IMG/VR virus record: IMGVR_UViG_3300043420_001819
Location: 1-64,000 of that record
Reading direction: 5' to 3' (one strand)
DNA length: 64,000 bases
From: a virus
Made by a program: the position numbers and the translations under genes. Within the stretch, counting starts at the first letter, position 1. Every line of letters begins with the position of its first letter. Below, one piece after another: positions 1-64,000 of the stretch. The notes beneath the pieces are model-generated. The model had not been told where the DNA came from. It ran no database searches and worked only from the letters and a program-made list of their open reading frames with translations.

Positions 1-1
1 A

Positions 2-673
2 GAAAAAGGTTTTGTAATACATCAGGATAGTAAAAGAGTTGTTATTGCTACCATGTCAAGTAGTAATATTAAGACGGGAAATATAGTTAGTACTTGGATT
101 TTACAAAAAGAACTAGAGCCACATATTTCTGTTAAAGAAGGCAAAGATACAATAACTTGTGGCTCTTGTCCACTAGCATCAGGCAATGGGTGTTATGTTA
201 CTACTCATCAAGCACCTTTGGGTGTTTATAGAGCATGGAAAAGAGGAAATTACAGTTCAGATTATGCTAAATTTCTTAAAAGTTTGGAGGGTCGTAAAGT
301 AAGATTAGGTGCTTACGGAGACCCCTCATATATTCCATTGGGGATTTTAGATGATATTTCAAAAAACTGTGAAGATACAGTTGGTTATACTCATCAATGG
401 TCTAATAGAAATTTTGATGGTAGATACTTAAAGTATTTAATGGCATCAGTAGATAATGAAAACCAATTACAATATCTTCATGCTAAATTTGGGAAGGTAT
501 CATACTTTAGGATTGTAGATAGTAGTGCTGACTTAAAAGAGGGAGAAAGAGTTTGTGATAGTGAGGCATCAGGTGTAGAATGTGTTGATTGTATGAAATG
601 TAACCCAATTAAGAATTTTTCAGTGGTTATTACAAAGCACGGTATTAGAAAAAATAAGGTTGTAACTAAATAG
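2..673 (+). CDS. Cys-rich phage protein (DUF7227-like), 5' end outside window
   Basis: Partial gene. The frame is open back to base 2, and the codons before the first ATG (53) read as the family's conserved N-terminus (VIATMSSSNIKTGN), so the true start probably lies before the window. The fragment has 223 codons. Conserved features are the TWIL motif, a first Cys cluster (CGSCP...GNGCYV) and a second (C..C..C near the C-terminus), which suggest metal or Fe-S binding. Homologues I remember are phage or plasmid proteins of unknown function; the DUF7227 name is from memory. It ends inside an 8-nt-arm palindrome at 672-689. Confidence 0.7.
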   Translation, partial: EKGFVIHQDSKRVVIATMSSSNIKTGNIVSTWILQKELEPHISVKEGKDTITCGSCPLASGNGCYVTTHQAPLGVYRAWKRGNYSSDYAKFLKSLEGRKVRLGAYGDPSYIPLGILDDISKNCEDTVGYTHQWSNRNFDGRYLKYLMASVDNENQLQYLHAKFGKVSYFRIVDSSADLKEGERVCDSEASGVECVDCMKCNPIKNFSVVITKHGIRKNKVVTK

Positions 674-689
674 TTACACCCGTGTAACT
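672..689. repeat. Palindrome copy 1, AGTTACAC-cc-GTGTAACT
   Basis: 8-nt inverted arms flank CC directly after a stop codon and are followed by a T-run, so it could be a weak Rho-independent terminator. The same arms recur at 1267-1282 and 3537-3554. Repetition favours a protein-binding or recombination site over a simple terminator. Confidence 0.6.
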
Positions 690-717
690 TTTTAAAAAAT
701 AAGAAAGGAAATATAAA

Positions 718-951
718 ATGGCACACCATACGGAGATTATTGAGTTTTACGCAATGCTTAAAACTTATCAAGAACGGGAAGGAGATTTAGATGATGTTAT
801 TAATACAATTAGGAAGTATATATCAGCGAAACCTCCACAGTATAAAGCAGTTCTAAAGTATATAAACGCACCAAAAAATCTTGAGTCTGCTGAAGAACTT
901 TTTGAGTTCTTAACAGGTATGTACTATGAGGATTTTGAAGCTAGTATGTAG
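718..951 (+). CDS. Small hypothetical protein (77 aa)
   Basis: A 77-residue, mostly helical, charged protein. A clear AAGGAA ribosome-binding site precedes ATG 718. It is part of a run of small rightward accessory genes and ends 9 nt before the next start. No family is recognised. Codon use matches the neighbours, so it is a real gene of unknown function, probably one of the early host-interaction genes typical of this position. Confidence 0.65.
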   Translation: MAHHTEIIEFYAMLKTYQEREGDLDDVINTIRKYISAKPPQYKAVLKYINAPKNLESAEELFEFLTGMYYEDFEASM

Positions 952-960
952 GAGGACATA

Positions 961-1203
961 ATGTTTTGGGATACAGATACTAAAAAATTAGAAAAATATT
1001 TATCATGGTATTGGAGAAAATTTCAATACCGTAGGGATTATGGAAATGTAAAATATCATTATGATGGTGCTTACGTTTATAATGGAGAGTTAGCTTTTAG
1101 AGTTAGTAATATTGGAAAAGTTGAACTTTACGCAATGGGTAGAGTATTCCCTGCTAAAATTTTGGAAGAGCTTAAAAAACACATAAAATGGTGGAGGTGT
1201 TGA
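961..1203 (+). CDS. Small hypothetical protein (80 aa), Trp/Tyr-rich
   Basis: An 80-residue basic protein rich in Trp and Tyr (for example WYWRKFQYRRDYG). A strong AGGAGG ribosome-binding site ends a few bases before ATG 961. No domain is recognised. The aromatic, basic composition would suit a nucleic-acid or protein-binding role, but that is inference. A perfect sigma-70-type promoter for the next gene begins immediately after its stop codon. Confidence 0.65.
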   Translation: MFWDTDTKKLEKYLSWYWRKFQYRRDYGNVKYHYDGAYVYNGELAFRVSNIGKVELYAMGRVFPAKILEELKKHIKWWRC

Positions 1204-1232
1204 TTGACATATTTATAATAATATGTTATAAT
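1204..1232 (+). promoter_or_regulatory. Sigma-70 promoter, TTGACA-N17-TATAAT
   Basis: TTGACA at 1204-1209 and TATAAT at 1227-1232 are separated by exactly 17 bp, a full consensus match. The predicted transcript starts near 1239 and leads into the SH3-like gene (ATG 1302). It indicates early transcription by host RNA polymerase. Confidence 0.85.
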
Positions 1233-1237
1233 ACGGT

Positions 1238-1282
1238 GTTTGTATGAGTTATAATACAAACTAAAAAGTTACACGTGTAACT
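1238..1282 (+). promoter_or_regulatory. Structured leader: hairpin plus palindrome copy 2
   Basis: Just after the -10 box an 8-bp hairpin can form (GTTTGTAT 1238-1245 with ATACAAAC 1254-1261). Next comes a perfect 16-nt palindrome AGTTACACGTGTAACT at 1267-1282, 19 nt before ATG 1302. GTTATAATAC is repeated directly at 1225-1234 and 1248-1257. The position over and after the start site suits an operator or a translation-control leader. Confidence 0.55.
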
Positions 1283-1301
1283 AATTTTGAAAGGAAAAAT
1301 T

Positions 1302-1568
1302 ATGTTGGCAAAAAGAGATGTTAAATCAATTATTAACGGTTCAAAAGGACATTTTTTAACAGTTGTTTTCAACAAAAAAGATGGAACTAAAAGAGTTTTA
1401 AATGGTAGAGTTGGTGTTCATTCATATTTGAGGGGTGGTGTAAGTAACCTTGATTCAAATAAGTTTATGATAGTTTGGGACGCACATAAAAAAGATTATC
1501 GTGCTGTTAATATGGAAGAAGTTATTGAAATTAGAAGCAATGGCACAATTTTTAGAGGAGAAAGATAA
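1302..1568 (+). CDS. SH3-barrel protein, WYL_2/DUF2693-like
   Basis: An 88-residue protein. ATG 1302 is chosen over the in-frame TTG at 1287 because the GAAAGGA ribosome-binding site lies between them. The pattern KKDGTKR.LNGR.GV...LRGGVSN followed by a conserved YR.(V/I)N segment matches the small SH3-like beta-barrel proteins common in phages and mobile elements. Their function is unknown; nucleic-acid or regulatory binding is assumed by analogy to WYL domains. It has its own consensus promoter and structured leader, so high early expression is likely. Its stop overlaps the next start (TAATG). Confidence 0.75.
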   Translation: MLAKRDVKSIINGSKGHFLTVVFNKKDGTKRVLNGRVGVHSYLRGGVSNLDSNKFMIVWDAHKKDYRAVNMEEVIEIRSNGTIFRGER

Positions 1569-1918
1569 TGAAATTTAATCACGAAGCAGATAGTATTTTT
1601 GAAGCAATCGGACAAACAGAAGAAGATGTGTTTAACGCAGTAGCAGACTTAGTACCACAAATTAGTTTACTAGGATTAGAAAAATTTGAAGAGTTAAAAG
1701 GTAAAATTAGTCAAGAGGAAAAACTTTCAATAGTAGCATTTGCGATTAGGTCTGTTCCTCCATACATTATACTTCCAATTATTCTAAAAAAAGACAAAAT
1801 GTCTGAAGTTATTGAGAAAGTGTATAATGAGATTGAGGATAATACCCTTCAGGATTTATGTGCGGGTATTGTCATAGATTTTTTAAGTAAGGAAAAGCAA
1901 ACTGATGCCCAAGAATAG
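1568..1918 (+). CDS. Hypothetical acidic helical protein (116 aa)
   Basis: A 116-residue acidic, helix-rich protein with no recognised family. ATG 1568 shares a base with the previous stop, so the two genes are translationally coupled and transcribed from the promoter at 1204. The stop codon lies at the edge of the 29-nt repeat starting at 1918. Function unknown; the coupling suggests that it acts with the SH3-like protein. Confidence 0.65.
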   Translation: MKFNHEADSIFEAIGQTEEDVFNAVADLVPQISLLGLEKFEELKGKISQEEKLSIVAFAIRSVPPYIILPIILKKDKMSEVIEKVYNEIEDNTLQDLCAGIVIDFLSKEKQTDAQE

Positions 1919-1957
1919 GGGTGTCCTAAGACCTATCAGTGTTTACTCTCTGATAGG
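1918..1957 (+). repeat. 29-nt repeat copy 1 (candidate origin) with hairpin
   Basis: Bases 1918-1946 are identical to 25388-25416. The core reads CCTAAGACCTATCAGTG. In this copy CCTATCAG (1932-1939) can pair with CTGATAGG (1950-1957) across a 10-nt loop; the second arm lies outside the repeat and is absent from copy 2. It sits in the gap before the rIIA-like gene. It is a candidate binding site or origin for the ColE2-type Rep at 25544. Confidence 0.6.
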
Positions 1958-1991
1958 AGATTTTAAAAATTAATTTAATAAGGGGTTTAAT

Positions 1992-4073
1992 ATGATAATT
2001 GATAATAGTGTAGTCTTAGCTGAGACTAATAGTAAGAATAAAGTTGCTTGTACGATAGAAGCTAATTCAGTAATGTTTGATTTGTTATCAAGCAGACTAT
2101 ACTCTAACAAACCACTAGCAGTAGTTAGAGAAATTTCCACAAATGCGTATGACTCTCATGTTGTAGCAGGAAAAGCAAGTATGCCTTTTAAAGTACACTT
2201 ACCTACAAGGCTAGAGCCTTACTTTTCAGTAAGAGATTTTGGAACAGGCATGACCCATGAAACTGTTATGAAACTTTACTCAACTTTGGGAAGTTCAGAC
2301 AAAAGAGAGTCTAACCTTTTAAATGGTGCTTTAGGGGTAGGTTCTAAATCTCCTTTTGCTTATACACAAGGGGGTGCTTTTACTCTTACGTCTATTGTAA
2401 ATGGTTATAAGCATATATATTCTGTTTATTCAGATGGTGGAGTACCAAGTATCGCTGAGCTAGGAGAATTTGCTACAACGGAAGAAAATGGTGTTGAAGT
2501 ATCTGTACCTGTACAACTTCAGGACATTAGAGCTTTTGAAGACAGTGCTGTAAAAACTTATGCTTGGTTTGATACTAAACCTGACTGTAATATTGTACTA
2601 AACTATTTCAATAATACTGTTCTATTTGAGGGAAAAGATAAATCTTGGCAGATGCTTTCAAATCAGGAGAAACCTTGTGTAGTAATGGCAAATGTTGCGT
2701 ACCCACTTGAACAGTTTGAGTCTTATGGTGGTAATGTTTTAAAAACAAATGGTATCGTAATTTATGTTAAGACAGGAGATGTTCAAATGGCAGGTTCAAG
2801 AGAGTCTTTATCTTATACTCCTGACACTATTAAGTTTTTAAAAGAAAAGGAACAAGAGATTTTATCAGAGTTAATGGATATTACTAATACCTTTACAAAA
2901 AATAATAGTAAGGCTAAAGATTTATGTGATGTTTTTAATACTCTTCCAAAAGATGTACTTTTTATACTAAAAAATAGTATTGACATCAAAAAAGTTTCAG
3001 AATATTTGGACTTTGATTACAGAACTTTATGTATCTCATCACCAATAACTAGTAGCTATTCTTTTGAGTTTTGGGCTACTCAACCTTATGGAAGAAATCT
3101 GCTTAAAAAAAGTAGACATAATCCTTCAGAGGCGAAGTATACTTATATTTTTGCTGATATACAAAATAAAGCTACTCAAGTTCTTAAAAAATTAAAAGAA
3201 CAAGGTGTTTCAAAAAATGTAATAGTAGTGTTTCAAAAGGGTGTTGGTAATTTAACAAAAAAAGAAATTATACATAATTTTGAACGTTTTTCTGAAGGCA
3301 CAGGCATTGTGGGAACTTACGCAAGTGATGAGTACTTAAAATTATTTGGCACAAAAGTAGTTAATGGTAGTAAAACTAGCTCAAAAAGTACTTCTAATGG
3401 TGTATTTTTTGCTTCGTATTTAAAATATAAGAAAGATGACCGTAACTTTTTTTCATCTAATTATGAAATAAAAGAAAATGATTTCTCAGGAAATAGAGTT
3501 ATGATACCTGCTTTAGGTGGGTATATTACTGATAAAAGTTACACACGTGTAACTAATTCACAAGCACAAAATCTTGCTTATGAAATATCAAATATTCTAT
3601 ACTCTATTGGCTATAGTAAAGAGGTTGAGTTCGTTATAGTTCCTAAAACATACAGTAAATTTATGAGTTCAGGAATCTATATTGGTGACTTTATTAAAAA
3701 TTTGAAGGGGGTATGTAAATATAAAGATACTGATGCTGTTGATAATGAACTTAGGAGGTTTCCTTACAGAAGAGTTTTACAAGATGTAGAAGGATTGCCT
3801 TCTGATATTATAAAATTTTCACAGTACTTAAAAAGTTTTGATGATTTAGTTGATAAACATGTTTTTAATATTGCTGATAGGATTAAAGAACATTTTGAGT
3901 TTAATAACTTAAAATTTTTAAAAGTATCTTATGATAAAAAATATGATAAAATATTTGAAGCTTATTCTCCATTACTTGATGTAACAAATAATTGGGCTAA
4001 GCCAAATAGGTTTAAAATGATAGTGAATGGGCTTCATTGCCTCAACAAAAAAAGAAATAAACAAGGAGTTTAA
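1992..4073 (+). CDS. rIIA: rIIA-like GHKL ATPase
   Basis: A 693-residue relative of T4 rIIA, a membrane-associated protein that controls lysis timing and excludes superinfecting phages in T4. The GHKL (Hsp90/gyrase/histidine kinase) ATP site is clear: N-box REISTNAYDSH at residues 47-56, G1 box DFGTGM at 82-87, and G2 loop GALGVGSKSPFAY at 112-124. The C-terminal half is poorly conserved. ATG 1992 follows an AAGGGG ribosome-binding site. It is directly followed by an rIIB-like gene, the classic rII pair. A copy of the AGTTACAC palindrome lies inside it at 3537-3554. Confidence 0.85.
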   Translation: MIIDNSVVLAETNSKNKVACTIEANSVMFDLLSSRLYSNKPLAVVREISTNAYDSHVVAGKASMPFKVHLPTRLEPYFSVRDFGTGMTHETVMKLYSTLGSSDKRESNLLNGALGVGSKSPFAYTQGGAFTLTSIVNGYKHIYSVYSDGGVPSIAELGEFATTEENGVEVSVPVQLQDIRAFEDSAVKTYAWFDTKPDCNIVLNYFNNTVLFEGKDKSWQMLSNQEKPCVVMANVAYPLEQFESYGGNVLKTNGIVIYVKTGDVQMAGSRESLSYTPDTIKFLKEKEQEILSELMDITNTFTKNNSKAKDLCDVFNTLPKDVLFILKNSIDIKKVSEYLDFDYRTLCISSPITSSYSFEFWATQPYGRNLLKKSRHNPSEAKYTYIFADIQNKATQVLKKLKEQGVSKNVIVVFQKGVGNLTKKEIIHNFERFSEGTGIVGTYASDEYLKLFGTKVVNGSKTSSKSTSNGVFFASYLKYKKDDRNFFSSNYEIKENDFSGNRVMIPALGGYITDKSYTRVTNSQAQNLAYEISNILYSIGYSKEVEFVIVPKTYSKFMSSGIYIGDFIKNLKGVCKYKDTDAVDNELRRFPYRRVLQDVEGLPSDIIKFSQYLKSFDDLVDKHVFNIADRIKEHFEFNNLKFLKVSYDKKYDKIFEAYSPLLDVTNNWAKPNRFKMIVNGLHCLNKKRNKQGV
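3537..3554. repeat. Palindrome copy 3, AGTTACAC-ac-GTGTAACT
   Basis: Same 8-nt arms as copies 1 and 2, but inside the rIIA-like coding sequence. Flanks AAA before and AATT after are shared with copy 2. A coding-region copy argues against a simple terminator. Confidence 0.6.
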
Positions 4074-4074
4074 A

Positions 4075-5037
4075 ATGATGTTACCTTATACAATTACAGA
4101 ACACTCAATTACAGTGTTATTACAAAATATACCAGCAGTTGTGGATAAATCACACCCTAATTTCAAGGAAATCCTTGAAGCAGTTAAAGAAGGAAATGAG
4201 GAAAAAGCTTATGAACTAATCAATATAGCAAAAACTATTGAGAGTAAGTCTTTTGGAGAAGTAGAAGTTAGGGGTGGAGTTGTTTATTATAAAGACCAAA
4301 TTCTTGAAAATTATGCTGTTGATAAACTATTAGAGTTTATTGCTGAAGATTATACTGTTACACCTATAATTAACTTTATTAAGAATCTTATGGATAACCC
4401 TAGTTATAGAGCTGTTAAAGAACTCTACAAATTCTTAGAAGTTGGTGGTATTCCTCTTACTGATGATGGGTGCTTTGTTGTTTATAAAAAAGTAAAATCA
4501 AATTATTTTGATATTTATTCAGGAACTTATAATAATAGTGTTGGCTCTATTGTGGAGATGCCAAGAAATCAGGTAAACGAAGACTCATCACAAACTTGTT
4601 CAGCAGGACTTCATGTATGTTCTTTTAGTTACTTAGGACATTTTGGAAGTTCAGAGGGAAATAAAGTTGTTGCTTGTAAAGTTAATCCTGCTGATGTTGT
4701 TTCAATTCCTAATGATTACAACAACACAAAAATGCGTGTTTGTAAGTATGAAGTTGTCGCAGACGTTACTGATTCTTATAATAAGTCTTTAGATGTTTTA
4801 TCAACAAATGCTATTTATTCTTTTGAATTTGATGATGAAGAAAATGTTGATGAAGTAGTTAGTACTCATTTTAGGTCTGTGGTACAGATGGACGCAAAAA
4901 CTGATGCTGTAATAGCTATTTATGCTTCAATTGCTGAAGCTGAAGAAATTACGGGTATTTTTGCTACAAATATTTCAAAAGTTTGTAGGGGGTATCGTTA
5001 TACAGCGGGGGGTTATTCTTGGAGATATTACGAATAA
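4075..5037 (+). CDS. rIIB: rIIB-like protein with NUMOD1-like C-terminus
   Basis: A 320-residue protein. Start 4075 is chosen because AAGGAG (4063-4068) lies 6 nt upstream, inside the end of rIIA; the in-frame ATG 4027 has no such site. The body matches rIIB-like phage proteins (VYYKDQ; LT.DGCFVVYKKV; SAGLHVCS; KVNPADVVSIP; MRVCKYEVV). The last ~49 residues look like a NUMOD1 helix-turn-helix module (IAIYASIAEAEEITGI...ISKVCRG...GGYSWRY), which is usually attached to homing endonucleases. The N-terminal helix-turn-helix of T4 rIIB is not apparent. It presumably pairs with the preceding rIIA-like protein. Confidence 0.85.
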   Translation: MMLPYTITEHSITVLLQNIPAVVDKSHPNFKEILEAVKEGNEEKAYELINIAKTIESKSFGEVEVRGGVVYYKDQILENYAVDKLLEFIAEDYTVTPIINFIKNLMDNPSYRAVKELYKFLEVGGIPLTDDGCFVVYKKVKSNYFDIYSGTYNNSVGSIVEMPRNQVNEDSSQTCSAGLHVCSFSYLGHFGSSEGNKVVACKVNPADVVSIPNDYNNTKMRVCKYEVVADVTDSYNKSLDVLSTNAIYSFEFDDEENVDEVVSTHFRSVVQMDAKTDAVIAIYASIAEAEEITGIFATNISKVCRGYRYTAGGYSWRYYE

Positions 5038-5047
5038 GGAGAATATT

Positions 5048-5227
5048 ATGCTTACAACTAGTTCGTGGATAATGGTAGTTATCCTTACCTCATTTACAAC
5101 AAACGAAGAGACGGTGATAGTCAAGGAGTTCTCTACTAAGGTAGAGTGTGAACTAAAAGCAGCTATGTATATACGTTATAACACAGATAGCTATACAGAG
5201 TATAGCTGTCAAAGGAGAGGAGAATGA
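5048..5227 (+). CDS. Small hypothetical protein with hydrophobic N-terminus
   Basis: A 59-residue protein starting at ATG 5048 after an AAGGAG site, 10 nt beyond rIIB. The hydrophobic N-terminus (WIMVVILTSF) could be a short membrane anchor or signal-like segment. The rest is polar with two cysteines. No family recognised. A longer upstream reading of the same frame overlaps rIIB and has no ribosome-binding site. Confidence 0.55.
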   Translation: MLTTSSWIMVVILTSFTTNEETVIVKEFSTKVECELKAAMYIRYNTDSYTEYSCQRRGE

Positions 5228-5254
5228 TTGTGATTATAGAAAAGGATAAACAAG

Positions 5255-5401
5255 ATGAGCAGTGATGATATTTTGGAATACCTATACGAGATTAGGACTT
5301 ATGTGCTTGAAAAAGTAAACAACGATGAGCCTGATGAGAATAGCTTAACTGATGAGCAGGTATTAGATATGCTTGATGAGTTATTAGATGATATGGAGTA
5401 A
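5255..5401 (+). CDS. Very small acidic protein (48 aa)
   Basis: A 48-residue, strongly acidic peptide (C-terminal LDMLDELLDDME), starting at ATG 5255 after AAGGAT and ending 3 nt before the next start. Composition and packing fit the row of small early genes. Unrecognised; acidic phage micro-proteins of this kind are sometimes DNA mimics or inhibitors, but nothing here proves that. Confidence 0.5.
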   Translation: MSSDDILEYLYEIRTYVLEKVNNDEPDENSLTDEQVLDMLDELLDDME

Positions 5402-5404
5402 ATT

Positions 5405-5716
5405 ATGACAACAAGAGAAATGATTGAAGTTATGGAAGCTTACGAGAATGGTGCTGAGATTGAATGTAAATATAAATACATAAAGAATTATAATTGGGAA
5501 ATTGTAGAACACCCTGCTTGGAATTGGACAGAAGCTATATACAGAGTAAAACAAGAACCAAAAACTAAAATACTTAAAAAATGGATGAGTAGAAGTGATA
5601 AAAATAGCTATTGGTGGATAGCAGATTTTATAATGACAGAAGATGAGGCTAAAATATATTTTGAAAGTAGCTATGAGTACAAACCAACTGGTAGAGAGTG
5701 GGAGGTAGAAGTATGA
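5405..5716 (+). CDS. Conserved phage hypothetical protein (103 aa)
   Basis: The N-terminal pattern MTTREMIEVMEAYENGAEIE, followed by a Trp-rich stretch and YRVK, is a common small phage protein type found in many unrelated phages; no function is known to me. It is packed 3 nt after the preceding gene and overlaps the next start by 4 nt, so it belongs to one rightward operon. Likely cytoplasmic. Confidence 0.7.
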   Translation: MTTREMIEVMEAYENGAEIECKYKYIKNYNWEIVEHPAWNWTEAIYRVKQEPKTKILKKWMSRSDKNSYWWIADFIMTEDEAKIYFESSYEYKPTGREWEVEV

Positions 5717-5883
5717 CATTCATCAATGATGAAGAAAAAATGACCGACTTCCTAAAGATGAATATGGAAGATTTTTTACGGTCTTATTCATACCTTACGA
5801 TACAAGATTATATGGACACACTAAAAGATGTAGCCACAGAAATACTAGGGAACGATAGGGGGATAGACGAAGATGACAGTTGA
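5713..5883 (+). CDS. Small hypothetical protein (56 aa)
   Basis: ATG 5713 is preceded by GGAGGT (5700-5705). The alternative GTG at 5698 lies on that site and is rejected. The 56-residue product is acidic and helical, with no known family. It overlaps the preceding gene by 4 nt and thyX by 11 nt, which indicates translational coupling. Confidence 0.6.
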   Translation: MTFINDEEKMTDFLKMNMEDFLRSYSYLTIQDYMDTLKDVATEILGNDRGIDEDDS

Positions 5884-6523
5884 ATTATTACATAGTACAC
5901 CATTATGGGTAGCTTCTACGGCTATCCGTAAGTGTTGGGCTAGTGAGGACAAGTCAGATACTGACGAAGATATGAAATGTAATCTATCATTTGCTAATGA
6001 AATTGGAGAAAAAGACAAAGCACTAATCGAACGAGTAGGCAACAAGAACAAACATAAGTCTACACTTGAGCATCTTGTGTACACCTTTAACATCGATGGT
6101 ATATCTAGAGCTTGTTTACAAGAACTCGCAAGGCATAGAATGGCAAGTTATAGTGTTAAATCTACTAGGTACACACTTAAAGAGCTAAAGAACATAGAAC
6201 CAACTCAAGAAAACCTAGCAGATTTTGTGGTTATGACCAAAGTAGGGGAAGTTAATAAGGTTATCCTACAAGAGGTAAGAGCATTACATCTTGCTTTACA
6301 GTCTAATGCGTCAAATGACCAAATTAAGTATATGCTACCTGAAGCCTACAAAACTTCACTAGTTATGACTGTGAATGCTAGAAGCCTACAAAACTTCCTA
6401 GAGCTTAGGACTAACAAGTCAGCACTGTGGGAGATACAAGACTTAGCAAGAGCTATGTATGAGGTATTGCCTAAGGAACATAAGTATTTATTTAAGGAGT
6501 ATGTGGGTGAAGGAGAAAAGTGA
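5873..6523 (+). CDS. thyX: Flavin-dependent thymidylate synthase ThyX
   Basis: A 216-residue enzyme that makes dTMP from dUMP using methylene-tetrahydrofolate, FAD and NADPH. The diagnostic RHRX7S motif is present (R87-H88-R89 to S97), preceded by STLEHLVYTF and followed by STRY. The C-terminal block SLQNFLELR is typical of the substrate-binding part. Phages carry thyX to sustain nucleotide supply, especially in AT-rich genomes. Length matches the family. It overlaps the genes on both sides. Confidence 0.95.
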   Translation: MTVELLHSTPLWVASTAIRKCWASEDKSDTDEDMKCNLSFANEIGEKDKALIERVGNKNKHKSTLEHLVYTFNIDGISRACLQELARHRMASYSVKSTRYTLKELKNIEPTQENLADFVVMTKVGEVNKVILQEVRALHLALQSNASNDQIKYMLPEAYKTSLVMTVNARSLQNFLELRTNKSALWEIQDLARAMYEVLPKEHKYLFKEYVGEGEK

Positions 6524-6681
6524 TGAAAACAACACAAGATACAATCAATGAACTAAAAGCTAAAGTTGCTGAACTAGAACAACAGCTAAAAGAAGAACAA
6601 GTAGAATACCCTATTTGTTGTAGAAGTAAACAGTATGGGGAAGTAATATTATTTGATGGATTAAAAAGGAAAGAAAAATGA
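6523..6681 (+). CDS. Small coiled-coil-like protein (52 aa)
   Basis: ATG 6523 overlaps the thyX stop and the gene's own stop overlaps ATG 6678, so it is coupled on both sides. The N-terminal half is a short heptad-like helix (LKAKVAELEQQLKEEQ), followed by a Cys pair (CC). No family recognised. It is short but well supported by overlaps and composition. Confidence 0.55.
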   Translation: MKTTQDTINELKAKVAELEQQLKEEQVEYPICCRSKQYGEVILFDGLKRKEK

Positions 6682-6983
6682 AAGTAATTATCGAAAAAAA
6701 GGAATTTGTAAAAGAATTTGAGTATTACAAAGACACTGTTGGTGTAAAAGAAGATGAAATACTAGATGTACGTTTTTGGAATGAAGGTATAGAACTAGAT
6801 GTGGATGAAATTGAAATAGTCATTGGTAGAGCTAAGAAAGAAGAGCCTTCTAAAAAAGGAAACACTATATCTATTGAGGATTATGAAATGTTAGCAGGAG
6901 AGAATAAGTGCTTTGCGGAGTTTCTTAAAAAGCAAGGTTATTCTGATGTTATGATAAATGATATTGCTAATGGTAGCTTATAA
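6678..6983 (+). CDS. Hypothetical protein (101 aa)
   Basis: A 101-residue acidic protein; the start is coupled to the previous stop, with GGAAAG upstream. The C-terminal ~45 residues (ISIEDYEMLAGENKCFAEFLKKQGYSD) look like a small helical domain. No known family. It lies between nucleotide metabolism and the SPFH-like membrane protein. Confidence 0.6.
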   Translation: MKVIIEKKEFVKEFEYYKDTVGVKEDEILDVRFWNEGIELDVDEIEIVIGRAKKEEPSKKGNTISIEDYEMLAGENKCFAEFLKKQGYSDVMINDIANGSL

Positions 6984-7001
6984 AAAATAAAAGGAGATAA
7001 A

Positions 7002-7415
7002 ATGAAAGAATTTGGAATTGGAGCTATTATACTAAGTGTTGGGGTTGCTGTAATAATGGGGTTGATTGCATTGGTGCAACCATTAAAAGTATATTTAGCT
7101 GAAACATACGCAAAAACTATTGTAGTAGAAAAAGATGCGATGGGTAAAGCACAACTATTACAAGCTCTTAATGAGCGTAAAGTTGCTATTGAAACAGCTA
7201 AAGCAAAAAATGAATCTGCGCAATATGAAGCACAAGCAGAAATTACAAGGGCAAAAGGTGTTGCTGAAGCAAATAGAATTATCGGTGATTCACTTAAAAG
7301 TAATGAAGCATATCTTAGGTATTTATGGATAGATAAATTAAATGAAAATAATCAAAATGTAATATATGTACCAACAGAAGCTGGACTTCCTATACTTGAA
7401 GCTGGAAAAAGATGA
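7002..7415 (+). CDS. Mini SPFH/band-7 (prohibitin-like) membrane protein
   Basis: A 137-residue protein with one N-terminal membrane helix (about residues 6-28), then a long Ala/Lys/Glu-rich helix (AKAKNESAQYEAQAE...KGVAEANRII) and the tail motif NEAYLRYLWIDKL....VIYVPTE. This is the C-terminal signature of HflK/HflC-prohibitin proteins, but the globular SPFH beta domain is essentially missing. Full-length relatives form ring assemblies in the membrane and control proteases such as FtsH. Short prohibitin-like proteins are known from some phages. A role in membrane remodelling or protease control is inferred. Confidence 0.75.
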   Translation: MKEFGIGAIILSVGVAVIMGLIALVQPLKVYLAETYAKTIVVEKDAMGKAQLLQALNERKVAIETAKAKNESAQYEAQAEITRAKGVAEANRIIGDSLKSNEAYLRYLWIDKLNENNQNVIYVPTEAGLPILEAGKR

Positions 7416-7469
7416 AAAAAAGTAATGACTTTGGAAGAATGAATATATAATATTTAAAAAGGATAAATA

Positions 7470-7796
7470 ATGAAATTAGTAAATTTGACATCACATACAC
7501 TTAATGTAATGTCAGTAGGTATTGATATACCACATGAGGATAGACCAGCAAAGGTATCTTCAGTTAGAAGAACAATTGCTGTTGTAGACGGTATACCAAT
7601 TTATGAAACAGTATACACAGGAATTGCGGGGTTACCTGAACCTGAAACAGGTACATTTTATGTAGTATCAGCAGTAGTTTTAAATTATGTTAGAGAATTT
7701 TTGCCACATCGTAAAGATATTATAGCTCCAAGTGGTGCTATTAAAAATGCTAATAACAATACTATTGGCTGTACTGCGTTTAGGATAAACGGGTAA
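7470..7796 (+). CDS. Conserved phage hypothetical protein (108 aa)
   Basis: The pattern MKLVNLTSHTLNV at the N-terminus, a central GLPEP..GT.Y(V)VSA, then R.D...P and a terminal IGC.AF matches a widespread small phage protein of unknown function. A ribosome-binding site AAAGGA precedes ATG 7470. Probably cytoplasmic. No catalytic motif is evident. Confidence 0.7.
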   Translation: MKLVNLTSHTLNVMSVGIDIPHEDRPAKVSSVRRTIAVVDGIPIYETVYTGIAGLPEPETGTFYVVSAVVLNYVREFLPHRKDIIAPSGAIKNANNNTIGCTAFRING

Positions 7797-7821
7797 AATA
7801 AGAGGTTTTTTATAAAAGTAA

Positions 7822-7866
7822 GGTAAGTATACCTATTTAAAAAGTTTTTTGATTTTTATGGTATAC
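7822..7866. promoter_or_regulatory. Inverted GTATACC/GGTATAC sites before HTH-like gene
   Basis: GTATACC (7827-7833, itself part of an imperfect palindrome from 7822) and GGTATAC (7860-7866) are inverted, with centres ~33 bp apart, about three helix turns. The gap lies just upstream of a possible DNA-binding protein (7896), so autoregulation is a reasonable guess. Confidence 0.3.
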
Positions 7867-7895
7867 AGCATAGTTCTAATAAGGTGTTTAAAGTC

Positions 7896-8333
7896 ATGGA
7901 AGATGAATGGGTAACAGTAAAAGTTTTAGAGGAACAATATAGTATCTCTCAAACAAGAATTTATGGTGCTGTTTCGCACTACAAAAAAGAAAATAATAAG
8001 TACCCAGTTTGGTACATAAAAGTTAATGGGCAAAGTTTAATTAATTATGGATATTTTAGGTATTTTCATGATTTAAAGCTAGATTGTTATAGACATTCAA
8101 CTGCACCTGATGTTGGTATTTATTGGAAGTTACAAGAAAAATTATCTGACTCTCAATTAGCAAAAAGGTTAAGTAAATATTCTGGAAGCTCTGAAAAAAG
8201 TTGGATTCAATTTTTAAGTTCAGGTTTATGGGTAATACCATCTGAAGAGATTTCTGTAATAGTAGAAGTTAAAGCAACAATGCTAGAAAAATTTTTATAC
8301 TATGGGGTTAAAATTTTAAATGATATAAGGTAA
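7896..8333 (+). CDS. Putative helix-turn-helix protein (145 aa)
   Basis: ATG 7896 is preferred over GTG 7884 because AAGGTG (7881-7886) is at a suitable distance. The N-terminus (VTVKVLEEQYSISQTRIYGAV) resembles the winged-helix start of excisionase or MerR-type regulators. A second helical segment (LSDSQLAKRLSKYSG) looks like a Cro-type helix-turn-helix. Neither match is strong. It is placed directly before a homing endonuclease and after a gap with inverted sites. Confidence 0.45.
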   Translation: MEDEWVTVKVLEEQYSISQTRIYGAVSHYKKENNKYPVWYIKVNGQSLINYGYFRYFHDLKLDCYRHSTAPDVGIYWKLQEKLSDSQLAKRLSKYSGSSEKSWIQFLSSGLWVIPSEEISVIVEVKATMLEKFLYYGVKILNDIR

Positions 8334-8339
8334 ATATTA

Positions 8340-8807
8340 ATGTTTTACACAATTTATAAAATTACAAATACTATTAATAATAAAATTTATATAGGTGCTC
8401 ATAAAACTTCTAACTTACAAGACAGTTATATGGGTTCAGGAAAACAAATTAAAGCGGCAATTAAAAAGTATGGGATTAGTAACTTTAAAAAAGAATACAT
8501 AGTAATACTTAATAATATGGAAGATATGTTTAATCATGAGGCACTATTAGTTAATGATTATTTTGTGGCAAGAGATGACACTTATAATATAATGGAGGGT
8601 GGTAAAATAACACCTGATAGGAAAGGAGCTAAACATAGTATTGAAACAATTAAAAAGCTAAAGGAAAATTCGGCAGGTTCTAATAATACTCAGTATGGGA
8701 CTGTGTGGGTTATTCACCCAATTACTAAAATTTGTAAGAAAATTCATAAGTCTGAGTTAGATGATTACTTAAACTTAGGTTGGGAAAAAGGAAGAAAACT
8801 GCTATAA
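8340..8807 (+). CDS. GIY-YIG homing endonuclease (Seg-like)
   Basis: A 155-residue protein with the GIY-YIG nuclease signature near the N-terminus (TIYKITN... then YIGAHKT, residues 4-23), followed by YMGSGK..K.AI.KYG and an N-terminal-type Glu segment (NHEALLV). The C-terminus has a Lys-rich linker and a WVIHP...GWEKGRK module, as in T4 Seg-type free-standing endonucleases. These enzymes cut cognate alleles lacking the gene and spread by recombination. It is a mobile insertion in the accessory region, 6 nt after the previous gene. Confidence 0.88.
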   Translation: MFYTIYKITNTINNKIYIGAHKTSNLQDSYMGSGKQIKAAIKKYGISNFKKEYIVILNNMEDMFNHEALLVNDYFVARDDTYNIMEGGKITPDRKGAKHSIETIKKLKENSAGSNNTQYGTVWVIHPITKICKKIHKSELDDYLNLGWEKGRKLL

Positions 8808-8844
8808 TATAGGTGGTAGTAACCACAAAATAAAAAGGATTAAA

Positions 8845-9213
8845 ATGGAATTTAAAAAATTTATTGATGAGAAGTATAAGACAGAGACCTATATGCAAGG
8901 GAATAATTCACTCCTAGTAGATGGGTTGATTACAGTAATTTATGGTGAAGAAAAGAAAACTGTTGAAAAAACTGTTGATAGTTTACTAGCAGTAGCAACT
9001 ACTAACTGGGCTAATAGAGAAATTCTTAGAAAAACTCCTGCTAACTACGCAGAAACTGGAGACCCAGTTACTGATAGAATTTTAAAAGCTCAAGTTACTT
9101 TTGCTAAAAATGTTGTTAGAAAACCAGAGATAGAAGTTTATGAGAGAGGAGAATATAGTAACCTTTATTATATTGTGTTTAATGACTTTTTTTCGGATGC
9201 TTGTACAGTATGA
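8845..9213 (+). CDS. Hypothetical protein (122 aa)
   Basis: A 122-residue protein that begins after AAGGAT and ends overlapping the next start (ATGA at 9210-9213), so the two are a coupled pair. The central part (TVDSLLAVATTNWANREIL) is helical. No family recognised. The partner resembles a degenerate AAA+ ATPase, which hints at a replication-accessory role. Confidence 0.6.
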   Translation: MEFKKFIDEKYKTETYMQGNNSLLVDGLITVIYGEEKKTVEKTVDSLLAVATTNWANREILRKTPANYAETGDPVTDRILKAQVTFAKNVVRKPEIEVYERGEYSNLYYIVFNDFFSDACTV

Positions 9214-9716
9214 GTGGGATTAGAGAGGATGTCTTACTGGGGTATTCACAACTACCAAAGAACTATGCGGTGCATTTATCGGATACTGTTGAAACTAAAA
9301 TAGAAATTCTTCAACAAAAATTATTAAATGCTATAAGTTCTGGTGAACCAAATATTTTATATGTTGATGGGACAGCAGAACCAATTTATAAAATGCTTAA
9401 AAATGAGTATACCCTTTCTGATATGTGGGGTATAGACTTTATTGAGTACTTTAATTCTACTTTCAATAAAGATGGAGAGGATTACAAAGTAAACCATAGA
9501 AAGTTTGTATTCATTTACAACGTAGGGTTAGAGAGAGCAATTAATACAGCATTCTCTTCAAGACTATTAAAAGCATTAATAAAAGATTTGAGGGATAGAG
9601 GTTGTTGGATTTTCATAGAATCTGTATTACAGTACCAAAAATTTACTACACAGTATGATATGGAAATAACTAATAGAACAACATTAAAAGTAAAAAAAGA
9701 AAAATCATTCTTATAG
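9210..9716 (+). CDS. Walker-A-less DnaC/IstB-like AAA+ relative (tentative)
   Basis: A 168-residue protein. ATG 9210 is chosen over TTG 9201 because it is coupled to the preceding stop. Two segments look like the Walker B and sensor-1 strands of helicase-loader-type AAA+ proteins: KFVFIYNVGLERAIN and GCWIFIESV, separated by a helix (LLKALIKDLRDR). There is no recognisable GxxGxGK(T/S) P-loop, so ATP binding is doubtful. It precedes replication genes, so a structural role in helicase or primase loading is possible. Low certainty on the family. Confidence 0.4.
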   Translation: MSGIREDVLLGYSQLPKNYAVHLSDTVETKIEILQQKLLNAISSGEPNILYVDGTAEPIYKMLKNEYTLSDMWGIDFIEYFNSTFNKDGEDYKVNHRKFVFIYNVGLERAINTAFSSRLLKALIKDLRDRGCWIFIESVLQYQKFTTQYDMEITNRTTLKVKKEKSFL

Positions 9717-9725
9717 GAGAAAAAA

Positions 9726-9854
9726 ATGGAATTAATCGGAGCAGGAATTTTAGTAGCAATTGGGTTTTATTTAGCACCACTAGTAATTACACTTGTAGTG
9801 GGAGCATTTTTAGTAGTAGTGGGAGCAATTTCTTCCTTATTCAGCAGTAAATAA
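9726..9854 (+). CDS. Small membrane protein (42 aa)
   Basis: A 42-residue, almost entirely hydrophobic protein rich in Val, Gly and Leu, with a polar SSLFSSK end. It probably forms one or two membrane helices. ATG 9726 follows AGGAGA and the stop is 9 nt before the next gene. No family is recognised; such small membrane proteins in early regions may act in superinfection exclusion, but this is speculation. Confidence 0.6.
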   Translation: MELIGAGILVAIGFYLAPLVITLVVGAFLVVVGAISSLFSSK

Positions 9855-9863
9855 AGGAATGAA

Positions 9864-10088
9864 ATGAAACTTACAAATAAGGAAAGTATTGTTGATTTAC
9901 TAATCAGCACAGGAAAAGTATCAAGGAATGATACACGAAGAAACAGTATTAAGGGTTGTGGTAAAATTATCGCATCTCTTGTAAAAAAAGGTTGGGTAAT
10001 TAAAGGGGAGTATCAAATGGAACAAACATTATTTGGTACTGTAAAAGACTATGTTTATAGAGTAGAAAAGATACCTGAAATATGGTAA
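9864..10088 (+). CDS. Small winged-helix-like protein (74 aa)
   Basis: A 74-residue basic protein. The arrangement IVDLLISTGKVSRND..., then IIASLVKKGWVIKGEY and a beta hairpin ending YVYRVEK, resembles a minimal winged helix (helix, recognition helix, wing). It precedes the UvsW-like helicase by 10 nt. A DNA-binding role is inferred; no family name is assigned. Confidence 0.5.
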   Translation: MKLTNKESIVDLLISTGKVSRNDTRRNSIKGCGKIIASLVKKGWVIKGEYQMEQTLFGTVKDYVYRVEKIPEIW

Positions 10089-10098
10089 AAGGATATAA

Positions 10099-11472
10099 AT
10101 GAAAATTTATAAACGAGGAAAGTATTATATTAAAAAGTCTGATTTATCAAATTATAATACTAGGTATTTATTAAGTGCTTTTACTTATTATAATCATAAG
10201 AATGATACGTACAAACAATCAGTTGATTTTGGGAAAGAGTATGTATCATTCCCTAGAAATATTTTAAAGTTAAAAAAACTTTTTGATAAGTATGAAATAA
10301 TTGACCAAACAGTATTTCCAACTATTAGTAAAAAAGTAATCCTTAAAAGTTCTTTCTCATTAAAAAATTCTCAAGAAAAAGCTATGAGTGAAATTTTTAA
10401 AGAGCTTAAAAATAGAGAGGATGGTTCAGTTATTCTGAAAGCACCCCCAGGATTTGGTAAAAGTTATACACTCCCGTACATAGTATCAAAGGTACAAACT
10501 AACACACTGATTATTGTGGATAGAAGTAACCTTGCTGACCAAATGTATAAAGAGTTCACACATAATTGTGAAGATGTTGATATAGTAATCTTAGGAGGAA
10601 CTAGCAGAGAACCTTCTTCAATTACAATAGTAACTTTTCAATTTCTTATAAGAAATAAAAAGTTTATGGAAGACTATAAAGATTACTTTGGTTTGATAGT
10701 AGTTGATGAATGCCATGTTATAGGTTCTGATGTATTTACAAAATTAGTTGGGGTATTTAATGCAAAGTATAGATTAGGATTAAGTGCTACTCCAACTAGA
10801 TCAGACTTCATGACAGGTCTTTTACTGGATGTTATGGGAACTAAACTAGTTTCTGGAGAGTCAGAAGATAATCTTAATGTTACTCTCATAGCTACTAAAC
10901 ATGATGCTCATTTTATTTATATGGGTGGAATGGGACAGTATAAAAAAGCATTTGGTGAATTTTTAATTAGACCAAAAGTTTCAGACTCCGTATTCGAAGT
11001 AATGAATAATCTTAAAAAGCTTGGTAGATTTGGGTTACTTTATATTACTGAAGTTGATGCACAAGAAAACTATGCCGAAAGATTAAGAAAAATGGGATTT
11101 AGAGTTGGGGTTATTAATCAAAAAACACCTAAACAAGAAAGAAGTGATTACTTACTAATGATGGAAGAAGAAAAAATTGATGTGATAATATCTGGAACAA
11201 TTTTACAGAAAGGTATTTCTATAAAGAGGTTAGATTATGTTATTAATCTCTCTAACCTAACAGTAGAAGCACACGAACAGTTAATAGGAAGATTACGTAG
11301 GCATCATCCAACTAAAAAGAAACCATTATTTATAGATTTTTTATTTAATGGTAAACTTTTTTATAAAAGTTTGGATAGAATAGGGTTTGCACAAAAAGTA
11401 GCAAAACAACATAATGATAGTTATGTAAGTATTTCTTACGACAAACTATTAAAAAAATTAAAACAAGCATAA
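10099..11472 (+). CDS. UvsW-like superfamily 2 DNA helicase
   Basis: A 457-residue DEAD/DEAH-type helicase. Walker A is APPGFGKS (residues 115-122), motif II is DECH (204-207), motif III is LSATPTR (about 227-233) and motif VI is QLIGRLRR (about 394-401). The layout (short N-terminal domain then two RecA-like domains) resembles T4 UvsW, which unwinds branched DNA and R-loops and moves replication from origin-dependent to recombination-dependent initiation. That role would fit a phage that also has SbcCD-like nucleases and a RuvC-like resolvase. Confidence 0.88.
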   Translation: MKIYKRGKYYIKKSDLSNYNTRYLLSAFTYYNHKNDTYKQSVDFGKEYVSFPRNILKLKKLFDKYEIIDQTVFPTISKKVILKSSFSLKNSQEKAMSEIFKELKNREDGSVILKAPPGFGKSYTLPYIVSKVQTNTLIIVDRSNLADQMYKEFTHNCEDVDIVILGGTSREPSSITIVTFQFLIRNKKFMEDYKDYFGLIVVDECHVIGSDVFTKLVGVFNAKYRLGLSATPTRSDFMTGLLLDVMGTKLVSGESEDNLNVTLIATKHDAHFIYMGGMGQYKKAFGEFLIRPKVSDSVFEVMNNLKKLGRFGLLYITEVDAQENYAERLRKMGFRVGVINQKTPKQERSDYLLMMEEEKIDVIISGTILQKGISIKRLDYVINLSNLTVEAHEQLIGRLRRHHPTKKKPLFIDFLFNGKLFYKSLDRIGFAQKVAKQHNDSYVSISYDKLLKKLKQA

Positions 11473-11481
11473 AGGATTAGA

Positions 11482-12114
11482 ATGATTATTGATTATAAAG
11501 ACATAGAATTGTCACTACCAAAAATATATAAAGAGAAGAAGGTTACTACCAACAATGATTATGAGTTTTCACTCCCCTTTGGAAGTAACACAAATAAAAG
11601 AGTATTTAAAGATAAAAAAAATAATACTATTAATATCTTTGTATATGATGAGATTGGTCATATTAGCCAATACATTGAAGAAGTACGAGCTTTACAAAAA
11701 GCAAAAGAAGATACTACTGTTAATATCTTTTTAGCTTCATTAGGTGGAAGTTTAGACACAACTGCTTCTTTGGTTGAGATTATACGAGGGTGTAAAGGAA
11801 CTACAAACGCAATTGTTTCTTATGCTGCTAGTGGGGGTACTGCTATAGCTTTAGCCTGTGATAAGGTATCTTTACATAAACACTCTTACTTTATGCTTCA
11901 TAATTTTTCAGGTGGAGATTATGGAAAAGGTAAAGAACGCAGAGACCGTGCTGTTTTTGAGTATAAATGGACTAGTAAGTTCTTTTCAGATATATACTTA
12001 GGATTTTTAACTGCAGAAGAACTTACTTCAATGCAAGAAGATGATGATTTTTGGATGTTAGCTGATGAAGTTGAAGAAAGACTAATAAAAATAGGAAAAT
12101 TCAATGAGCTCTAA
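11482..12114 (+). CDS. clpP: ClpP-like serine protease
   Basis: A 210-residue crotonase-fold protease of the ClpP family. The catalytic triad is visible: Ser117 in AASGGTAIAL, His140 in FMLHNFSGG, and an Asp in EDDDFWM (187-189). The oxyanion/helix segment LASLGGSLDTT is also present. In phages such enzymes often mature the prohead, but this copy is embedded in the replication block, not next to capsid genes, so cytoplasmic turnover or regulation is equally possible. It overlaps the next gene by 11 nt. Confidence 0.85.
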   Translation: MIIDYKDIELSLPKIYKEKKVTTNNDYEFSLPFGSNTNKRVFKDKKNNTINIFVYDEIGHISQYIEEVRALQKAKEDTTVNIFLASLGGSLDTTASLVEIIRGCKGTTNAIVSYAASGGTAIALACDKVSLHKHSYFMLHNFSGGDYGKGKERRDRAVFEYKWTSKFFSDIYLGFLTAEELTSMQEDDDFWMLADEVEERLIKIGKFNEL

Positions 12115-12838
12115 CCCAGCTCTTGAATTTTTACAGTTTTTACAGCAAGGTAATATAAATACTTGTACTAATAAATGTTTATCTTTAATAGATTTATTTA
12201 GAACATCAAATATTTATATTAATAAAAATAAAATATATGTTACTGAATCAGAATTACCTATTATGTATCAGTTTAAGTATGATAAATTTATAAAACTTAT
12301 GAACTATGTAGAAACTGTAGATGTTACAGATGATATTATTATTTCTATTAATGATTTATTACGCAGTTGTTCACAAGCAGAGTTTATGGCTTATTATAAA
12401 ATTTTAACTACCCCTAAACATTCAAACCTAAGTATAAAAACTTATAATAAAGATGATTTAGGTTATTGTGTAGTACAACAAGTTCCTGATGGGAGTAACA
12501 GATTACTTGTAAAAGTAACAGAATCAGGAATTAAAGCAGTAAGAGGTACTCTAAATGATGTTTATAGAAAAACTATTGAGCAATTATTTAGTGATACAAA
12601 CGGTTATCTTGATTTTTATGAGAAAAACGGTATACTATATCTCCATGATATGGAAAGTTCACTCCCTACTTCGAGTAGAACGCTAAAGTTATTTCAAATA
12701 AGAAAGACAAAGAACTTACAAGTACTTACTCCGATGTTTGATGAAATAACAACAAACTCAACTAGTATTTACAAGTCTAAAAAAATGTTGTTCAAGCCTA
12801 TAAACGGTACATGGAAGGACATTTATAAAAATTTTTAA
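12104..12838 (+). CDS. Hypothetical protein upstream of DNA polymerase (244 aa)
   Basis: A 244-residue protein of unknown family, coupled to the ClpP-like gene and 9 nt before the polymerase gene. It appears to be mixed alpha/beta, with two N-terminal Cys (CTNKC) and a basic C-terminus (ending KPINGTWKDIYKNF). No catalytic motif is apparent. Position suggests a polymerase accessory or processivity role, but there is no sequence support for that. Confidence 0.55.
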   Translation: MSSNPALEFLQFLQQGNINTCTNKCLSLIDLFRTSNIYINKNKIYVTESELPIMYQFKYDKFIKLMNYVETVDVTDDIIISINDLLRSCSQAEFMAYYKILTTPKHSNLSIKTYNKDDLGYCVVQQVPDGSNRLLVKVTESGIKAVRGTLNDVYRKTIEQLFSDTNGYLDFYEKNGILYLHDMESSLPTSSRTLKLFQIRKTKNLQVLTPMFDEITTNSTSIYKSKKMLFKPINGTWKDIYKNF

Positions 12839-12847
12839 GGGAAAAAG

Positions 12848-15412
12848 ATGAATATATTTACGCTAACGCCAAACGCTAAACCAAAAACATTAATTATGTT
12901 ACCAGAGTCTATTGCTAATAAAAATTCATATAATTTTTTATTAAGCAAATTAATCAGTCCTTACAATTTAAACGTTACGGACTATGCTTTTGCTGGTTTG
13001 TTTGTTCCAGAAAAAGGTAAATTAAAAAAAGAAACATTTGATATTGAAATAGAAACATTAAAAGATTACGTAGAAACGTACGGTATTGAAGTTATAGGTT
13101 GTGGTAATGCAGACTATTACCACTTTATGACTGGAGATAAGAAAATGTCTCTTAACTTTGGGAGAATTTTAGATGGAGTAAAGGAGTGTGAAGGGCTAAA
13201 GATTGCACCCATACTTAACCCTGTTATTCTAAATATGTTTCCTGCAAGGTCAAAAGAGCTTAATAGAGGAATTTCAGCTATTAAAAACTATCTATCCGGA
13301 GATTACACAGACCCAGTACAAACACTAAATCTTGAAATGAATAAAATTATTGTAGACCCTGATGAAGCTTATGAACATCTTAAAGCATGGATTGACGAAC
13401 CAGAACTATTTGTAGACATTGAAACTACTGGGTTAAGATGGTATGAGGATGATTTATTAACAATGAGTTTCGCAAGAAATGATAAGGAAGCATTTTGTAT
13501 AGCTATCCATAAAAAATATCATTCAGTAGAAGTATATAAAAAGATGAGGAATACCCTTAGTAGTTTCTTTAAACAGTATAAGGGTAGTTTTGTAGGACAT
13601 AACTTCATTGGGTTTGATACACCATTTCTTATTCATGAAATAATGAGAAAGAAAGACTTTAGCCAGAGACATGAGCCTATAGCTAACCTATTTAGGATTG
13701 AAGACTCAATGTTACTAGCCTATATTCTTTACAATAGTACTGAGAAACCATCAATTGGTCTTAAAGAACTAGCTTTTTCTTTTATGGGAGAATATGATTC
13801 AGACGTAGACCAAAGAGATTTATACAGTGCAGACCTTTATAAAGTAGCTACTTATAATAACTATGATGTTATTGCTACCTGTCGTATATGGAAACAATTA
13901 AATACAGAACTATTGGAAGAAAAGAATAAAAATTTAGCCTCAGTTTATAAAGAATTTAAAGAAATTGGTATTACCCTCATGAAAATGAAGATGAATGGGT
14001 TGAGGGTAGATAAAGAAAAAGTTGATGAAGCTTTTACTGAGCTTAAAGAATTATCAAAAGAAAAAAGAGAACTCTTTAACCAACATAGTACCATTAAAGA
14101 AGCAGAAACTTATTTAGCAAGAGAGAGGTTTAGAAAACATAATGCTAAATTAAAGAATAAAAAGTTATGGTCTGAGCACAAAGATGATTATTATGAACCA
14201 TTTAATGTAGGTAGCCCACAACAAAAACAAGTTCTATTCTTTGATATAATGGGATTACCTGTTGTAAAAATTTCTAAAACTTCAAAGAACCCTTCTGCTG
14301 ATAAAGAAGTTATTGAAGAGTGGTTACAATTAGACTTAAGTGATGATAAAAAAGAACTACTTCACTTATTAAGAGATATTATGGATGCTGATAAAGTAAG
14401 TGGTACATACTTACAAGTATTTATGAATAGTTCTGTTGAAGTAGCACCTAATCACTGGAAAGTATTTGCTAATTTTAACCAAACAGGTACTATTAGTGGT
14501 CGTCTTAGTTCATCAGGGGGTCTTAATATGCAGAACTTACCATCAAACAGTGTATATGGGTCACTTGTAAAGAAACTCTTAATATCTGATGATAATTGTA
14601 TTATTGGGTCAGTTGACTATGCAGCACTAGAGGATAGATTAATTGCTATTGAAGCTAATGACACCAATAAACTAAGGGTATTTACTGAAGGAATTGATGG
14701 GCATAGCTTAAATGCTAGTGCTTATTTTAAAAGACAGCTTGAGGAAAGAGGTATATTTATTGATATGGCTAGTGCTAAATCAATTAATCGAGTTAAGGAA
14801 GAAGCAGGAGACCTTAGACAGTCTGGTAAGAACGTAACATTTGGTATGAACTATGGTGCTTCTCCTAAAAAGATTGCTTCACAACTAGGAATATCTATTG
14901 ATGATGCACAAGAAATATATGATAACTATTGGAAACTATATGAACCTACTAAGGAATTTAATATTTTAGCTGTTAATGAGGCTAGAACAACAGGAGCTGT
15001 AGTATCAAGGTTTTCGGGTATTAGAGTTAAAATGGCTTCAATTGATGCTAAAGATGATTTTCTAAGGTCAAAAGAGGAAAGACGTGCGGCTAACTTTAAG
15101 ATACAATCAGGAAACTTCCTAACACTAAGAAGTTTACACCAATTTCAACTAGAGGTTGAACGTAATGGTTTTATTAATGATATACAAGTTTATAATACAG
15201 TTCATGACTCAATTTATATTATGATAAAAAATAACCCTAAAATTATTAAATGGGTTAATGAAAATATTATTGGTATTATGTGTAAAGATTATAAAGATAA
15301 TCAAGCACTAAGATTAGAGGCTGAATTAGACATTGGGTTTAACCAAAAAGAAGTTACAACAATTAAAAATAATGCTTCTGAAGAAGATATTATTAATGCA
15401 TTAGCTAAGTAA
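12848..15412 (+). CDS. polA: DNA polymerase, family A (T7/Pol I-like)
   Basis: An 854-residue replicative polymerase. The 3'-5' proofreading exonuclease begins with FVDIETTGL (about 188-196) and continues with GHNFIGFDTPFL and YNNYDVIATCRIW. Polymerase motif A is DYAALEDRL (about 590), motif B is RQSGKNVTFGMNYG (about 655-668) and motif C is VHDS (about 785). The usual VHDE Glu is replaced by Ser. There is no 5'-3' nuclease domain; that activity is supplied by the gene at 24420. It works with the downstream helicase and primase. Confidence 0.95.
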   Translation: MNIFTLTPNAKPKTLIMLPESIANKNSYNFLLSKLISPYNLNVTDYAFAGLFVPEKGKLKKETFDIEIETLKDYVETYGIEVIGCGNADYYHFMTGDKKMSLNFGRILDGVKECEGLKIAPILNPVILNMFPARSKELNRGISAIKNYLSGDYTDPVQTLNLEMNKIIVDPDEAYEHLKAWIDEPELFVDIETTGLRWYEDDLLTMSFARNDKEAFCIAIHKKYHSVEVYKKMRNTLSSFFKQYKGSFVGHNFIGFDTPFLIHEIMRKKDFSQRHEPIANLFRIEDSMLLAYILYNSTEKPSIGLKELAFSFMGEYDSDVDQRDLYSADLYKVATYNNYDVIATCRIWKQLNTELLEEKNKNLASVYKEFKEIGITLMKMKMNGLRVDKEKVDEAFTELKELSKEKRELFNQHSTIKEAETYLARERFRKHNAKLKNKKLWSEHKDDYYEPFNVGSPQQKQVLFFDIMGLPVVKISKTSKNPSADKEVIEEWLQLDLSDDKKELLHLLRDIMDADKVSGTYLQVFMNSSVEVAPNHWKVFANFNQTGTISGRLSSSGGLNMQNLPSNSVYGSLVKKLLISDDNCIIGSVDYAALEDRLIAIEANDTNKLRVFTEGIDGHSLNASAYFKRQLEERGIFIDMASAKSINRVKEEAGDLRQSGKNVTFGMNYGASPKKIASQLGISIDDAQEIYDNYWKLYEPTKEFNILAVNEARTTGAVVSRFSGIRVKMASIDAKDDFLRSKEERRAANFKIQSGNFLTLRSLHQFQLEVERNGFINDIQVYNTVHDSIYIMIKNNPKIIKWVNENIIGIMCKDYKDNQALRLEAELDIGFNQKEVTTIKNNASEEDIINALAK

Positions 15413-15422
15413 AGGATATTTA

Positions 15423-15743
15423 ATGTTTACTAAATTATTTAAAAAAGACAAACCTGTAGTAGTTAATACCCCTAAATTGGGGGTTGATAAAATAGTAGCT
15501 GTGTTTTCTATAAATGGAAGACTATATTTAAAAACTAATTGGGATACTGTAAAAGATATAAAAAATACTTTTATCCAAGCAGTTGAGGTTAAAATTATTA
15601 AGACTGGTAGCTTACACTATGGGGCTAAAATTATTAATCATTCCCCTAAACTATATGCAATTGCTGATAGAGATGGTAACTTATTAGATGGTGTAGAGCC
15701 TATTACCAACGATAATATCCGTTCTTACTATAAAGGGTTATAA
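15423..15743 (+). CDS. Hypothetical protein (106 aa) in replication operon
   Basis: A 106-residue basic, beta-rich protein between polymerase and helicase genes, whose stop overlaps the helicase start (TAATG). The N-terminal MFTKLFKKDKP is Lys-rich. No family recognised. The tight coupling suggests a replisome-accessory function; this is inference from position only. Confidence 0.6.
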   Translation: MFTKLFKKDKPVVVNTPKLGVDKIVAVFSINGRLYLKTNWDTVKDIKNTFIQAVEVKIIKTGSLHYGAKIINHSPKLYAIADRDGNLLDGVEPITNDNIRSYYKGL

Positions 15744-16966
15744 TGAATTTTGAAAAACTTACTCTTATTAGGTTATTACGTACAAAAGATTCAAAATTTC
15801 TATTATCATTGGCTGATAACCTTTTTATTCGCCCTATGAATAGGACTATTTTTAAGGCAATAAAGAACTATTACAAAAGATATGGAAAAATACCGTCTTC
15901 TGAAGTTTTAGCAGAAGCAATTAAGGTAAATTTTAATGATGATAAGGCTGAAAAATATACAGGTATGCTAGAGTGGTTTGAGCTATATGAAGGAGAACTC
16001 CCAAGTAATGAAGAACTTTACCAAAATTTAAAGGATGCCTATGTTCTTTTTCAAATAGATGATAATATTGAAAAATTAGTAGAATCTGCAAAGAATAAAG
16101 ATATTCCAGAAATAAAAAAATTAATAAATACTATTCAAGGAAATGCTGGTCATCATCATAAAACTCCTGAAAATATATTTGAGTTAGAGTATCTACCTTC
16201 AAAAATAAGAACAATAGACTCTAGTTTACTCTCTATGAGAAACGCAGGATTAAAAATGGGAGGTTTAGTAATTGTAGGGGGAACATCTGGTGGTGGAAAA
16301 AGTATTTTTACCCTACAACAACTAATGTACTCTTATAGTGTAAATAACCTTGATGTGTGTCTTTTGAACATGGAGTTAAGTACAGATGAAACAATCGCTA
16401 GAATGTACTCTCACGCAACTCAAACAGACTTTTCAAAAGTATATGGAAATTCAGAACCAGAAATGGTAGCTAAAGTTAATTCTTGGAAACAAAAATACTT
16501 TGGTAGAGAAAATGAATTTAGAATGAAGTCTGTAAGGTATAGTATTTCTGAAATAGAAGCTGTTGTAAGGCAACAAGCTGCTGATGGAATAGTTCTTTTC
16601 GGTATTGACTATCTACAAATTATTGATAGTGACTCAAGTATTGATGAGTGGAAACAGTTAAGAGACCTTGTAAGGCTTCTTCATCAACTAACACTTGAAC
16701 TACAAATAGTAATTGTAAGTCCTGTTCAGATTAATTTCTCTGATACTAGTTTAAAAGATAATGAGCTTAAAGTAACTGTACGTGGTTCTAAAGAACTTGA
16801 GTTTTCTAGTTCAGTATTTTTATTCATATATCAAAACACTGAAGAATATAATGAAAATATGGCACGTATTTTTACTGTTAAAGCAAGAAATGCCAAAAAA
16901 AATATTTATGTTGTACAAACAGATTTTAATCACATGGTGTTTAATGATACCGGAGTTATCTTATGA
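15743..16966 (+). CDS. dnaB: DnaB-like replicative helicase
   Basis: A 407-residue hexameric 5'-3' helicase of the RecA/DnaB superfamily 4. The N-terminal domain (about 1-150) is helical. Walker A is GGTSGGGKS (about 179-187), followed by the H1a-like LLNMELS, Walker B as GIDYLQII, and the arginine-finger/H4 region VRGSKELEFSSS. Length and layout are similar to T4 gp41. It unwinds the fork for the family A polymerase. The next gene, the primase, overlaps it by 4 nt, which matches the usual helicase-primase partnership. Confidence 0.92.
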   Translation: MNFEKLTLIRLLRTKDSKFLLSLADNLFIRPMNRTIFKAIKNYYKRYGKIPSSEVLAEAIKVNFNDDKAEKYTGMLEWFELYEGELPSNEELYQNLKDAYVLFQIDDNIEKLVESAKNKDIPEIKKLINTIQGNAGHHHKTPENIFELEYLPSKIRTIDSSLLSMRNAGLKMGGLVIVGGTSGGGKSIFTLQQLMYSYSVNNLDVCLLNMELSTDETIARMYSHATQTDFSKVYGNSEPEMVAKVNSWKQKYFGRENEFRMKSVRYSISEIEAVVRQQAADGIVLFGIDYLQIIDSDSSIDEWKQLRDLVRLLHQLTLELQIVIVSPVQINFSDTSLKDNELKVTVRGSKELEFSSSVFLFIYQNTEEYNENMARIFTVKARNAKKNIYVVQTDFNHMVFNDTGVIL

Positions 16967-17841
16967 TGTTAAAAGAAATTATATATGACAAATTAACTGA
17001 AGCAGGTAATGTTATTAAGCCTTCAGGTAGTAAATTTATTCTTACTACCTGTTTAAACCCTAATCATAAAGATAAACACCCTAGTTTTTCTATAAATTTA
17101 GACACTGGCTATGGTGTTTGTTTTAGTTGTGGTTACAAAGTGGGTAAGAAGTATTGGTTATATGGATTAGAAGATGAAGAAGCAGTTGATGCTCTTGTTA
17201 GAAGTTCTTTATATAAAAGAATAGAAGATATGTATGATGACACCCCAGTAAGAACAAGAGAACTATTTATGCCACCAGTATCTGATGAAAAAATAACAAC
17301 TCCTTGGCGTTCTTTAACTAAAGAAACAATAGAAAAGTATAGTCTATACTACTGTGATACAGGACATTTTGAAGATAGAATTATCTTCCCAATGTGGGAT
17401 AAAGAAGGAACTATAATTGCGTTTAATTCAAGAGCTTTAGGGGAATGTAAAGAAGGGTTACAGAAGTATAAGTACTCTAAAGGGTTAGATGTTAATAAAA
17501 TTATATATCCCCCTGTTGAAAAAAATACAAAAGAAATTGTAATATGTGAGGGCATTATGGATGCTCTTAGTATGGTGCAGGAAGGAATACCTGCTATAAT
17601 GAACTTTGGAGTTAATTATACTTTTAGTTCTGAGAAAATTGCAACACTTTTAAAAAGTGGGGTAGAGACAATATACCTTGCTTTTGATAATGATGATGCA
17701 GGTAGAAGTGCTATCATTAAATATATGCAGTCTGAACTACCTGATTATTTTGAAGTAAGACATGCACGATTATATGATAAGTTAGCTCCTTTTTATGAGA
17801 GTGGTGCTAAGGATTTTAATGAATTTTTGGAGAAAAAATAA
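16963..17841 (+). CDS. dnaG: DnaG-like primase
   Basis: A 292-residue primase. The N-terminal CHC2-type zinc-binding domain has ligands C30, H35, C53 and C56, with the conserved HKDKHPSFS between them. The TOPRIM catalytic domain follows: CEGIMDAL (about 193-200) and FDNDDAGR (about 239-246). It is short because the C-terminal helicase-binding domain is reduced. It makes RNA primers for lagging-strand synthesis. It starts at one of two adjacent ATGs overlapping the helicase stop. The phage also has a second, ColE2-type primase at 25544. Confidence 0.92.
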   Translation: MMLKEIIYDKLTEAGNVIKPSGSKFILTTCLNPNHKDKHPSFSINLDTGYGVCFSCGYKVGKKYWLYGLEDEEAVDALVRSSLYKRIEDMYDDTPVRTRELFMPPVSDEKITTPWRSLTKETIEKYSLYYCDTGHFEDRIIFPMWDKEGTIIAFNSRALGECKEGLQKYKYSKGLDVNKIIYPPVEKNTKEIVICEGIMDALSMVQEGIPAIMNFGVNYTFSSEKIATLLKSGVETIYLAFDNDDAGRSAIIKYMQSELPDYFEVRHARLYDKLAPFYESGAKDFNEFLEKK

Positions 17842-18026
17842 TGGCTTTATATGACTATAAATGTTCAAATGAAAAATGTAAAAATAATACAGAGATTAAA
17901 CAAATAGTAATGTCAATGATAGATTACTCTGAGGATAAGTTACCTGTTTGTGAAGTATGCGGTAGTAAAGGGCAGAGAGTATATAACTCTACTGCTATGA
18001 AAACCCTTGAGGGCTATAGAAAATAG
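17841..18026 (+). CDS. FmdB-like zinc-ribbon protein
   Basis: A 61-residue protein. A N-terminal YDYKCSNEKC and a later CEVCGS form a four-Cys zinc ribbon of the FmdB/CxxC_CxxC type. Function in phages is unknown; regulation or binding of nucleic acid or protein is usual for such ribbons. Its start overlaps the primase stop. It is the last gene of the rightward block and is followed by a terminator hairpin. Confidence 0.75.
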   Translation: MALYDYKCSNEKCKNNTEIKQIVMSMIDYSEDKLPVCEVCGSKGQRVYNSTAMKTLEGYRK

Positions 18027-18028
18027 CT

Positions 18029-19438
18029 TTACTGAATAATAAACTCTTCAAAAGGAAGGCTTAATTGCTTTCCTTTTACTAATGAATAATCTGCAACCAT
18101 CTTAATTCCATTTTGACTACCGTTTACTCTATATTTTCCAACAGTAATATCAATATCACTAAAACAAGGTGTGTCTATAAGCATTTCAGTCTTTATACTA
18201 TACTTTGAAATACTACTTAACCGTTTATAACAGCTTGTACAAATCCCTTTTACGGTGTGTTTTACTATTTCACCACATACAGGACACTTTGATAACCCTA
18301 ATCCATTAATATTTTTTAGTTGAGTGGACACTTTATTTCCTAAAAATAATTTATCAACTAAAGTAACGTATCTATTATCTATTCCATCATTAACAAACTC
18401 TTCGGTTAGTCTATACTTATACTCTTCCCCGTTCTCAAGACGTAACCCTATTGGCATATACTCTTCATCTAATAAATAATCATAAATTTTTTCTATTTTT
18501 TCATGATACATAAACTGTAGTTTTATAATACCAGTAGAAAATAAAACATAATTTTGTTCTTTAGTATGTTTTAAAGACTTAATTAAGCCATCATCTGTTT
18601 CTATTTTTGTGTGTTGTGGGAATTTTAAATCAATATAAGGAGATTTAAAATCCATAAAAAATTCTTTAGTGTTAAATGAAAGTGTATTTAAGTCTACCTC
18701 CCTATTCCCTTTATATAATTTTAATATTGTTCTAGGATTATCGGAAACAACTAAAGGTATTAGTTGTTTTCCAAACCTTTTTTTATTCGTTTTAGAATAT
18801 ACAAAAATGCAACCAAAGTTATCATTAGCGAATGTCTCCTTGAAGTATGTACGAACAAGATTGCTTGATAAGTTACTGTATAGCTTATTAGGTGTTTTAA
18901 TTACATAGTATAAATTATTCTTTTTTCTAGCTGTTTTTGGTATTGTAAACAAATATGCGGGTAGTTTAGCCTTTGATAAATCAAAATTTCTAGTAATCCC
19001 TTTTATAGAATCTTCATAAGCATTATTTAATTTTTTAGGTAATTTAATAAAATGAGCAAAAATATCTTTCATTTCAAAAAGTTGTGGCAAAGTATCTAAT
19101 ATAAAATCTCTTCCGATATGCTTTACCAATACACCATTAAAAATATCTTTAATAACTTGTTGAGAAGCAATAGGTAATTTCTTAAACTCTACCCGTGCAG
19201 AAGTAGTATCCCCTTCTTGTAACCAGTAACATACTTTCCCAAGAGCTTCATAGATACTAATTTGTTGTTGATTTCTATTTGGGTTTAGTCCACAACTGAA
19301 ATTATAGTCATTCATAATTTCAAAAGAAGATAGTACTGAAAGTAGCTCAGAGTCTTCTTCTAAAAATTGTATAAATGAATTTCTATTTTGTGAAGGTAAT
19401 GAAGTTTTTATGCTTGAATAAAACTTGTAAATATCCAC
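18029..19438 (-). CDS. Zinc-ribbon protein, possible degenerate DNA-ligase-like fold
   Basis: 469 residues, GTG start directly after the sigma-factor stop, with GAGGA upstream. A C-terminal zinc ribbon is clear (CPVCGE...CTSCYKR, about residues 386-408). Two regions weakly recall ATP-dependent DNA ligases: an N-terminal helical segment (GVLVKHIGRDFILDTLPQL) and an OB-like segment (MPIGLRLENGEEYKYRL). No KxDG adenylation motif is visible, so ligase activity is unlikely or very diverged. It shares an operon with sigma, recombination and DNA-binding genes. Family unresolved. Confidence 0.45.
   Translation of the reverse strand: MDIYKFYSSIKTSLPSQNRNSFIQFLEEDSELLSVLSSFEIMNDYNFSCGLNPNRNQQQISIYEALGKVCYWLQEGDTTSARVEFKKLPIASQQVIKDIFNGVLVKHIGRDFILDTLPQLFEMKDIFAHFIKLPKKLNNAYEDSIKGITRNFDLSKAKLPAYLFTIPKTARKKNNLYYVIKTPNKLYSNLSSNLVRTYFKETFANDNFGCIFVYSKTNKKRFGKQLIPLVVSDNPRTILKLYKGNREVDLNTLSFNTKEFFMDFKSPYIDLKFPQHTKIETDDGLIKSLKHTKEQNYVLFSTGIIKLQFMYHEKIEKIYDYLLDEEYMPIGLRLENGEEYKYRLTEEFVNDGIDNRYVTLVDKLFLGNKVSTQLKNINGLGLSKCPVCGEIVKHTVKGICTSCYKRLSSISKYSIKTEMLIDTPCFSDIDITVGKYRVNGSQNGIKMVADYSLVKGKQLSLPFEEFIIQ
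18050..18077. terminator. Bidirectional Rho-independent terminator
   Basis: An 11-bp stem with one G-T pair and a 6-nt loop: AAAAGGAAGGC (18050-18060) pairs with GCTTTCCTTTT (18067-18077). The A-tract/T-tract arms allow termination on both strands. It lies between converging operons, within the last codons of the leftward gene. Confidence 0.8.
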
Positions 19439-20011
19439 TTAATCCTCGATAATAGTACTAATCCCGAAAAAAGATTTTAAGTGTTCAAGACATGAAGTCA
19501 AAATCTTTTTTATTTTTACCCGGGATATTTTATATCGTTCTGAAACTTTAACAATGGAAAATTGTAATATGAAATAATCATATAAAATTCTTTGCTCAAG
19601 AGAGTTAAGAGTTTCAAGGTATTTTTTAAATTCTAAGTTAGCTTCCATTACAATAAGTTGCTCTTCAACGGGAGATAAAGAGTTATCATATAACTCATCA
19701 AGCTCAATACCAGCTTCACTAAAAGTATATACTTCTCTAGTAGATTTTACAGAATTTGGGCGTACTGTTGCTCCCCCTTTAGGGCTATTTTTTCCTATAT
19801 AATCTTTTATAGCACCAGAAACTCTCAGGTATGCGTATCCCATAAAAAAATTATTCTTATTTACATCATATTTTTTTCTTGCCTTAAGGTATGCAATTAC
19901 ACCCTCTTGGATTAAATCATCTAGTTCCACATAGTAACTACTTCGTAAAAAATACTTATAAGCTAACTTTTCAATAAACTCATAATCGCTAGGAGGTATC
20001 ATTGAGTTCAT
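19439..20011 (-). CDS. Phage sigma factor, sigma-70 family (FliA-like)
   Basis: A 190-residue sigma factor. Region 2 is well matched: DDLIQEGVIAYLKARKKYD followed by YAYLRVSGAIKDYI (about residues 30-75), closest in feel to FliA/sigma-28. Region 4 is LNSLEQRILYDYF...SERYKISRVKIKKIL (about 135-180). There is little room for region 3 and no region 1.1. It would direct host RNA polymerase core to phage promoters. Candidate targets are the ACGAT(A/T)ATA sites upstream of late genes, which share CGATAA with the sigma-28 -10 element. It overlaps the sbcC-like gene by 4 nt. Confidence 0.87.
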   Translation of the reverse strand: MNSMIPPSDYEFIEKLAYKYFLRSSYYVELDDLIQEGVIAYLKARKKYDVNKNNFFMGYAYLRVSGAIKDYIGKNSPKGGATVRPNSVKSTREVYTFSEAGIELDELYDNSLSPVEEQLIVMEANLEFKKYLETLNSLEQRILYDYFILQFSIVKVSERYKISRVKIKKILTSCLEHLKSFFGISTIIED

Positions 20012-21687
20012 AGTTTCTGTATCCCTTCTAGTTTAGTTATATTTTTATCTTTTACAAACGTAATCATAGTATCAAACATCTCAATAGGAATTTCTTCATG
20101 GTGCGTAATAATATACACTGCCTTAGTTTCCCTAACTATTTCTAAGAATTGCTTAACCATTTCAATACCCTCTTCATCTAGGACACCAAACATCTCATCA
20201 ATAACTAAAAAATTTCCAGAAAAACCAGTAACTATTTCTAGGGTTGAAATTGTTGCAATCAAGAGTACAAGGGATACTCTAGTACGTTCACCAGCAGATA
20301 AATCATTGAACCCCTTTTCTATTCCTCTATCAAAAAATCTGTAAACTAATTTACCTGTTTTTACAGATACTCTAATGTTTATATTAAACTTTGTTTTTTC
20401 AGATAGGTCTTTTAGCACTGTAATAAAAACTTTAGCAAACTTATTTAAGTACTCATTTACTAGTGTACCGTTTTTAATAAGAGTTAAACACTCCTCAACA
20501 AACTGTAATTTAACATCAAGGCTATCCATTTCTTTAAGAAGTTCGTCAATTTCTTTAGTAATTTCTTCTTTATGGCTAATAATTTGGTCATATTGACTAT
20601 TTTGTTCTTTTACGACTAGTATTTTAGACTTAACTTTATTAATCTTATCAGTTATAGCATCTCTTTCATCACTTAGCTCACCACTTATCTTTCTAATTGC
20701 TTCTTTAATAGACTTTAAAGAGTCTTTTTTCTCATTTATTACCTTCTCTAATGCAGTATACTCTTTTTTAAGTGCTGCTAGTTCCTCTTTATGGGGAGTT
20801 ATATCATAACAATAATCTGACCCACAAGTAGGGCATTTTCCTTCAACGTACTCATCTACTACTTTTTTAGTAGCACTTCCTTTAATTTTAACCTCTGATA
20901 ATTTATACTCTTCAGTTTTTAAAGACTCTTCACTTTTAATAACACTAGTTTCTAGTGCTTTTAGTTGTGTATACCTACTGTTTTTTTCATGCTCTAAAAG
21001 AGCTTCAGTATTTTGTTGTAGTAACTTTTCTAGTTCATCAACATCTATTTTTTGAAAAGAAGTAAGTACATCTAAACTTTTTTCAGCACTTCTTAGTTTT
21101 GTGATAAGGATTGTTCTGGTTGTTTTTAGTTCTTTCTTCTCTTCTTTCAAAAGATTATTTGCTTTATGAATTGTTTCTACATTAAAGAACTGATAAAGTA
21201 TATTGTCTTTGTTGGTAGTATCTAAAATTGCTTGAAGGGTACTTTGACTAATATAAGTTAATGCAGAAAACGTATCAAAATCTGCACCAATTATTTCTTT
21301 AACTTGTTTAAGTTGAGCAGGGATACCCTTATGCTGTATCTCTTCCCCATTATTTTCAATAATAATTTTGTTGTTACTTCTATTATTAATAATTTTATAA
21401 GAACCTGAGCCTATTTTATCAAACTCTAACTCTATTGAATAAGGTTTTCCTGTAATAGAATTATTGACATCATCAATTGTACTTTTAGGGTTTTTTACGT
21501 TCTTGTTAAACAAGCCTTGATAAATAGCTGCGAATGTTGCTGTTTTCCCAGAGCCATTAGAACTCTTATGAGGGGTATCATTGTCGTTATTCTTACCTAC
21601 AATGTAGTGTAGACCCTTTTCTATTGGTAAACTTATTTCCCCAATTGAGTAGAAATTTGAAACCTTTATAGATTTAATTTTTAACAT
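20008..21687 (-). CDS. sbcC: SbcC/Rad50/gp46-like recombination ATPase
   Basis: A 559-residue SMC-type ATPase. Walker A is SSNGSGKT (about 42-49) after a short insertion; two coiled-coil arms flank a zinc-hook CPTCG (about 284-288); the signature motif is LSAGERTRVS (about 460-470) and Walker B is FLVIDEMFG (about 490). The compact size is like T4 gp46. With the SbcD-like nuclease it processes DNA ends and hairpins for recombination-dependent replication. It overlaps sbcD by 14 nt and the sigma gene by 4 nt. Confidence 0.93.
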   Translation of the reverse strand: MLKIKSIKVSNFYSIGEISLPIEKGLHYIVGKNNDNDTPHKSSNGSGKTATFAAIYQGLFNKNVKNPKSTIDDVNNSITGKPYSIELEFDKIGSGSYKIINNRSNNKIIIENNGEEIQHKGIPAQLKQVKEIIGADFDTFSALTYISQSTLQAILDTTNKDNILYQFFNVETIHKANNLLKEEKKELKTTRTILITKLRSAEKSLDVLTSFQKIDVDELEKLLQQNTEALLEHEKNSRYTQLKALETSVIKSEESLKTEEYKLSEVKIKGSATKKVVDEYVEGKCPTCGSDYCYDITPHKEELAALKKEYTALEKVINEKKDSLKSIKEAIRKISGELSDERDAITDKINKVKSKILVVKEQNSQYDQIISHKEEITKEIDELLKEMDSLDVKLQFVEECLTLIKNGTLVNEYLNKFAKVFITVLKDLSEKTKFNINIRVSVKTGKLVYRFFDRGIEKGFNDLSAGERTRVSLVLLIATISTLEIVTGFSGNFLVIDEMFGVLDEEGIEMVKQFLEIVRETKAVYIITHHEEIPIEMFDTMITFVKDKNITKLEGIQKL

Positions 21688-22663
21688 CTATTAATATCCC
21701 CTGTAAATACTCTTCTAACTCTTTTGTTACATTAAACTCATTTGCTTTTAGTAACATTAGGAGTGTTTGGCTAATCTCTTCTTGTTTGTGGGAAGATAAC
21801 TCATCTATTAATTCTTCAAACTCTTCTGTGTTTTCTTCTTGTTCTGTTTTATAATCAAATTGTGCTACATTATTCATCTTCATCAAAATGGATGAAGTCT
21901 TGGTGTCAGGAATCCCTTTTACTACTACTTTATACAAATGGTCAGGGTCAAGTATTAAAGTAGATTCTAGACCCCTTGTAGTAGTCTCTATCAAGACCTT
22001 TGAAGGAAGATTTAATCTTACCCAATCAAAACTAGTTTTTCCATCCTCTAGTTTGATTGAGTAATACCCATAATCCCTTAAGAGTTCAAAGTGTATACCG
22101 TAAGGGCTAGAAGGGTAAAAAGTATTACTATAAGGAGAGTACTTGTGATGAATATCACCAACAAAGCATTTAGTAAAAATATCAGAAACCTCTTTAACGT
22201 CAATTTCGCCTTTAATGAAAGTACCATAATTAGCCCTAAAATGAGAGAATAGTATACTCTCTCTATCGTCTCTAATCATTGCTTTTGTACTTTTATAAAT
22301 TTCTTTACATCTAATGTGTGATACAAAGTAACAATCAACACCCCCAATAGTACGTAATTCTTGTTCTATATAAGTAAAACCTACTTTAGGGATATAGTCA
22401 AATACTGTTTTATGCTCTGAAAGATTTTCGTGGTTTCCAGATATTACTATAACCTGTTTTTCTTTTAGTTTTTCTATACCTTCATAGAATGTGGATAGTT
22501 CTTCAAGAGTTGGTTTAGGAACATCAAAAATATCACCTCCTAAAACTACTAGGCTAGAGTCGTCTTGTGCTAATATATCAAATAGTTTTAGGAAGCGTGA
22601 TTTTTCCCATTCAGAATTTTTGCGTAGATTTAAATGAATATCAGTTACGAAGGAGAGGGTCAT
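21674..22663 (-). CDS. sbcD: SbcD/Mre11/gp47-like nuclease
   Basis: A 329-residue metallophosphoesterase with all expected metal-binding motifs: TDIHL (D8, H10), GGDIFD (D44), GNHEN (N77, H78), FSHF (H141) and GDIHH (169-173). The C-terminal region is acidic and probably binds the SbcC-like coiled-coil base. It acts as exo/endonuclease on DNA ends. The start overlaps the acyl carrier protein stop by 4 nt, so all three genes are coupled. Confidence 0.93.
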   Translation of the reverse strand: MTLSFVTDIHLNLRKNSEWEKSRFLKLFDILAQDDSSLVVLGGDIFDVPKPTLEELSTFYEGIEKLKEKQVIVISGNHENLSEHKTVFDYIPKVGFTYIEQELRTIGGVDCYFVSHIRCKEIYKSTKAMIRDDRESILFSHFRANYGTFIKGEIDVKEVSDIFTKCFVGDIHHKYSPYSNTFYPSSPYGIHFELLRDYGYYSIKLEDGKTSFDWVRLNLPSKVLIETTTRGLESTLILDPDHLYKVVVKGIPDTKTSSILMKMNNVAQFDYKTEQEENTEEFEELIDELSSHKQEEISQTLLMLLKANEFNVTKELEEYLQGILIDVKN

Positions 22664-22893
22664 AGAACACCCTCTAAATATTTAATTACGTCATTACCAC
22701 TTTTAATATCTGCTAAAACTGAGTCTTCAATCTTAATATTAAAAGCAATTTCTATGGACTGAACAATAGATAATAAGTCTAAACTATCCACCCCGTAACT
22801 TTTAAACGGGATGTGAATAGAAAAATCGACAGGATTAGAGTAGGTAGCTTGTGCCATTAAAGCTATAGCAGTACTTCTTTGTTCATGTGTCAT
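22660..22893 (-). CDS. acpP: Acyl carrier protein
   Basis: A 77-residue protein of the usual ACP length and fold. The GVDSLDLLSIVQSIE motif contains the Ser (S37) that carries 4'-phosphopantetheine; the C-terminal helix pattern (VLADIKSGNDVIKYLEGVL) is also typical. Host holo-ACP synthase would have to activate it. No other lipid or polyketide gene is near; it sits between the single-strand-binding and SbcD genes and overlaps SbcD by 4 nt. E. coli ACP also binds non-lipid partners such as MukB and SpoT, so a DNA-metabolism or stress role is conceivable. Confidence 0.88.
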   Translation of the reverse strand: MTHEQRSTAIALMAQATYSNPVDFSIHIPFKSYGVDSLDLLSIVQSIEIAFNIKIEDSVLADIKSGNDVIKYLEGVL

Positions 22894-22902
22894 AACTTAT
22901 TC

Positions 22903-23703
22903 CTAAAACGGAATTTCGTCTTCGTCAACTTCTACGTCAGATTCAACTGGAGCAGAACTAGTAGAAGAAGTAGTTGAGTTTGAACCAGATGAATTATAAT
23001 CCTCTACCCACTTATTAAACTTTTTAATTGCTGGAGCAACATATTCAGTTAATCCGGCTAAGTCAGTAGGTTTCATCTCTACCATTTCCTCAATGTCAAA
23101 ACACCAAGCTGGTTGGAAGTCAGTAGACACTTTTTTACTCTTAACTTTAAACTTAAAACCAAGATTAGGAGATTTAATTCCTCTAGCATCTAATTGTACA
23201 CCCCACTGGTGTAGATTTGTTCCATGCAAATAATGAGTATATGGTGTCCATTCGTTACCCTCATTAACTAACATTAGTAAAATGTTATTGAAAGTAGCTC
23301 TTCGTCCACCTGCTTTCCACTCAGAAACAGACATACCACTTTTTTTATCAACTTGTTGTTTAGTTTCATACGGGTCGAAGAAAAAAGGTGTTTGGAACAC
23401 AGTGCTTTTAGTGTTAATATCATAGTGAGATACTTGATAAACATTTCCAATAATAATAAACTCTATTGTATTTCCAAAGTCAGTACCAGTTTCTTTAACA
23501 ATTAGGTTTGCTTTATCTTCTTTGTACCCAGCTACAAAGTTACCTTTTTTAACACCACCATCATCTTGTAAAATATCACTATAGTTCATACTGATTTTTC
23601 TGAAAGGTGCACCTGCTGATGCCTCTTTATTAACTTTTGAAAGACTTTTTGCAGTCTCTGAATCGTAACCCATTGATAAATATTCTTCATATGAATATGC
23701 CAT
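22903..23703 (-). CDS. ssb: Single-stranded DNA-binding protein
   Basis: A 266-residue protein. The C-terminus is a Ser/Thr-rich linker followed by the acidic tip DEDEIPF, the classic SSB tail that recruits replication partners (E. coli: DDDIPF). The body is beta-rich and is expected to form an OB fold, although it is not a standard bacterial SSB and is nearer to phage-specific types. It is first after a consensus sigma-70 promoter with a 5' hairpin, consistent with strong early expression. A good AAAGGAAA site precedes the ATG. Confidence 0.8.
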   Translation of the reverse strand: MAYSYEEYLSMGYDSETAKSLSKVNKEASAGAPFRKISMNYSDILQDDGGVKKGNFVAGYKEDKANLIVKETGTDFGNTIEFIIIGNVYQVSHYDINTKSTVFQTPFFFDPYETKQQVDKKSGMSVSEWKAGGRRATFNNILLMLVNEGNEWTPYTHYLHGTNLHQWGVQLDARGIKSPNLGFKFKVKSKKVSTDFQPAWCFDIEEMVEMKPTDLAGLTEYVAPAIKKFNKWVEDYNSSGSNSTTSSTSSAPVESDVEVDEDEIPF

Positions 23704-23749
23704 TTTGTTTCCTTTATTTCCGATTTTAGTTTCGGTTATTTCTAATTTA

Positions 23750-23769
23750 CAGACAGGTTATCCTATCTG
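23750..23769 (-). promoter_or_regulatory. Leader hairpin/operator before SSB gene
   Basis: CAGATAGG-ATAA-CCTGTCTG on the minus strand forms 8-nt inverted arms with one G-T position. It begins a few bases after the predicted transcription start (~23772), so it may be an operator or a 5' mRNA hairpin. Confidence 0.5.
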
Positions 23770-23778
23770 CATGTGAAA

Positions 23779-23807
23779 ATTATATTACAAAAAATTTTAT
23801 TTGTCAA
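23779..23807 (-). promoter_or_regulatory. Sigma-70 promoter, TTGACA-N17-TATAAT
   Basis: On the minus strand TTGACA (23807-23802) and TATAAT (23784-23779) are separated by 17 bp, a perfect consensus. It drives ssb, acpP, sbcD, sbcC, the sigma factor and the zinc-ribbon gene. A homopolymer-rich AT tract lies in the spacer. Confidence 0.87.
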
Positions 23808-23836
23808 GTAAAATACGTAAAATAATTAAAATTTTT

Positions 23837-24406
23837 TTATTCTGCAACGATAATTGCGTCATCTTCAGTAATTTCTACTACAGGGAATTTTTCATCAATT
23901 ATGACAGCAAGTTCTTTAACTTTTTGGAGTAAAGTTGTTACATCTCCATCATTTATTAAAGTATAATCAAAGCCCTCAAACGTATCTAGTTCTATCTCTG
24001 ATGCATGTGAGTCCCAAGATTCTGGAACAGAGGGTCTATGTATTCTTACTTTTAAACTATCCTCAATTGCTTCTACCTTAAATCTCCAATCTGGTATAAT
24101 CAAAACACAATTCACACACAATGTTTCGCAGTATTTTTGTGCAAGTTTTAACCAAACATCATCACCAAAAATTGGTTTTAGTCCCTCAGTTCCTAATCTT
24201 TGGAGCATACTTCTATACTGTGGGAGTAAATTTTTATTTGCTTCAAGCTCTTCAACACTAATATTTAGAGTTGCTGCAAGAATTTGTTTAAGAGGGTCTG
24301 CAAAATTATAAATTTTTGCTCTTTCTCCTAACTCAATCTTTAGTAATTCTGCAACAGTAGATTTACCATGCCCTTTTTTCCCAGAAATTTGTACAATATG
24401 TGCCAT
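23837..24406 (-). CDS. Deoxynucleoside monophosphate kinase
   Basis: A 189-residue P-loop kinase. Walker A is GKKGHGKST (residues 9-17), followed by YNFADPLKQ and QRLGTEG..IFGDDVW, which match the T4 gp1 dNMP kinase family; a later IPDWRFKVE segment matches the family's substrate-binding Arg region. It phosphorylates dNMPs for the phage dNTP pool, complementing ThyX. It lies upstream of the SSB promoter and is transcribed from the divergent region at 25320-25543. Confidence 0.88.
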   Translation of the reverse strand: MAHIVQISGKKGHGKSTVAELLKIELGERAKIYNFADPLKQILAATLNISVEELEANKNLLPQYRSMLQRLGTEGLKPIFGDDVWLKLAQKYCETLCVNCVLIIPDWRFKVEAIEDSLKVRIHRPSVPESWDSHASEIELDTFEGFDYTLINDGDVTTLLQKVKELAVIIDEKFPVVEITEDDAIIVAE

Positions 24407-24419
24407 AGGTATCCTTTTA

Positions 24420-25319
24420 TTATAATTTATACACAGCTCTTTGGTCAGGAGACAATAAAAGAGTTGTGCTATAGTTTAGTGATAAGTCATTTAGCATATC
24501 ATCATAAGTACTTTGACTTGTTAAAAACTTATCAGAAAAAATTACTTGTTCTTCTTCGTCTATATCATTAATTGAGATAGGGTTAAAAAGAGCGTAATTC
24601 ATATCTAGTATTTCCATAAAGGAAGTATTTTCAGGAAGTTTCATACCGTTTTGTCCATTTTCTACTGCCGTAGCAATATTTTGGGCTAATCGGTTGAACT
24701 CTTTTTCTTCCTCATAAAATTTTTTAAATGTTTTTTCCCCTAATCTATAAATACCTTTTACATTTTCTTTATCAGAACCTGCAAATACTTGTAGATATAA
24801 AATTCCAGTAGGGTCTAAACCATATTCTTGCTCACACGAACTTCTTGTAATTAATTTTTCTCTTTTAACATGTAATAATTTAATATTATCAGAGAATAAA
24901 AATGATGCCCAGTCTTTGTCAGAAGAAACTAATATTACATTGTACTTATCAGAATCTTTAAATCTATTTGCTACAATAGAACCAACATCATCAGCCTCTA
25001 GCCCATTAATATCAATAACAGCGCCAAAGTGGTGCAACCATTTAAGACTATTTTTATAGTCAACCTCAAAACTTTTACGTCTATCTTGTTCTGCTTTAGA
25101 TTCTTGTTTATGCTTTTTTGCTCTATGAGTTTTGTACTCAGGATATATTTCTCTCCTTTTAGGAGTTCCTATATCAACAGCAAATACAATCTTCGAAGGC
25201 TTAACTCCAACTTTATTGAGGAGTTTAGCAATACCAAAGAAAGTATGCTCAAATGGCTTTTTAGCATGAAAAGAATAGGTAAAGGCACATAGACGGTAAT
25301 CAATTACTACTATATTCAT
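24420..25319 (-). CDS. 5'-3' exonuclease (FEN/RNase H-like)
   Basis: A 299-residue flap endonuclease-type enzyme. Acidic metal-binding residues are in VVIDYR (D7), FAVD (D49), EADDVGS (108-114), SSDKDW (132-137) and GSDKENVKG (about 188-196, helix-hairpin-helix region). It removes RNA primers or recesses 5' ends, supplying the nuclease activity that the family A polymerase lacks. First gene of the leftward operon reading out of the divergent control region. Confidence 0.92.
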   Translation of the reverse strand: MNIVVIDYRLCAFTYSFHAKKPFEHTFFGIAKLLNKVGVKPSKIVFAVDIGTPKRREIYPEYKTHRAKKHKQESKAEQDRRKSFEVDYKNSLKWLHHFGAVIDINGLEADDVGSIVANRFKDSDKYNVILVSSDKDWASFLFSDNIKLLHVKREKLITRSSCEQEYGLDPTGILYLQVFAGSDKENVKGIYRLGEKTFKKFYEEEKEFNRLAQNIATAVENGQNGMKLPENTSFMEILDMNYALFNPISINDIDEEEQVIFSDKFLTSQSTYDDMLNDLSLNYSTTLLLSPDQRAVYKL

Positions 25320-25543
25320 TTACAAACCTTTTAATTGAAATACAAAGAATTATAAAACACAATTCCTTAAATTTAGCTTAAAATATGGGGGTGTCCTAAG
25401 ACCTATCAGTGTTTACCGTTTAGAGTTCTAAAATACTTTTAAATTTAAGAAATTAATAAGAATATATCGAGTATAATGCTAGTAATTTAAGCTAAGTTTT
25501 ATAATTATATAACGATTATTATAGTACAGCAAAAGAGGGATAT
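25320..25543. promoter_or_regulatory. Divergent control region with mirrored promoter elements
   Basis: This 224-bp gap separates leftward exonuclease and rightward rep genes. GTTTTATAATT occurs in both orientations (minus 25348-25358; plus 25496-25506), each containing a TATAAT -10. TTAAGCTAA is likewise mirrored (minus 25373-25381; plus 25487-25495). Between them lies the 29-nt repeat (25388-25416), followed by TTTAGA-gt-TCTAAA. A further match to the late motif, ACGATTATT, is at 25512-25520. The symmetry suggests two promoters under common control. Confidence 0.7.
25388..25416 (+). repeat. 29-nt repeat copy 2 (candidate ColE2-type origin)
   Basis: Identical to 1918-1946 over 29 nt, in the same orientation. 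It lies 128 nt upstream of the ColE2-type rep gene. The core TAAGACCTATCAG resembles the ColE2-P9 origin core (TAAGCCTTATCAG, recalled from memory). Confidence 0.6.
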
Positions 25544-26647
25544 ATGAACCAAAGAGAATTTTTAATAAATAAGCTAGATACTGTTTTTAAAGTACAATGT
25601 TCTGATTCTAAGACAGGAGATTATACTTATAAAAAAATTGATGAAGCACTAGAGCATAACTTTTTAAGATTTGGTAACTCATACTTTATTCCTGCAGTCA
25701 GTATTGATATTGATAACTCTCAAGATATTTTAATCAATGACATTATTAAAACAAATAAATTACCAGACCCCACTTTTGTTGTTGAAACTTCTAGAGGATA
25801 CCACATTCACTGGTTTCTATCAAATCCAATTAAAACATCAAACGTAAAACAACTTAGAAAACTAAGAGAAACTTTACTATACCTCCAAAAACTTTTTGGT
25901 GCCGATAAATTTGCTACAACAACATCTTCAGGTCGTGTTTGGAGAAATCCAATTAAGCACTCAAATGCTTTTACTGATACTACAGTTGAATTAAATGATT
26001 TATTCACTACTCCTGAACTACCTAAAAATACTCGTGAATTCACTAAGAGTATTAATAGATACAAAAAATTTCTTAATACTGACTTCTCAAAAGTATTAGA
26101 GGGAGAAAGAAATACAACTCTTTTTGATTATGGTAGAGCTTATGCTTATACTACTGGAGTTATTAACGTATTTGATGAATTATGTACCAAAAATGATACA
26201 CTTTTAAATCCTTTACCCATTAGTGAAGTAACTAATATAGCTTCTTCAATCGAAATATTTATGTCAACTAAGTATAAGAAAGGTGCTCATACAACTTCTG
26301 AAGCTACGATAGCTTTTAATAGAAGAGTAGCAGCACAACAAGCAGATAAGAAAGTATTAGTAATCTTCGAAAAATCTTTGAAGTTACTTACAATACCTAT
26401 TATAGCTGTACAAAGATTATCTGCAAGAAAAGGTGCAGAAGTATTTAAAATTTCTAAAGATACATTCTTAAAACATAAAAAAATAGTACTTAAAAAACTT
26501 GTAAGTTATTTCAAAAGTTTAGTTAAAACGATAAATAAATGGGTAGAACTACAAACTACTAACTTTAAAGTATTGTTTGAGGATATAAATGTATTACATT
26601 GGGATAGACACTTCATCAACGAGCACAGGACTTGTGGTTCTGGATAA
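25544..26647 (+). CDS. ColE2-type replication initiator/primase (Rep)
   Basis: A 367-residue protein with the order seen in ColE2 plasmid Rep: SIDIDNSQD (D55, D57), VVETSRGYHIHWFLSNPI (about 79-96), LFGADKFATTTSSGRVWRNP (about 117-136), then a PriCT_1-like segment (GERNTTLFDYGRAYAY) and a C-terminal IAFNRRVAAQQADKK..., ending in a helix-turn-helix-like ISKDTFLKHK. In plasmids this protein binds the origin and synthesises a short primer there. Here it is expressed separately from the main replisome, beside the 29-nt repeat. The 3' end overlaps the next gene by 59 nt. Confidence 0.8.
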   Translation: MNQREFLINKLDTVFKVQCSDSKTGDYTYKKIDEALEHNFLRFGNSYFIPAVSIDIDNSQDILINDIIKTNKLPDPTFVVETSRGYHIHWFLSNPIKTSNVKQLRKLRETLLYLQKLFGADKFATTTSSGRVWRNPIKHSNAFTDTTVELNDLFTTPELPKNTREFTKSINRYKKFLNTDFSKVLEGERNTTLFDYGRAYAYTTGVINVFDELCTKNDTLLNPLPISEVTNIASSIEIFMSTKYKKGAHTTSEATIAFNRRVAAQQADKKVLVIFEKSLKLLTIPIIAVQRLSARKGAEVFKISKDTFLKHKKIVLKKLVSYFKSLVKTINKWVELQTTNFKVLFEDINVLHWDRHFINEHRTCGSG

Positions 26648-27056
26648 AAATAAAAAATTAATTTCATATACTTTATTAACACCGAAACACTCTGATTTAA
26701 AAGAGAGGTGTACACTAATAGTTGAAGGTACTCTACAATTTGTATCTAAGTATAAAAACAAAGAAACTTTAATAATTATTGAAACACCAGCATTTATGGC
26801 AAAAGGAAGAGTTATTGACTTAGCTATGTTAGTTGGTGGTGTTTTTTATTCACTAAGAAGTAGAGGGTATAACTGTTTATTAGTTCCCCCAACAACACAT
26901 AAAAAAACATTTACTGGTTCTGGAAAAGCTTCTAAAGAAGAAACAATAGCCTCACTCCCAGAGGGAGTTAAAGAACTATTTTTAAATGAGAGTAAGAAGA
27001 TTGATGATTTAGCAGATGCGTATAGTTTAGCGTTCTATGGAATTACTTCCAATTAA
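26589..27056 (+). CDS. ruvC: RuvC-like Holliday junction resolvase
   Basis: A 155-residue RNase H-fold resolvase. Catalytic acids are placed as in RuvC: GIDTSSTSTG (D7), LIIIETPA (E65), and IDDLADAYSLA (D139/D140 and D143). It cuts four-way junctions formed by recombination-dependent replication so that DNA can be packaged. ATG 26589 has GAGGAT upstream and lies inside the rep gene. The 3' end converges on and overlaps a late gene by 14 nt. Confidence 0.88.
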   Translation: MYYIGIDTSSTSTGLVVLDKNKKLISYTLLTPKHSDLKERCTLIVEGTLQFVSKYKNKETLIIIETPAFMAKGRVIDLAMLVGGVFYSLRSRGYNCLLVPPTTHKKTFTGSGKASKEETIASLPEGVKELFLNESKKIDDLADAYSLAFYGITSN

Positions 27057-27342
27057 TTTTTACCTCATAAATTACGTCTACAAAACCAGTTGCAGTATCG
27101 CTTACTTTAATAATTAAATTATGGGCAAAACCTGCATATTCTGTAGTTGTAGAACCATCCACTCTTAGCTCAAATTGACTTCTAAGTTCATTTACACCAA
27201 GATTATATTGAGCTACAAGTCCATTTGCTCTATTTTTAAGCATAGCAACACAAGTCATTGTCTCAGGGATTTCCCCATCATCAAAAGTAAAATCATAAAA
27301 CAACGCAGAACCTGCATATTTAAAAATTGGATCGTCTTTCAT
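27043..27342 (-). CDS. Hypothetical virion-type protein (99 aa)
   Basis: A 99-residue, beta-rich protein (FTFDDGEIPETMTCVAML; ELRVDGSTTTEYAGF) at the downstream end of the leftward late block. The composition resembles small phage structural or decoration proteins. It is separated by 1 nt from a 28-residue gene and its 3' end overlaps the convergent ruvC gene by 14 nt. Function unknown. Confidence 0.55.
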   Translation of the reverse strand: MKDDPIFKYAGSALFYDFTFDDGEIPETMTCVAMLKNRANGLVAQYNLGVNELRSQFELRVDGSTTTEYAGFAHNLIIKVSDTATGFVDVIYEVKINWK

Positions 27343-27343
27343 T

Positions 27344-27430
27344 TTAACCTACTCTAAATCTTATTTTAATTGGTTCAGCAGTAAACCTAATAGAAATAGG
27401 AGCAGTGCTAAATCTAAATTTTTCAGTCAT
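27344..27430 (-). CDS. Micro-protein (28 aa), coupled
   Basis: A 28-residue, basic and hydrophobic peptide (begins MTEKFRFSTAP, ends IRFRVG). Its ATG overlaps the stop of the upstream gene (TAATG) and its stop is 1 nt from the next start, so it fills the gap precisely and supplies the ribosome-binding region for the next gene. Real translation is plausible but unproven. Confidence 0.4.
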   Translation of the reverse strand: MTEKFRFSTAPISIRFTAEPIKIRFRVG

Positions 27431-27849
27431 TAAGAAATCCTAATGAGTCCACTTGATGCATTTGCTGCTGGAAACTCTATTACAAAATCTCCACCACTAG
27501 CAGTAAGGCTTGAACCAAAATCTAGTACAGCTACTGCTTTATTACTTTTAGTAGCATTATAAATTAATGCACCTCTTGCTGTAATTTCACAGTTATTCCA
27601 AGTTGGGTCAGAAGTAAAATCTAAGATTGATACCCCACCATCAATAGATGTATTAAACCCTGATAATGTTAAACCACCTGCCGTATAACCTGTACCTGTT
27701 GCTTCACCGTCAATAGTATATCCAGTTGTAGTAGCACCAAGTGTAGCTGATTCTACATAAAGAGCTATCATATACGTATCAGTATCCGTATGTACTCCTG
27801 AGTATATTTCTTGTAAGTATGAATCACAAATTGCTGAAGTAATTGCCAT
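27430..27849 (-). CDS. Conserved phage structural protein (139 aa)
   Basis: The pattern ITSAICDSYLQEI..GVH, then ALY..SATLGA.TT, GTGYTAGG.TLSG, W...ITARGALIYN..KSN.AVAVLDFG and a C-terminal FPAANASSGLIRI matches a common phage virion-type protein found in many siphoviruses, usually close to fibre or lysis genes. Its exact place in the particle is unknown. An AAGGAT site precedes the ATG. Confidence 0.7.
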   Translation of the reverse strand: MAITSAICDSYLQEIYSGVHTDTDTYMIALYVESATLGATTTGYTIDGEATGTGYTAGGLTLSGFNTSIDGGVSILDFTSDPTWNNCEITARGALIYNATKSNKAVAVLDFGSSLTASGGDFVIEFPAANASSGLIRIS

Positions 27850-27861
27850 TTTTAAAATCCT

Positions 27862-28263
27862 TTAATATGCCATTTGAAAGTGTCTTACATTTGGACTATT
27901 TTTCCAAAATCCACCCCATAAATTTTTTAAATCAAGACTTTCCCAATAACCACCTAAAGCAGCTAAAAGTTCGTAGTCATAAGTAATAACATACTCATTA
28001 TCGTTTTCAATAAAAAAGTTAAAGTCAACTGCTAATCTCTTATTATGTTTAGATGCTCTACTAGATTCTTTTTTATTACCTTTTACTATACTTAAATCAC
28101 CATACTCATTCTCAGTTATTGTTAATCCTTTATAGTATAATAGCTGTAGTTCATAAGGTCTATATGTTTCTCCAAAACTAAGTTTTATTCCTAACTCTGA
28201 AGCTTTAGTTATTAATTTTGCAACATTCTCTGTGAATGCCCACTGACTTTTCTGTAACATCAT
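27862..28263 (-). CDS. M15-family peptidase endolysin, second copy
   Basis: A 133-residue zinc peptidase of the D-Ala-D-Ala carboxypeptidase/L-Ala-D-Glu endopeptidase class. Metal-binding residues are H73 and D80 in SKHNKRLAVDFNFF and H128 in VRHFQM; the LGGYW....LWGGFW segment is also conserved. Its start overlaps the stop of another M15 enzyme by 4 nt. Members of this subtype are usually annotated as phage M15 peptidases. It has no signal peptide, so release depends on the holin. Confidence 0.82.
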   Translation of the reverse strand: MMLQKSQWAFTENVAKLITKASELGIKLSFGETYRPYELQLLYYKGLTITENEYGDLSIVKGNKKESSRASKHNKRLAVDFNFFIENDNEYVITYDYELLAALGGYWESLDLKNLWGGFWKNSPNVRHFQMAY

Positions 28264-28730
28264 GGCATCATCTCAAAATGTGGTGTGTCAATAAAAGGTC
28301 TTTTACCTTCTTTTCTGCGTATATCTATATATGCGTTCTGTGCTTCGAGCATTGTACCATCCCATTTAGAGATGTCATTTGTAGTCCAAGCACCACCCCA
28401 CCTAACAGATACTCCAAGCTCTTTAGCGGCCTGTTTAAAAGCATCCGCAATGTCATCGTAGAGATTTACTTCCCATGAAACTCTTGAACCTATATATGCT
28501 ACAACATCAACTGCATGTGAATACCCATCACTTTGGATGATGTGTTTTGAATTCATGGTTTGAGAAGCACCCTTTGCTACAAGTTGTTTCTGCTCTTCCA
28601 TAGTTCTTACACTTGGTAGAACACCAAAATCTATCTTTGTTATTTCAATCGCACGTTTGACCACTTTTACTAAATCTGGATGAACTCCCTCCAGTCTTTC
28701 AAGTGACCTTTTTGATAAGCTAAAACTCAT
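28260..28730 (-). CDS. M15-family endolysin, T5-lysin type
   Basis: A 156-residue peptidoglycan peptidase. The N-terminus (SLSKRSLERLEGVHPDLVKVVKRAIEIT) and SVRTMEEQKQLVAKGASQT are hallmarks of the L-alanyl-D-glutamate endopeptidases related to T5 lysin. Zinc ligands are H63 (or H72) and D75 in SKHIIQSDGYSHAVD, plus H151 in PHFEMM; VRWGGAW is also conserved. It cleaves Gram-negative peptidoglycan. It is located between the holin and a second M15 peptidase. Confidence 0.9.
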   Translation of the reverse strand: MSFSLSKRSLERLEGVHPDLVKVVKRAIEITKIDFGVLPSVRTMEEQKQLVAKGASQTMNSKHIIQSDGYSHAVDVVAYIGSRVSWEVNLYDDIADAFKQAAKELGVSVRWGGAWTTNDISKWDGTMLEAQNAYIDIRRKEGKRPFIDTPHFEMMP

Positions 28731-28739
28731 AATGTTCCT

Positions 28740-29255
28740 TTACACTGGTTTGCTATTAGCCAGTGCTACTGTCTTTTCTTTTGAACCAGCACTTGAACCA
28801 AAAAAGAAATTCATAATTTGTAGTACACCAGCAGATAACATTCCTAGTAGATACATAGCAGGTTGCATCATAGTTTCTAGAACTGTTCCACCACTAAACA
28901 CTTTAAATAAGATAACTGAAAATGCTGTTATAAATATGCTAGATAGTATTACCTGTGGGAGTAAAGTAGTTTTTATGGCTAGGTTTCTTGCAGAATCTCT
29001 GTCTGCTACGTGAATTTTTTCCAAATCAACTTCAGCAGATTTCATAGCTTTTTTAAATTCTAGGTCTGCTTCTTTAATTTTTAGAAGTATAGACGGGTCA
29101 TTAGAAGCAATTACATTACTAACGGCATCTTCTGTTGATTCAACTCCAAGAGCTTTTGCAAGTGTTGTTACTGCCATACCAGCTAATGGCCCACCAAGTG
29201 CTGTAGCAATTCCTGGTGCTACAGTTCCTACCACACTTTTCCAATCAAAACTCAT
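28740..29255 (-). CDS. Holin, 3TM (GTA-type) family
   Basis: A 171-residue protein starting FDWKSVVGTVAPGIATALGGP, the family signature. A hydrophobic Gly/Ala segment (about 10-33) and two C-terminal membrane helices (about 105-126 and 132-152) give three membrane segments; the connecting helix is charged (LKIKEADLEFKKAMKSAEVDLEKIHVADRDSAR as a continuous coil). It makes the inner-membrane pore that releases the endolysins. A shortened paralogue is encoded at 29674-29952. Confidence 0.83.
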   Translation of the reverse strand: MSFDWKSVVGTVAPGIATALGGPLAGMAVTTLAKALGVESTEDAVSNVIASNDPSILLKIKEADLEFKKAMKSAEVDLEKIHVADRDSARNLAIKTTLLPQVILSSIFITAFSVILFKVFSGGTVLETMMQPAMYLLGMLSAGVLQIMNFFFGSSAGSKEKTVALANSKPV

Positions 29256-29285
29256 ATTAATTCTCCTAACACTTTTTAGTACTTA

Positions 29286-29609
29286 CTAGTTTTTTGTTTT
29301 GTAAACCTGCTCTATGAAGTTTAAAATCTTTCCCTGACCCACTTCCAAACTATCAAATCTTCCATCGATATGTTTTTCAAATTGTCTGAATAATTCTTTA
29401 GATACATACTTTTCATCAACATCTTTAGATGTCATTGCTAATTCTGATTTAGTGTTTAGTTTAACAATGTCATCACCATGTGAATCAAGTCTTTTAAAAA
29501 TTACTTCTTGATTTCTTTTTAGTTCACCAACCATATACTTCATTAACGCAAATGAAGCTACAACCCCTGATGATGCTGTAAATACTGTTAATAACCACGA
29601 TTCAACCAT
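29286..29609 (-). CDS. Small membrane protein of lysis cassette
   Basis: A 107-residue protein with one N-terminal membrane helix (about 4-25), then a coiled-coil-like charged tail (RFDSLEVGQGKILNFIEQV). The layout resembles haemolysin XhlA-type or holin-accessory proteins. It is the first gene after a predicted late promoter and directly precedes the holin. A spanin role is possible but there is no lipoprotein signal. Confidence 0.6.
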   Translation of the reverse strand: MVESWLLTVFTASSGVVASFALMKYMVGELKRNQEVIFKRLDSHGDDIVKLNTKSELAMTSKDVDEKYVSKELFRQFEKHIDGRFDSLEVGQGKILNFIEQVYKTKN

Positions 29610-29639
29610 TATACTTTCCTAAGTTTTATTTTCTAAACT

Positions 29640-29648
29640 TATAATCGT
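29640..29648 (-). promoter_or_regulatory. Candidate late promoter, lysis cassette
   Basis: ACGATTATA on the minus strand (edge at 29640) lies 31 nt upstream of the ATG at 29609, in a 64-nt gap. It is one of five identical or one-base-variant sites at the same distance from late genes. Confidence 0.65.
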
Positions 29649-29673
29649 ATGTTGTTAGTTGATATGAGCGTTG

Positions 29674-29952
29674 CTAAGTGACCAGCTCACTTTTTACAAA
29701 CTCGTCTACAGGTGGAATCTTTCCTGCGTGTGTAATATTCCCCCAAAAAAACGGATTAGTACTTTCTCCTATCCCTACAATTGGTATTTTTGGGTCATTC
29801 GTTGCTACTACATTCGCAACTGCTTCTTCCGTTGCTTCAACACCAAGTGCTTTTGCTAATGTTGAAACTGCCATACCTGCTAAAGGACCGCCTAATGCGG
29901 TCGCAATACCAGGTGCTACTGTACCTACTACACTTTTCCAATCAAATAACAT
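29674..29952 (-). CDS. Truncated holin paralogue, possible antiholin
   Basis: 92 residues. The first ~54 match the holin at 28740 at about 47 positions (FDWKSVVGTVAPGIATALGG...; NDP), then the sequence changes to an unrelated polar tail (GESTNPFFWGN...) with no C-terminal membrane helices. Codons differ at many synonymous sites between the copies, so protein sequence has been conserved while DNA drifted, implying function. It lies upstream of the lysis promoter and is expressed with the fibre genes. Antiholin is the leading guess; a chimeric remnant is the alternative. Confidence 0.6.
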   Translation of the reverse strand: MLFDWKSVVGTVAPGIATALGGPLAGMAVSTLAKALGVEATEEAVANVVATNDPKIPIVGIGESTNPFFWGNITHAGKIPPVDEFVKSELVT

Positions 29953-30011
29953 CTATTTTCCTTTACATTTATTATTTATTACATTGCTTCGGGTAATGGT
30001 ACTTTTCTATT

Positions 30012-31160
30012 TTATACTTCTAAATCTAAAATATGATTTTGTTCAGGTGTTTCATAGATATACGCTGCACCCGCATAAGCACCATTACTAGCGTCACCAT
30101 CATTATCTTCTTCAGGTGAACCAATAACAATTCTTCCTGAACCTATTGATATTGATGCACCATATATTAATGCACCATATCCAGACACTGAATTTAATGT
30201 TGTTAATAGATTTCCATCTAGGTCATATACATAAACAGATGAAATTCCATCACCTAATAATAATCTACCATCACCAACAGCAACACTACCTGTGGATAGA
30301 CTGGTGCTTGGTTTTTTTAGATTTCCATTTAAATCAAATATTGTAAACGTATTAAAACCACAAACTACAATTCTTCCTTGTCCAACTACCACTTGGTTAC
30401 CGAAGTTATTATTATTTTGAAGAATATTATTATATTTTTTAGTGATTAAATTTCCATTTAAGTCATAAATATATATTGCTCCACAATTTGTATAACCTTC
30501 TGAAATATTGTCAGATTGATATGCACCAATAACAATCCTTCCTGAACCTACTGCCACTGAATTACCATAATAACTATTATATGCTCCATCATAAGCAGTT
30601 AATTTAGTGATTAGATTACCGTCTAAATCATATACATAAGCAGAACCTGAATCAGTACCTTTATCATTATCATTCTGTGCCCCAATGACAATTCTACCGT
30701 TACCCACTGAAACTGAATAACCATAGTAATCAAAAACATCCCTATCATAAGCAGTTAATTTGGTTAATAAATTTCCATCTAGGTCATATACATAAACAGA
30801 ACCTGCAGAATCATCATCTTGATATGATCCAACAACTATTCTACCTGAACCAACTGCTACTGAAGCACCATAAAAATCATAATATGCTCCATCATACGGT
30901 ATTAATTTAGCAATTAAATTTCCATCTAGGTCATATACATAAGCAGAACCTGACCAAAGTCCATCAGAATAGTCAAAGAATGCTCCAACCACAATTCTAC
31001 CTGAACCAACTGCTATGGAAGAACCATAAAAAAAATCACCTCCAGCATCATACGCTACAATTCTATTTTCATTACTCGGTAAAGTAGTCGCATCATAAGC
31101 AGTTTGACCTATAAATTGTTTATCACCTTCTATATAAGATTTCGGTGTTATTAATGCCAT
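30012..31160 (-). CDS. Seven-repeat FG-GAP beta-propeller fibre protein 1
   Basis: A 382-residue protein. After an N-terminal adaptor (about 30 residues) come seven repeats of a ~50-residue FG-GAP-like unit (YG.SVAVGSGRIV(V/I)G....(D)...GSAYVYDLDGNL), the number needed for a seven-bladed propeller. Repeats 5 and 6 are degenerate and shorter. The acidic loops recall calcium-binding FG-GAP loops of integrins. Likely a receptor-binding tip. It is the most diverged of three paralogues; the two others are at 31779 and 32978. Confidence 0.75.
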   Translation of the reverse strand: MALITPKSYIEGDKQFIGQTAYDATTLPSNENRIVAYDAGGDFFYGSSIAVGSGRIVVGAFFDYSDGLWSGSAYVYDLDGNLIAKLIPYDGAYYDFYGASVAVGSGRIVVGSYQDDDSAGSVYVYDLDGNLLTKLTAYDRDVFDYYGYSVSVGNGRIVIGAQNDNDKGTDSGSAYVYDLDGNLITKLTAYDGAYNSYYGNSVAVGSGRIVIGAYQSDNISEGYTNCGAIYIYDLNGNLITKKYNNILQNNNNFGNQVVVGQGRIVVCGFNTFTIFDLNGNLKKPSTSLSTGSVAVGDGRLLLGDGISSVYVYDLDGNLLTTLNSVSGYGALIYGASISIGSGRIVIGSPEEDNDGDASNGAYAGAAYIYETPEQNHILDLEV

Positions 31161-31161
31161 A

Positions 31162-31758
31162 TTAAACTCCTACAGAATCAATTAAATCCCAAGTGGTATT
31201 ATCCTCAAAATCAATTCCATTTAAAGCACTTCTACTCTTCTGATACTGTCCAAGTAAAACACCATAAGCATCATCATAAGATGCTACATTTTCCATTACT
31301 TTTGTTACTAATTCTTCTATTGTAATACCACGACCTTCTGCAATTTTAGTTAATAAAGGTGTATCAATTGTATTATCATTTGTAAAATCAATTGCTTCTT
31401 TTCTTTGTATTGCCCAAGATTTAACTTCGTCTTCCAAATAATCACTTTGAAGTTGTTTAACAGAACCTTCAAATTTATCTTTGATTTGTCTTGTTTTTAC
31501 CTTCACCATATCTTTAAGAACTTTTAAAGCATCTTCATCAGAAGTAAATCTTTCTTTCACTTCAAAATTAGCAATGTAAGAACCATCAATATTATCTACC
31601 GTAGTAAAAGTCGCAATTTGTCTCCAAGTTACTGTCGGTCTATTCGATATTGTATCAACCTCAACCGCATCTTCAGGAATTTCTTGGTTTAGTCTATCAT
31701 CAAATCTATAAGGAAAATTTAAAACATTTCCCTCTGTATCTATTTGTGCATATGTCAT
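31162..31758 (-). CDS. Tail fibre assembly-like protein (DUF4376-like)
   Basis: A 198-residue protein. The N-terminus (YAQIDTEGNVLNFPYRF) is like fibre-associated adaptors. The C-terminal ~110 residues are helical with W.IQR.EAIDFTN..., TPLL..IAEGRGITIEELV and a LGQYQKSRSALN end, matching phage proteins of the DUF4376/tail-fibre-assembly type. It probably helps fold or attach the adjacent propeller fibres, between two of which it lies. Confidence 0.65.
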   Translation of the reverse strand: MTYAQIDTEGNVLNFPYRFDDRLNQEIPEDAVEVDTISNRPTVTWRQIATFTTVDNIDGSYIANFEVKERFTSDEDALKVLKDMVKVKTRQIKDKFEGSVKQLQSDYLEDEVKSWAIQRKEAIDFTNDNTIDTPLLTKIAEGRGITIEELVTKVMENVASYDDAYGVLLGQYQKSRSALNGIDFEDNTTWDLIDSVGV

Positions 31759-31778
31759 ATATTATCCTTTTTTATTAT

Positions 31779-32978
31779 TTATTTACAAATAATTCTTTCA
31801 AAATGTGTATCGTAAGTTTCAGGTAATTCGTAGATGTATGCTGACCCTGAATTAGAACCTAAATCATCATCACTATATACCCCAATAACAATTCTACCTG
31901 AACCAACTGAAGCTGAACCACCATAATAATCATTAAGTGCTCCATCATAAGCAGTTAGTTTAGTTATTAGATTTCCATCTAGGTCATAAACATATGTTGA
32001 CCCTGAATTAGAACCTAAATCATCATCTTGATATGCTCCAATAACAATTCTGCCTGAACCTACTGATACTAAAAACCCATACCGATCATCATCTGCTCCA
32101 TCAAAAGCAGTTAGTTTAGTGATTAAATTACCATCTAAATCATAAACATAAGCAGAACCTGAATCTGTACCTTTATCATCATCACGCCATGCTCCAATAA
32201 CAATTCTACCTGAACCAACTGCTACTGAAGCACCATAATAATCATCAACTGCTCCATCATAAGCAGTTAATTTGGTAATTAGATTGCCATCAAGGTCATA
32301 TACATATGCTGACCCTGAATTAGAACCTAAATCATCATCTAGATATGACCCAATAACAATTCTACCTGACCCTACTGCTACTGAATAACCATAATAATCA
32401 GCAGATGCTCCATCAAAAGCAGTTAATTTAGTTATTAGATTACCATCTAAGTCATAAACGTATGCTGAACCTGAATCAAAACCTTTATCGTCATCATAAT
32501 ATGATCCAATAACAATTCTACCTGAACCCACTGCTACTGAACGACCATAATAATCAGAAGCTGCCCTATCATAAGCAGTTAATTTAGTTATTAGATTACC
32601 ATCAAGGTCATAAACATATGCTGAACCTAAATAATTATCATCACGATATGCTCCAATTACAATTCTATTTGAACCCACTGCTACTGAACGACCATGATAA
32701 TCATAACCAGCTCCATCATAAGCAGTTAGTTTAGTGATTAAATTACCATCAAGGTCATATACATATACTGAACCTTTAAAACCATCATCTCCGTATGCTC
32801 CAATAACAATTCTACCTGACCCTACTGCTACTGAATAACCATAATAATCAGAAGCAGCTCCATCATAAGCAGTTAATTTAGTCACACTTCCAAGAATATC
32901 CGTAACTTCATCAAAACTACTATGTAACAACCCACCATCATTGATTATTTTAAAACCACTTGAATCTATAAATGCCAT
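31779..32978 (-). CDS. Seven-repeat FG-GAP beta-propeller fibre protein 2
   Basis: Start 32978 is chosen: its ATG overlaps the upstream stop (TAATG) and GGGAGAG lies upstream; the longer TTG start at 32993 overlaps that site. The 399-residue product has an N-terminal adaptor (~30 residues) and exactly seven close repeats (KLTAYDGA..DYYG.SVAVGSGRIVIGAY.DDD.G...SGSAYVYDLDGNLIT as the unit). Repeats are similar at DNA level too. Likely a seven-bladed propeller receptor-binding protein with acidic, perhaps calcium-binding, loops. Confidence 0.78.
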   Translation of the reverse strand: MAFIDSSGFKIINDGGLLHSSFDEVTDILGSVTKLTAYDGAASDYYGYSVAVGSGRIVIGAYGDDGFKGSVYVYDLDGNLITKLTAYDGAGYDYHGRSVAVGSNRIVIGAYRDDNYLGSAYVYDLDGNLITKLTAYDRAASDYYGRSVAVGSGRIVIGSYYDDDKGFDSGSAYVYDLDGNLITKLTAFDGASADYYGYSVAVGSGRIVIGSYLDDDLGSNSGSAYVYDLDGNLITKLTAYDGAVDDYYGASVAVGSGRIVIGAWRDDDKGTDSGSAYVYDLDGNLITKLTAFDGADDDRYGFLVSVGSGRIVIGAYQDDDLGSNSGSTYVYDLDGNLITKLTAYDGALNDYYGGSASVGSGRIVIGVYSDDDLGSNSGSAYIYELPETYDTHFERIICK

Positions 32979-34180
32979 TAATGTCTCTCCCAATCTTGTA
33001 AATCATACGGTGTTATACATGCTGAAGGTGTTTCGTAGACGTATGCCGAACCTCTATTATTATCTTGATATGCTCCAATAACAATTCTACCTGAACCAAC
33101 TGAAACTGAACGACCATATTGGTCATTAGCTGCTCCATCTGTACCAGCAGTTAATTTGGTTATTAAATTACCATCAAGGTCATAAACATATACTGAACCT
33201 GAATTATCACCATCATCATCATCTTGAATTGCTCCAATAACTATTCTACCTGAACCCACTGAAACTGAATAACCATAATTATCACTAGCTGCCCCATCTG
33301 TACCAGCAGTTAGTTTAGTTATTAGATTTCCATCTAGGTCATAAACATAAGCAGAACCTGAATCAGTATTACCATTGTCATCATCTCCATATGCTCCAAT
33401 AACAATTCTACCTGAACCTACTGATACTGAAGTACCATAAAAATCATAAGCTCCTCCATCATAGGCAGTTAGTTTAGTGATTAGATTTCCATCTAAGTCA
33501 TAAACATAAGCAGAACCTGAAGCATCACCATTATCACCATCATAAGATGACCCAATAACAATTCTACCTGAACCTACTGATACTGAAGTACCATAAGCAT
33601 CATTTTCTGCTCCATCATAAGCAGTTAGTTTGGTTATTAAATTACCATCTAAATCATAAACATATGCTGAACCTTTAGCAATTTCATCACTATATGCTCC
33701 AATTATAATTCTACCTGACCCCACAGAAACTGAATTACCATAAGTATCATATTCTGCTGCATCAAAAGCAGTTAGTTTAGTTATTAGATTACCATCTAAA
33801 TCATAAACATAAGCAGAACCTTGATAAGGAATTCCATCATCATCATAATATGCTCCAATAACTATTCTACCTGAACCAACTGATACTGAATTGCCATACC
33901 TATCAAGAGTGTCCCTATCATAAGCAGTTAGTTTAGTGATTAAATTACCATCCAAGTCATATACATATGCTGAACCTCTACTAATATCATCTGTATATGA
34001 CCCAATAACAATTCTACCTGAACCCACTGAACCTGAATTACCATATCTATCAGCATTTGCTCCATCATAAGCAGTTAGTTTATTCACATTACTAGGTAAA
34101 GTAGTTATCTCTCCACTTCCATACAAATAAGGAATACCATCAATAGTAGTTACTGCTTTGCCTTTACTCATAAACGACAT
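32978..34180 (-). CDS. Seven-repeat FG-GAP beta-propeller fibre protein 3
   Basis: A 400-residue paralogue of the neighbouring propeller. Seven repeats follow a ~30-residue N-terminal segment; repeats 6 and 7 carry a two-residue insertion (KLTAGTDGAA). The C-terminal tail after the last blade (ETPSACITPYDLQDWERH) is unique to this copy. Repeated nucleotide units shared with 31779-32978 invite homologous exchange. Likely an alternative or additional receptor-binding tip. Confidence 0.78.
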   Translation of the reverse strand: MSFMSKGKAVTTIDGIPYLYGSGEITTLPSNVNKLTAYDGANADRYGNSGSVGSGRIVIGSYTDDISRGSAYVYDLDGNLITKLTAYDRDTLDRYGNSVSVGSGRIVIGAYYDDDGIPYQGSAYVYDLDGNLITKLTAFDAAEYDTYGNSVSVGSGRIIIGAYSDEIAKGSAYVYDLDGNLITKLTAYDGAENDAYGTSVSVGSGRIVIGSSYDGDNGDASGSAYVYDLDGNLITKLTAYDGGAYDFYGTSVSVGSGRIVIGAYGDDDNGNTDSGSAYVYDLDGNLITKLTAGTDGAASDNYGYSVSVGSGRIVIGAIQDDDDGDNSGSVYVYDLDGNLITKLTAGTDGAANDQYGRSVSVGSGRIVIGAYQDNNRGSAYVYETPSACITPYDLQDWERH

Positions 34181-34189
34181 AATAACTCC

Positions 34190-34573
34190 TTATTGAATTT
34201 CTTCTAAAGAAAATTTGAACTTTTTCCCATTTTTATTGTTAATGATGTAAAGATTTTCTTCACCCTCTTGAATAGTCCAATCACCTTTAGTACCGTCAAT
34301 ATCATTGCCTTGTTCTTTATAATCGTTACTAAGATGTAAGTCTCCAGTATAGATGTTTTGCCAAACATAAGTTGGAGACCCAATATCGTATGTATCAGTA
34401 GTAGAAGGAATAATATCTTGAGCAACAGCAGATAAATCCACACCACCAGCACCGCCTGAAGACACTACCCAAGATGACCCATTCCAAGCATATGTTATAT
34501 TGTTAGCGGTATATGTATATGAACCATCTATAGGTGTATTTTCATCTGTTGGTAGGAAATTTAAAGCTGCCAT
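34190..34573 (-). CDS. Tail fibre segment protein (127 aa)
   Basis: 127 residues. The N-terminus (DGSYTYTANNITYAWNGSSWVV) is a common phage fibre head element. The C-terminal DIGSPTYVWQNIYTGDLHLSN...GDWTIQEGEENLYI is the motif normally found just before fibre knobs or S74 chaperones. It therefore looks like a short fibre or adaptor. No catalytic peptidase residues are evident. Confidence 0.65.
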   Translation of the reverse strand: MAALNFLPTDENTPIDGSYTYTANNITYAWNGSSWVVSSGGAGGVDLSAVAQDIIPSTTDTYDIGSPTYVWQNIYTGDLHLSNDYKEQGNDIDGTKGDWTIQEGEENLYIINNKNGKKFKFSLEEIQ

Positions 34574-34574
34574 T

Positions 34575-35018
34575 TTATATTACCTCTTCTTCTATTATTT
34601 GATTTGGATTTACTGGAAATACTACATTATAAGGAAATCCTTCTTGTTGTGGAACATCCCTTAATGCTTGTCTATAAGCTCTTAAAGCACTTGCATCTTG
34701 TCTATTATCTTCTGCTCTATTTATAAGTATATCAGCTTCATCGATGAGATAATCTCTTTCTGTCCGTACTTTATTTGCTTCTTTGTATTCCATTTGTCTA
34801 TTATAGTTTTCTGTATCATCTATAATATTCCATTGTCCATCTTGCCAAGTTATATACTCATATACTTCACAAGTTGGTTTATCTTCTACTTCTACATAAC
34901 CAGCATCTAAGATTTCTTCAGCAGTAAATGTAGTTTTATCTGTTCTTGTTGTACCATCAGAAAGTCTAATTCTATTTGGTAATTCTTTTGGGTATCTACC
35001 TTTATAACTATATAACAT
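34575..35018 (-). CDS. Tail fibre assembly/XkdW-like protein (147 aa)
   Basis: 147 residues. Ordered features: an N-terminal polar beta part with PTCEVYEYITWQDGQW, a helical section (RTERDYLIDEADILI), and a C-terminal LRAYRQALRDVPQQEGFPYNVVFP, which is characteristic of phage fibre-associated assembly proteins. Probably a chaperone or adaptor for the adjacent fibres. Confidence 0.65.
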   Translation of the reverse strand: MLYSYKGRYPKELPNRIRLSDGTTRTDKTTFTAEEILDAGYVEVEDKPTCEVYEYITWQDGQWNIIDDTENYNRQMEYKEANKVRTERDYLIDEADILINRAEDNRQDASALRAYRQALRDVPQQEGFPYNVVFPVNPNQIIEEEVI

Positions 35019-35027
35019 TTTTATTCC

Positions 35028-35624
35028 TTATTCATAATTTAACGTTAGTATATACCTAACTGCATAATCTCCAGATACTCCACTACCATTTGGTCTTATT
35101 TGCAAATTAGCAGATGTATCAGATGAAGTCATATATTGAAGTACATTACCATTAAAAACCTGAGTAAAAGTACCAAACGAGCTCGTACCAGTTTGATTAT
35201 TAAATAAAACATTACCGTTAAATTTAACCTCTATGTGCTCATACCTCATAAATAGAAATGTCGAATCCTTTAGTGCTCCTGCTGCTGATGCTACCAACGT
35301 AGCAGAGACAATCGTAGCACCAGTTGGTATATTAAAATCTAAAGTATATGATGCAGTTGTTGTTCCTGTTGTGTTTACTGTATAGTCCAACACTACACTT
35401 CCTGGCTGGATACTATTAACCCATTCACCCTTTTTATGAAATTCAGTTGTGCTTCTCAGATTCCAAATTCCAGGTGATGTTGTATAATCAAAGTCTTTTA
35501 CAGTTGGTTCTTCAGTTTCATATTCTGGAAATCTTTCATACACTTTATCGGCTATTTCTGTTCTACGAAGTTCTTCTTTAACCCGTTCAAAGTTTATTTT
35601 TCTATATGAACCATATCTACTCAT
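35028..35624 (-). CDS. Virion-associated beta protein (198 aa)
   Basis: 198 residues. The N-terminal ~50 are charged and helical (NFERVKEELRRTEIADKVYERFP); the remainder is a Thr/Ser-rich beta domain with a terminal YAVRYILTLNYE. Context within fibre genes suggests a fibre or adhesin subunit. Family not recognised. Confidence 0.5.
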   Translation of the reverse strand: MSRYGSYRKINFERVKEELRRTEIADKVYERFPEYETEEPTVKDFDYTTSPGIWNLRSTTEFHKKGEWVNSIQPGSVVLDYTVNTTGTTTASYTLDFNIPTGATIVSATLVASAAGALKDSTFLFMRYEHIEVKFNGNVLFNNQTGTSSFGTFTQVFNGNVLQYMTSSDTSANLQIRPNGSGVSGDYAVRYILTLNYE

Positions 35625-35633
35625 TGTTTATCC

Positions 35634-37265
35634 TTATGATACTTCAATAATAACACCAAATATCGGCTCGTCAGCAATACCTGTCCAAGTGAATGTATTA
35701 GTATTTAAAGGAGTGCTTGTAGTTGTAGCATAAGATAATGTACCACCTCCAGAACCAGGAGTTGTGCCAAAAGCTAATGTATTCTGGTTATCATTAAAAT
35801 CTGTTGGATAACTACTTATACTAACAAAATCATCATCAACATAAGCAACAGCAATAAATATTTTATTACCACTTGAAGGTGTTACAGACGGAAGTGTAAT
35901 ACTACTTGCTAACAAAGTTAAATCTGTTGTAGCATATCCTGTTGCTTGTGTTGCATTTCTGATTATAGTGTTTAAAAATATTCCATTTGTTGTATCACTA
36001 GGGTTTACACTTATGGTGCCAGATGATATATCAGATTCTGTTAATATTTTATAGTAAGCAACATTCGTCCAATTACCGTCACCAATATAAGATGTTCCAT
36101 AAACATCTGTAAATCCAGTTGGTGCAGGAAAGGTACTTGTATTACCGTCTGCAGAATGTTGTATTATAAGTAAATCCCCAGCGACAGCATTAGCATTTAT
36201 ATTAATACTTGTTGAAGAAGCTACTGATTCAATAGATACAATGGTAGGTTTAACTATTTCAATACTATCAATAACACTTGATAATTTCCAAATGCCTGAG
36301 TTTTTATAGTTTCCGTATATTGTTGTTTCAGCTGTTGTGTCACCTAAACCATCAGCAGTGTTTGTGGATGGGAATGCTCTATTACCACCGTAGATAATAC
36401 GAACAGCACCACCAGCACCAGGACCATTTTCATTTGTGTTTTCAGCACCACCACCTCCACCACCGTAGTTACCACCGGTGGAAGGGTTTGAAGTTGAACC
36501 AGTGGATGCTGAACCAGCAGACCCCCCTGAACCTCCTCCACCAGGGCCACCGTTTGCTCCGTTATAAGAACCACCTGAACCTGATGAACCTTCACCTTGA
36601 AGACCTACACCACCACCAGCACCAGCGGCATCAGCACTTCCACCGGCACCACCACCTCCACCACCACCACCGGAACCCGATGAGCCTGATGTATTGATTG
36701 GAGCACCATTACCACCATTACCTGAATAACCACCAGCACCACCACCACCAGTAGCATCAGTTGTACTGTTACTGTTTAATGCGTTTCCACCATTACCACC
36801 ACCGTCACCTACATATGAACCTCCTGCTCTTGTAGATGTAGATCTAGTGACACCACCAGTTCCACCAAAACCAGCAACTGTAGACGTATCTATGAAATAT
36901 GAATTTCCTCCATTAGGTGCGGAGAGACCAGTAGTTGTTGAGTTTAGAACAGCACCACCTGAACCTACAACAACTGTATAAGAGTTTCCCGGTACAACTG
37001 GAATATTATTTTTCCATCCGAGACCACCCCCGGCACCACCGTTACCACCGGAACCATTTGATGATGTACTACCACCACCTCCACCAACTGCAACAACGCA
37101 TACTGAATAACAATTGGCAGGTGCGGTCCATGAGTAAGTGCCAGGTGTAGTATATTGTACTTCACCTCTTGCTACTGTACCTATACCAATATAAGAATAC
37201 TGCTCTGTACTGGCAAAATCCATTGTTTGACCAATAATACCGCCATTATCAAAAACTGATTGCAT
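35634..37265 (-). CDS. Glycine-rich tail adhesin (543 aa)
   Basis: 543 residues in three parts. After a short N-terminus, YTTPGTYSWTAPANCYSVCVVAVGGGGG (two adjacent blocks) opens a Gly-rich domain common in phage fibres. Residues about 65-290 are extremely Gly-rich with GGxGGxGG runs, like the polyglycine-II sandwich of S16-type gp38 adhesins. The C-terminal ~220 residues are a Ser/Thr/Ile-rich beta domain. Probably a distal host-recognition protein. Confidence 0.7.
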   Translation of the reverse strand: MQSVFDNGGIIGQTMDFASTEQYSYIGIGTVARGEVQYTTPGTYSWTAPANCYSVCVVAVGGGGGSTSSNGSGGNGGAGGGLGWKNNIPVVPGNSYTVVVGSGGAVLNSTTTGLSAPNGGNSYFIDTSTVAGFGGTGGVTRSTSTRAGGSYVGDGGGNGGNALNSNSTTDATGGGGAGGYSGNGGNGAPINTSGSSGSGGGGGGGGAGGSADAAGAGGGVGLQGEGSSGSGGSYNGANGGPGGGGSGGSAGSASTGSTSNPSTGGNYGGGGGGAENTNENGPGAGGAVRIIYGGNRAFPSTNTADGLGDTTAETTIYGNYKNSGIWKLSSVIDSIEIVKPTIVSIESVASSTSININANAVAGDLLIIQHSADGNTSTFPAPTGFTDVYGTSYIGDGNWTNVAYYKILTESDISSGTISVNPSDTTNGIFLNTIIRNATQATGYATTDLTLLASSITLPSVTPSSGNKIFIAVAYVDDDFVSISSYPTDFNDNQNTLAFGTTPGSGGGTLSYATTTSTPLNTNTFTWTGIADEPIFGVIIEVS

Positions 37266-37273
37266 AAATTACC

Positions 37274-37636
37274 TTATGAAATTTCTTCGTATGATACAAC
37301 TGCTTCTAAGTCACCATTTGCACTTGCAAGAACTCTAATACTATCATTCTCTTCAAGATATACAGAAGTATCTTTACTAATAACAACCAATGAAGCATCT
37401 GCTGGAACAGTAACTGTACTTGCAAGTCTTAATTGTGTTGATTGGTTTTTGTAAATTTCTACAGATACATCACACGTACTTGTACCATCAACATTTGCTA
37501 TAATTAATGAATTAACTTTAATAATTTTTCCTGAACCTGAAGTATTTGTTAGTAATGCTGTATTTGTAGTAGTAACAGCTTGTCCTGTTACTTTACCTAA
37601 AATGTTAGTTACATTTACTATATTTGGATTTGCCAT
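37274..37636 (-). CDS. Small beta-rich structural protein (120 aa)
   Basis: 120 residues of beta-sandwich type (NTALLTNTSGSGKIIKVNSL; CDVSVEIYKN; LEENDSIRVLAS). This pattern is seen in small phage virion proteins encoded next to fibres, perhaps a trimeric decoration or attachment domain. An AAGGAT site precedes the ATG. Confidence 0.6.
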   Translation of the reverse strand: MANPNIVNVTNILGKVTGQAVTTTNTALLTNTSGSGKIIKVNSLIIANVDGTSTCDVSVEIYKNQSTQLRLASTVTVPADASLVVISKDTSVYLEENDSIRVLASANGDLEAVVSYEEIS

Positions 37637-37645
37637 TTATTATCC

Positions 37646-37762
37646 TTACCAGTCTTTTGTTTTATTTATATATTTATCTACTACTGTCATTATACCATTT
37701 TCATCCTGAACTTCTTCTGTTTTTTTGGTAATAATGTTGCCATTTATTCTTCTTATCCGAAT
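37646..37762 (-). other. Coding-like short frame without a normal start
   Basis: The 117-nt stretch encodes 38 residues (IRIRRINGNIITKKTEEVQD... ending INKTKDW) in the -1 frame relative to the upstream fibre gene, whose stop it overlaps. The composition looks protein-like and the frame fills the gap exactly, but the only early start would be ATT 37762. An internal ATG lies at codon 25. A rare start, frameshift, sequencing error or decayed gene could explain it. Confidence 0.3.
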
Positions 37763-38157
37763 ACCATAGCCATTGCAATAGCTTTCCCTGTAGTTACAGG
37801 TGTAGCCCACTCTGTATCATAATCTGTTTCACTTGCTTTTGCAAGAACTTGACCTGTTGTTCCCCCAGCAGGTACACCAACACCATCAATTCCATCAATT
37901 CCATCTGCACCGTCTATACCGTCTGTACCATCAACCCCATTAATAGCAACAAAAGCATCAACCCACTGAGAAGTATCACCATCATTATAATAAACTTTTA
38001 ATTTACCTTCTTCACTATTCCACCATAAATCTCCTGCGGATGCAGAAGTTGGAGGGGTTGTATCAATTGTTACGGAAGCGCCGCCTGTAGCAGCAGTAGT
38101 TTGTATTGTGTTATCGGGAAATTTTATCCCGTGCTTTACCTTAAATTCGTTTGCCAT
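37753..38157 (-). CDS. Collagen-like short tail fibre protein (134 aa)
   Basis: 134 residues. FKVKHGIKFPDNTIQTTAA at the N-terminus is a typical fibre head. The segment ASAGDLWWNSEEGKLKVYYND is a frequent fibre spacer, followed by a collagen-like Gly-X-Asp run (GVDGTDGIDGADGIDGIDG) and a GGTTGQVLAK.S..D.D.EW motif. Probably a trimeric fibre attached to the tail. Confidence 0.72.
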   Translation of the reverse strand: MANEFKVKHGIKFPDNTIQTTAATGGASVTIDTTPPTSASAGDLWWNSEEGKLKVYYNDGDTSQWVDAFVAINGVDGTDGIDGADGIDGIDGVGVPAGGTTGQVLAKASETDYDTEWATPVTTGKAIAMAMVFG

Positions 38158-38185
38158 GTCGTTTCACTCTCCACGATTAAAATGT

Positions 38186-38202
38186 GAGGGAAGAAGTCCC
38201 TC
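38186..38202 (-). terminator. Hairpin after fibre gene, possible terminator
   Basis: GAGGGA-cttct-TCCCTC on the minus strand, 11 nt after the stop of the 577-residue fibre gene, followed by ACATTTT. The short stem and delayed T-run make termination partial. A similar GAGGGC hairpin follows the tail tube gene. Confidence 0.45.
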
Positions 38203-38212
38203 GCTGTATTAT

Positions 38213-39946
38213 TTACACAGTAATAAGTGTTCTTTGTACCTTAATTATTGCTGAAGTGCTTGATCCCATAGTGACTACAAGCTCGGCATTGGCACCATTG
38301 ATTTGAGATGTAAAATTACAAAGAGTGCCATTTGTTTCAAGAACAGCATATTCAGTCATATAAGTCGATGTTCCATTATGAATAACCATGATTTCCGATA
38401 CTTGATAATTTGTACCTTGTGTTACTTGAATGACATATTTACAAGATCTATAACTTGCAATAGCAAATGTATCTATCGCCGTTTGTGATGTAGATGCAAT
38501 AGTTGCATTAAGACCATCGATTCTTGCATCAACCGCGGTAGTATCACTGAATGTAATACCAGCATCATTTTGCATATTGATTGTAGTTGAGGTTACATTA
38601 CCTCTTGCAGTAACAGTTGCTAGTGTATCAGATTCTGTAGTTGATGAACTAATTGTAATATTACCACTTGCATCTGAAGTTACAGTTGTTCCACCAGCAC
38701 CGATAATTTTATGAGCACTTGTGACAGTAGAATCTTCAAGGTGATTTAAATACACATTGCCGTTTGTTGCAATCGCATTGGTAGTAGCTGTATTACTAGC
38801 ACCTACAATATTTTTAGATGTTTTTTCCGTAGGTAATTGAGGAAGTGTTACTGTCTTTACATTAATCCCAGTTACGTGACCTGTTGTATTTGTCGTCACA
38901 GAATCAACCGCGGTAAATGTTCCGCCGTGTGTCGGAGATGCACTACTTGTTGCATCACTTCTTGTTGTATTATTATGAGAAATAGTTAGTATATCATCTG
39001 CGGTAAAGTTAGATGTAATATATGTACCACTTGCAATTTGAAGTGTGTCGTGAGATGTTATTGTGTAAGAAGTCGTATCACCATCTTGAATCGTCCAATA
39101 GTCATAATTATCATATTCTGTAGGTAAAGGAATATTATAAAAATTTGTACCATTGTTTGTAAATGTCCATCTTGCAGCACTTTCATCCCATAATAAAGAT
39201 ACATTAGAAAGCGTTCCTCTTTCAATTTCAATACCACCATCTTCTGTTGGTGTTGAACCTGTATAATTACTGTTCAATGTGATAAGATTATCAGCAAGAT
39301 TAATTGTTTCAGTATTAACTGTTGTTGATGTCCCAGAAATAACAAGGTTTGTTACTTTAAGTGTTTCTGTCGAAGGGTTATATTTAAGATTTGAATGTGA
39401 ATAACCAGTTTGTGCACCTGAAGCACTAGCAACGGTTGTGATGAATCTGTCATTGTTTGTTGCATCAGCAGATATAGATTGAAGTGTATCGGTGTTATTA
39501 TCAGCTGGAAGGGTTATTGTTTTAGTATTTACAGCCGTGATGTGACCTGTTGTACTTGTTGTAATACTATCAATCGCTGTAAAAGTTCCGCCATGCGCTG
39601 GGGCAGCAGTACTTGTATTATTTGTTCTTGTTACGTTATCGTGATTGAGTGTAATTGATACATTGTCAGAATCATTTGCTGTAAATGTTCCACTTCCAGA
39701 AATCATTGTCCCACCAGCAACTGATAATATACCATCATTAACTATCGGTAAATCTGAAGTTAATGCAACTGTACCGTTTGCATTTGGAAATGTAATTGTT
39801 CTGTCAGCTGTAAGTGTTGTTAGTGGTAGAGATAATTTGAAATTTGAACCGTTATCATCAATTTCAAGTGTTTCAACAATTTGACCGTTATTATTGAAAA
39901 TGTCTTTAGTCCCGATACGCAATCCGTCTTTAATTTTGAATGCCAT
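38213..39946 (-). CDS. Large tail fibre protein (577 aa)
   Basis: 577 residues, modular. The N-terminus MAFKIKDGLRIG and LTADRTITFPNANGTVAL are fibre-head motifs. Two repeated modules (HDNVTRTNNT...GGTF.A.DSITT...GHITAVNTKT and a second HNNTTRSDAT version) and a GGIEIERGT..NVSLLWDE.A..W segment are shared with the gene at 41645. It is predicted to be a fibrous trimer on the tail. Confidence 0.72.
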   Translation of the reverse strand: MAFKIKDGLRIGTKDIFNNNGQIVETLEIDDNGSNFKLSLPLTTLTADRTITFPNANGTVALTSDLPIVNDGILSVAGGTMISGSGTFTANDSDNVSITLNHDNVTRTNNTSTAAPAHGGTFTAIDSITTSTTGHITAVNTKTITLPADNNTDTLQSISADATNNDRFITTVASASGAQTGYSHSNLKYNPSTETLKVTNLVISGTSTTVNTETINLADNLITLNSNYTGSTPTEDGGIEIERGTLSNVSLLWDESAARWTFTNNGTNFYNIPLPTEYDNYDYWTIQDGDTTSYTITSHDTLQIASGTYITSNFTADDILTISHNNTTRSDATSSASPTHGGTFTAVDSVTTNTTGHVTGINVKTVTLPQLPTEKTSKNIVGASNTATTNAIATNGNVYLNHLEDSTVTSAHKIIGAGGTTVTSDASGNITISSSTTESDTLATVTARGNVTSTTINMQNDAGITFSDTTAVDARIDGLNATIASTSQTAIDTFAIASYRSCKYVIQVTQGTNYQVSEIMVIHNGTSTYMTEYAVLETNGTLCNFTSQINGANAELVVTMGSSTSAIIKVQRTLITV

Positions 39947-39978
39947 TTGTTATTCCTTTATATTATTTATATTTTTAT

Positions 39979-41538
39979 TTATATGAATTTTCTAAATTTA
40001 AAAACATAATTTGAAGCTGAAGCATTGCTATAGTTCGAATATATTTGTAGTTTTAGATTATCACCATCAAGATCTGCTGTTCTATATGTTCTTAGATATA
40101 GACCAGCATCACTTGAACCTCCTGCCCTATGAAGTTGAATTTCATCAGATGGAAGTTCCTGAGAAGTGTTCGTGTCACCCGCATACCAACTCATTATTCC
40201 AGAATAGTATTCATTCATATTTGATCCTCCTGCTGAAGTATCATTTGCATATAATTGAAGGATATATGTTCCTGTTCCAAGGTCAGTATATTTTATACCA
40301 GTATCTTGCCAATCTGTTGTTAAAGTTATTGATTTTGTAAAAGTTGTAACCGGGTCAAAATTATCAACATACTGTTTTGTTGCTGCTTGTAAATCTTCAG
40401 TTGGATCGGCTGCTAAGGTTAATGCACCAGTCATAGTATCACCAGTGACATTTACATAATCAGCATCATGGTTATGATCATCAATAGTTTCTAAAGCATG
40501 TTGAACATTTGTATCAGCACCAGATAAAATTCCATTAAAATTTGTTGTATCTATTAAAATATCTTCTGCTAAATCTGAAGGTATCACACTAACTGGAACA
40601 GGAAGTTGTGTTCTTACCGGTGATGCTCCACCAAATTGGAAATTATATTCTGAACCCGTATTTCCAAGCATATTAGCATAATATTTTATAACAACCCTAT
40701 CTGTGGATACCCAATCACCATCATTAAGTTGAGTAGATGCAGAGAATTGATAATAATTACTATCAACTGGATTTACAGCACCAGTTGTAGAACTTGTGGC
40801 AAGAAGTGTTTCAGTGCCTGTACTTTCTCTTCTATAAATTTCAAAATAAAATTCAGCATATTGTTGACTGTTACCTGCAGTTTTTGCAATATTACCAATA
40901 GTAGTAATATTAACAATTCCTGGATTTCCGGTAAATTGATTTGCATCAGAAATAAGACTTGCTATTAACTGTGCAGATGAACTAATAGTTCCAGTCCCAA
41001 CATCTACAGCAGTACTATTATAATCACTATCACCTGTACTAGAAACTTGTCTAAAATAACCTGTAACATCTGATTCTACTGTAGTTGGATATAATACAAT
41101 GTTAGAAGATAGTAATGAAACATCTGCCTTGCTTAAAGATAATTCATCCAAAGCACCTTTAACATTTACAGACATTAAATCTGCATCGTTATTATCATAA
41201 TTAATATTTGAAGAAGTTAGATAATAGCTAGGAAGTTCACCACCTAATTTTTGAGAATCTTCAGAATCATCTACAACCCCACTAAGATTTGTATCATAAG
41301 TGGTTTTAAGCATATCACCACCAGCAAGTGATTGTATATCAGATTCTGTAACTAGTTTATTTGATGAGGTAACAGCTGTTAGAACATTATTCTGTGTTAT
41401 TACTTCTTTAACTGTATCAAAAGCTACCCAAAGCTTTTCATCAGTTGAGTTCATACACATCTCACCTGATACTAACCCAGCATCAGCATAGCTTCTACCG
41501 GCTACTGCCGTTCTCTTTAATTTAATTGTTTGTGACAT
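39979..41538 (-). CDS. Tail fibre protein (519 aa)
   Basis: 519 residues. MSQTIKLKRT is the same head element as in the gene at 41645 and probably binds the same part of the particle. The middle contains a GDTMTGALTLAADPTEDLQAATKQYVD motif, common in fibres. The C-terminal beta domain (about 400-519) may be the receptor-binding part. The gene follows a terminator and two inverted repeats in the gap at 41539-41644. Confidence 0.7.
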   Translation of the reverse strand: MSQTIKLKRTAVAGRSYADAGLVSGEMCMNSTDEKLWVAFDTVKEVITQNNVLTAVTSSNKLVTESDIQSLAGGDMLKTTYDTNLSGVVDDSEDSQKLGGELPSYYLTSSNINYDNNDADLMSVNVKGALDELSLSKADVSLLSSNIVLYPTTVESDVTGYFRQVSSTGDSDYNSTAVDVGTGTISSSAQLIASLISDANQFTGNPGIVNITTIGNIAKTAGNSQQYAEFYFEIYRRESTGTETLLATSSTTGAVNPVDSNYYQFSASTQLNDGDWVSTDRVVIKYYANMLGNTGSEYNFQFGGASPVRTQLPVPVSVIPSDLAEDILIDTTNFNGILSGADTNVQHALETIDDHNHDADYVNVTGDTMTGALTLAADPTEDLQAATKQYVDNFDPVTTFTKSITLTTDWQDTGIKYTDLGTGTYILQLYANDTSAGGSNMNEYYSGIMSWYAGDTNTSQELPSDEIQLHRAGGSSDAGLYLRTYRTADLDGDNLKLQIYSNYSNASASNYVFKFRKFI

Positions 41539-41548
41539 TACTTACCCT

Positions 41549-41562
41549 TGTGTATATACACA
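41549..41562. repeat. 14-nt perfect palindrome TGTGTATATACACA
   Basis: It lies 11 nt upstream of the ATG at 41538, overlapping the approach to the ribosome-binding site (AAGGG). It could be an operator or a small mRNA hairpin that limits translation. Confidence 0.5.
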
Positions 41563-41568
41563 GATAAC

Positions 41569-41600
41569 TTTGTAATTCTATTAAGTAATAAAATTACAAA
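41569..41600. repeat. 32-nt imperfect inverted repeat
   Basis: 15-nt arms with one mismatch: TTTGTAATT-c-TATTA (41569-41583) and TAATA-a-AATTACAAA (41586-41600), with AG at the centre. It is AT-rich, and lies between the terminator at 41618 and the next fibre gene. Purpose unknown; a regulatory or recombination site is possible. Confidence 0.5.
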
Positions 41601-41617
41601 ATTTTTTTATATAAAAA

Positions 41618-41637
41618 TTCCCCCTATATAGGGGGAA
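41618..41637 (-). terminator. Rho-independent terminator after 41645 gene
   Basis: Minus strand reads TTCCCCC-TATATA-GGGGGAA followed by TTTTTATAT. The GC-rich stem begins 7 nt after the stop of the gene at 41645. It should stop transcripts from the promoter at 43739. Confidence 0.8.
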
Positions 41638-41644
41638 AATAATC

Positions 41645-42730
41645 TTAGAACTCACCACCGTCAACTATGTTAACAGAAAGAGTATCTGAAGAAATAATAA
41701 TACTTGTTCCATCAACATTAACATCAAGAATAGGAGCAGTAGCAGTTCCACTATTAGAAAGACCAGCACCAGCACCAACTGAAGTTACAACTCCACTATT
41801 AAGTTTAGTGTAAAGTGTTGGAGAAAGTAAACCAGCATTTGTACCATTTGCTAATGGAATAGTTGCATCTGTACCTGTACTAGAAGTTACAATACCATTA
41901 GTAGGAGATGCTGTATAACCTAAATCAGTAATACCATCAGTTGTACAAGTAACAGTAATAGTATCTGCATCTGTTCTTGTAATTGCCATACCTGCACCAG
42001 CAACAAAATTAACATTATCAGTACTTGCATCAGAACCAGTTAATCTAACAGCTGCACCACCGGTAGCAGTTTCAGCAGATACAGAATATGTAGTATCTGT
42101 GTTATCACTATCAGGGAGTGTTACTGTTTTTGTATTAACAGCAGTAATATGACCTTCTGCACTTGTTGTGATACTAGAAACTACATCGAAAGACCCACCA
42201 ATTGCAGGATTTGATGCAGTATCAGTTCCATCATTTCTTGTTACAGAATCATGGTTAACTTGGCCTCCAGAAATAGTAATAACATTACCGCTTGAAAGAA
42301 CGTCAGCAGTATCAAGAATACGTCTTGAGCTAACACCGTCATTAACTACCCAATAATCATTAGTTTCATCCCATACAAGTGAAACATTAGCTGAAGTACC
42401 TCTTTCAATTTCGATACCACCGTTTTGTGAAGGGGCTCCAGCTTCATCAGCGTTAAGTAGGATAACTGCATCACCAATATTTACTTCATTTGAATTAACA
42501 GTAGTAGTTGTACCAGAAACTGTTAAGTTACCACTAATTACAACGTTTTGTGTAGGATTGCCAGAACCGTCAACTTCATAGTGTACATAAGCAAGTTCTT
42601 GCCCACCAGCAGTGCCGTTACCAACAAATAATCTTAAGTTATCTTTAGTATAAAAGATAACGCCTTCCGCTGGGCTTATCCCTGAACGGTCTGTTTCTAA
42701 ACCTCTTAAGAGTTTAATAGTTTGTGACAT
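41645..42730 (-). CDS. Tail fibre protein (361 aa)
   Basis: 361 residues. The head is MSQTIKLLRG; NLTVSGTTTTVNSNEVNIGDAVILLNA and GGIEIERGT.ANVSLVWDE are standard fibre-shaft elements. A HDSVTRNDGT...GGSF...SSITTSAEGHITAVNTKT module matches the gene at 38213. The C-terminus is a Thr/Gly-rich beta domain. Expressed from the candidate late promoter at 43739, with a terminator right after it, so it and 42752 form a two-gene unit. Confidence 0.7.
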   Translation of the reverse strand: MSQTIKLLRGLETDRSGISPAEGVIFYTKDNLRLFVGNGTAGGQELAYVHYEVDGSGNPTQNVVISGNLTVSGTTTTVNSNEVNIGDAVILLNADEAGAPSQNGGIEIERGTSANVSLVWDETNDYWVVNDGVSSRRILDTADVLSSGNVITISGGQVNHDSVTRNDGTDTASNPAIGGSFDVVSSITTSAEGHITAVNTKTVTLPDSDNTDTTYSVSAETATGGAAVRLTGSDASTDNVNFVAGAGMAITRTDADTITVTCTTDGITDLGYTASPTNGIVTSSTGTDATIPLANGTNAGLLSPTLYTKLNSGVVTSVGAGAGLSNSGTATAPILDVNVDGTSIIISSDTLSVNIVDGGEF

Positions 42731-42751
42731 AATTTACCTTTATTTTAAAAT

Positions 42752-43708
42752 TTAATAGACCCCACAGTCAATTATGAGGTTATCAATATAATTTTTTGTC
42801 ACTAAAGAATGACTACTAACAATTTTGTCGTTTGATAATGCTGGAGCTAGGATAGTACCATCATAATAAACTTCAATTGCATTATACCTGTTGCTTGTAT
42901 CCGAACCAATACCTACCTCAAATATTGTTCCTGTTTTATTATCGTTGTATAAACCTAAAGTAGTTTGATAATTATTGTCTGCTCTTGTTCCTAAACCTAC
43001 TGAGAATGAATAATCTCCAGTAGCACCATTAGTATTATCGTTATCAAGTGAATAACTTAAATCAATAGACTGATTTCCTATATTCCCATAATACTCAGGA
43101 TTTCTTCCTCTTAGTCTCCATCCAATGTTTAAACCTTCAAGGAGTCTTTCAAGTTCTGAAGGAGATGAACCATTAGCCGCTGTAAGTCTTACGTAAATAC
43201 TACCAACAGTATCATCTATTAAAAGTGCTAAACCAGCCTGTAAAAATAACCCTGAAGTTGGCTCAACATTAGTTAAAGTACCATTTGTAGTGTCAATGTA
43301 TAGTTTATCCTTACTACTAAACCCAGAAGTATCTAGGTCAGTTACTTTTCCTAAAGATGCTACTTTTCCTACACCATCTGGTTCAATTTCAGTGGTAGTA
43401 AGCCCTAAAATATATGAAGGGTCAGTTGTAGTAGCTGGAGCAACTTTTATAAGTCCAGTATCTTCATCAACACCTGTTATCATTACAACGATACCATTTA
43501 TAATTGTTGAAGAAGTATCATTTATAACAGTGTGTAAAACTTCGTGCCCAAGTTGTAAGGACTCTCCTGATACTGCTAAGTTAATAGTATCTTCAATCTC
43601 GTTATATGTTAATGTTCCTTGGTCTTCAGGGCCGCCAACTATTTGTAATGAACGTACTTTGATAGGTATTATTTCTTCGCTTGCCCATGTTACTTCATTA
43701 ATTACCAA
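42752..43708 (-). CDS. Structural/fibre protein (318 aa), TTG start
   Basis: 318 residues. No ATG is available; a TTG at 43708 is preceded by a perfect AAAGGAGG site. The N-terminal ~180 residues form a beta domain (GTLTYNEIEDTINLAVSGESLQLG; VLHTVIND...IINGIVVMITG) like phage capsid-fibre or decoration proteins. The C-terminal part contains YSFSVGLGTRADNNYQTTLG, reminiscent of trimeric-autotransporter head repeats. First gene of a predicted late unit starting at the motif 43739-43747. Confidence 0.6.
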   Translation of the reverse strand: MVINEVTWASEEIIPIKVRSLQIVGGPEDQGTLTYNEIEDTINLAVSGESLQLGHEVLHTVINDTSSTIINGIVVMITGVDEDTGLIKVAPATTTDPSYILGLTTTEIEPDGVGKVASLGKVTDLDTSGFSSKDKLYIDTTNGTLTNVEPTSGLFLQAGLALLIDDTVGSIYVRLTAANGSSPSELERLLEGLNIGWRLRGRNPEYYGNIGNQSIDLSYSLDNDNTNGATGDYSFSVGLGTRADNNYQTTLGLYNDNKTGTIFEVGIGSDTSNRYNAIEVYYDGTILAPALSNDKIVSSHSLVTKNYIDNLIIDCGVY

Positions 43709-43738
43709 TGTCGGCCTCCTTTCATATATTAATTACTT

Positions 43739-43747
43739 TATTATCGT
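43739..43747 (-). promoter_or_regulatory. Candidate late promoter, fibre unit
   Basis: ACGATAATA on the minus strand, 31 nt upstream of the TTG start at 43708, in a 74-nt gap. It has the same sequence and spacing as the other late sites. Confidence 0.65.
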
Positions 43748-43782
43748 ATAGCCTCTCTTTTAAAAACACATCCCAATGTGTA

Positions 43783-44235
43783 TTATGATAAGGCTTCAGT
43801 ACATTTTAAATATACATTAGTTCCATCACAGAAATACTCAATCCAATATGTTCCTGCTGTATTTATTGTTGTTAAAAAATTTGAGTCTACTAAAATAGAT
43901 GCACCTAATGTAATAGTACGAGGGGTTGTATTAACTAATATAACTGTACCAATTTGTCCAGATGCACTAGCAATATTTGTGAATGTTAATGCACCATTTG
44001 CTGTTGGAGTACACTTAAAATTATTTTTACTGTTTAAGTCAAAACTTAAATCATTATCTGTTAGTAATGTTCCTCTTTGGGGAGCTGAGAAAGTGTGTGC
44101 TGTAGCGATAAAATTAGTAAATAATGTATTTATTTGAGTTTGTGTATAAACTTTACCCCAATTTGTATTAAGAATTTGTCTCCAAGCAGTAGCCCCTATT
44201 TCTAAAGTTTCTATCCCATTTGCTAAGATTGCCAT
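43783..44235 (-). CDS. Small tail structural protein (150 aa)
   Basis: 150 residues. The N-terminus (TLEIGATAWRQILNTNWGKVYTQTQIN) is a common phage tail/fibre-adaptor element. The rest is beta-rich (GTLLTDNDLSFDLNSKNNF; GTVILVNTTPRTITLGA; YWIEYFCDGTNVYLKC), typical of small tail proteins. It follows the tail tip protein by 21 nt. Probably a fibre-attachment or tip protein. Confidence 0.62.
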   Translation of the reverse strand: MAILANGIETLEIGATAWRQILNTNWGKVYTQTQINTLFTNFIATAHTFSAPQRGTLLTDNDLSFDLNSKNNFKCTPTANGALTFTNIASASGQIGTVILVNTTPRTITLGASILVDSNFLTTINTAGTYWIEYFCDGTNVYLKCTEALS

Positions 44236-44256
44236 TTTATTTCCTTTTAATTAATA

Positions 44257-46950
44257 TTATAATGTAACTGGGTAAGGGCCAGTCCAAGTAAGATTTGCTG
44301 TTGTAGCCGCTGCATTAGAAACAGTATGAAGCAATGTCCAATTTACACCATCGTTAGAACCATATAAATTCCAGTCATCAGGGTTTCTACTAGTATTAGT
44401 TGCAGTATCGTTACCAGTTGCCCAGTTATAACCATTAAAACTAACAGGTACTGACATATCCATTACTACAGACACCGTTGGAAGTTGATTAAAGTTTACT
44501 TTTGTAGTTAAACTTCCATCAACTAATTTATCAGGAGATTCTCCTGCTATGTAAGTATTTGTTGAAGTTGCTATTGAACCTGTCATTAAAATATCATTAT
44601 TATCTAATAATAATTTAAACTCTGATATTTGACAATATACTGTTGAGTTACTTACCTTACCAGTAATTTCCCACTTTATATATCTATAAGATACAGTTAC
44701 TTTTTCTTGTAAATCAGCTGGGGTAACCACTACAGAAGTTCCTTGACTTTCATAAGAACCTAATTTAGTTTTTATTAAGTAAGTTCCTACAGAAGTAATT
44801 GGGTATGTTATAAATGTTTCATAATTACTAGGAGTTACTGTTCCAAGCAATGTACTATTTTTATAAACATTAAATATACCCTCAACATTGCCTTCATCTT
44901 GTCCTGATAAAATAGTATCACAGTTTCTATAGTTAGCACCACTTAATCTTACACAAGGACTCCAAATCAATTCACCTGCAACACATCGTAATGAATTTAC
45001 AGTATATGGTGTATCAATTTCACCATTGTATGTATAGTTTACTGTAGTTTCTTCAGATTGTGTAAATTGGTTTTCTGCATAAACATGGAAAGTAGGGGTT
45101 AATGAATAAAAAGATACTACTGGTAACTCATTAGGTGCTATAGGACATAACCAAAATGCTTCACCAACAGTATGAGTAGTTCTATCATTCTGTATTCCTC
45201 GTACTATACCAGTTATCTCAAAAGTATTATCGGAAACTTCAGTCATTGTTTGAAAACCTATTGCTTCATCACCCCAATAAGCTGCATATACAAGCCTTTG
45301 AAGGTCAGAGTCAGTTCCTGCAATATTATAAAAGTCACCATCAGTATTTTCTACTGTTAGAACTACACTTCTATCTACTTCTCCATTATCAAGTGTTTCT
45401 ATGTTTGTAACTGTAGCATATTTCCACTCTTCAAATTGCATTGTGTCCTCGGTTACTTCATACCCTACCATGTTACGAACAGCAGAACTAACCCCAGGGT
45501 ATGTAGCAGCTAGATGAACACCTTTAGTAGTAGTATTTTCTGGAGTACATGGAAATGCTTTTACCCTGTTAGGGACTGAATTTAACTCATATTGAGTAGA
45601 CATTGTAAGTGTAACATTCGGTGTCCATTCAATTGCTTGTGAGAATGAAAATATATCTTCAATAGCTTCAATAGTTAAGGAACTATCTCTTACAGCATCC
45701 CCAGTTATTTTAGTAACCCTAAAAACAATCTCACTATCCCCAGTTAAATAAGTATCATTAAATAAAAACGTAGAACCGAGAGTATAATCTGGTAAATCAA
45801 TAGGACTAATCTTAAAAGATATTTCTGCAAGTGGATTAGACATTTTAGTAAAATAAAGATTTGCTACTTGAGAAAAAGCCTCTTCAGTATTTATCATAGA
45901 TAAATCTATCTCTTGACTTTTTATAAACCCAGATACATCTAAAGCTGCAGGGTTTGATAAAGTAAGTGTATCAGACTTTGGTACTGATGTTGATGTAATA
46001 TTTGAGTACTTAAATACAAAAGTATTAGGTAAGTCAGCTCTTGTTCCTCTAGAGAATTTAATATTAGAAGTCATATCAACAGTTACTAATGGAAGGTCAT
46101 CGATAGTATAATCTGCTCTAAACAGCTTAAATACATATTTATCTGTTGTATAGTTATAGTATAAAACACCAGTAACATATCTTAAAATTTCTTGAATCCA
46201 ATCTTTAATAGGCTTTGCTGAAGTTATAAGAATATTTAACCCTAGTTTCTCATTATATAAAACTTCTGCTGCATAAGTGAAAGAGTCTTCGTCAATTTTA
46301 CTTTTATTTACTCTTAATAAAGTTACTAAAATATCGTATAATATATACGCTGGATTGGCATTATGTATTTCAAGTACTTTAACATCATAATTTTCTTGAG
46401 CTTGTTCTGAAAATAAATTAATTACTGTTTGTAATAATGAAGATACAACGGCAGTGCCTGAATTATTATATGTATAGTTTATTTCTTCCCCATCCTCATT
46501 TACTGAAGTAATAACATGCTTAGTCCCAACAATGTCATAATATGAGCTATAATTAGGTAAAGATGAAGCTGACTCGATATTTATTCTTTTTACTAAAAAT
46601 CCATACTGAGGGATACTTCTTACATTATCTCCTATAAAAACCTGTGGAAATACTGTATATGCTACATTTTTATAAATTAAGTCTAACCCTGTTTTACTCT
46701 CCATATAACTATCTGGTGAAGTTTGGTCTCCAAAATAATTAATAAAAGTGGATGGCCCATTTCCAGAACCACCAACCTCAGAAGTAAGACCAGTTTGTGC
46801 TCTAATTGTTGCTCCGTTTGATGAAACAGTCCCTGACCACATTTTAGTTTCATTTAAGTAAAAACCAATTATCTCATCTAACTCCTCACACAAAGCATAA
46901 GAAAAATCTAAAAAGTAGGCATAACCAATTGTTTGTTTTTTACTACCCAT
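44257..46950 (-). CDS. Tail tip/central fibre protein with discoidin-like domain
   Basis: 897 residues. The N-terminal ~640 residues match the phage central tail-tip family (Phage-tail_3/gpJ-like): ITSVNEDGEEINYTYNN, a helical NPAYILYDILVTLLR.NKSKID region, and FKYSNITSTSVPKSDTLTL followed by hub beta domains. The C-terminal ~140 residues resemble an F5/8 type C (discoidin) sugar-binding domain: ESPDKLVDGSLTTK, then NPDDWNLYGSNDGVNWTLLH. It closes the tail tube and contacts the host surface. Confidence 0.78.
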   Translation of the reverse strand: MGSKKQTIGYAYFLDFSYALCEELDEIIGFYLNETKMWSGTVSSNGATIRAQTGLTSEVGGSGNGPSTFINYFGDQTSPDSYMESKTGLDLIYKNVAYTVFPQVFIGDNVRSIPQYGFLVKRINIESASSLPNYSSYYDIVGTKHVITSVNEDGEEINYTYNNSGTAVVSSLLQTVINLFSEQAQENYDVKVLEIHNANPAYILYDILVTLLRVNKSKIDEDSFTYAAEVLYNEKLGLNILITSAKPIKDWIQEILRYVTGVLYYNYTTDKYVFKLFRADYTIDDLPLVTVDMTSNIKFSRGTRADLPNTFVFKYSNITSTSVPKSDTLTLSNPAALDVSGFIKSQEIDLSMINTEEAFSQVANLYFTKMSNPLAEISFKISPIDLPDYTLGSTFLFNDTYLTGDSEIVFRVTKITGDAVRDSSLTIEAIEDIFSFSQAIEWTPNVTLTMSTQYELNSVPNRVKAFPCTPENTTTKGVHLAATYPGVSSAVRNMVGYEVTEDTMQFEEWKYATVTNIETLDNGEVDRSVVLTVENTDGDFYNIAGTDSDLQRLVYAAYWGDEAIGFQTMTEVSDNTFEITGIVRGIQNDRTTHTVGEAFWLCPIAPNELPVVSFYSLTPTFHVYAENQFTQSEETTVNYTYNGEIDTPYTVNSLRCVAGELIWSPCVRLSGANYRNCDTILSGQDEGNVEGIFNVYKNSTLLGTVTPSNYETFITYPITSVGTYLIKTKLGSYESQGTSVVVTPADLQEKVTVSYRYIKWEITGKVSNSTVYCQISEFKLLLDNNDILMTGSIATSTNTYIAGESPDKLVDGSLTTKVNFNQLPTVSVVMDMSVPVSFNGYNWATGNDTATNTSRNPDDWNLYGSNDGVNWTLLHTVSNAAATTANLTWTGPYPVTL

Positions 46951-47174
46951 TACTTACCACCAGATTTAATTGCTTTTGATTTTAAATTATCATACCAAAT
47001 ACAATTTCCCTTTATGTAAGTTGTTCCATATACTTTTGGAACTACTTTTGAGTTAGTGTTATCTGGTATTTGAAAATCTTCAAGAGTAGCAGGAGACATT
47101 GCCAAGTCATTAGGTACTGGCATAAAAATATAAGCTACAATTAATAATGCAGCAGTAATATAAAATAAAGGCAT
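46950..47174 (-). CDS. Small tail-tip assembly protein (74 aa)
   Basis: 74 residues. One N-terminal hydrophobic segment (PLFYITAALLIVAYIFM) is followed by a conserved VPKVYGTTYIKGNCIWYDNLKSK motif seen in short proteins encoded just before the tip protein in lambda/GTA-like tail modules. Its start and stop overlap both neighbours. Role: assembly of the tail tip, inferred from position and motif. Confidence 0.7.
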   Translation of the reverse strand: MPLFYITAALLIVAYIFMPVPNDLAMSPATLEDFQIPDNTNSKVVPKVYGTTYIKGNCIWYDNLKSKAIKSGGK

Positions 47175-47911
47175 TATATTGACTCCAAAGAAGGATTTTT
47201 AGGCGGAACTAATGGAAATCCACCGAAATTAGTTTTATTATTAAATTTTACTGAGCAAGTACTATATGATTTATCACAACCTTGCTTTAAAGAAATTACT
47301 GATGGTGTTTGGGTTATTCTAGTGTCAAGGTATAATACACCCCCAGAATCATGCTTTAGTATATATGCTGTTTCTGTATTATTAGTTGTAAGTACTCCTC
47401 CAGTATATAAACCAGTACTTCCCGCTATTGATGGTACAGTTACAGCATTTTGACTTCCTGCAACAGTAAACTCAGTTATATTAGTGGTATAGGCAGAGGA
47501 GCTTAATCCGCAATTACCATCATATAAGATAAAAGGACAACTTGTACTATAAGTACGATAAGGAACTTCACTATCAAAAAACACCTCTTTCTTTTTAAAT
47601 TTTAAATCAACTTCAAATCTTTCCCTATCAAAGTCCAATTTAACTAATATTCCACTAAATATTTCTAAACCACTCGCATAATCATAAATATTTAAGAATA
47701 ACTCTGCACTAGGGGCGTATAATACAAATTTAGTAAAAGGGTCAGTATCTAGCTTAGTTGTAACTCTAACTTCAGAATCAGTTAACTCCATAGTCAACTC
47801 AGTTCTTGCAAATGATGAGGCTGAGTAAATATACCCATTATACTCTATATCATCAGCAGATGCAGCATATCTATATGTTAGTCCTTGGTAAGTTACTTTA
47901 TACAATTCCAC
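47174..47911 (-). CDS. Tail hub protein, DUF2163/BR0599-like (gpL analogue)
   Basis: 245 residues, GTG start with GGGAT upstream. The C-terminal block YSTSCPFILYDGNCGL ... GCDKSYSTCSVKFNN.TNFGGFP is the diagnostic phage BR0599/DUF2163 region. Its four cysteines correspond to the metal-cluster site known from lambda gpL. It forms the hub that receives the tube and central tip protein. A candidate late promoter lies at 47941-47949 inside the upstream gene. Confidence 0.82.
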   Translation of the reverse strand: MELYKVTYQGLTYRYAASADDIEYNGYIYSASSFARTELTMELTDSEVRVTTKLDTDPFTKFVLYAPSAELFLNIYDYASGLEIFSGILVKLDFDRERFEVDLKFKKKEVFFDSEVPYRTYSTSCPFILYDGNCGLSSSAYTTNITEFTVAGSQNAVTVPSIAGSTGLYTGGVLTTNNTETAYILKHDSGGVLYLDTRITQTPSVISLKQGCDKSYSTCSVKFNNKTNFGGFPLVPPKNPSLESI

Positions 47912-47923
47912 TTTATATCCCTG

Positions 47924-48982
47924 TTATAGCTGTATCAAACTATAATCGTTGTATAGCTCTATTATATTTAATTTAACCGATGATTTATTAATATCATCTA
48001 AGTCAAAACTAATAGTATCTGTATCTAATCTACAAAAGTATAAAAACTGTGCATTAAGACATGAGCTAGTACTTAACCCATCTGGTAACGGAGTATCAAG
48101 TACGATAACATCACAAGTACCGTATGTTTCATTTACTTTACTTTCACAAGAAGTAATTACCCCAAAGTAGTTATAATCAGGTAAGTATAAAATCTTTGTA
48201 ACCTGATTTAATGCCATTGCTGCGAATGAATTTTTTATTACTAAAAAATTTTCTCCACCTATAGGTTGTTCAGCTATTGATAGTTCAGGAATAAAAGAAG
48301 GAAATAAAAATGATTTGTATTTACCTTTTAAGGTACTAAACCATGACTTTAAAGCTAACCTATCGTAAACGTCGTCTTGTTTTAAAGTTACTGAAAATTT
48401 CTTATAAGGGTTCTTATCAGATATTCTGTACTGCTTTTGAAATTCTTCACCAGCTACTACATACTTATGGTCTAAAACTTCACTAACACTATCAAAAATT
48501 TCAAAAGGAAACATTGTTTTTGAAAGAATAGGCAGAACTTCAATAGGTAAATCTACATAAGCTGTGTCTGATGGAGACATCCATGTTGTATTAAGAGTTG
48601 CAGTAGTTGTAGGTCCAACCATTCTTACTCTTATGGTATTAATGCCAATAGGAAGCGTTATTGCCCCAACTCCACTATTAAGAGAAGAAAATGCTACATA
48701 TTCTCCATTTACAAAAATATCTGCCCTTACATTAGCTCCAACTATTACTTTAAAGTAATATTCCCCATGCTCTACAATATTTATGTCAGACTCTAAAACT
48801 GCAAATACTGATGAGGGTGTATTAAGATAATCTGTTGTAACAATATTCAAAGAATCTACATAAAAATTACTTGCTAATAAACTATTACGTTGATAAGTAG
48901 TCTGTATTTCATCCATTCCGTAATAAGTATTAGGTAAGGTATATCCCGATGCATCATAGTATTTAATAAAAAATCTTTTCAT
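47924..48982 (-). CDS. Distal tail/minor tail protein (352 aa)
   Basis: 352 residues. The C-terminal half (about 170-352) has the look of lambda gpM/DUF2460-type distal tail proteins (RISDKNPYKKFSVTLKQDD...LKSWFSTLKGKYKSFLFP; TISFDLDDINKSSVKLNIIE). The N-terminal ~150 residues include a PA14-like jelly-roll segment (VRADIFVNGEYVAF; LPIGINTIRVRM). It is placed exactly before the gpL-like hub gene, matching the lambda M-L-K/I-J order. Confidence 0.62.
   Translation of the reverse strand: MKRFFIKYYDASGYTLPNTYYGMDEIQTTYQRNSLLASNFYVDSLNIVTTDYLNTPSSVFAVLESDINIVEHGEYYFKVIVGANVRADIFVNGEYVAFSSLNSGVGAITLPIGINTIRVRMVGPTTTATLNTTWMSPSDTAYVDLPIEVLPILSKTMFPFEIFDSVSEVLDHKYVVAGEEFQKQYRISDKNPYKKFSVTLKQDDVYDRLALKSWFSTLKGKYKSFLFPSFIPELSIAEQPIGGENFLVIKNSFAAMALNQVTKILYLPDYNYFGVITSCESKVNETYGTCDVIVLDTPLPDGLSTSSCLNAQFLYFCRLDTDTISFDLDDINKSSVKLNIIELYNDYSLIQL
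47941..47949 (-). promoter_or_regulatory. Candidate late promoter, tail hub gene
   Basis: ACGATTATA on the minus strand, 30 nt upstream of the GTG at 47911. It lies within the last codons of the 47924 gene (encoding YNDYS). Spacing equals that of the four intergenic sites. Confidence 0.5.
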
Positions 48983-50925
48983 TATAATTCTTTCAAGTTC
49001 ATACTAATATTTTGACCAGCACCGGTAATATATGCTCTTGACATAGAGGTATTTGGTGTTCCTAATATAAGAGGAAGGATAAAACTATTATTATCAACTG
49101 TAACGTTTTTATTTATTACGAGGTAATTATCTAATACATTTACAATTTTTGCTAAAATTGCTGTATACTCATCTAGATAAATACCTATAAAATCATCAAC
49201 ATTAAATACTCCATAATAAGTATCACAAGGTATTAGTGAGCTATTTACAACTGAGTCTGTTGTTTTTGTAGCAAATGCCCATAGTGGTTGGTACATTGCT
49301 TCATACATACCAAAATATACTGTATTTTGTACAAACATACTATCCCTAATAGACCCTGAAGTAATTGAGTATTTAACTTCTCTTTTTGGTTTATTAGAAA
49401 CAAATGTTCTTTTTTCTTTACCAGTAGTAGTAGTAAATATATTAGTTTTAAAAGAGTAAGATTCTGAGTAAGTATTTTTATTTGGTTGATACGTATATAT
49501 AATCGTAGGTGAACGCTCTACTTCTACCCACCAATAAATACTTGCTACATCAAAGTTAAAATAAATATTTCCACTTACAGACTCATCTCCATCCATTAGT
49601 GATGCTGTAATATAAACAGTTACTGACGTATTTGCTGGTATTTCATATCCTGGTGTTAGCCCAGAAACTTCTAACCCATAGGTAGAAGGAATATCAAATG
49701 AATCAAAATAAATTGACTCTAATCTTTTATTTATAATAGTTACTTCAATAACTTTGTCAGCTGTTATACTCCCGTATAATAAGTTTCTATTCCCAGGAAC
49801 AGTAAAAATTTCATTTGCAGATAGATTAGTTAGAGTATCACCATTAAAAATATAACTAGTATATTCTTCTTGAGTAGACGTTGTAAATTCAAGTCCAGCT
49901 ATAACTCCAGTATAATACGTTGGAGAGATGGTTGTACCAGTACTACTAGTTATAGTACCTGCTACGCCAGCATAATAATCAATAGTAGTATTAAATACTG
50001 AAGGAGTTTCCTCCATTACATAATTAGTATTACTATCTTCTAAAATTTCTCCAGGAGTAGTAATATAAGCATTAACACCCCCAGGTTCAGATACAGAGTA
50101 AACAGAAGGATGAGTATTAACCCCAAGCGTAAACAATAGTGAGTCATTAACTTCTGAAGTTCTTACTAGCTCCCAATTATCAACTGCTATTTTAGAGGTA
50201 TCTACTCCACCAGTAAGTGAAGTATAGAACTCAGTTGAAGGAATAACAGATAAAGACCCTTGGCTAGGTTTTTTCCAACCAACAGCAATACCATCTCCAC
50301 CTCCTACTTCTTCCATCCTACAGCTAATTGAGTAGTAGTTTCCAGCTTCTAAATAAATAGTACCAGTAGCAGATGCAGGCCTACTACTATTAAATCCATG
50401 GCCACCGTAGTAATAAGCTACTGCAACCCCATTAACAATAATATCACATGCATCATCACCATCTACAGCAAAAGTATATAATCCAGTTTCATCTGCATAA
50501 ATATAGCCATCTACTTTCCAAGAATAGCTCTCAGCAGGGAGGTATACTGGTTTATTTCCTGTTATACCAAGTATACTTGATTGATTAGTACTTCCCCAAA
50601 ATACATTATCAGTATGTGTTCCTGTACCACCAAACGTAACCCAAGAGTTATTATCATCATAAAAAGCATCTAACTCTGCTGTAGTAGTTGGATGAGTAGT
50701 TGATGTATGGGCATACCAAGTATATGTTAGTTGTCCATTTATAAATTTAGTATATTTACTAACTTGTACATTAGTAGATATTATTGATAAATTATCAGAA
50801 GTAGAGGATAGCTCTGAAAGTCCGTCTACTTCAATACCTAAGGATAATGCTAGTAAACTAACTCCAGAGGAGGGTAATGAAGAAGACTCTATCCCTTCCG
50901 GAAATGCAATTACCGAGTAGGCCAT
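48982..50925 (-). CDS. Tail protein with PA14 domain (647 aa)
   Basis: 647 residues. A PA14 sugar-binding domain spans about residues 60-230 (TYTWYAHTS...; SYSWKVDGYIYADETGLYTFAVDGDDACDIIVNGV; GTIYLEAGNYYSI..RMEEVGGGDG), where GDDA and the LEAG segment are the typical features. The remainder is beta-rich, with a C-terminal ~180-residue segment like distal tail proteins (KRTFVSNKPKREVKYSITSG; VQNTVYFGMYEAMYQPLWAFATK). It probably combines tail-tip structure with receptor binding. Confidence 0.72.
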   Translation of the reverse strand: MAYSVIAFPEGIESSSLPSSGVSLLALSLGIEVDGLSELSSTSDNLSIISTNVQVSKYTKFINGQLTYTWYAHTSTTHPTTTAELDAFYDDNNSWVTFGGTGTHTDNVFWGSTNQSSILGITGNKPVYLPAESYSWKVDGYIYADETGLYTFAVDGDDACDIIVNGVAVAYYYGGHGFNSSRPASATGTIYLEAGNYYSISCRMEEVGGGDGIAVGWKKPSQGSLSVIPSTEFYTSLTGGVDTSKIAVDNWELVRTSEVNDSLLFTLGVNTHPSVYSVSEPGGVNAYITTPGEILEDSNTNYVMEETPSVFNTTIDYYAGVAGTITSSTGTTISPTYYTGVIAGLEFTTSTQEEYTSYIFNGDTLTNLSANEIFTVPGNRNLLYGSITADKVIEVTIINKRLESIYFDSFDIPSTYGLEVSGLTPGYEIPANTSVTVYITASLMDGDESVSGNIYFNFDVASIYWWVEVERSPTIIYTYQPNKNTYSESYSFKTNIFTTTTGKEKRTFVSNKPKREVKYSITSGSIRDSMFVQNTVYFGMYEAMYQPLWAFATKTTDSVVNSSLIPCDTYYGVFNVDDFIGIYLDEYTAILAKIVNVLDNYLVINKNVTVDNNSFILPLILGTPNTSMSRAYITGAGQNISMNLKEL

Positions 50926-50928
50926 TTA

Positions 50929-52296
50929 TTACTCCACTGCTAAAGCGATTCTATTACTTGTATCCAAAGGAAAACTAAAATATGTTTTTGAGTTTACTGA
51001 AAGAGTTGTTGCAACTGCAGGAGTTACTCCGTAGTGTTTGAATAAATTGTGTACTGCTCCAATAGGTTTATACTCTGAATTATCTGTAACAGTTTCATTT
51101 ATACCTACAACATATTGAGTTAAGTATAGTTCACCAGTATAATGATTATAACCAGCTGTGGTGTAATTACTAGGAGTAACTAAATCATTATACCCCTGAA
51201 GAGCATCTACAGAAGTTGTAGTATAATTACCATACCAACTACCGTTATATTTTAAGTAGAATGGGTTTGTCCCAGTTTCCTCTGTTGCTGTAGAATCATT
51301 ATACCTTCTATACTCGGACCCAGTAGCATAAATTCCATCAGTATAGTTAAAGAACTTATCTACAACACCACTATAGAAATATCTATAAGCTTTTCCTCTA
51401 TCAGTTAAGTGATTTGTATATAAACTAAAATAAAAATGATTATCATCTATAATAAATGTTAGGTATGATGGTTCTTTTTGGTGATAAAAATCTGGTACTC
51501 TCATTGTCCAAAAGTCATAAATAATATTATCATTACTTTGAATAGTCCCAGGTTGTCTATCTACTGCTAAATTTGTATCAAATCCACCATTTACATAAAA
51601 TTCTAATCTACTTTTATCAATATTCCACTTAATTGAATAATATACAACAGTACCGTCTGACGTTGTTTTATGGACATATAACTCAGTTTTTCTATTACCA
51701 CACGAAATATAATCTGCTGGGTTAGTGATATATATTCTAACACCTGTACAAGATACATAAGTTCCCGCACCTGATAATGCAATAATTGGGTAATTAGACG
51801 GTTTTGTAAATCCAACTCCGTATGTATATGCATAGTTAGTTCCAGCACATGTCATTGTTGGGCTACTTGCAGATACCATATTAACATAATTCCCCTCCCA
51901 ATCATAGCCCCTTACTGTAGTACTCCCAGACACAGTACCAGCACTACAACCTTCTACCCAAGAAAAATCAGCTGAAAGACTTAATCCATCGAGTGCTGGG
52001 GAAGCAACGTAAGAGTAATAAAGAGCATAAAGGGAAGAGTTAATAGATGCATTACATCGTCTAAATCCGAAGTTTTTATCATCACTATCCCCCCCATTAA
52101 ATGACCCAGTAGTATACTGTAGGTTATAATGATAAAGTCTATAAAGTAAACCTATACCATTATCAAATACTTCTTCAGTACTTGACTTATCTATTGTCCA
52201 ACCAGCGTTTGTAAATTCTGTTTCTAAAAAATCTAAAATATTTGTTGTTGATACTTTAGCAAATAAGTAAGAATCAGTTTGATGATTAACGTACAT
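50929..52296 (-). CDS. Tail tip-associated protein (455 aa)
   Basis: 455 residues. The N-terminus (STTNILDFLETEFTNAGWTIDKSS) resembles that of the adjacent 52306 gene (FNEMFADLDTLLAGEGWEKLEE), indicating a shared docking element. The rest is Tyr/Ser/Thr-rich beta structure with FYHQKEPSYLTFIIDDNHFYFSLYTN. No enzyme motif. Likely a minor tail or receptor-contact protein. Confidence 0.58.
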   Translation of the reverse strand: MYVNHQTDSYLFAKVSTTNILDFLETEFTNAGWTIDKSSTEEVFDNGIGLLYRLYHYNLQYTTGSFNGGDSDDKNFGFRRCNASINSSLYALYYSYVASPALDGLSLSADFSWVEGCSAGTVSGSTTVRGYDWEGNYVNMVSASSPTMTCAGTNYAYTYGVGFTKPSNYPIIALSGAGTYVSCTGVRIYITNPADYISCGNRKTELYVHKTTSDGTVVYYSIKWNIDKSRLEFYVNGGFDTNLAVDRQPGTIQSNDNIIYDFWTMRVPDFYHQKEPSYLTFIIDDNHFYFSLYTNHLTDRGKAYRYFYSGVVDKFFNYTDGIYATGSEYRRYNDSTATEETGTNPFYLKYNGSWYGNYTTTSVDALQGYNDLVTPSNYTTAGYNHYTGELYLTQYVVGINETVTDNSEYKPIGAVHNLFKHYGVTPAVATTLSVNSKTYFSFPLDTSNRIALAVE

Positions 52297-52305
52297 GTAT
52301 TTTCC

Positions 52306-53808
52306 TTAACTTAATTTAATTGCAAAATAGTGATTTCCAACAGAAACATCTCCATCAGCTAATACTACATAATCATTAGCCCCAATAGTGATAATATCTT
52401 CTACTGATGCCTGTGATGATGCTACTACATAAACACCCGTAGCAATCCCAATAGCATGAGAATTATAAGATATATTTACTGCCGCCATATATGTTGTATT
52501 TGAAATAGAAGTGAGACCACTTAATTGAGTATTAATACTACCAACCGTTGAATTAACATACCCACTATAACCTAATCTATAACTATTATTACTACTATAC
52601 ATTAAGCCACTTCTAAAAGACGTATTAATACTAGTCCAAAGGTATGTTGATGTTGTTGTAGTACCTGCAGTAAATACAGCATTACCATCATTCCCTAACG
52701 CAGTTATTTTTCCAATATACCCAGTTTGGTAAAGGGGTGTGCTCCTAATAGCAGTTTCATCATGAAGTTTATATGAAATACATACTCTATCTTGAGATAC
52801 GACTAACCAATATTTTTTTAATGTAGTAGATATTGGGCTTACTCCTGCTAAATATTTTTTAGTGCTCTCTAGCCCAGCGGTAGTTGTAACATTTTCTGTC
52901 GTACCAAATACAGTAGTATCCATAGTATAAAGTGGACTTTTAAGTTCAATATTATTACTACTATTCATACCTATGTATATAGTTATTTTAGAACCATTTG
53001 TAGTAGTATTTGAATAGTATCCACCAGGATACGCTCCAACATTATAAGTATAATGCTCAAATACATTAGCATCTGAGGGTAAAACTTTTGTAGTTTTAAG
53101 AGATAAAGCTGTAATCTCTGTTTCAGTTAGAACTTTATCCCAAACAATTATTTCGTCATATGATGTAGTTGTAGTAGACCCATGAATTTGATAAAGGATA
53201 CCATAATGCGTATAAGTACTCTCTATAGAATGTGAATTTATATACGTACCATTAATATAAAACTTAACCTCAGAGTCCGTAGTAGAATATGTAAATGTTA
53301 ATAATTCCCAATCCCTACCTGTTTTATCAGCAAAATAATCATCCATACAGCGAGTAAATGTCTCAAGCCAACGTTCATTAACGGTGATAGCTGCATCTTT
53401 TCCAAAACCTAGTCTTGGCCCCATCCGTAAGGCTGCTGTATTATAAGGTCCATCAATTACTTTTGTAGGATAATATGTTGATGCTGTATCAAGCAAACAA
53501 TCATCCATTTTTATCCACATAGATATTGAGAACTCAGTAGGGTATTGAGTAAAATATGCAGCGTCTAGTTCAGCTTTTGTATAATTAGTACTAGTAAAAT
53601 AATTATCAGGGTTTAAACGTAACCCTATTGTATCAGAGTATTTTCCGGGTCGTGTGCTACATGAACCAGTTAAAACAATACCTCTTGATGTAGTTAAAGA
53701 CCCACATGTTCCTTCTTCAAGTTTTTCCCAACCCTCTCCGGCTAGGAGAGTGTCTAAATCTGCAAACATTTCATTGAAGTTTTTTTCAACACCTACTATA
53801 TATGCCAC
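52306..53808 (-). CDS. Tail protein with LamG-like domain (500 aa)
   Basis: 500 residues. After the docking-like N-terminus, about residues 85-235 resemble a concanavalin/LamG jelly roll: PTEFSISMWIKMDDCLL, then RDWELLTFTYSTTDSEVKFYINGTYINS and YDEIIVWDKVLTETEITAL. Such domains bind glycans. The C-terminal half is beta-rich and unclassified. It directly follows the tape measure gene. Confidence 0.68.
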   Translation of the reverse strand: MAYIVGVEKNFNEMFADLDTLLAGEGWEKLEEGTCGSLTTSRGIVLTGSCSTRPGKYSDTIGLRLNPDNYFTSTNYTKAELDAAYFTQYPTEFSISMWIKMDDCLLDTASTYYPTKVIDGPYNTAALRMGPRLGFGKDAAITVNERWLETFTRCMDDYFADKTGRDWELLTFTYSTTDSEVKFYINGTYINSHSIESTYTHYGILYQIHGSTTTTSYDEIIVWDKVLTETEITALSLKTTKVLPSDANVFEHYTYNVGAYPGGYYSNTTTNGSKITIYIGMNSSNNIELKSPLYTMDTTVFGTTENVTTTAGLESTKKYLAGVSPISTTLKKYWLVVSQDRVCISYKLHDETAIRSTPLYQTGYIGKITALGNDGNAVFTAGTTTTSTYLWTSINTSFRSGLMYSSNNSYRLGYSGYVNSTVGSINTQLSGLTSISNTTYMAAVNISYNSHAIGIATGVYVVASSQASVEDIITIGANDYVVLADGDVSVGNHYFAIKLS

Positions 53809-53818
53809 ATTTTATCCT

Positions 53819-56800
53819 TTAACGTCTGATAGCGTTGTTAATTATTTGTCTTCCAGCTCTTGAGCTAAGGTATTGCTCAATTACTGACTCATCCATTGAG
53901 TTAACGATAACAACTTCTGATGATTGAGCTGCAGGAGCTGCAGGCTGTTTTGAAGCTTGATTAATAGCTTTTAAGTCATTTCGAGAAAGTACATACTCTC
54001 CTGTTTGAAGAATAGCTGGAACTTCATCTCTTTTCAATCCTGTTTTATTATCGTTAGTTACGTAACCCCCTGTGTGGTAAGTTTGTGCTTTAATCTGTGC
54101 AACTTGTGCCATACCTGCAGCTATTTGCCCTGCTGCAAGTACTGGACCAAGGAATGGGCCACCTTCAGCGAGTGCTTTAGTCGCACCTACATAGGTATTA
54201 ACAATTGCTTGTGCAACTTGTGCTGCTTTATATACTGCAAAGGCTGCCTTACTTTTTTTGCCAGATAATAAGTAAAATGCTTCAGCTATTTGTCCCATAG
54301 CTCCGAAACCTTTTCCATATAAATCAACAGTTCTATTAAACTCTGCTTCTTTTAGTTTATTATCTTTTTCTCTAATAGCCGCTAACTCTGCGGTATGAGC
54401 TTCTTGCATTTGTAACTCAAGAGCATTAATTTCTTTTTGCATTTCAAGTTTTTTCTGCCCTTCAGCCATAGTATCAAACTGTGCTTCATACTCTGCTTTC
54501 TGTGCTGCAAGAGTATTATAATGAATTTGGTATAATCCAATTTGTTCATTAAGTTGCTTATTTAGCTCCATAGTATATAGTGTATAATCAGTATCAGACC
54601 CAGCACCAAATCCTACAACTTCTTTTTCCATTTTAGCTTTAAAAGTTAAAGCAGATATAAGTGTTTGTTTAGCTGAAACAAGACTCATCTGTGCGAGAGC
54701 ATCTGTTTTTGTATATCCTGCATCTAATAATTTTTGAAGCTCATCTAATCTGTTAATTTCAGCAGTATTAACATTTGTATCATTTAAATAATCAAGTGCA
54801 GTTGCCTTCAATAATAACCTAGCATGATACTGCTCATACGTTGCTGCAGTAATTTGGTTTTGAGTAGATAAAATTTGCTTATCAATATTTGCGACATCAG
54901 TATCAACTTTTTTAATTTCAGTTTGAAGGAATTGAGATTTTTCAAGTAGCTTATTCTTTTCTAGAAGGTCTTGTTTATTAGAAGAATTATGCTTAACGAT
55001 ATCTTTTTCTAATTGATTTTGATCAGATAGTAACTTATTAAGGTATTGAGTAGTCTCTGCTTTACTCTTCATTAAATCATTCTGTATCCCACCTAGCTCA
55101 TTTATTTTTGTAAAAGTTGTTGCATCTCCATTTTGTAGTGCAGAAAACCTAGATGCTGTTAAAAAACCTTTATTTCTTTCAACATTGTAATCTTTTTGTT
55201 GTTTTAAATGCTCCTGAGTTAAATCAATTGCCTTTTGCTCATCAATATTTCCTAAATTACTCAACTTATTTTGTGCCGCATCTATATCAAGAATATCTTG
55301 TTTAATTTTTGCATAAGTTTTAAACGCTGCAACTAATCCTTCTAGTTGTGTTCTTTCTTTATCTGTGCTTGCTACAGTATTCTTAATAGCATCTTCTAAT
55401 TCATTAAATAGTCTAGGTAAATCTTCAATTTTTGCTTCTTTTAATTTATTAGAGAACTCAGCTGCTAAATCACCGGCTACTTTACCACCATCAATATTAA
55501 ACTGCTCACTAACCCAATTAGTTAATTGTTTTTCTAAGTTAGAGTTCATTTGTATTGCTGTTTGTTTAAAATTTTCTACAGCAACATTACTTCTTTCTGT
55601 AACATTAATATTATTTTGATACAAAGTTTGTATATCAGTTGCAATCTGTTTTAAATTTTTAATATATTCATCAGATACAACCTTTATTACTTCAGTTTGT
55701 TTATCAGACAGTTGTATTGCACTAGGTTGGCTTGCTAAAGGTACTGTACTATTTGTTGATGTAAGTTCTTTAAGATTTTCAACATTTAAATCACCATTTG
55801 TATTAATAAGAACTTTTTTAAAGTCAGGTAACTTTCCTTTTCCCTCCCCTATTCTTATAACAGCTTGTTTCGTTTGCTCATTAACTTCTAAAACTACATC
55901 ACCTAAACCTGCTATTTCATTTTTATACCGTTGTAGTTCATCAACTAACCTAGTAGCTTCTTGTATAGAAGATGTGCCTATTTCAATACCAGGCCCAGAT
56001 AGGGCTGTTGATGTTTTAGTAGACCCAACAACAGTAGACTGGGAAACATTTGCAAGAGTACCACCAGTAATATTTAATGGCATACTAAGTTTTTTCTCAA
56101 TGTTATCTACTAGGGTTGAAAGTTCTTTAATACTCCCTGGCTTAAGCCCTGATTTAATAGTCTCTTCGAGTACTGGAATTAGTCTTTGAGTTGCATTAGC
56201 AGCTTTTTGACTAGTAACGGCACTATTTGTGAGAGCATTTGCAGCTTCTACAGTTCTATCTGAAAGCTCTGTAGTAACAGTTGACTGCTCATTTAACCAT
56301 TTTATTAAGTCAGTCATAGCAGCTTTATTTTTTCCACTTGAAAAATCAGCATTTTTAACAATTTCTTGTTGTTTTTTAAGGATAGCAACTTCGTCAGTAA
56401 TTGCATTTACTAGTAGTTTATTCTTAGGGTCTGCACCTTTTAAAGCACTATCAAGAGTATTTAACATACTTGTTATAACTTTATCAATCTCTTGTTGTGC
56501 TTTTGTTCCTGTTATTGCTGTTAATTCAGGAGTTTGTCTTACATAAGCTTGAGCATAAGCAGTAGCTGAACCTAAATTTTCTCTAGTATCTAACAAAGAA
56601 TTTGTAATCTGCAAAGTAGCATTTAACTTAGATATTTCAGATTGATTCTTATCAATCTCAAGTGCTATCTTAATTTTATTATTCCCTGTTGCAGTTCTGT
56701 ATTGGCGTTGTAAATCACGAATTTTATCAGATATTGCTTGAATATTTTCTTCAATACCTAAAGTTTCTATTTCATTTTTAGTCCCTCTAATTGCATCGGC

Positions 56801-59800
56801 TGCGTAATAAGCAGCAGTACCTATTGCTGCAATTGCAAGAATTACTGGATGGCGTAATATAGTATTAAGTGCAGCTTTTAGAAGACCAACTGCACCACTA
56901 AGTATTCCTACTCCACCTGCTGCTGATGCAGCTGCACCACCAAATACACCTAAAGCTCCTACTCCATGTATAAGGAAAGGTGTAATTCCAATTAATACCA
57001 TATTTTTTAAGGCATTAACCAAACCAATTACTGTAGTTGTTGCTGCCCCTGCTTTTGTGATAAGTAACCCTAAACCAACAGTTCCAGCTATAATACTTAT
57101 ATTATTGATAAAATTATCTTTAAACTCATCCCAGTTATCACTTACTTTTTTAATTACTAAAGATATTTCTGACATTTTTTGGGTAAGAGATTCAACACCT
57201 TTAAATACTATTGGTAAAATATTTGTAGCTAATTCATTAAATGCTATCCCTAAAGAGTTACCTAATTTTTCCCATGTAATAGCATAACTTTCTGTTACAT
57301 ATGCTGCTTTGTCTACTTCTCCCTTAACTCCTGCGTTAAGTTTAGATAAATGTCTAAAAAACTCATCAGCATTGTTTCTTAATAACGTTAAAGACTGTCT
57401 TGCTAGAATATCCATTCCAGAAGTTAACTGTGAAAAGTCAGCATCACTTAAATTCTTTAATTTATTAATTAGCTCAGTCATTGCTTTATTGGATTCCTTA
57501 GTATCCAAATTTAGTCTTGTCATAAATGACTTTTGGTTAATACCTAATGAGCTATAGAAATAATCCATATCTGAGGAAGATTCAGATAATGTTGTTGCAA
57601 AACGTCTAATTTGAGTACCAATAGTAGATGCATTAACCCCTGCATTAGAGAAAGCAGTAGCCATTGCTAGTACAGCATTTGCAGTTATCCCTGATGACTT
57701 AGCTGCTGCAAGAGCATAGTTAGATAATGTTCCCAAATCTTGAGTAGATAAACGAGATTGATTAGCTGCATAAGCTAATTTATCGGCAAAATCAGTAATA
57801 GTATCTGTTGTACCTGTTACTGCGTCTTTTACATCACCAAATACCTCATTAAAAGTAATAAGAGCACTAGCAGAAGTTGCAAAAGTATCCCCAGTTAATC
57901 TTGCCATTTTAATAACGTTTTCTGTTGCTTCTGCTACGTTATTAGATGCAATACCAGCACGTCCAAGTGCTAGTGCTGCCTCATTAATATCTTTTAAGTT
58001 ACCACCATAAGTAACAGATAGTTTTGACAAATTACGCTCTAACCTATTAGCAGAATTAGCAGACATATCTAAAACAGCTGATAAGGTATGTTGCGCTTGG
58101 TCAAACTCAACGGAGTATTCAATACCTTTTTTCATAGTATTAATAACTTGATAAATACCTGCATATAAACCAGCATAAGCTAAAGCTCTATTTGCAATAT
58201 TTCCTAACCATTTAACTTTAGACATTTTAGATAACTCAGCACTAACTTCTTTAGTTCTTCTTTTAGTAGCATCTAATTCTTTTTCTAATTTAATTGTTTC
58301 AGAGGTAGCGTCTTGAATAGCGTCTATAGGTGCTGATTTAAAACTAGTATCAAATTGTTTTTTTGATTTTTCTGCTTTATCAATAGAAATTTTTAATTCA
58401 TCTAATTGAGAAATTGCTTCATTAAGTGTAGAACGAGGAGCCCATTTAAGTTTAGTATTAATTAATCTTTCTAGAGCTGCCTTTTGGTCTCTGTAAGAAG
58501 CAAGAATTTTATCATAGTTTTTATCAAATTCTATTTTTTTATTAAAAGTGCTCTTAAGAGTATTCATTTTATCTTGAAGATACCCTACTGCCTTAGAATC
58601 ATTTAATATTTCTGTACCAAAAGCCCTTAAAGATTGTGTAGTTTGATTATACTCTTCAGGTTTAATAGTACCTGCTTTTAAGTTTGCGGCAGCTTCCTTC
58701 TCAAGGGCATTAGCTTGTTTTAATACTTCTATCTTTTTATAAATTGTAGCTAATTCAGCTTTAGCAAGAGCAGGGTCAGCTGTACCTTGTTGTAATTCTT
58801 TAGAAACTTCTCTTACTTTTACTTTTAACTGTGATAAAACAGAAAGAGAATCAGGTGTAAACCCTTGTTTTATCCCGGCAATCTCTTTGTTTAATGTCTT
58901 TGCTGCCTCCCTAGCATTTACAAAACTTTTAGAAAGGTCTAATCTTGAAGATGCTTGTTGTACTTCTGTAATAACACTATTTACATTTTTTAAACCGTTT
59001 TGTAATGAAGTTACATAAGCATTAACTCCACCAGTAGATAATTTTGTTGGAGCTTTCGATAGTAGTCCCTCTACCTTTAATATTTCTGCTTGTAAAAGTT
59101 GTTTTGCAGCATTTGCTTTGTTAAGGTCCTCTGTAGCCGCTGAAGGTCCTTTTTTAACTAGTATATTGTCTAAAGATTCTTTTTGCTTTTTTAGGGCACT
59201 CAAGGTATCTTCAACTTCTTTTTTAGCTTCCTTACGAATTGATAATAGATTTTTTTCTTTAGTTGAAAGGCTAGTATATAAATTAGAAGATGATTTTAGA
59301 GCAGCTTCTACTTCTTGTACAGATATTGCATTAGCTGCTAAAGCATCTTTCATAAGGCTAAGTTTATTAACAGTAGAGTCTATTTTTTTGGAATCAATTT
59401 GTAGAGAACCAAACTTTGCAATTGCATCATCAATTTTTAGTGTTTTATTATATGTATTAGTTAAATGTTTTTGTAAAGTAAATAAACCGCTTGTATCACC
59501 TGTTTTATCAATATTTTTACTTAGCTCAGTAAAATTACCTTTTAAACTACGGATTACTCCACTAGATATACCTAAATTTTTTAAAGAATTAATAAGATTA
59601 TTAACATTATCCTTAGTACCTTCTACAGTATAGTTTAGTGCTTGACCTAAACCCTTAAATTGTAAAGTACTAGAACCTACTTGACTTGCTAAAAGTTTAA
59701 ATCTATTTTCTAACTGTGGTGTTAACTCTCCATCTGCTTCACTAATCGCATCTTGAAAATCTTTTACTTTTGAAACAATCTTTTGTATTTGTTGGCCTAA

Positions 59801-59974
59801 TTTATTATATTGTGCAGACATTTTATCTAATTGGGCTGGATTTGCAGAGAGTATTCTATTAGCTTTCTCTCTTTCCTGCTCTAATGCTGTACCTAACTTA
59901 GTAATTGTTCTAAATAGGTCTGGAGCACCCTTCTGTACAAAGTCAATATTTAATTCAATAGTATTTTTAGCCAT
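53819..59974 (-). CDS. Tail tape measure protein
   Basis: 2051 residues, the longest gene. Long helical N- and C-terminal regions flank a conserved tape-measure core (LAYAANQSRLSTQDLGTLSNYALAAA; GVNASTIGTQIRRFATTL), and a hydrophobic segment at about residues 965-1065 probably inserts in the host membrane during DNA entry. Lambda (853 residues, ~135 nm tail) implies a tail around 300 nm. It begins 30 nt after a candidate late promoter. The C-terminus (RAGRQIINNAIRR) resembles others of the family. Confidence 0.92.
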   Translation of the reverse strand: MAKNTIELNIDFVQKGAPDLFRTITKLGTALEQEREKANRILSANPAQLDKMSAQYNKLGQQIQKIVSKVKDFQDAISEADGELTPQLENRFKLLASQVGSSTLQFKGLGQALNYTVEGTKDNVNNLINSLKNLGISSGVIRSLKGNFTELSKNIDKTGDTSGLFTLQKHLTNTYNKTLKIDDAIAKFGSLQIDSKKIDSTVNKLSLMKDALAANAISVQEVEAALKSSSNLYTSLSTKEKNLLSIRKEAKKEVEDTLSALKKQKESLDNILVKKGPSAATEDLNKANAAKQLLQAEILKVEGLLSKAPTKLSTGGVNAYVTSLQNGLKNVNSVITEVQQASSRLDLSKSFVNAREAAKTLNKEIAGIKQGFTPDSLSVLSQLKVKVREVSKELQQGTADPALAKAELATIYKKIEVLKQANALEKEAAANLKAGTIKPEEYNQTTQSLRAFGTEILNDSKAVGYLQDKMNTLKSTFNKKIEFDKNYDKILASYRDQKAALERLINTKLKWAPRSTLNEAISQLDELKISIDKAEKSKKQFDTSFKSAPIDAIQDATSETIKLEKELDATKRRTKEVSAELSKMSKVKWLGNIANRALAYAGLYAGIYQVINTMKKGIEYSVEFDQAQHTLSAVLDMSANSANRLERNLSKLSVTYGGNLKDINEAALALGRAGIASNNVAEATENVIKMARLTGDTFATSASALITFNEVFGDVKDAVTGTTDTITDFADKLAYAANQSRLSTQDLGTLSNYALAAAKSSGITANAVLAMATAFSNAGVNASTIGTQIRRFATTLSESSSDMDYFYSSLGINQKSFMTRLNLDTKESNKAMTELINKLKNLSDADFSQLTSGMDILARQSLTLLRNNADEFFRHLSKLNAGVKGEVDKAAYVTESYAITWEKLGNSLGIAFNELATNILPIVFKGVESLTQKMSEISLVIKKVSDNWDEFKDNFINNISIIAGTVGLGLLITKAGAATTTVIGLVNALKNMVLIGITPFLIHGVGALGVFGGAAASAAGGVGILSGAVGLLKAALNTILRHPVILAIAAIGTAAYYAADAIRGTKNEIETLGIEENIQAISDKIRDLQRQYRTATGNNKIKIALEIDKNQSEISKLNATLQITNSLLDTRENLGSATAYAQAYVRQTPELTAITGTKAQQEIDKVITSMLNTLDSALKGADPKNKLLVNAITDEVAILKKQQEIVKNADFSSGKNKAAMTDLIKWLNEQSTVTTELSDRTVEAANALTNSAVTSQKAANATQRLIPVLEETIKSGLKPGSIKELSTLVDNIEKKLSMPLNITGGTLANVSQSTVVGSTKTSTALSGPGIEIGTSSIQEATRLVDELQRYKNEIAGLGDVVLEVNEQTKQAVIRIGEGKGKLPDFKKVLINTNGDLNVENLKELTSTNSTVPLASQPSAIQLSDKQTEVIKVVSDEYIKNLKQIATDIQTLYQNNINVTERSNVAVENFKQTAIQMNSNLEKQLTNWVSEQFNIDGGKVAGDLAAEFSNKLKEAKIEDLPRLFNELEDAIKNTVASTDKERTQLEGLVAAFKTYAKIKQDILDIDAAQNKLSNLGNIDEQKAIDLTQEHLKQQKDYNVERNKGFLTASRFSALQNGDATTFTKINELGGIQNDLMKSKAETTQYLNKLLSDQNQLEKDIVKHNSSNKQDLLEKNKLLEKSQFLQTEIKKVDTDVANIDKQILSTQNQITAATYEQYHARLLLKATALDYLNDTNVNTAEINRLDELQKLLDAGYTKTDALAQMSLVSAKQTLISALTFKAKMEKEVVGFGAGSDTDYTLYTMELNKQLNEQIGLYQIHYNTLAAQKAEYEAQFDTMAEGQKKLEMQKEINALELQMQEAHTAELAAIREKDNKLKEAEFNRTVDLYGKGFGAMGQIAEAFYLLSGKKSKAAFAVYKAAQVAQAIVNTYVGATKALAEGGPFLGPVLAAGQIAAGMAQVAQIKAQTYHTGGYVTNDNKTGLKRDEVPAILQTGEYVLSRNDLKAINQASKQPAAPAAQSSEVVIVNSMDESVIEQYLSSRAGRQIINNAIRR

Positions 59975-60003
59975 AAATAACCCTTAGTGAGTAATAATTA
60001 TCC

Positions 60004-60012
60004 TATAATCGT
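60004..60012 (-). promoter_or_regulatory. Candidate late promoter, tape measure gene
   Basis: ACGATTATA on the minus strand, 30 nt upstream of ATG 59974, in a 41-nt gap. Identical to the sites at 29640 and 47941. Confidence 0.65.
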
Positions 60013-60015
60013 ATT

Positions 60016-60702
60016 TTAATGCTTCCGTCTTGATTCCTGAATTGTTTTATCCATTTGTGCTTTTTTCTGTGCTTCAACCTGGTTGTGTACTAAAGTAGAA
60101 GCAATTGTGAAAAAAGGAGTTTGGTCATACCAACCACCTGCATCAGGTAAGAATTTAGCATTATATATATTGTAGGCATCTACTGCTGGATTTAAAACAT
60201 CTATATTAATGTCATAAATTGGGCAGTGTGTGTATAGAGTATTATTTACCATAAGTTTAAAATCAGGGTTTTTATCTTTTTCCCCAATAAAACCACAATT
60301 CCTTACCCCTTGAAGTCTTTTCTGTTTACAAATATCACACTTCCAACTATCACCTGAAAGTATTTCTGCAAAGTATAGTTCAACAGTTTCTTTTAGTGAT
60401 ACATACTCTTCTTCGCTAATAGAAGATTTTTTCATAATTTCTTCAGAAATTTCTACTATTATTTCTGAAGGAAGTTCAGATAATTCTAATGTTTTATTAT
60501 TAATAGTTTCAATAGTAATGATTGCTATTTCACAAATACGGTAAGCGTATTGTTTAGTTCTATGACCGGAGTATAATTGGTCTAATGAGTTAATTTGTCC
60601 AATGGAGAGGTTTTTGTATACTACAGTGACCTCGGGAAAGGACATTTCAGAATAAACCCGAGGTGTGTAGTAATGAGTTATCTTACTATTTAGATTTCCC
60701 AT
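60016..60702 (-). CDS. Second tail assembly chaperone (gpT-position), zinc-binding
   Basis: 228 residues, in the position of the GT chaperone extension between the first chaperone and the tape measure. A CDICKQKRLQGVRNCG cluster plus a later His-Cys (THCP) suggests a zinc site. ATG 60702 lies 17 nt inside the previous gene, in the +1 frame, and its upstream signal is weak. A stop codon directly precedes the ATG in this frame, so a standard -1 fusion is not possible; reinitiation or +1 shift remain. It presumably recruits tube subunits to the tape measure. Confidence 0.6.
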   Translation of the reverse strand: MGNLNSKITHYYTPRVYSEMSFPEVTVVYKNLSIGQINSLDQLYSGHRTKQYAYRICEIAIITIETINNKTLELSELPSEIIVEISEEIMKKSSISEEEYVSLKETVELYFAEILSGDSWKCDICKQKRLQGVRNCGFIGEKDKNPDFKLMVNNTLYTHCPIYDINIDVLNPAVDAYNIYNAKFLPDAGGWYDQTPFFTIASTLVHNQVEAQKKAQMDKTIQESRRKH

Positions 60703-61105
60703 CTACGGTGATTCCAAGTAGAATCTCAGTGTGTTCTGGATTTCTAGTAATAGCAGCAATGGCTGTTGCTACTTCACTTAAAACTTCTAAAGGCAATAAT
60801 TCAATACATGAATCTTCCATAAGGCCATTTGTATCTCTGATGAATTTAACAGGTTTACCTTTTTCATCATCGATATTAGACCAACCAACAACTCCTCTTT
60901 TAACAATGTTCCAGTTAAAAGAACCAGTTGCAAACATTATTGTTGAATCATCTTGATTAATTTTTGTCAGTCCATCTTCTAATTTAGCAAAAGACTTTGA
61001 ATCAATTTTTTTAAGCTGGATTGTAAAAGGATTTTCATCACCCCTAAATAAAACGGGGATAAAATCATAAATTTCGTCTTTTTTTGTAGAGACTACTAGA
61101 GGCAT
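60686..61105 (-). CDS. Tail assembly chaperone (gpG-position)
   Basis: 139 residues. It lies between the tail tube gene and the gpT-position gene, as gpG does in lambda. The product is alpha/beta with a helical C-terminus (EVLSEVATAIAAITRNPEHTEIL). An AGGAGA site precedes the ATG. It is separated from the tube gene by a hairpin at 61137-61152, which would lower its expression relative to the tube protein. Confidence 0.6.
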   Translation of the reverse strand: MPLVVSTKKDEIYDFIPVLFRGDENPFTIQLKKIDSKSFAKLEDGLTKINQDDSTIMFATGSFNWNIVKRGVVGWSNIDDEKGKPVKFIRDTNGLMEDSCIELLPLEVLSEVATAIAAITRNPEHTEILLGITVDGKSK

Positions 61106-61136
61106 ATATTTCTCCTAAAATTTAAAACTAAATAGT

Positions 61137-61152
61137 GAGGGCAAAAGCCCTC
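61137..61152 (-). terminator. Hairpin after tail tube gene, partial terminator
   Basis: GAGGGC-TTTT-GCCCTC on the minus strand, 5 nt after the tube gene stop, then ACTATTTAGTTTT. The 6-bp GC-rich stem with a tetraloop and a late T-run suggests attenuation or transcript stabilisation. Confidence 0.55.
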
Positions 61153-61157
61153 TGGTA

Positions 61158-62186
61158 TTAATAGTGAGCTACTAAGATTGCTTCACCAATTGTTGCATCT
61201 TCATACGCCTCGAACTCAATTTTGTTTTCAAGGATACCATCAGCATCTTCAATAGAAACTGAAGTATATCTTACACGTGGGAAGTAGATAGCAAATTTGT
61301 GAGTACCTGATGTCATTTCAAGATAAACAGCACCATCAGTGTTGTTTTTAAACTTGTTAAGTTCAGTGTAATCTTCAAAAGTAACTGACATTGACCCTGA
61401 TACAACTTTAGCAGTTACTGCTTTATCAGAGATACCTTCTGTAGTGATAGCTTCTCTATCTGATACAGTGTTTTCAATTGTGAAAGAAAGGTCTTTCGCT
61501 TCATAAGATACACCGTCAACAGTAAATGTAGCATTTTTACCTACATATGGGTTTTCAGTAATTGCAGTACCCACAAGAATTGTTTCACCAGAAGCAGTTG
61601 TATACCCAGCAGCACCCATATCAAAAGAGATAGTTGCAAGGTCAGCAACAGGGAAATCAAATGTTACACTTCCTGGAACAATACCAGTATATGTGATAGT
61701 TTGACTATCTGATGCATCACATCCAAGCATTTGCTTAACTGCCAATGATGGTTGGTCACCACATGGTTTAGCAAGTTTATAAAGTACAGCTGTACCTGTT
61801 TCACCACTCTGTGCTTCATAGATTTCATAAGCAGGTGTAACACCATCATCAGAGAATCCAATAAATGCACCAGTACCAAGACCAGCATCTTCACGTACTC
61901 CAAGAGCAACTTCAAGAAGAGCAGAACCATTAAGGTCGTCTGATGAATTTCCTAGAGGAATAAGTTCTACACCAAGAGTTCCACTTCCATAGATTTTTCC
62001 AGCAAGTTTAGGCGCACCAATGAAAGAGTTTTTAATTGCTTTTCTTTCAATAGAATCACCTTCTGGACGGAGTGCAGTGTCATTAGTTACCTCAACAACT
62101 TCGCTGTTTGTAAATGTACCGCCTGAATTAAATGAACTCTCTTTGAGAATTGCATATACGGCACTATTTGAACGATAAATAGCCAT
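61158..62186 (-). CDS. Major tail (tube) protein
   Basis: 342 residues. A beta-rich protein in the canonical place between terminator and chaperones. Features: N-terminal AILKESSFN, then ELIPLGNSSDDLNGSALLEVALG, an Ala/Gly-rich VADLATISFDMGAAGY and a terminal VSIEDADGILENKIEFEAYEDA. These resemble tail-tube proteins with a beta-sandwich fold. It is stacked as hexamers around the tape measure. Expressed from the candidate late promoter at 62218. Confidence 0.82.
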   Translation of the reverse strand: MAIYRSNSAVYAILKESSFNSGGTFTNSEVVEVTNDTALRPEGDSIERKAIKNSFIGAPKLAGKIYGSGTLGVELIPLGNSSDDLNGSALLEVALGVREDAGLGTGAFIGFSDDGVTPAYEIYEAQSGETGTAVLYKLAKPCGDQPSLAVKQMLGCDASDSQTITYTGIVPGSVTFDFPVADLATISFDMGAAGYTTASGETILVGTAITENPYVGKNATFTVDGVSYEAKDLSFTIENTVSDREAITTEGISDKAVTAKVVSGSMSVTFEDYTELNKFKNNTDGAVYLEMTSGTHKFAIYFPRVRYTSVSIEDADGILENKIEFEAYEDATIGEAILVAHY

Positions 62187-62217
62187 TATAATGTCCTTTT
62201 GTAAGTTTTGTCACAAT

Positions 62218-62226
62218 TATTATCGT
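62218..62226 (-). promoter_or_regulatory. Candidate late promoter, tail tube gene
   Basis: ACGATAATA on the minus strand, 32 nt upstream of ATG 62186, in a 51-nt gap. The most abundant tail protein is a natural target for a strong late promoter. Confidence 0.7.
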
Positions 62227-62237
62227 TACTACTACAA

Positions 62238-62654
62238 TTATGTGTTCGATAACTTTTTAATGTACGTAACCTTTAATACTAATTGTGCTACAGAGTATGG
62301 CATAATCAAACCACCATCTCTTTTGAAATCAGTTATAATTGACTCAATTGTATTACAACGCAAGAACTCATTATTCTCTACTACGCTCTCCACAATCTCA
62401 ACTAGTTCTGATAAAGTATCTTTTGATTCTAAATTTTTTTGTCTGTTGTAAATATAGATTGGAATTGTTGCATCCACTTTTACTTTACCATTAGACATAT
62501 TCTCTCGTGACTTATTATCTTTCTCGTATAAAACAGCAACTGCAGGAAATTGATTTACATCAGACCAAGCAGGAATAATATTATTATATAGTTTTTTAAA
62601 CTGTCTAGTCTGCTGTAAATCATCAATAAGTTTAGTAATCATCTCTATTCTCAT
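62238..62654 (-). CDS. Tail terminator protein
   Basis: 138 residues. Mixed alpha/beta with the order expected for the gpU/HK97 gp10-adjacent terminator: an N-terminal helix (MITKLIDDLQQ), FPAVAVLYEKD, VDATIPIYIYNRQ, then ELVEIVESVVE and a terminal SVAQLVLKVTYIKK. It caps the tail tube and joins it to the head. Its start overlaps the preceding gene by 4 nt. Confidence 0.68.
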   Translation of the reverse strand: MRIEMITKLIDDLQQTRQFKKLYNNIIPAWSDVNQFPAVAVLYEKDNKSRENMSNGKVKVDATIPIYIYNRQKNLESKDTLSELVEIVESVVENNEFLRCNTIESIITDFKRDGGLIMPYSVAQLVLKVTYIKKLSNT

Positions 62655-63241
62655 TTAAATCCTCCATATTTTGCTATGTCCATACGCATATTAATAAAGT
62701 CATCTATAATATCGTACATTGATACCATTTGAAACTCTCCGATATTTGTTCCTTTTATTGTAGTTGAAATATCAAAAGGGTCTGCTATCTTAAACTCATT
62801 TTTACCTTTTATTAATGGTTGCATAATATTATCCATCCAACCATACCACGAAGGTATTGTACCATCTTTTCTTGGTTTATACCCAGCATTAGTTCCGTAG
62901 GCAGATTTTAGGATAGAACCATTAACTTCACCAATAGATGCGTACATAGAAACTGAAAAATTATTTTTTGCTGTTGTATTAGCGTGTACATAATAATCTA
63001 AAGAAGAGCGAAGGGTTCCTGTATTGTAGTGAGGAAGTGGGTTATCATCTGGTCTTCTTCTTTTACTTTTAATAATAGAAGCTGAAACTTTTTTACTAAG
63101 AAGCTTATAGACAGTTCGTCCCCAAATGTTAACATTTTTTTTAGCTTGGCGTGCAAAATCTTCTGCAACACCTTTAGCTATTTTATCTAAGTTAAGCCTA
63201 AATGATTTAGTTAACTTTGTATCTTCATAAGGGGAAAACAT
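62651..63241 (-). CDS. Neck/minor tail protein, HK97 gp10-like
   Basis: 196 residues. Helical, basic N-terminus (KSFRLNLDKIAKGVAEDFARQAKKNV) then RPDDNPLPHYNTGTLRSSLDY and a C-terminal basic region. The NTGTLRSS element is typical of HK97 gp10-like (lambda gpZ-like) proteins, which help join head and tail. The position between connector and terminator agrees. Confidence 0.68.
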   Translation of the reverse strand: MFSPYEDTKLTKSFRLNLDKIAKGVAEDFARQAKKNVNIWGRTVYKLLSKKVSASIIKSKRRRPDDNPLPHYNTGTLRSSLDYYVHANTTAKNNFSVSMYASIGEVNGSILKSAYGTNAGYKPRKDGTIPSWYGWMDNIMQPLIKGKNEFKIADPFDISTTIKGTNIGEFQMVSMYDIIDDFINMRMDIAKYGGFK

Positions 63242-63243
63242 AA

Positions 63244-63789
63244 TTAGAGTCTATAGATTTTATAGGCCTCTAATACAGTTACGGCCATTTGAGGAATAAC
63301 ATCTAAAGGTTTTATAGATTGTTTAATATCCGTACTTAATAATGAATAGTTATCATAATTTTTAGCAGCATCATTAAACATTTTTCTTCCGATAATAAAA
63401 AGTGCATTAACAAGTGCTGAAGGAATAACTTCAGGGGTAGTATACCCTATTGTATATTCTACATAAACATTATCAGTGCCTGAAGTAAAAGTACTATCAG
63501 AATAATATATAAGGTTTTTATTGAACGTTAGTGTTGAAACATCAACATCTACTCCGCCTATTGTTACTACCTCAATAGTTTTTATGTTTCCTCTAGATAC
63601 ATAAATTCTCCCATTACCAGTACCATTTAGTACTTCAGTAATAGAACGCTCTAATATTGATACACCATAGATTTCATATATGTAGCTTTCTGCCCAACCA
63701 AGTATATCTCCAACTAAATCACGTTTTGATACATCATCCCCATCTACATCAACATAGTCAATAAATCTGGTGGTTAGTTCTGAAAACAT
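63244..63789 (-). CDS. Head-tail connector (gp6/gp15-like)
   Basis: 181 residues, helical with a beta insertion. DLVGDILGWAESYIYEIYGVSI at the N-terminus, RIYVSRGNIKTIEVVTIGG and VEYTIGYTTPEVIPSALVNALFIIGRKMF are typical of phage head-completion adaptors (GYT...(I)P..L..A). It forms the ring beneath the portal. It ends 2 nt before the next gene. Confidence 0.8.
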   Translation of the reverse strand: MFSELTTRFIDYVDVDGDDVSKRDLVGDILGWAESYIYEIYGVSILERSITEVLNGTGNGRIYVSRGNIKTIEVVTIGGVDVDVSTLTFNKNLIYYSDSTFTSGTDNVYVEYTIGYTTPEVIPSALVNALFIIGRKMFNDAAKNYDNYSLLSTDIKQSIKPLDVIPQMAVTVLEAYKIYRL

Positions 63790-63792
63790 TTA

Positions 63793-64000
63793 TTAACCTT
63801 TTTTATTAGGGCGTTTAGCTTTAGGAGCCTCTTCCTTTACTTCCTCTGTAACTACTTCTTCTACTTTTTTCGGTTCTTCTTTTTTAGCACCAATTGAAGT
63901 AAAGTGTTTTCCAAAAGTGTCAAGAACATATTTAGCTTGGTCATCTGTTAGTTCATAGTCTCTACCAGAAACAAATTCAATACCAACAGAAACAAGGCCA
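63793..64000 (-). CDS. Head-associated protein, C-terminus only
   Basis: The last 69 codons of a leftward gene that continues past the window. It ends in two consecutive stop codons (63793-63795 and 63790-63792). The readable part is a small domain (GLVSVGIEFVSGRDYELTDDQ...YVLDTFGKHF) and a charged Lys/Glu/Pro tail ending APKAKRPNKKG. This is common for small proteins encoded between the major capsid gene and connectors. Function unknown. Confidence 0.55.
   Translation of the reverse strand, partial: GLVSVGIEFVSGRDYELTDDQAKYVLDTFGKHFTSIGAKKEEPKKVEEVVTEEVKEEAPKAKRPNKKG

What the first reader, a model, noticed from the sequence alone, without database searches (positions are those of the whole stretch)
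29640..62226. Late-promoter motif ACGAT(A/T)ATA at fixed distance from five late genes, likely read by the phage sigma factor
Seen: the minus-strand 9-mer ACGATAATA or ACGATTATA lies at 62218-62226, 60004-60012, 47941-47949, 43739-43747 and 29640-29648. The near edge is 30-32 nt from the start codons at 62186, 59974, 47911, 43708 and 29609 in every case. Four sites are in small gaps totalling about 230 nt, where well under one match is expected from base composition. Targets are the tube, tape measure, tail hub, fibre unit and lysis cassette. Known: sigma-28 (FliA) -10 elements contain CGATAA. Inference: the FliA-like sigma factor at 19439-20011 drives these promoters, probably without a conserved -35 box. 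A weaker copy (ACGATTATT) occurs 24 nt before rep.
Basis: partly seen in the sequence, partly recalled or inferred. Interest (0 to 1): 0.88.

Follow-up and report, generated by a model that had tools for sequence, protein, structure and literature searches.

The report
Phage sigma factor's late-promoter code
A short DNA word, ACGAT(A/T)AT(A/T), sits just before most of the structural gene blocks of an uncultured phage and its relatives, almost certainly as the switch that the phage's own RNA-polymerase adapter (sigma factor) uses to turn on late genes, and sister phages have changed that word at all of these promoters together.

Summary
ACGATWATA is present at all five stated places, 29-31 nt before the start codons. 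The full 83.4-kb record adds the predicted capsid-operon site (28 nt before portal) and one on the opposite strand before the terminase operon. In all, 9 of 105 genes carry ACGATWATW 19-42 nt upstream; about 0.1 is expected. An unbiased k-mer search returns the same word first. In eight clade relatives, mostly at about 70% nucleotide identity, the word is kept upstream of portal, tube, tape measure, hub, fibre and terminase-operon genes. It is also kept inside the tape-measure and protease genes, where codon changes leave the 9-mer intact. Sister clades carry a different word at orthologous genes: (A/C)CGATATA, C(T/C)GATATA or ACGATTTT. The four states need only the minimum of three changes on the phage tree. 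Each of six near-complete genomes encodes exactly one sigma-70-family protein, in an operon headed by a consensus host sigma-70 promoter (12/12 in five of these six, 11/12 in one). No -35 element is conserved in this clade. That the phage sigma reads the motif is inferred. The mechanism resembles phiEco32 gp36 and T4 gp55; the FliA-like specificity and clade-wide respecification appear new.

The parts
62218..62226 (-). Late-promoter element ACGATAATA, 31 nt before the tail-tube gene (61158-62186)
   Evidence: conserved before the tube gene in all 9 clade-A genomes (27-31 nt)
60004..60012 (-). Late-promoter element ACGATTATA, 29 nt before the tape-measure gene (53819-59974)
   Evidence: conserved in all 9 clade-A genomes
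47941..47949 (-). Late-promoter element ACGATTATA inside the 3' end of gene 47924-48982, 29 nt before the tail hub/assembly gene 47174-47911
   Evidence: found in 7 clade-A genomes although the downstream proteins are only 43-47% identical
43739..43747 (-). Late-promoter element ACGATAATA, 30 nt before fibre-region gene 42752-43708
   Evidence: gene has no homologue in relatives, but their fibre-unit gene (homologue of 43783-44235) carries the motif
29640..29648 (-). Late-promoter element ACGATTATA, 30 nt before 29286-29609, first gene of the lysis cassette (endolysins at 28260-28730 and 27862-28263)
   Evidence: no orthologous gene in relatives, so conservation not testable
54046..54054 (-). 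Late-promoter element ACGATAATA embedded in the 3' end of the tape-measure coding sequence, 237 nt before gene 52306-53808
   Evidence: longest invariant nucleotide run in the last 450 nt of the gene across six diverged genomes; first codon changes AAC/GAC while the 9-mer stays
25512..25520 (+). Variant element ACGATTATT, 23 nt before gene 25544-26647 (no family match)
   Evidence: ortholog in G001 has ACGATAATA at 21 nt, G006 lacks it
19439..20011 (-). Phage sigma factor, 190 aa: sigma region 2 plus region 4, no region 3
23779..23807 (-). Consensus host sigma-70 promoter TTGACA-N17-TATAAT in front of the operon that carries the sigma gene
   Evidence: 12/12 in 6 of 7 genomes, 11/12 in the seventh
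22903..23703 (-). First gene of the sigma operon (unknown function), followed by an ACP-like gene, SbcD, SbcC, sigma and a ligase-like protein
18029..19438 (-). 469-aa neighbour of sigma: Cys4 zinc motif and C-terminal clamp-binding-like QLSLPF; best fold match a DNA ligase (weak)
61137..61152 (-). Terminator-like hairpin directly after the tube gene

Best explanation
ACGATWATW is the -10-type element of the phage's late promoters. The 190-aa phage sigma factor (19439-20011), made early from an operon that starts with a consensus host sigma-70 promoter, replaces host sigma-70 on the host RNA polymerase core. It directs initiation about 7 nt downstream of CGATWA, giving leaders of roughly 20-25 nt before the structural, packaging and lysis genes. 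Recognition rests on one extended -10 element read by a FliA-like sigma region 2; in this clade no -35 sequence is needed. Shown here: the motif, its position, its conservation (including at DNA level inside coding sequence), its clade-specific variants, and the sigma gene with its host-type promoter. Inferred: that this sigma reads it, the start site, and the late timing.
For: Enrichment 9 observed against about 0.1 expected. An unbiased k-mer search ranks CGATTA, CGATTAT and ACGATTAT first. Conserved upstream of orthologous late genes in 9 genomes, mostly at about 70% nucleotide identity. Predicted capsid and terminase sites found. DNA-level conservation of an embedded copy. The clade-specific motif matrix is almost diagonal and the four states need the minimum of 3 changes on the MCP+portal+tube tree. 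One sigma-70 region-2 protein in each of six near-complete genomes. Best profile match FliA, E 1.5e-11, whose consensus is TAAAGTTT-n11-GCCGATAA (PMC2859248). Conserved host sigma-70 promoter heading the sigma operon. Precedent with the same anatomy: phiEco32 gp36, single element tAATGTAtA, start 6-8 nt downstream (PMC8948821).
Against: No transcript ends or in vitro data. The sigma protein has a recognisable region 4 (27.6 bits, cut-off 24.1) but clade A shows no clear -35; only clade B has a conserved C at -18 from the motif. Sigma sequences are known for clades A and C only, so sigma-motif co-variation is untested for B and D. Several exact copies inside genes of this genome look like chance or codon effects, so not every match is a promoter.
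Confidence: 0.85

Rival explanations
1. The host's own sigma-28 (FliA) reads the motif; the phage sigma serves something else.
For: FliA core -10 CGATAA matches CGATWA (PMC2859248); hosts of these phages are unknown and may be flagellated.
Against: No TAAA-type -35 octamer at n11 in any clade; conserved letters extend beyond the FliA element (WATW, or TTTT in clade D); the word changes with phage phylogeny; each near-complete genome carries its own sigma.
Confidence: 0.07
2. The motif is the site of a phage transcription activator, or an RNA leader or processing element, not a sigma -10 element.
For: Position about 30 nt before start codons would also fit a leader element.
Against: Copies 231-269 nt upstream of the next gene, inside coding sequence, are conserved, so a leader element is unlikely; T at position 12 and purines at 13-14 fit a start site 7 nt after CGATWA; a sigma gene is present and no known phage RNA polymerase subunit was found (the single-subunit search had no positive control).
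Confidence: 0.06
3. Chance or codon artefact (Asn-Asp-Asn codons in an AT-rich genome).
For: Five exact copies in the window lie inside genes without conservation, several of them as N-D-N or N-D-Y codons.
Against: Upstream enrichment, conservation across about 30% nucleotide divergence, sister-clade variants at the same places.
Confidence: 0.01
4. T4-like system: the sigma and its neighbour 18029-19438 act as a gp55/gp33 pair coupled to the sliding clamp.
For: Neighbour co-conserved with sigma in 6 of 6 genomes; C-terminal QLSLPF/QLSLPI/QMSLPF resembles a beta-clamp-binding peptide (the resemblance is from memory).
Against: Neighbour's best fold match is a DNA ligase (6ras, E 4.6e-4, low-confidence model), for which clamp binding is ordinary; the sigma keeps its own region 4, which gp33 replaces in T4.
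Confidence: 0.05

Closest known systems
phiEco32 gp36 sigma factor and its middle/late promoters (tAATGTAtA)
   Same: Phage-encoded sigma on host core; single 9-bp -10-like element, no -35; upstream of structural genes; early genes on host sigma-70 promoters
   Different: gp36 lacks region 4 (PMC8948821), this sigma has it; element ACGATWATW with a FliA-like CGAT core; siphophage with a T5-distant capsid instead of a C3 podophage
Phage 7-11 gp47 sigma and its late promoters (GTAAtg-16-aCTA)
   Same: Related phages keep promoter locations but not promoter sequence
   Different: 7-11 and phiEco32 sigmas were acquired independently (about 15% identity, PMC8948821); here the sigmas of clades A and C are homologous (31-34% identity) and in the same operon, so the word drifted with one sigma
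T4 late promoters with gp55/gp33/gp45
   Same: Late genes driven by a diverged sigma at a -10-only element
   Different: No gp33 homologue recognised; sigma has its own region 4; clamp coupling not shown
Sigma-28 (FliA) and its promoters TAAAGTTT-n11-GCCGATAA
   Same: CGATAA core; sigma region 2 is closest to FliA among solved structures by profile
   Different: No -35 octamer, no sigma region 3, scores 47-49 bits against FliA family cut-offs of 190-201

Membership tests
Sigma-70 family sigma factor (ECF-like two-domain) | Regions 2 and 4 present | tested here: met
   Pfam Sigma70_r2 41.0 bits (cut-off 24) and r4 27.6 (cut-off 24.1); TIGR02937 73.4 (cut-off 42.9); two helical domains joined by a low-confidence linker 79-109
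FliA/WhiG family sigma | Score above family cut-off | tested here: not met
   47.0 against 189.6 (TIGR02479) and 48.7 against 201 (NF005413)
FliA/WhiG family sigma | Region 3 between regions 2 and 4 | tested here: not met
   Residues 79-109 have pLDDT under 50 and no domain; only regions 2 and 4 matched in Pfam
Sigma-28 promoter | -10 core CGATAA | tested here: met
   CGATWA in every clade-A site
Sigma-28 promoter | -35 TAAAGTTT at n11 | tested here: not met
   No such conserved column pattern upstream in clade A
phiEco32-type phage-sigma promoter | Single -10-like element upstream of late genes | tested here: met
phiEco32-type phage-sigma promoter | Start site 6-8 nt downstream, transcription by core plus phage sigma | not testable with these tools
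   Sequence only; T at position 12 and purines at 13-14 after the motif start are compatible
phiEco32 gp36 sigma | No region 4 | tested here: not met
   Region 4 is present
T4 late transcription system | gp33-like coactivator and clamp dependence | tested here: inconclusive
   Neighbour has a clamp-binding-like C-terminus but looks ligase-like

The most novel reading that the evidence does not exclude
One phage regulon of about ten promoters has been respecified several times within a single lineage: ACGATWATW, (A/C)CGATATA, C(T/C)GATATA and ACGATTTT occupy orthologous genomic places and their cognate sigma factor drifts with them. Some promoters are written inside coding sequence and kept there despite amino-acid change. 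That makes the lineage a natural series for reading the code between sigma region 2 and the -10 element.
Probability: 0.6. Interest if true: 0.75.

Novelty: new variant of a known kind. Interest (0 to 1): 0.62.

Why it matters
It gives an early-to-late transcription cascade for a phage lineage that has no cultured member with detectable close similarity in the phage collection searched: host sigma-70 promoter, then phage sigma, then single-element late promoters. It also gives four related promoter words at orthologous positions, with sigma sequences for two of the four, which makes promoter-specificity change in a sigma factor directly testable with purified proteins. The words can be used to find transcription units and late genes in uncultured relatives.

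Tried and rejected
(1) T4-like gp33 role for the 469-aa neighbour of sigma: raised because of its C-terminal QLSLPF, then weakened because the fold search points to a DNA ligase. (2) The copy before the DnaB-like gene at 15709: not kept before that gene in G001 or G006, treated as chance. (3) In-gene copies at 17766, 34318, 42937, 43033 and 49498: not found at the corresponding place in relatives, treated as chance or codon effects. (4) Finding the sigma of clades B and D with profile searches A1 and A4 and with the neighbouring genes SbcD and 22903 as bait: no new contigs; clade-B contig G011 stops at SbcD, just short of the expected sigma gene. (5) Search for cultured relatives: none close; capsid protein only 28-29% identical to T5-like phages; tube and sigma no match. 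(6) Search for the single-subunit RNA polymerase family PF00940: empty, but the control did not ring, so uninformative. (7) The paper on sigma-28 contacts (PMC2756079) is not held, so residue-to-base assignments were not made.

Full report
Observation. The window has 12 exact copies against 1.12 expected. The window is bases 1-64000 of an 83,427-base virus record; the rest was fetched. Late genes on either strand therefore carry it.

Statistics. With 105 genes called, 9 have ACGATWATW 19-42 nt upstream of the start. The outside rate predicts 0.09 (P about 1e-15). Dinucleotide shuffles of the windows give 0.10 on average and at most 2 in 2000; random pseudo-starts give 0.17 and at most 3 in 5000; 3000 scrambled motifs hit at most 5 genes. 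Counting all 6-, 7- and 8-mers in these windows without a prior motif puts CGATTA, CGATTAT and ACGATTAT first.

Relatives of the same clade. The tube protein retrieved nine contigs at 72-80% identity plus one distant one; eight of these nine, with this genome, form clade A, and the ninth (G007) belongs to clade B. Outside near-identical pairs they share 68-77% nucleotide identity over aligned parts. The motif lies 26-31 nt before portal, 27-31 before tube, 26-39 before tape measure, 24-32 before the hub/assembly gene, 21-25 before the fibre-unit gene and 23-29 before the terminase-operon gene. For G006 the called portal start is too early, and the motif sits 30 nt before the start inferred by eye. 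Both near-complete relatives keep the sigma gene at 60-61% identity. Over 43 distinct sites the motif letters are fixed by the search pattern itself; outside them the conserved positions are few: mostly A or G just after the motif, T at position 12 and purines at 13 and 14, which would put a start site about 7 nt after CGATWA. No -35 pattern appears.

Embedded sites. The copy in the tape-measure gene (54046-54054) is present in all nine clade-A genomes, 233-269 nt before the next gene. In an alignment of the last 450 nt from six diverged genomes, the longest invariant run is exactly ACGATAATA. Only 5 of 63 amino-acid-invariant columns there are codon-invariant, and the first codon changes between AAC and GAC while the 9-mer stays. 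A second embedded copy lies in the protease gene 231-262 nt before the major-capsid gene in all nine; in clades C and D the major-capsid gene instead has that clade's word 32-35 nt before its start, and in clades B and C gene 52306 has one just upstream. These coding copies are therefore probably promoters too, for capsid protein and for 52306. The protease alignment is less clean: in G004 the copy is shifted relative to the others.

Sister clades. More distant relatives found through tube and major-capsid proteins carry other words at orthologous places. Clade B: mostly (A/C)CGATATA, for example 12 genes against 0.145 expected for CGATATA in G011 (P 1.6e-19). Clade C: C(T/C)GATATA. Clade D: ACGATTTT. 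The site-by-genome matrix is diagonal except that CCGATATA is shared by B and C. On a tree of major capsid, portal and tube, A, C and D are each one group at 100/100 and B is paraphyletic to C; the four states need three changes, the minimum. The clades were defined by their motif before the tree was built, so the tree is a fair test of them. Clade B also shows a conserved C 18 nt upstream of the motif (35 of 48), with a trace in A, which would be a minimal -35 contact.

The sigma factor. Each of six near-complete genomes (three of clade A, three of clade C) has exactly one sigma-70 region-2 protein. It sits after SbcD and SbcC and before a 469-aa protein. It has regions 2 and 4, a disordered linker and no region 3. 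Its profile matches FliA best among solved structures (E 1.5e-11), yet it is far below FliA family cut-offs. Clade A and C proteins are 31-34% identical and differ in the segment aligned with FliA region 2.3-2.4. The operon starts with TTGACA-N17-TATAAT in six of seven genomes (five of the six near-complete ones plus clade-B contig G011) and an 11/12 match in the seventh, at 23779-23807 here. This places the sigma under host RNA polymerase and completes an early-to-late cascade. No beta'-type polymerase gene was found.

Known systems. phiEco32 gp36 uses a single element tAATGTAtA with starts 6-8 nt downstream; 7-11 gp47 uses GTAAtg-(16)-aCTA at similar genome positions with an independently acquired sigma (PMC8948821). 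An earlier computational study of 7-11 had predicted a different motif that needed a one-base gap to match phiEco32 (PMC4331800). T4 late transcription uses gp55, gp33 and the clamp without upstream sequence recognition (PMC2988020). The present case works like phiEco32 but is not a member: the sigma has region 4, the core is FliA-like, and the word changed in step with a homologous sigma.

Open points. The link sigma-to-motif is inference. Sigma sequences of clades B and D are missing because their contigs are fragments. The host is unknown; one clade-B contig was binned with a Desulfobacterales assembly, which may be misbinning. Gene starts in relatives were called with a simple script, so individual distances may be off by a few codons.

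Noticed in passing
window 22660-22893 (-): Small acyl-carrier-protein-like gene inside the sigma operon, between SbcD and gene 22903.
   Followed up: no
window 18029-19438 (-): 469-aa protein conserved next to sigma, Cys4 zinc motif and C-terminal QLSLPF; weak fold match to a DNA ligase. Possibly a diverged clamp-binding ligase.
   Followed up: partly
window about 670-715 and 1265-1287 (+): Palindromes GTTACACCCGTGTAAC and GTTACACGTGTAAC upstream of early genes 718 and 1287; relatives G001 and G006 have other repeated words upstream of several genes (CACATGGAAC, ATCTAACTTTT). Possible operator of early genes.
   Followed up: no
window 28740-29255 and 29674-29952 (-); 28260-28730 and 27862-28263 (-): Duplicated genes in the lysis region: two PHROG 1544 proteins and two endolysin-like proteins.
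   Followed up: no
window 30012-34180 (-): Three proteins with similar repeat-like N-termini in the fibre region (30012, 31779, 32978).
   Followed up: no
L027 (G001 record 64745-69327): DNA polymerase gene of relative G001 is split into three pieces; an ORF in the gap (65480-66190) has ACGATTATA 21 nt upstream, perhaps an intron or homing endonuclease carrying a late promoter.
   Followed up: no
L024 and L028 (G001 record 1904-2824 and 88529-89449): Identical promoters at both ends of the G001 contig suggest a long terminal repeat or overlap of about 3 kb.
   Followed up: no
L009:16848-16923 (record 79848-79923): tRNA-Met gene near the right end of the record.
   Followed up: no
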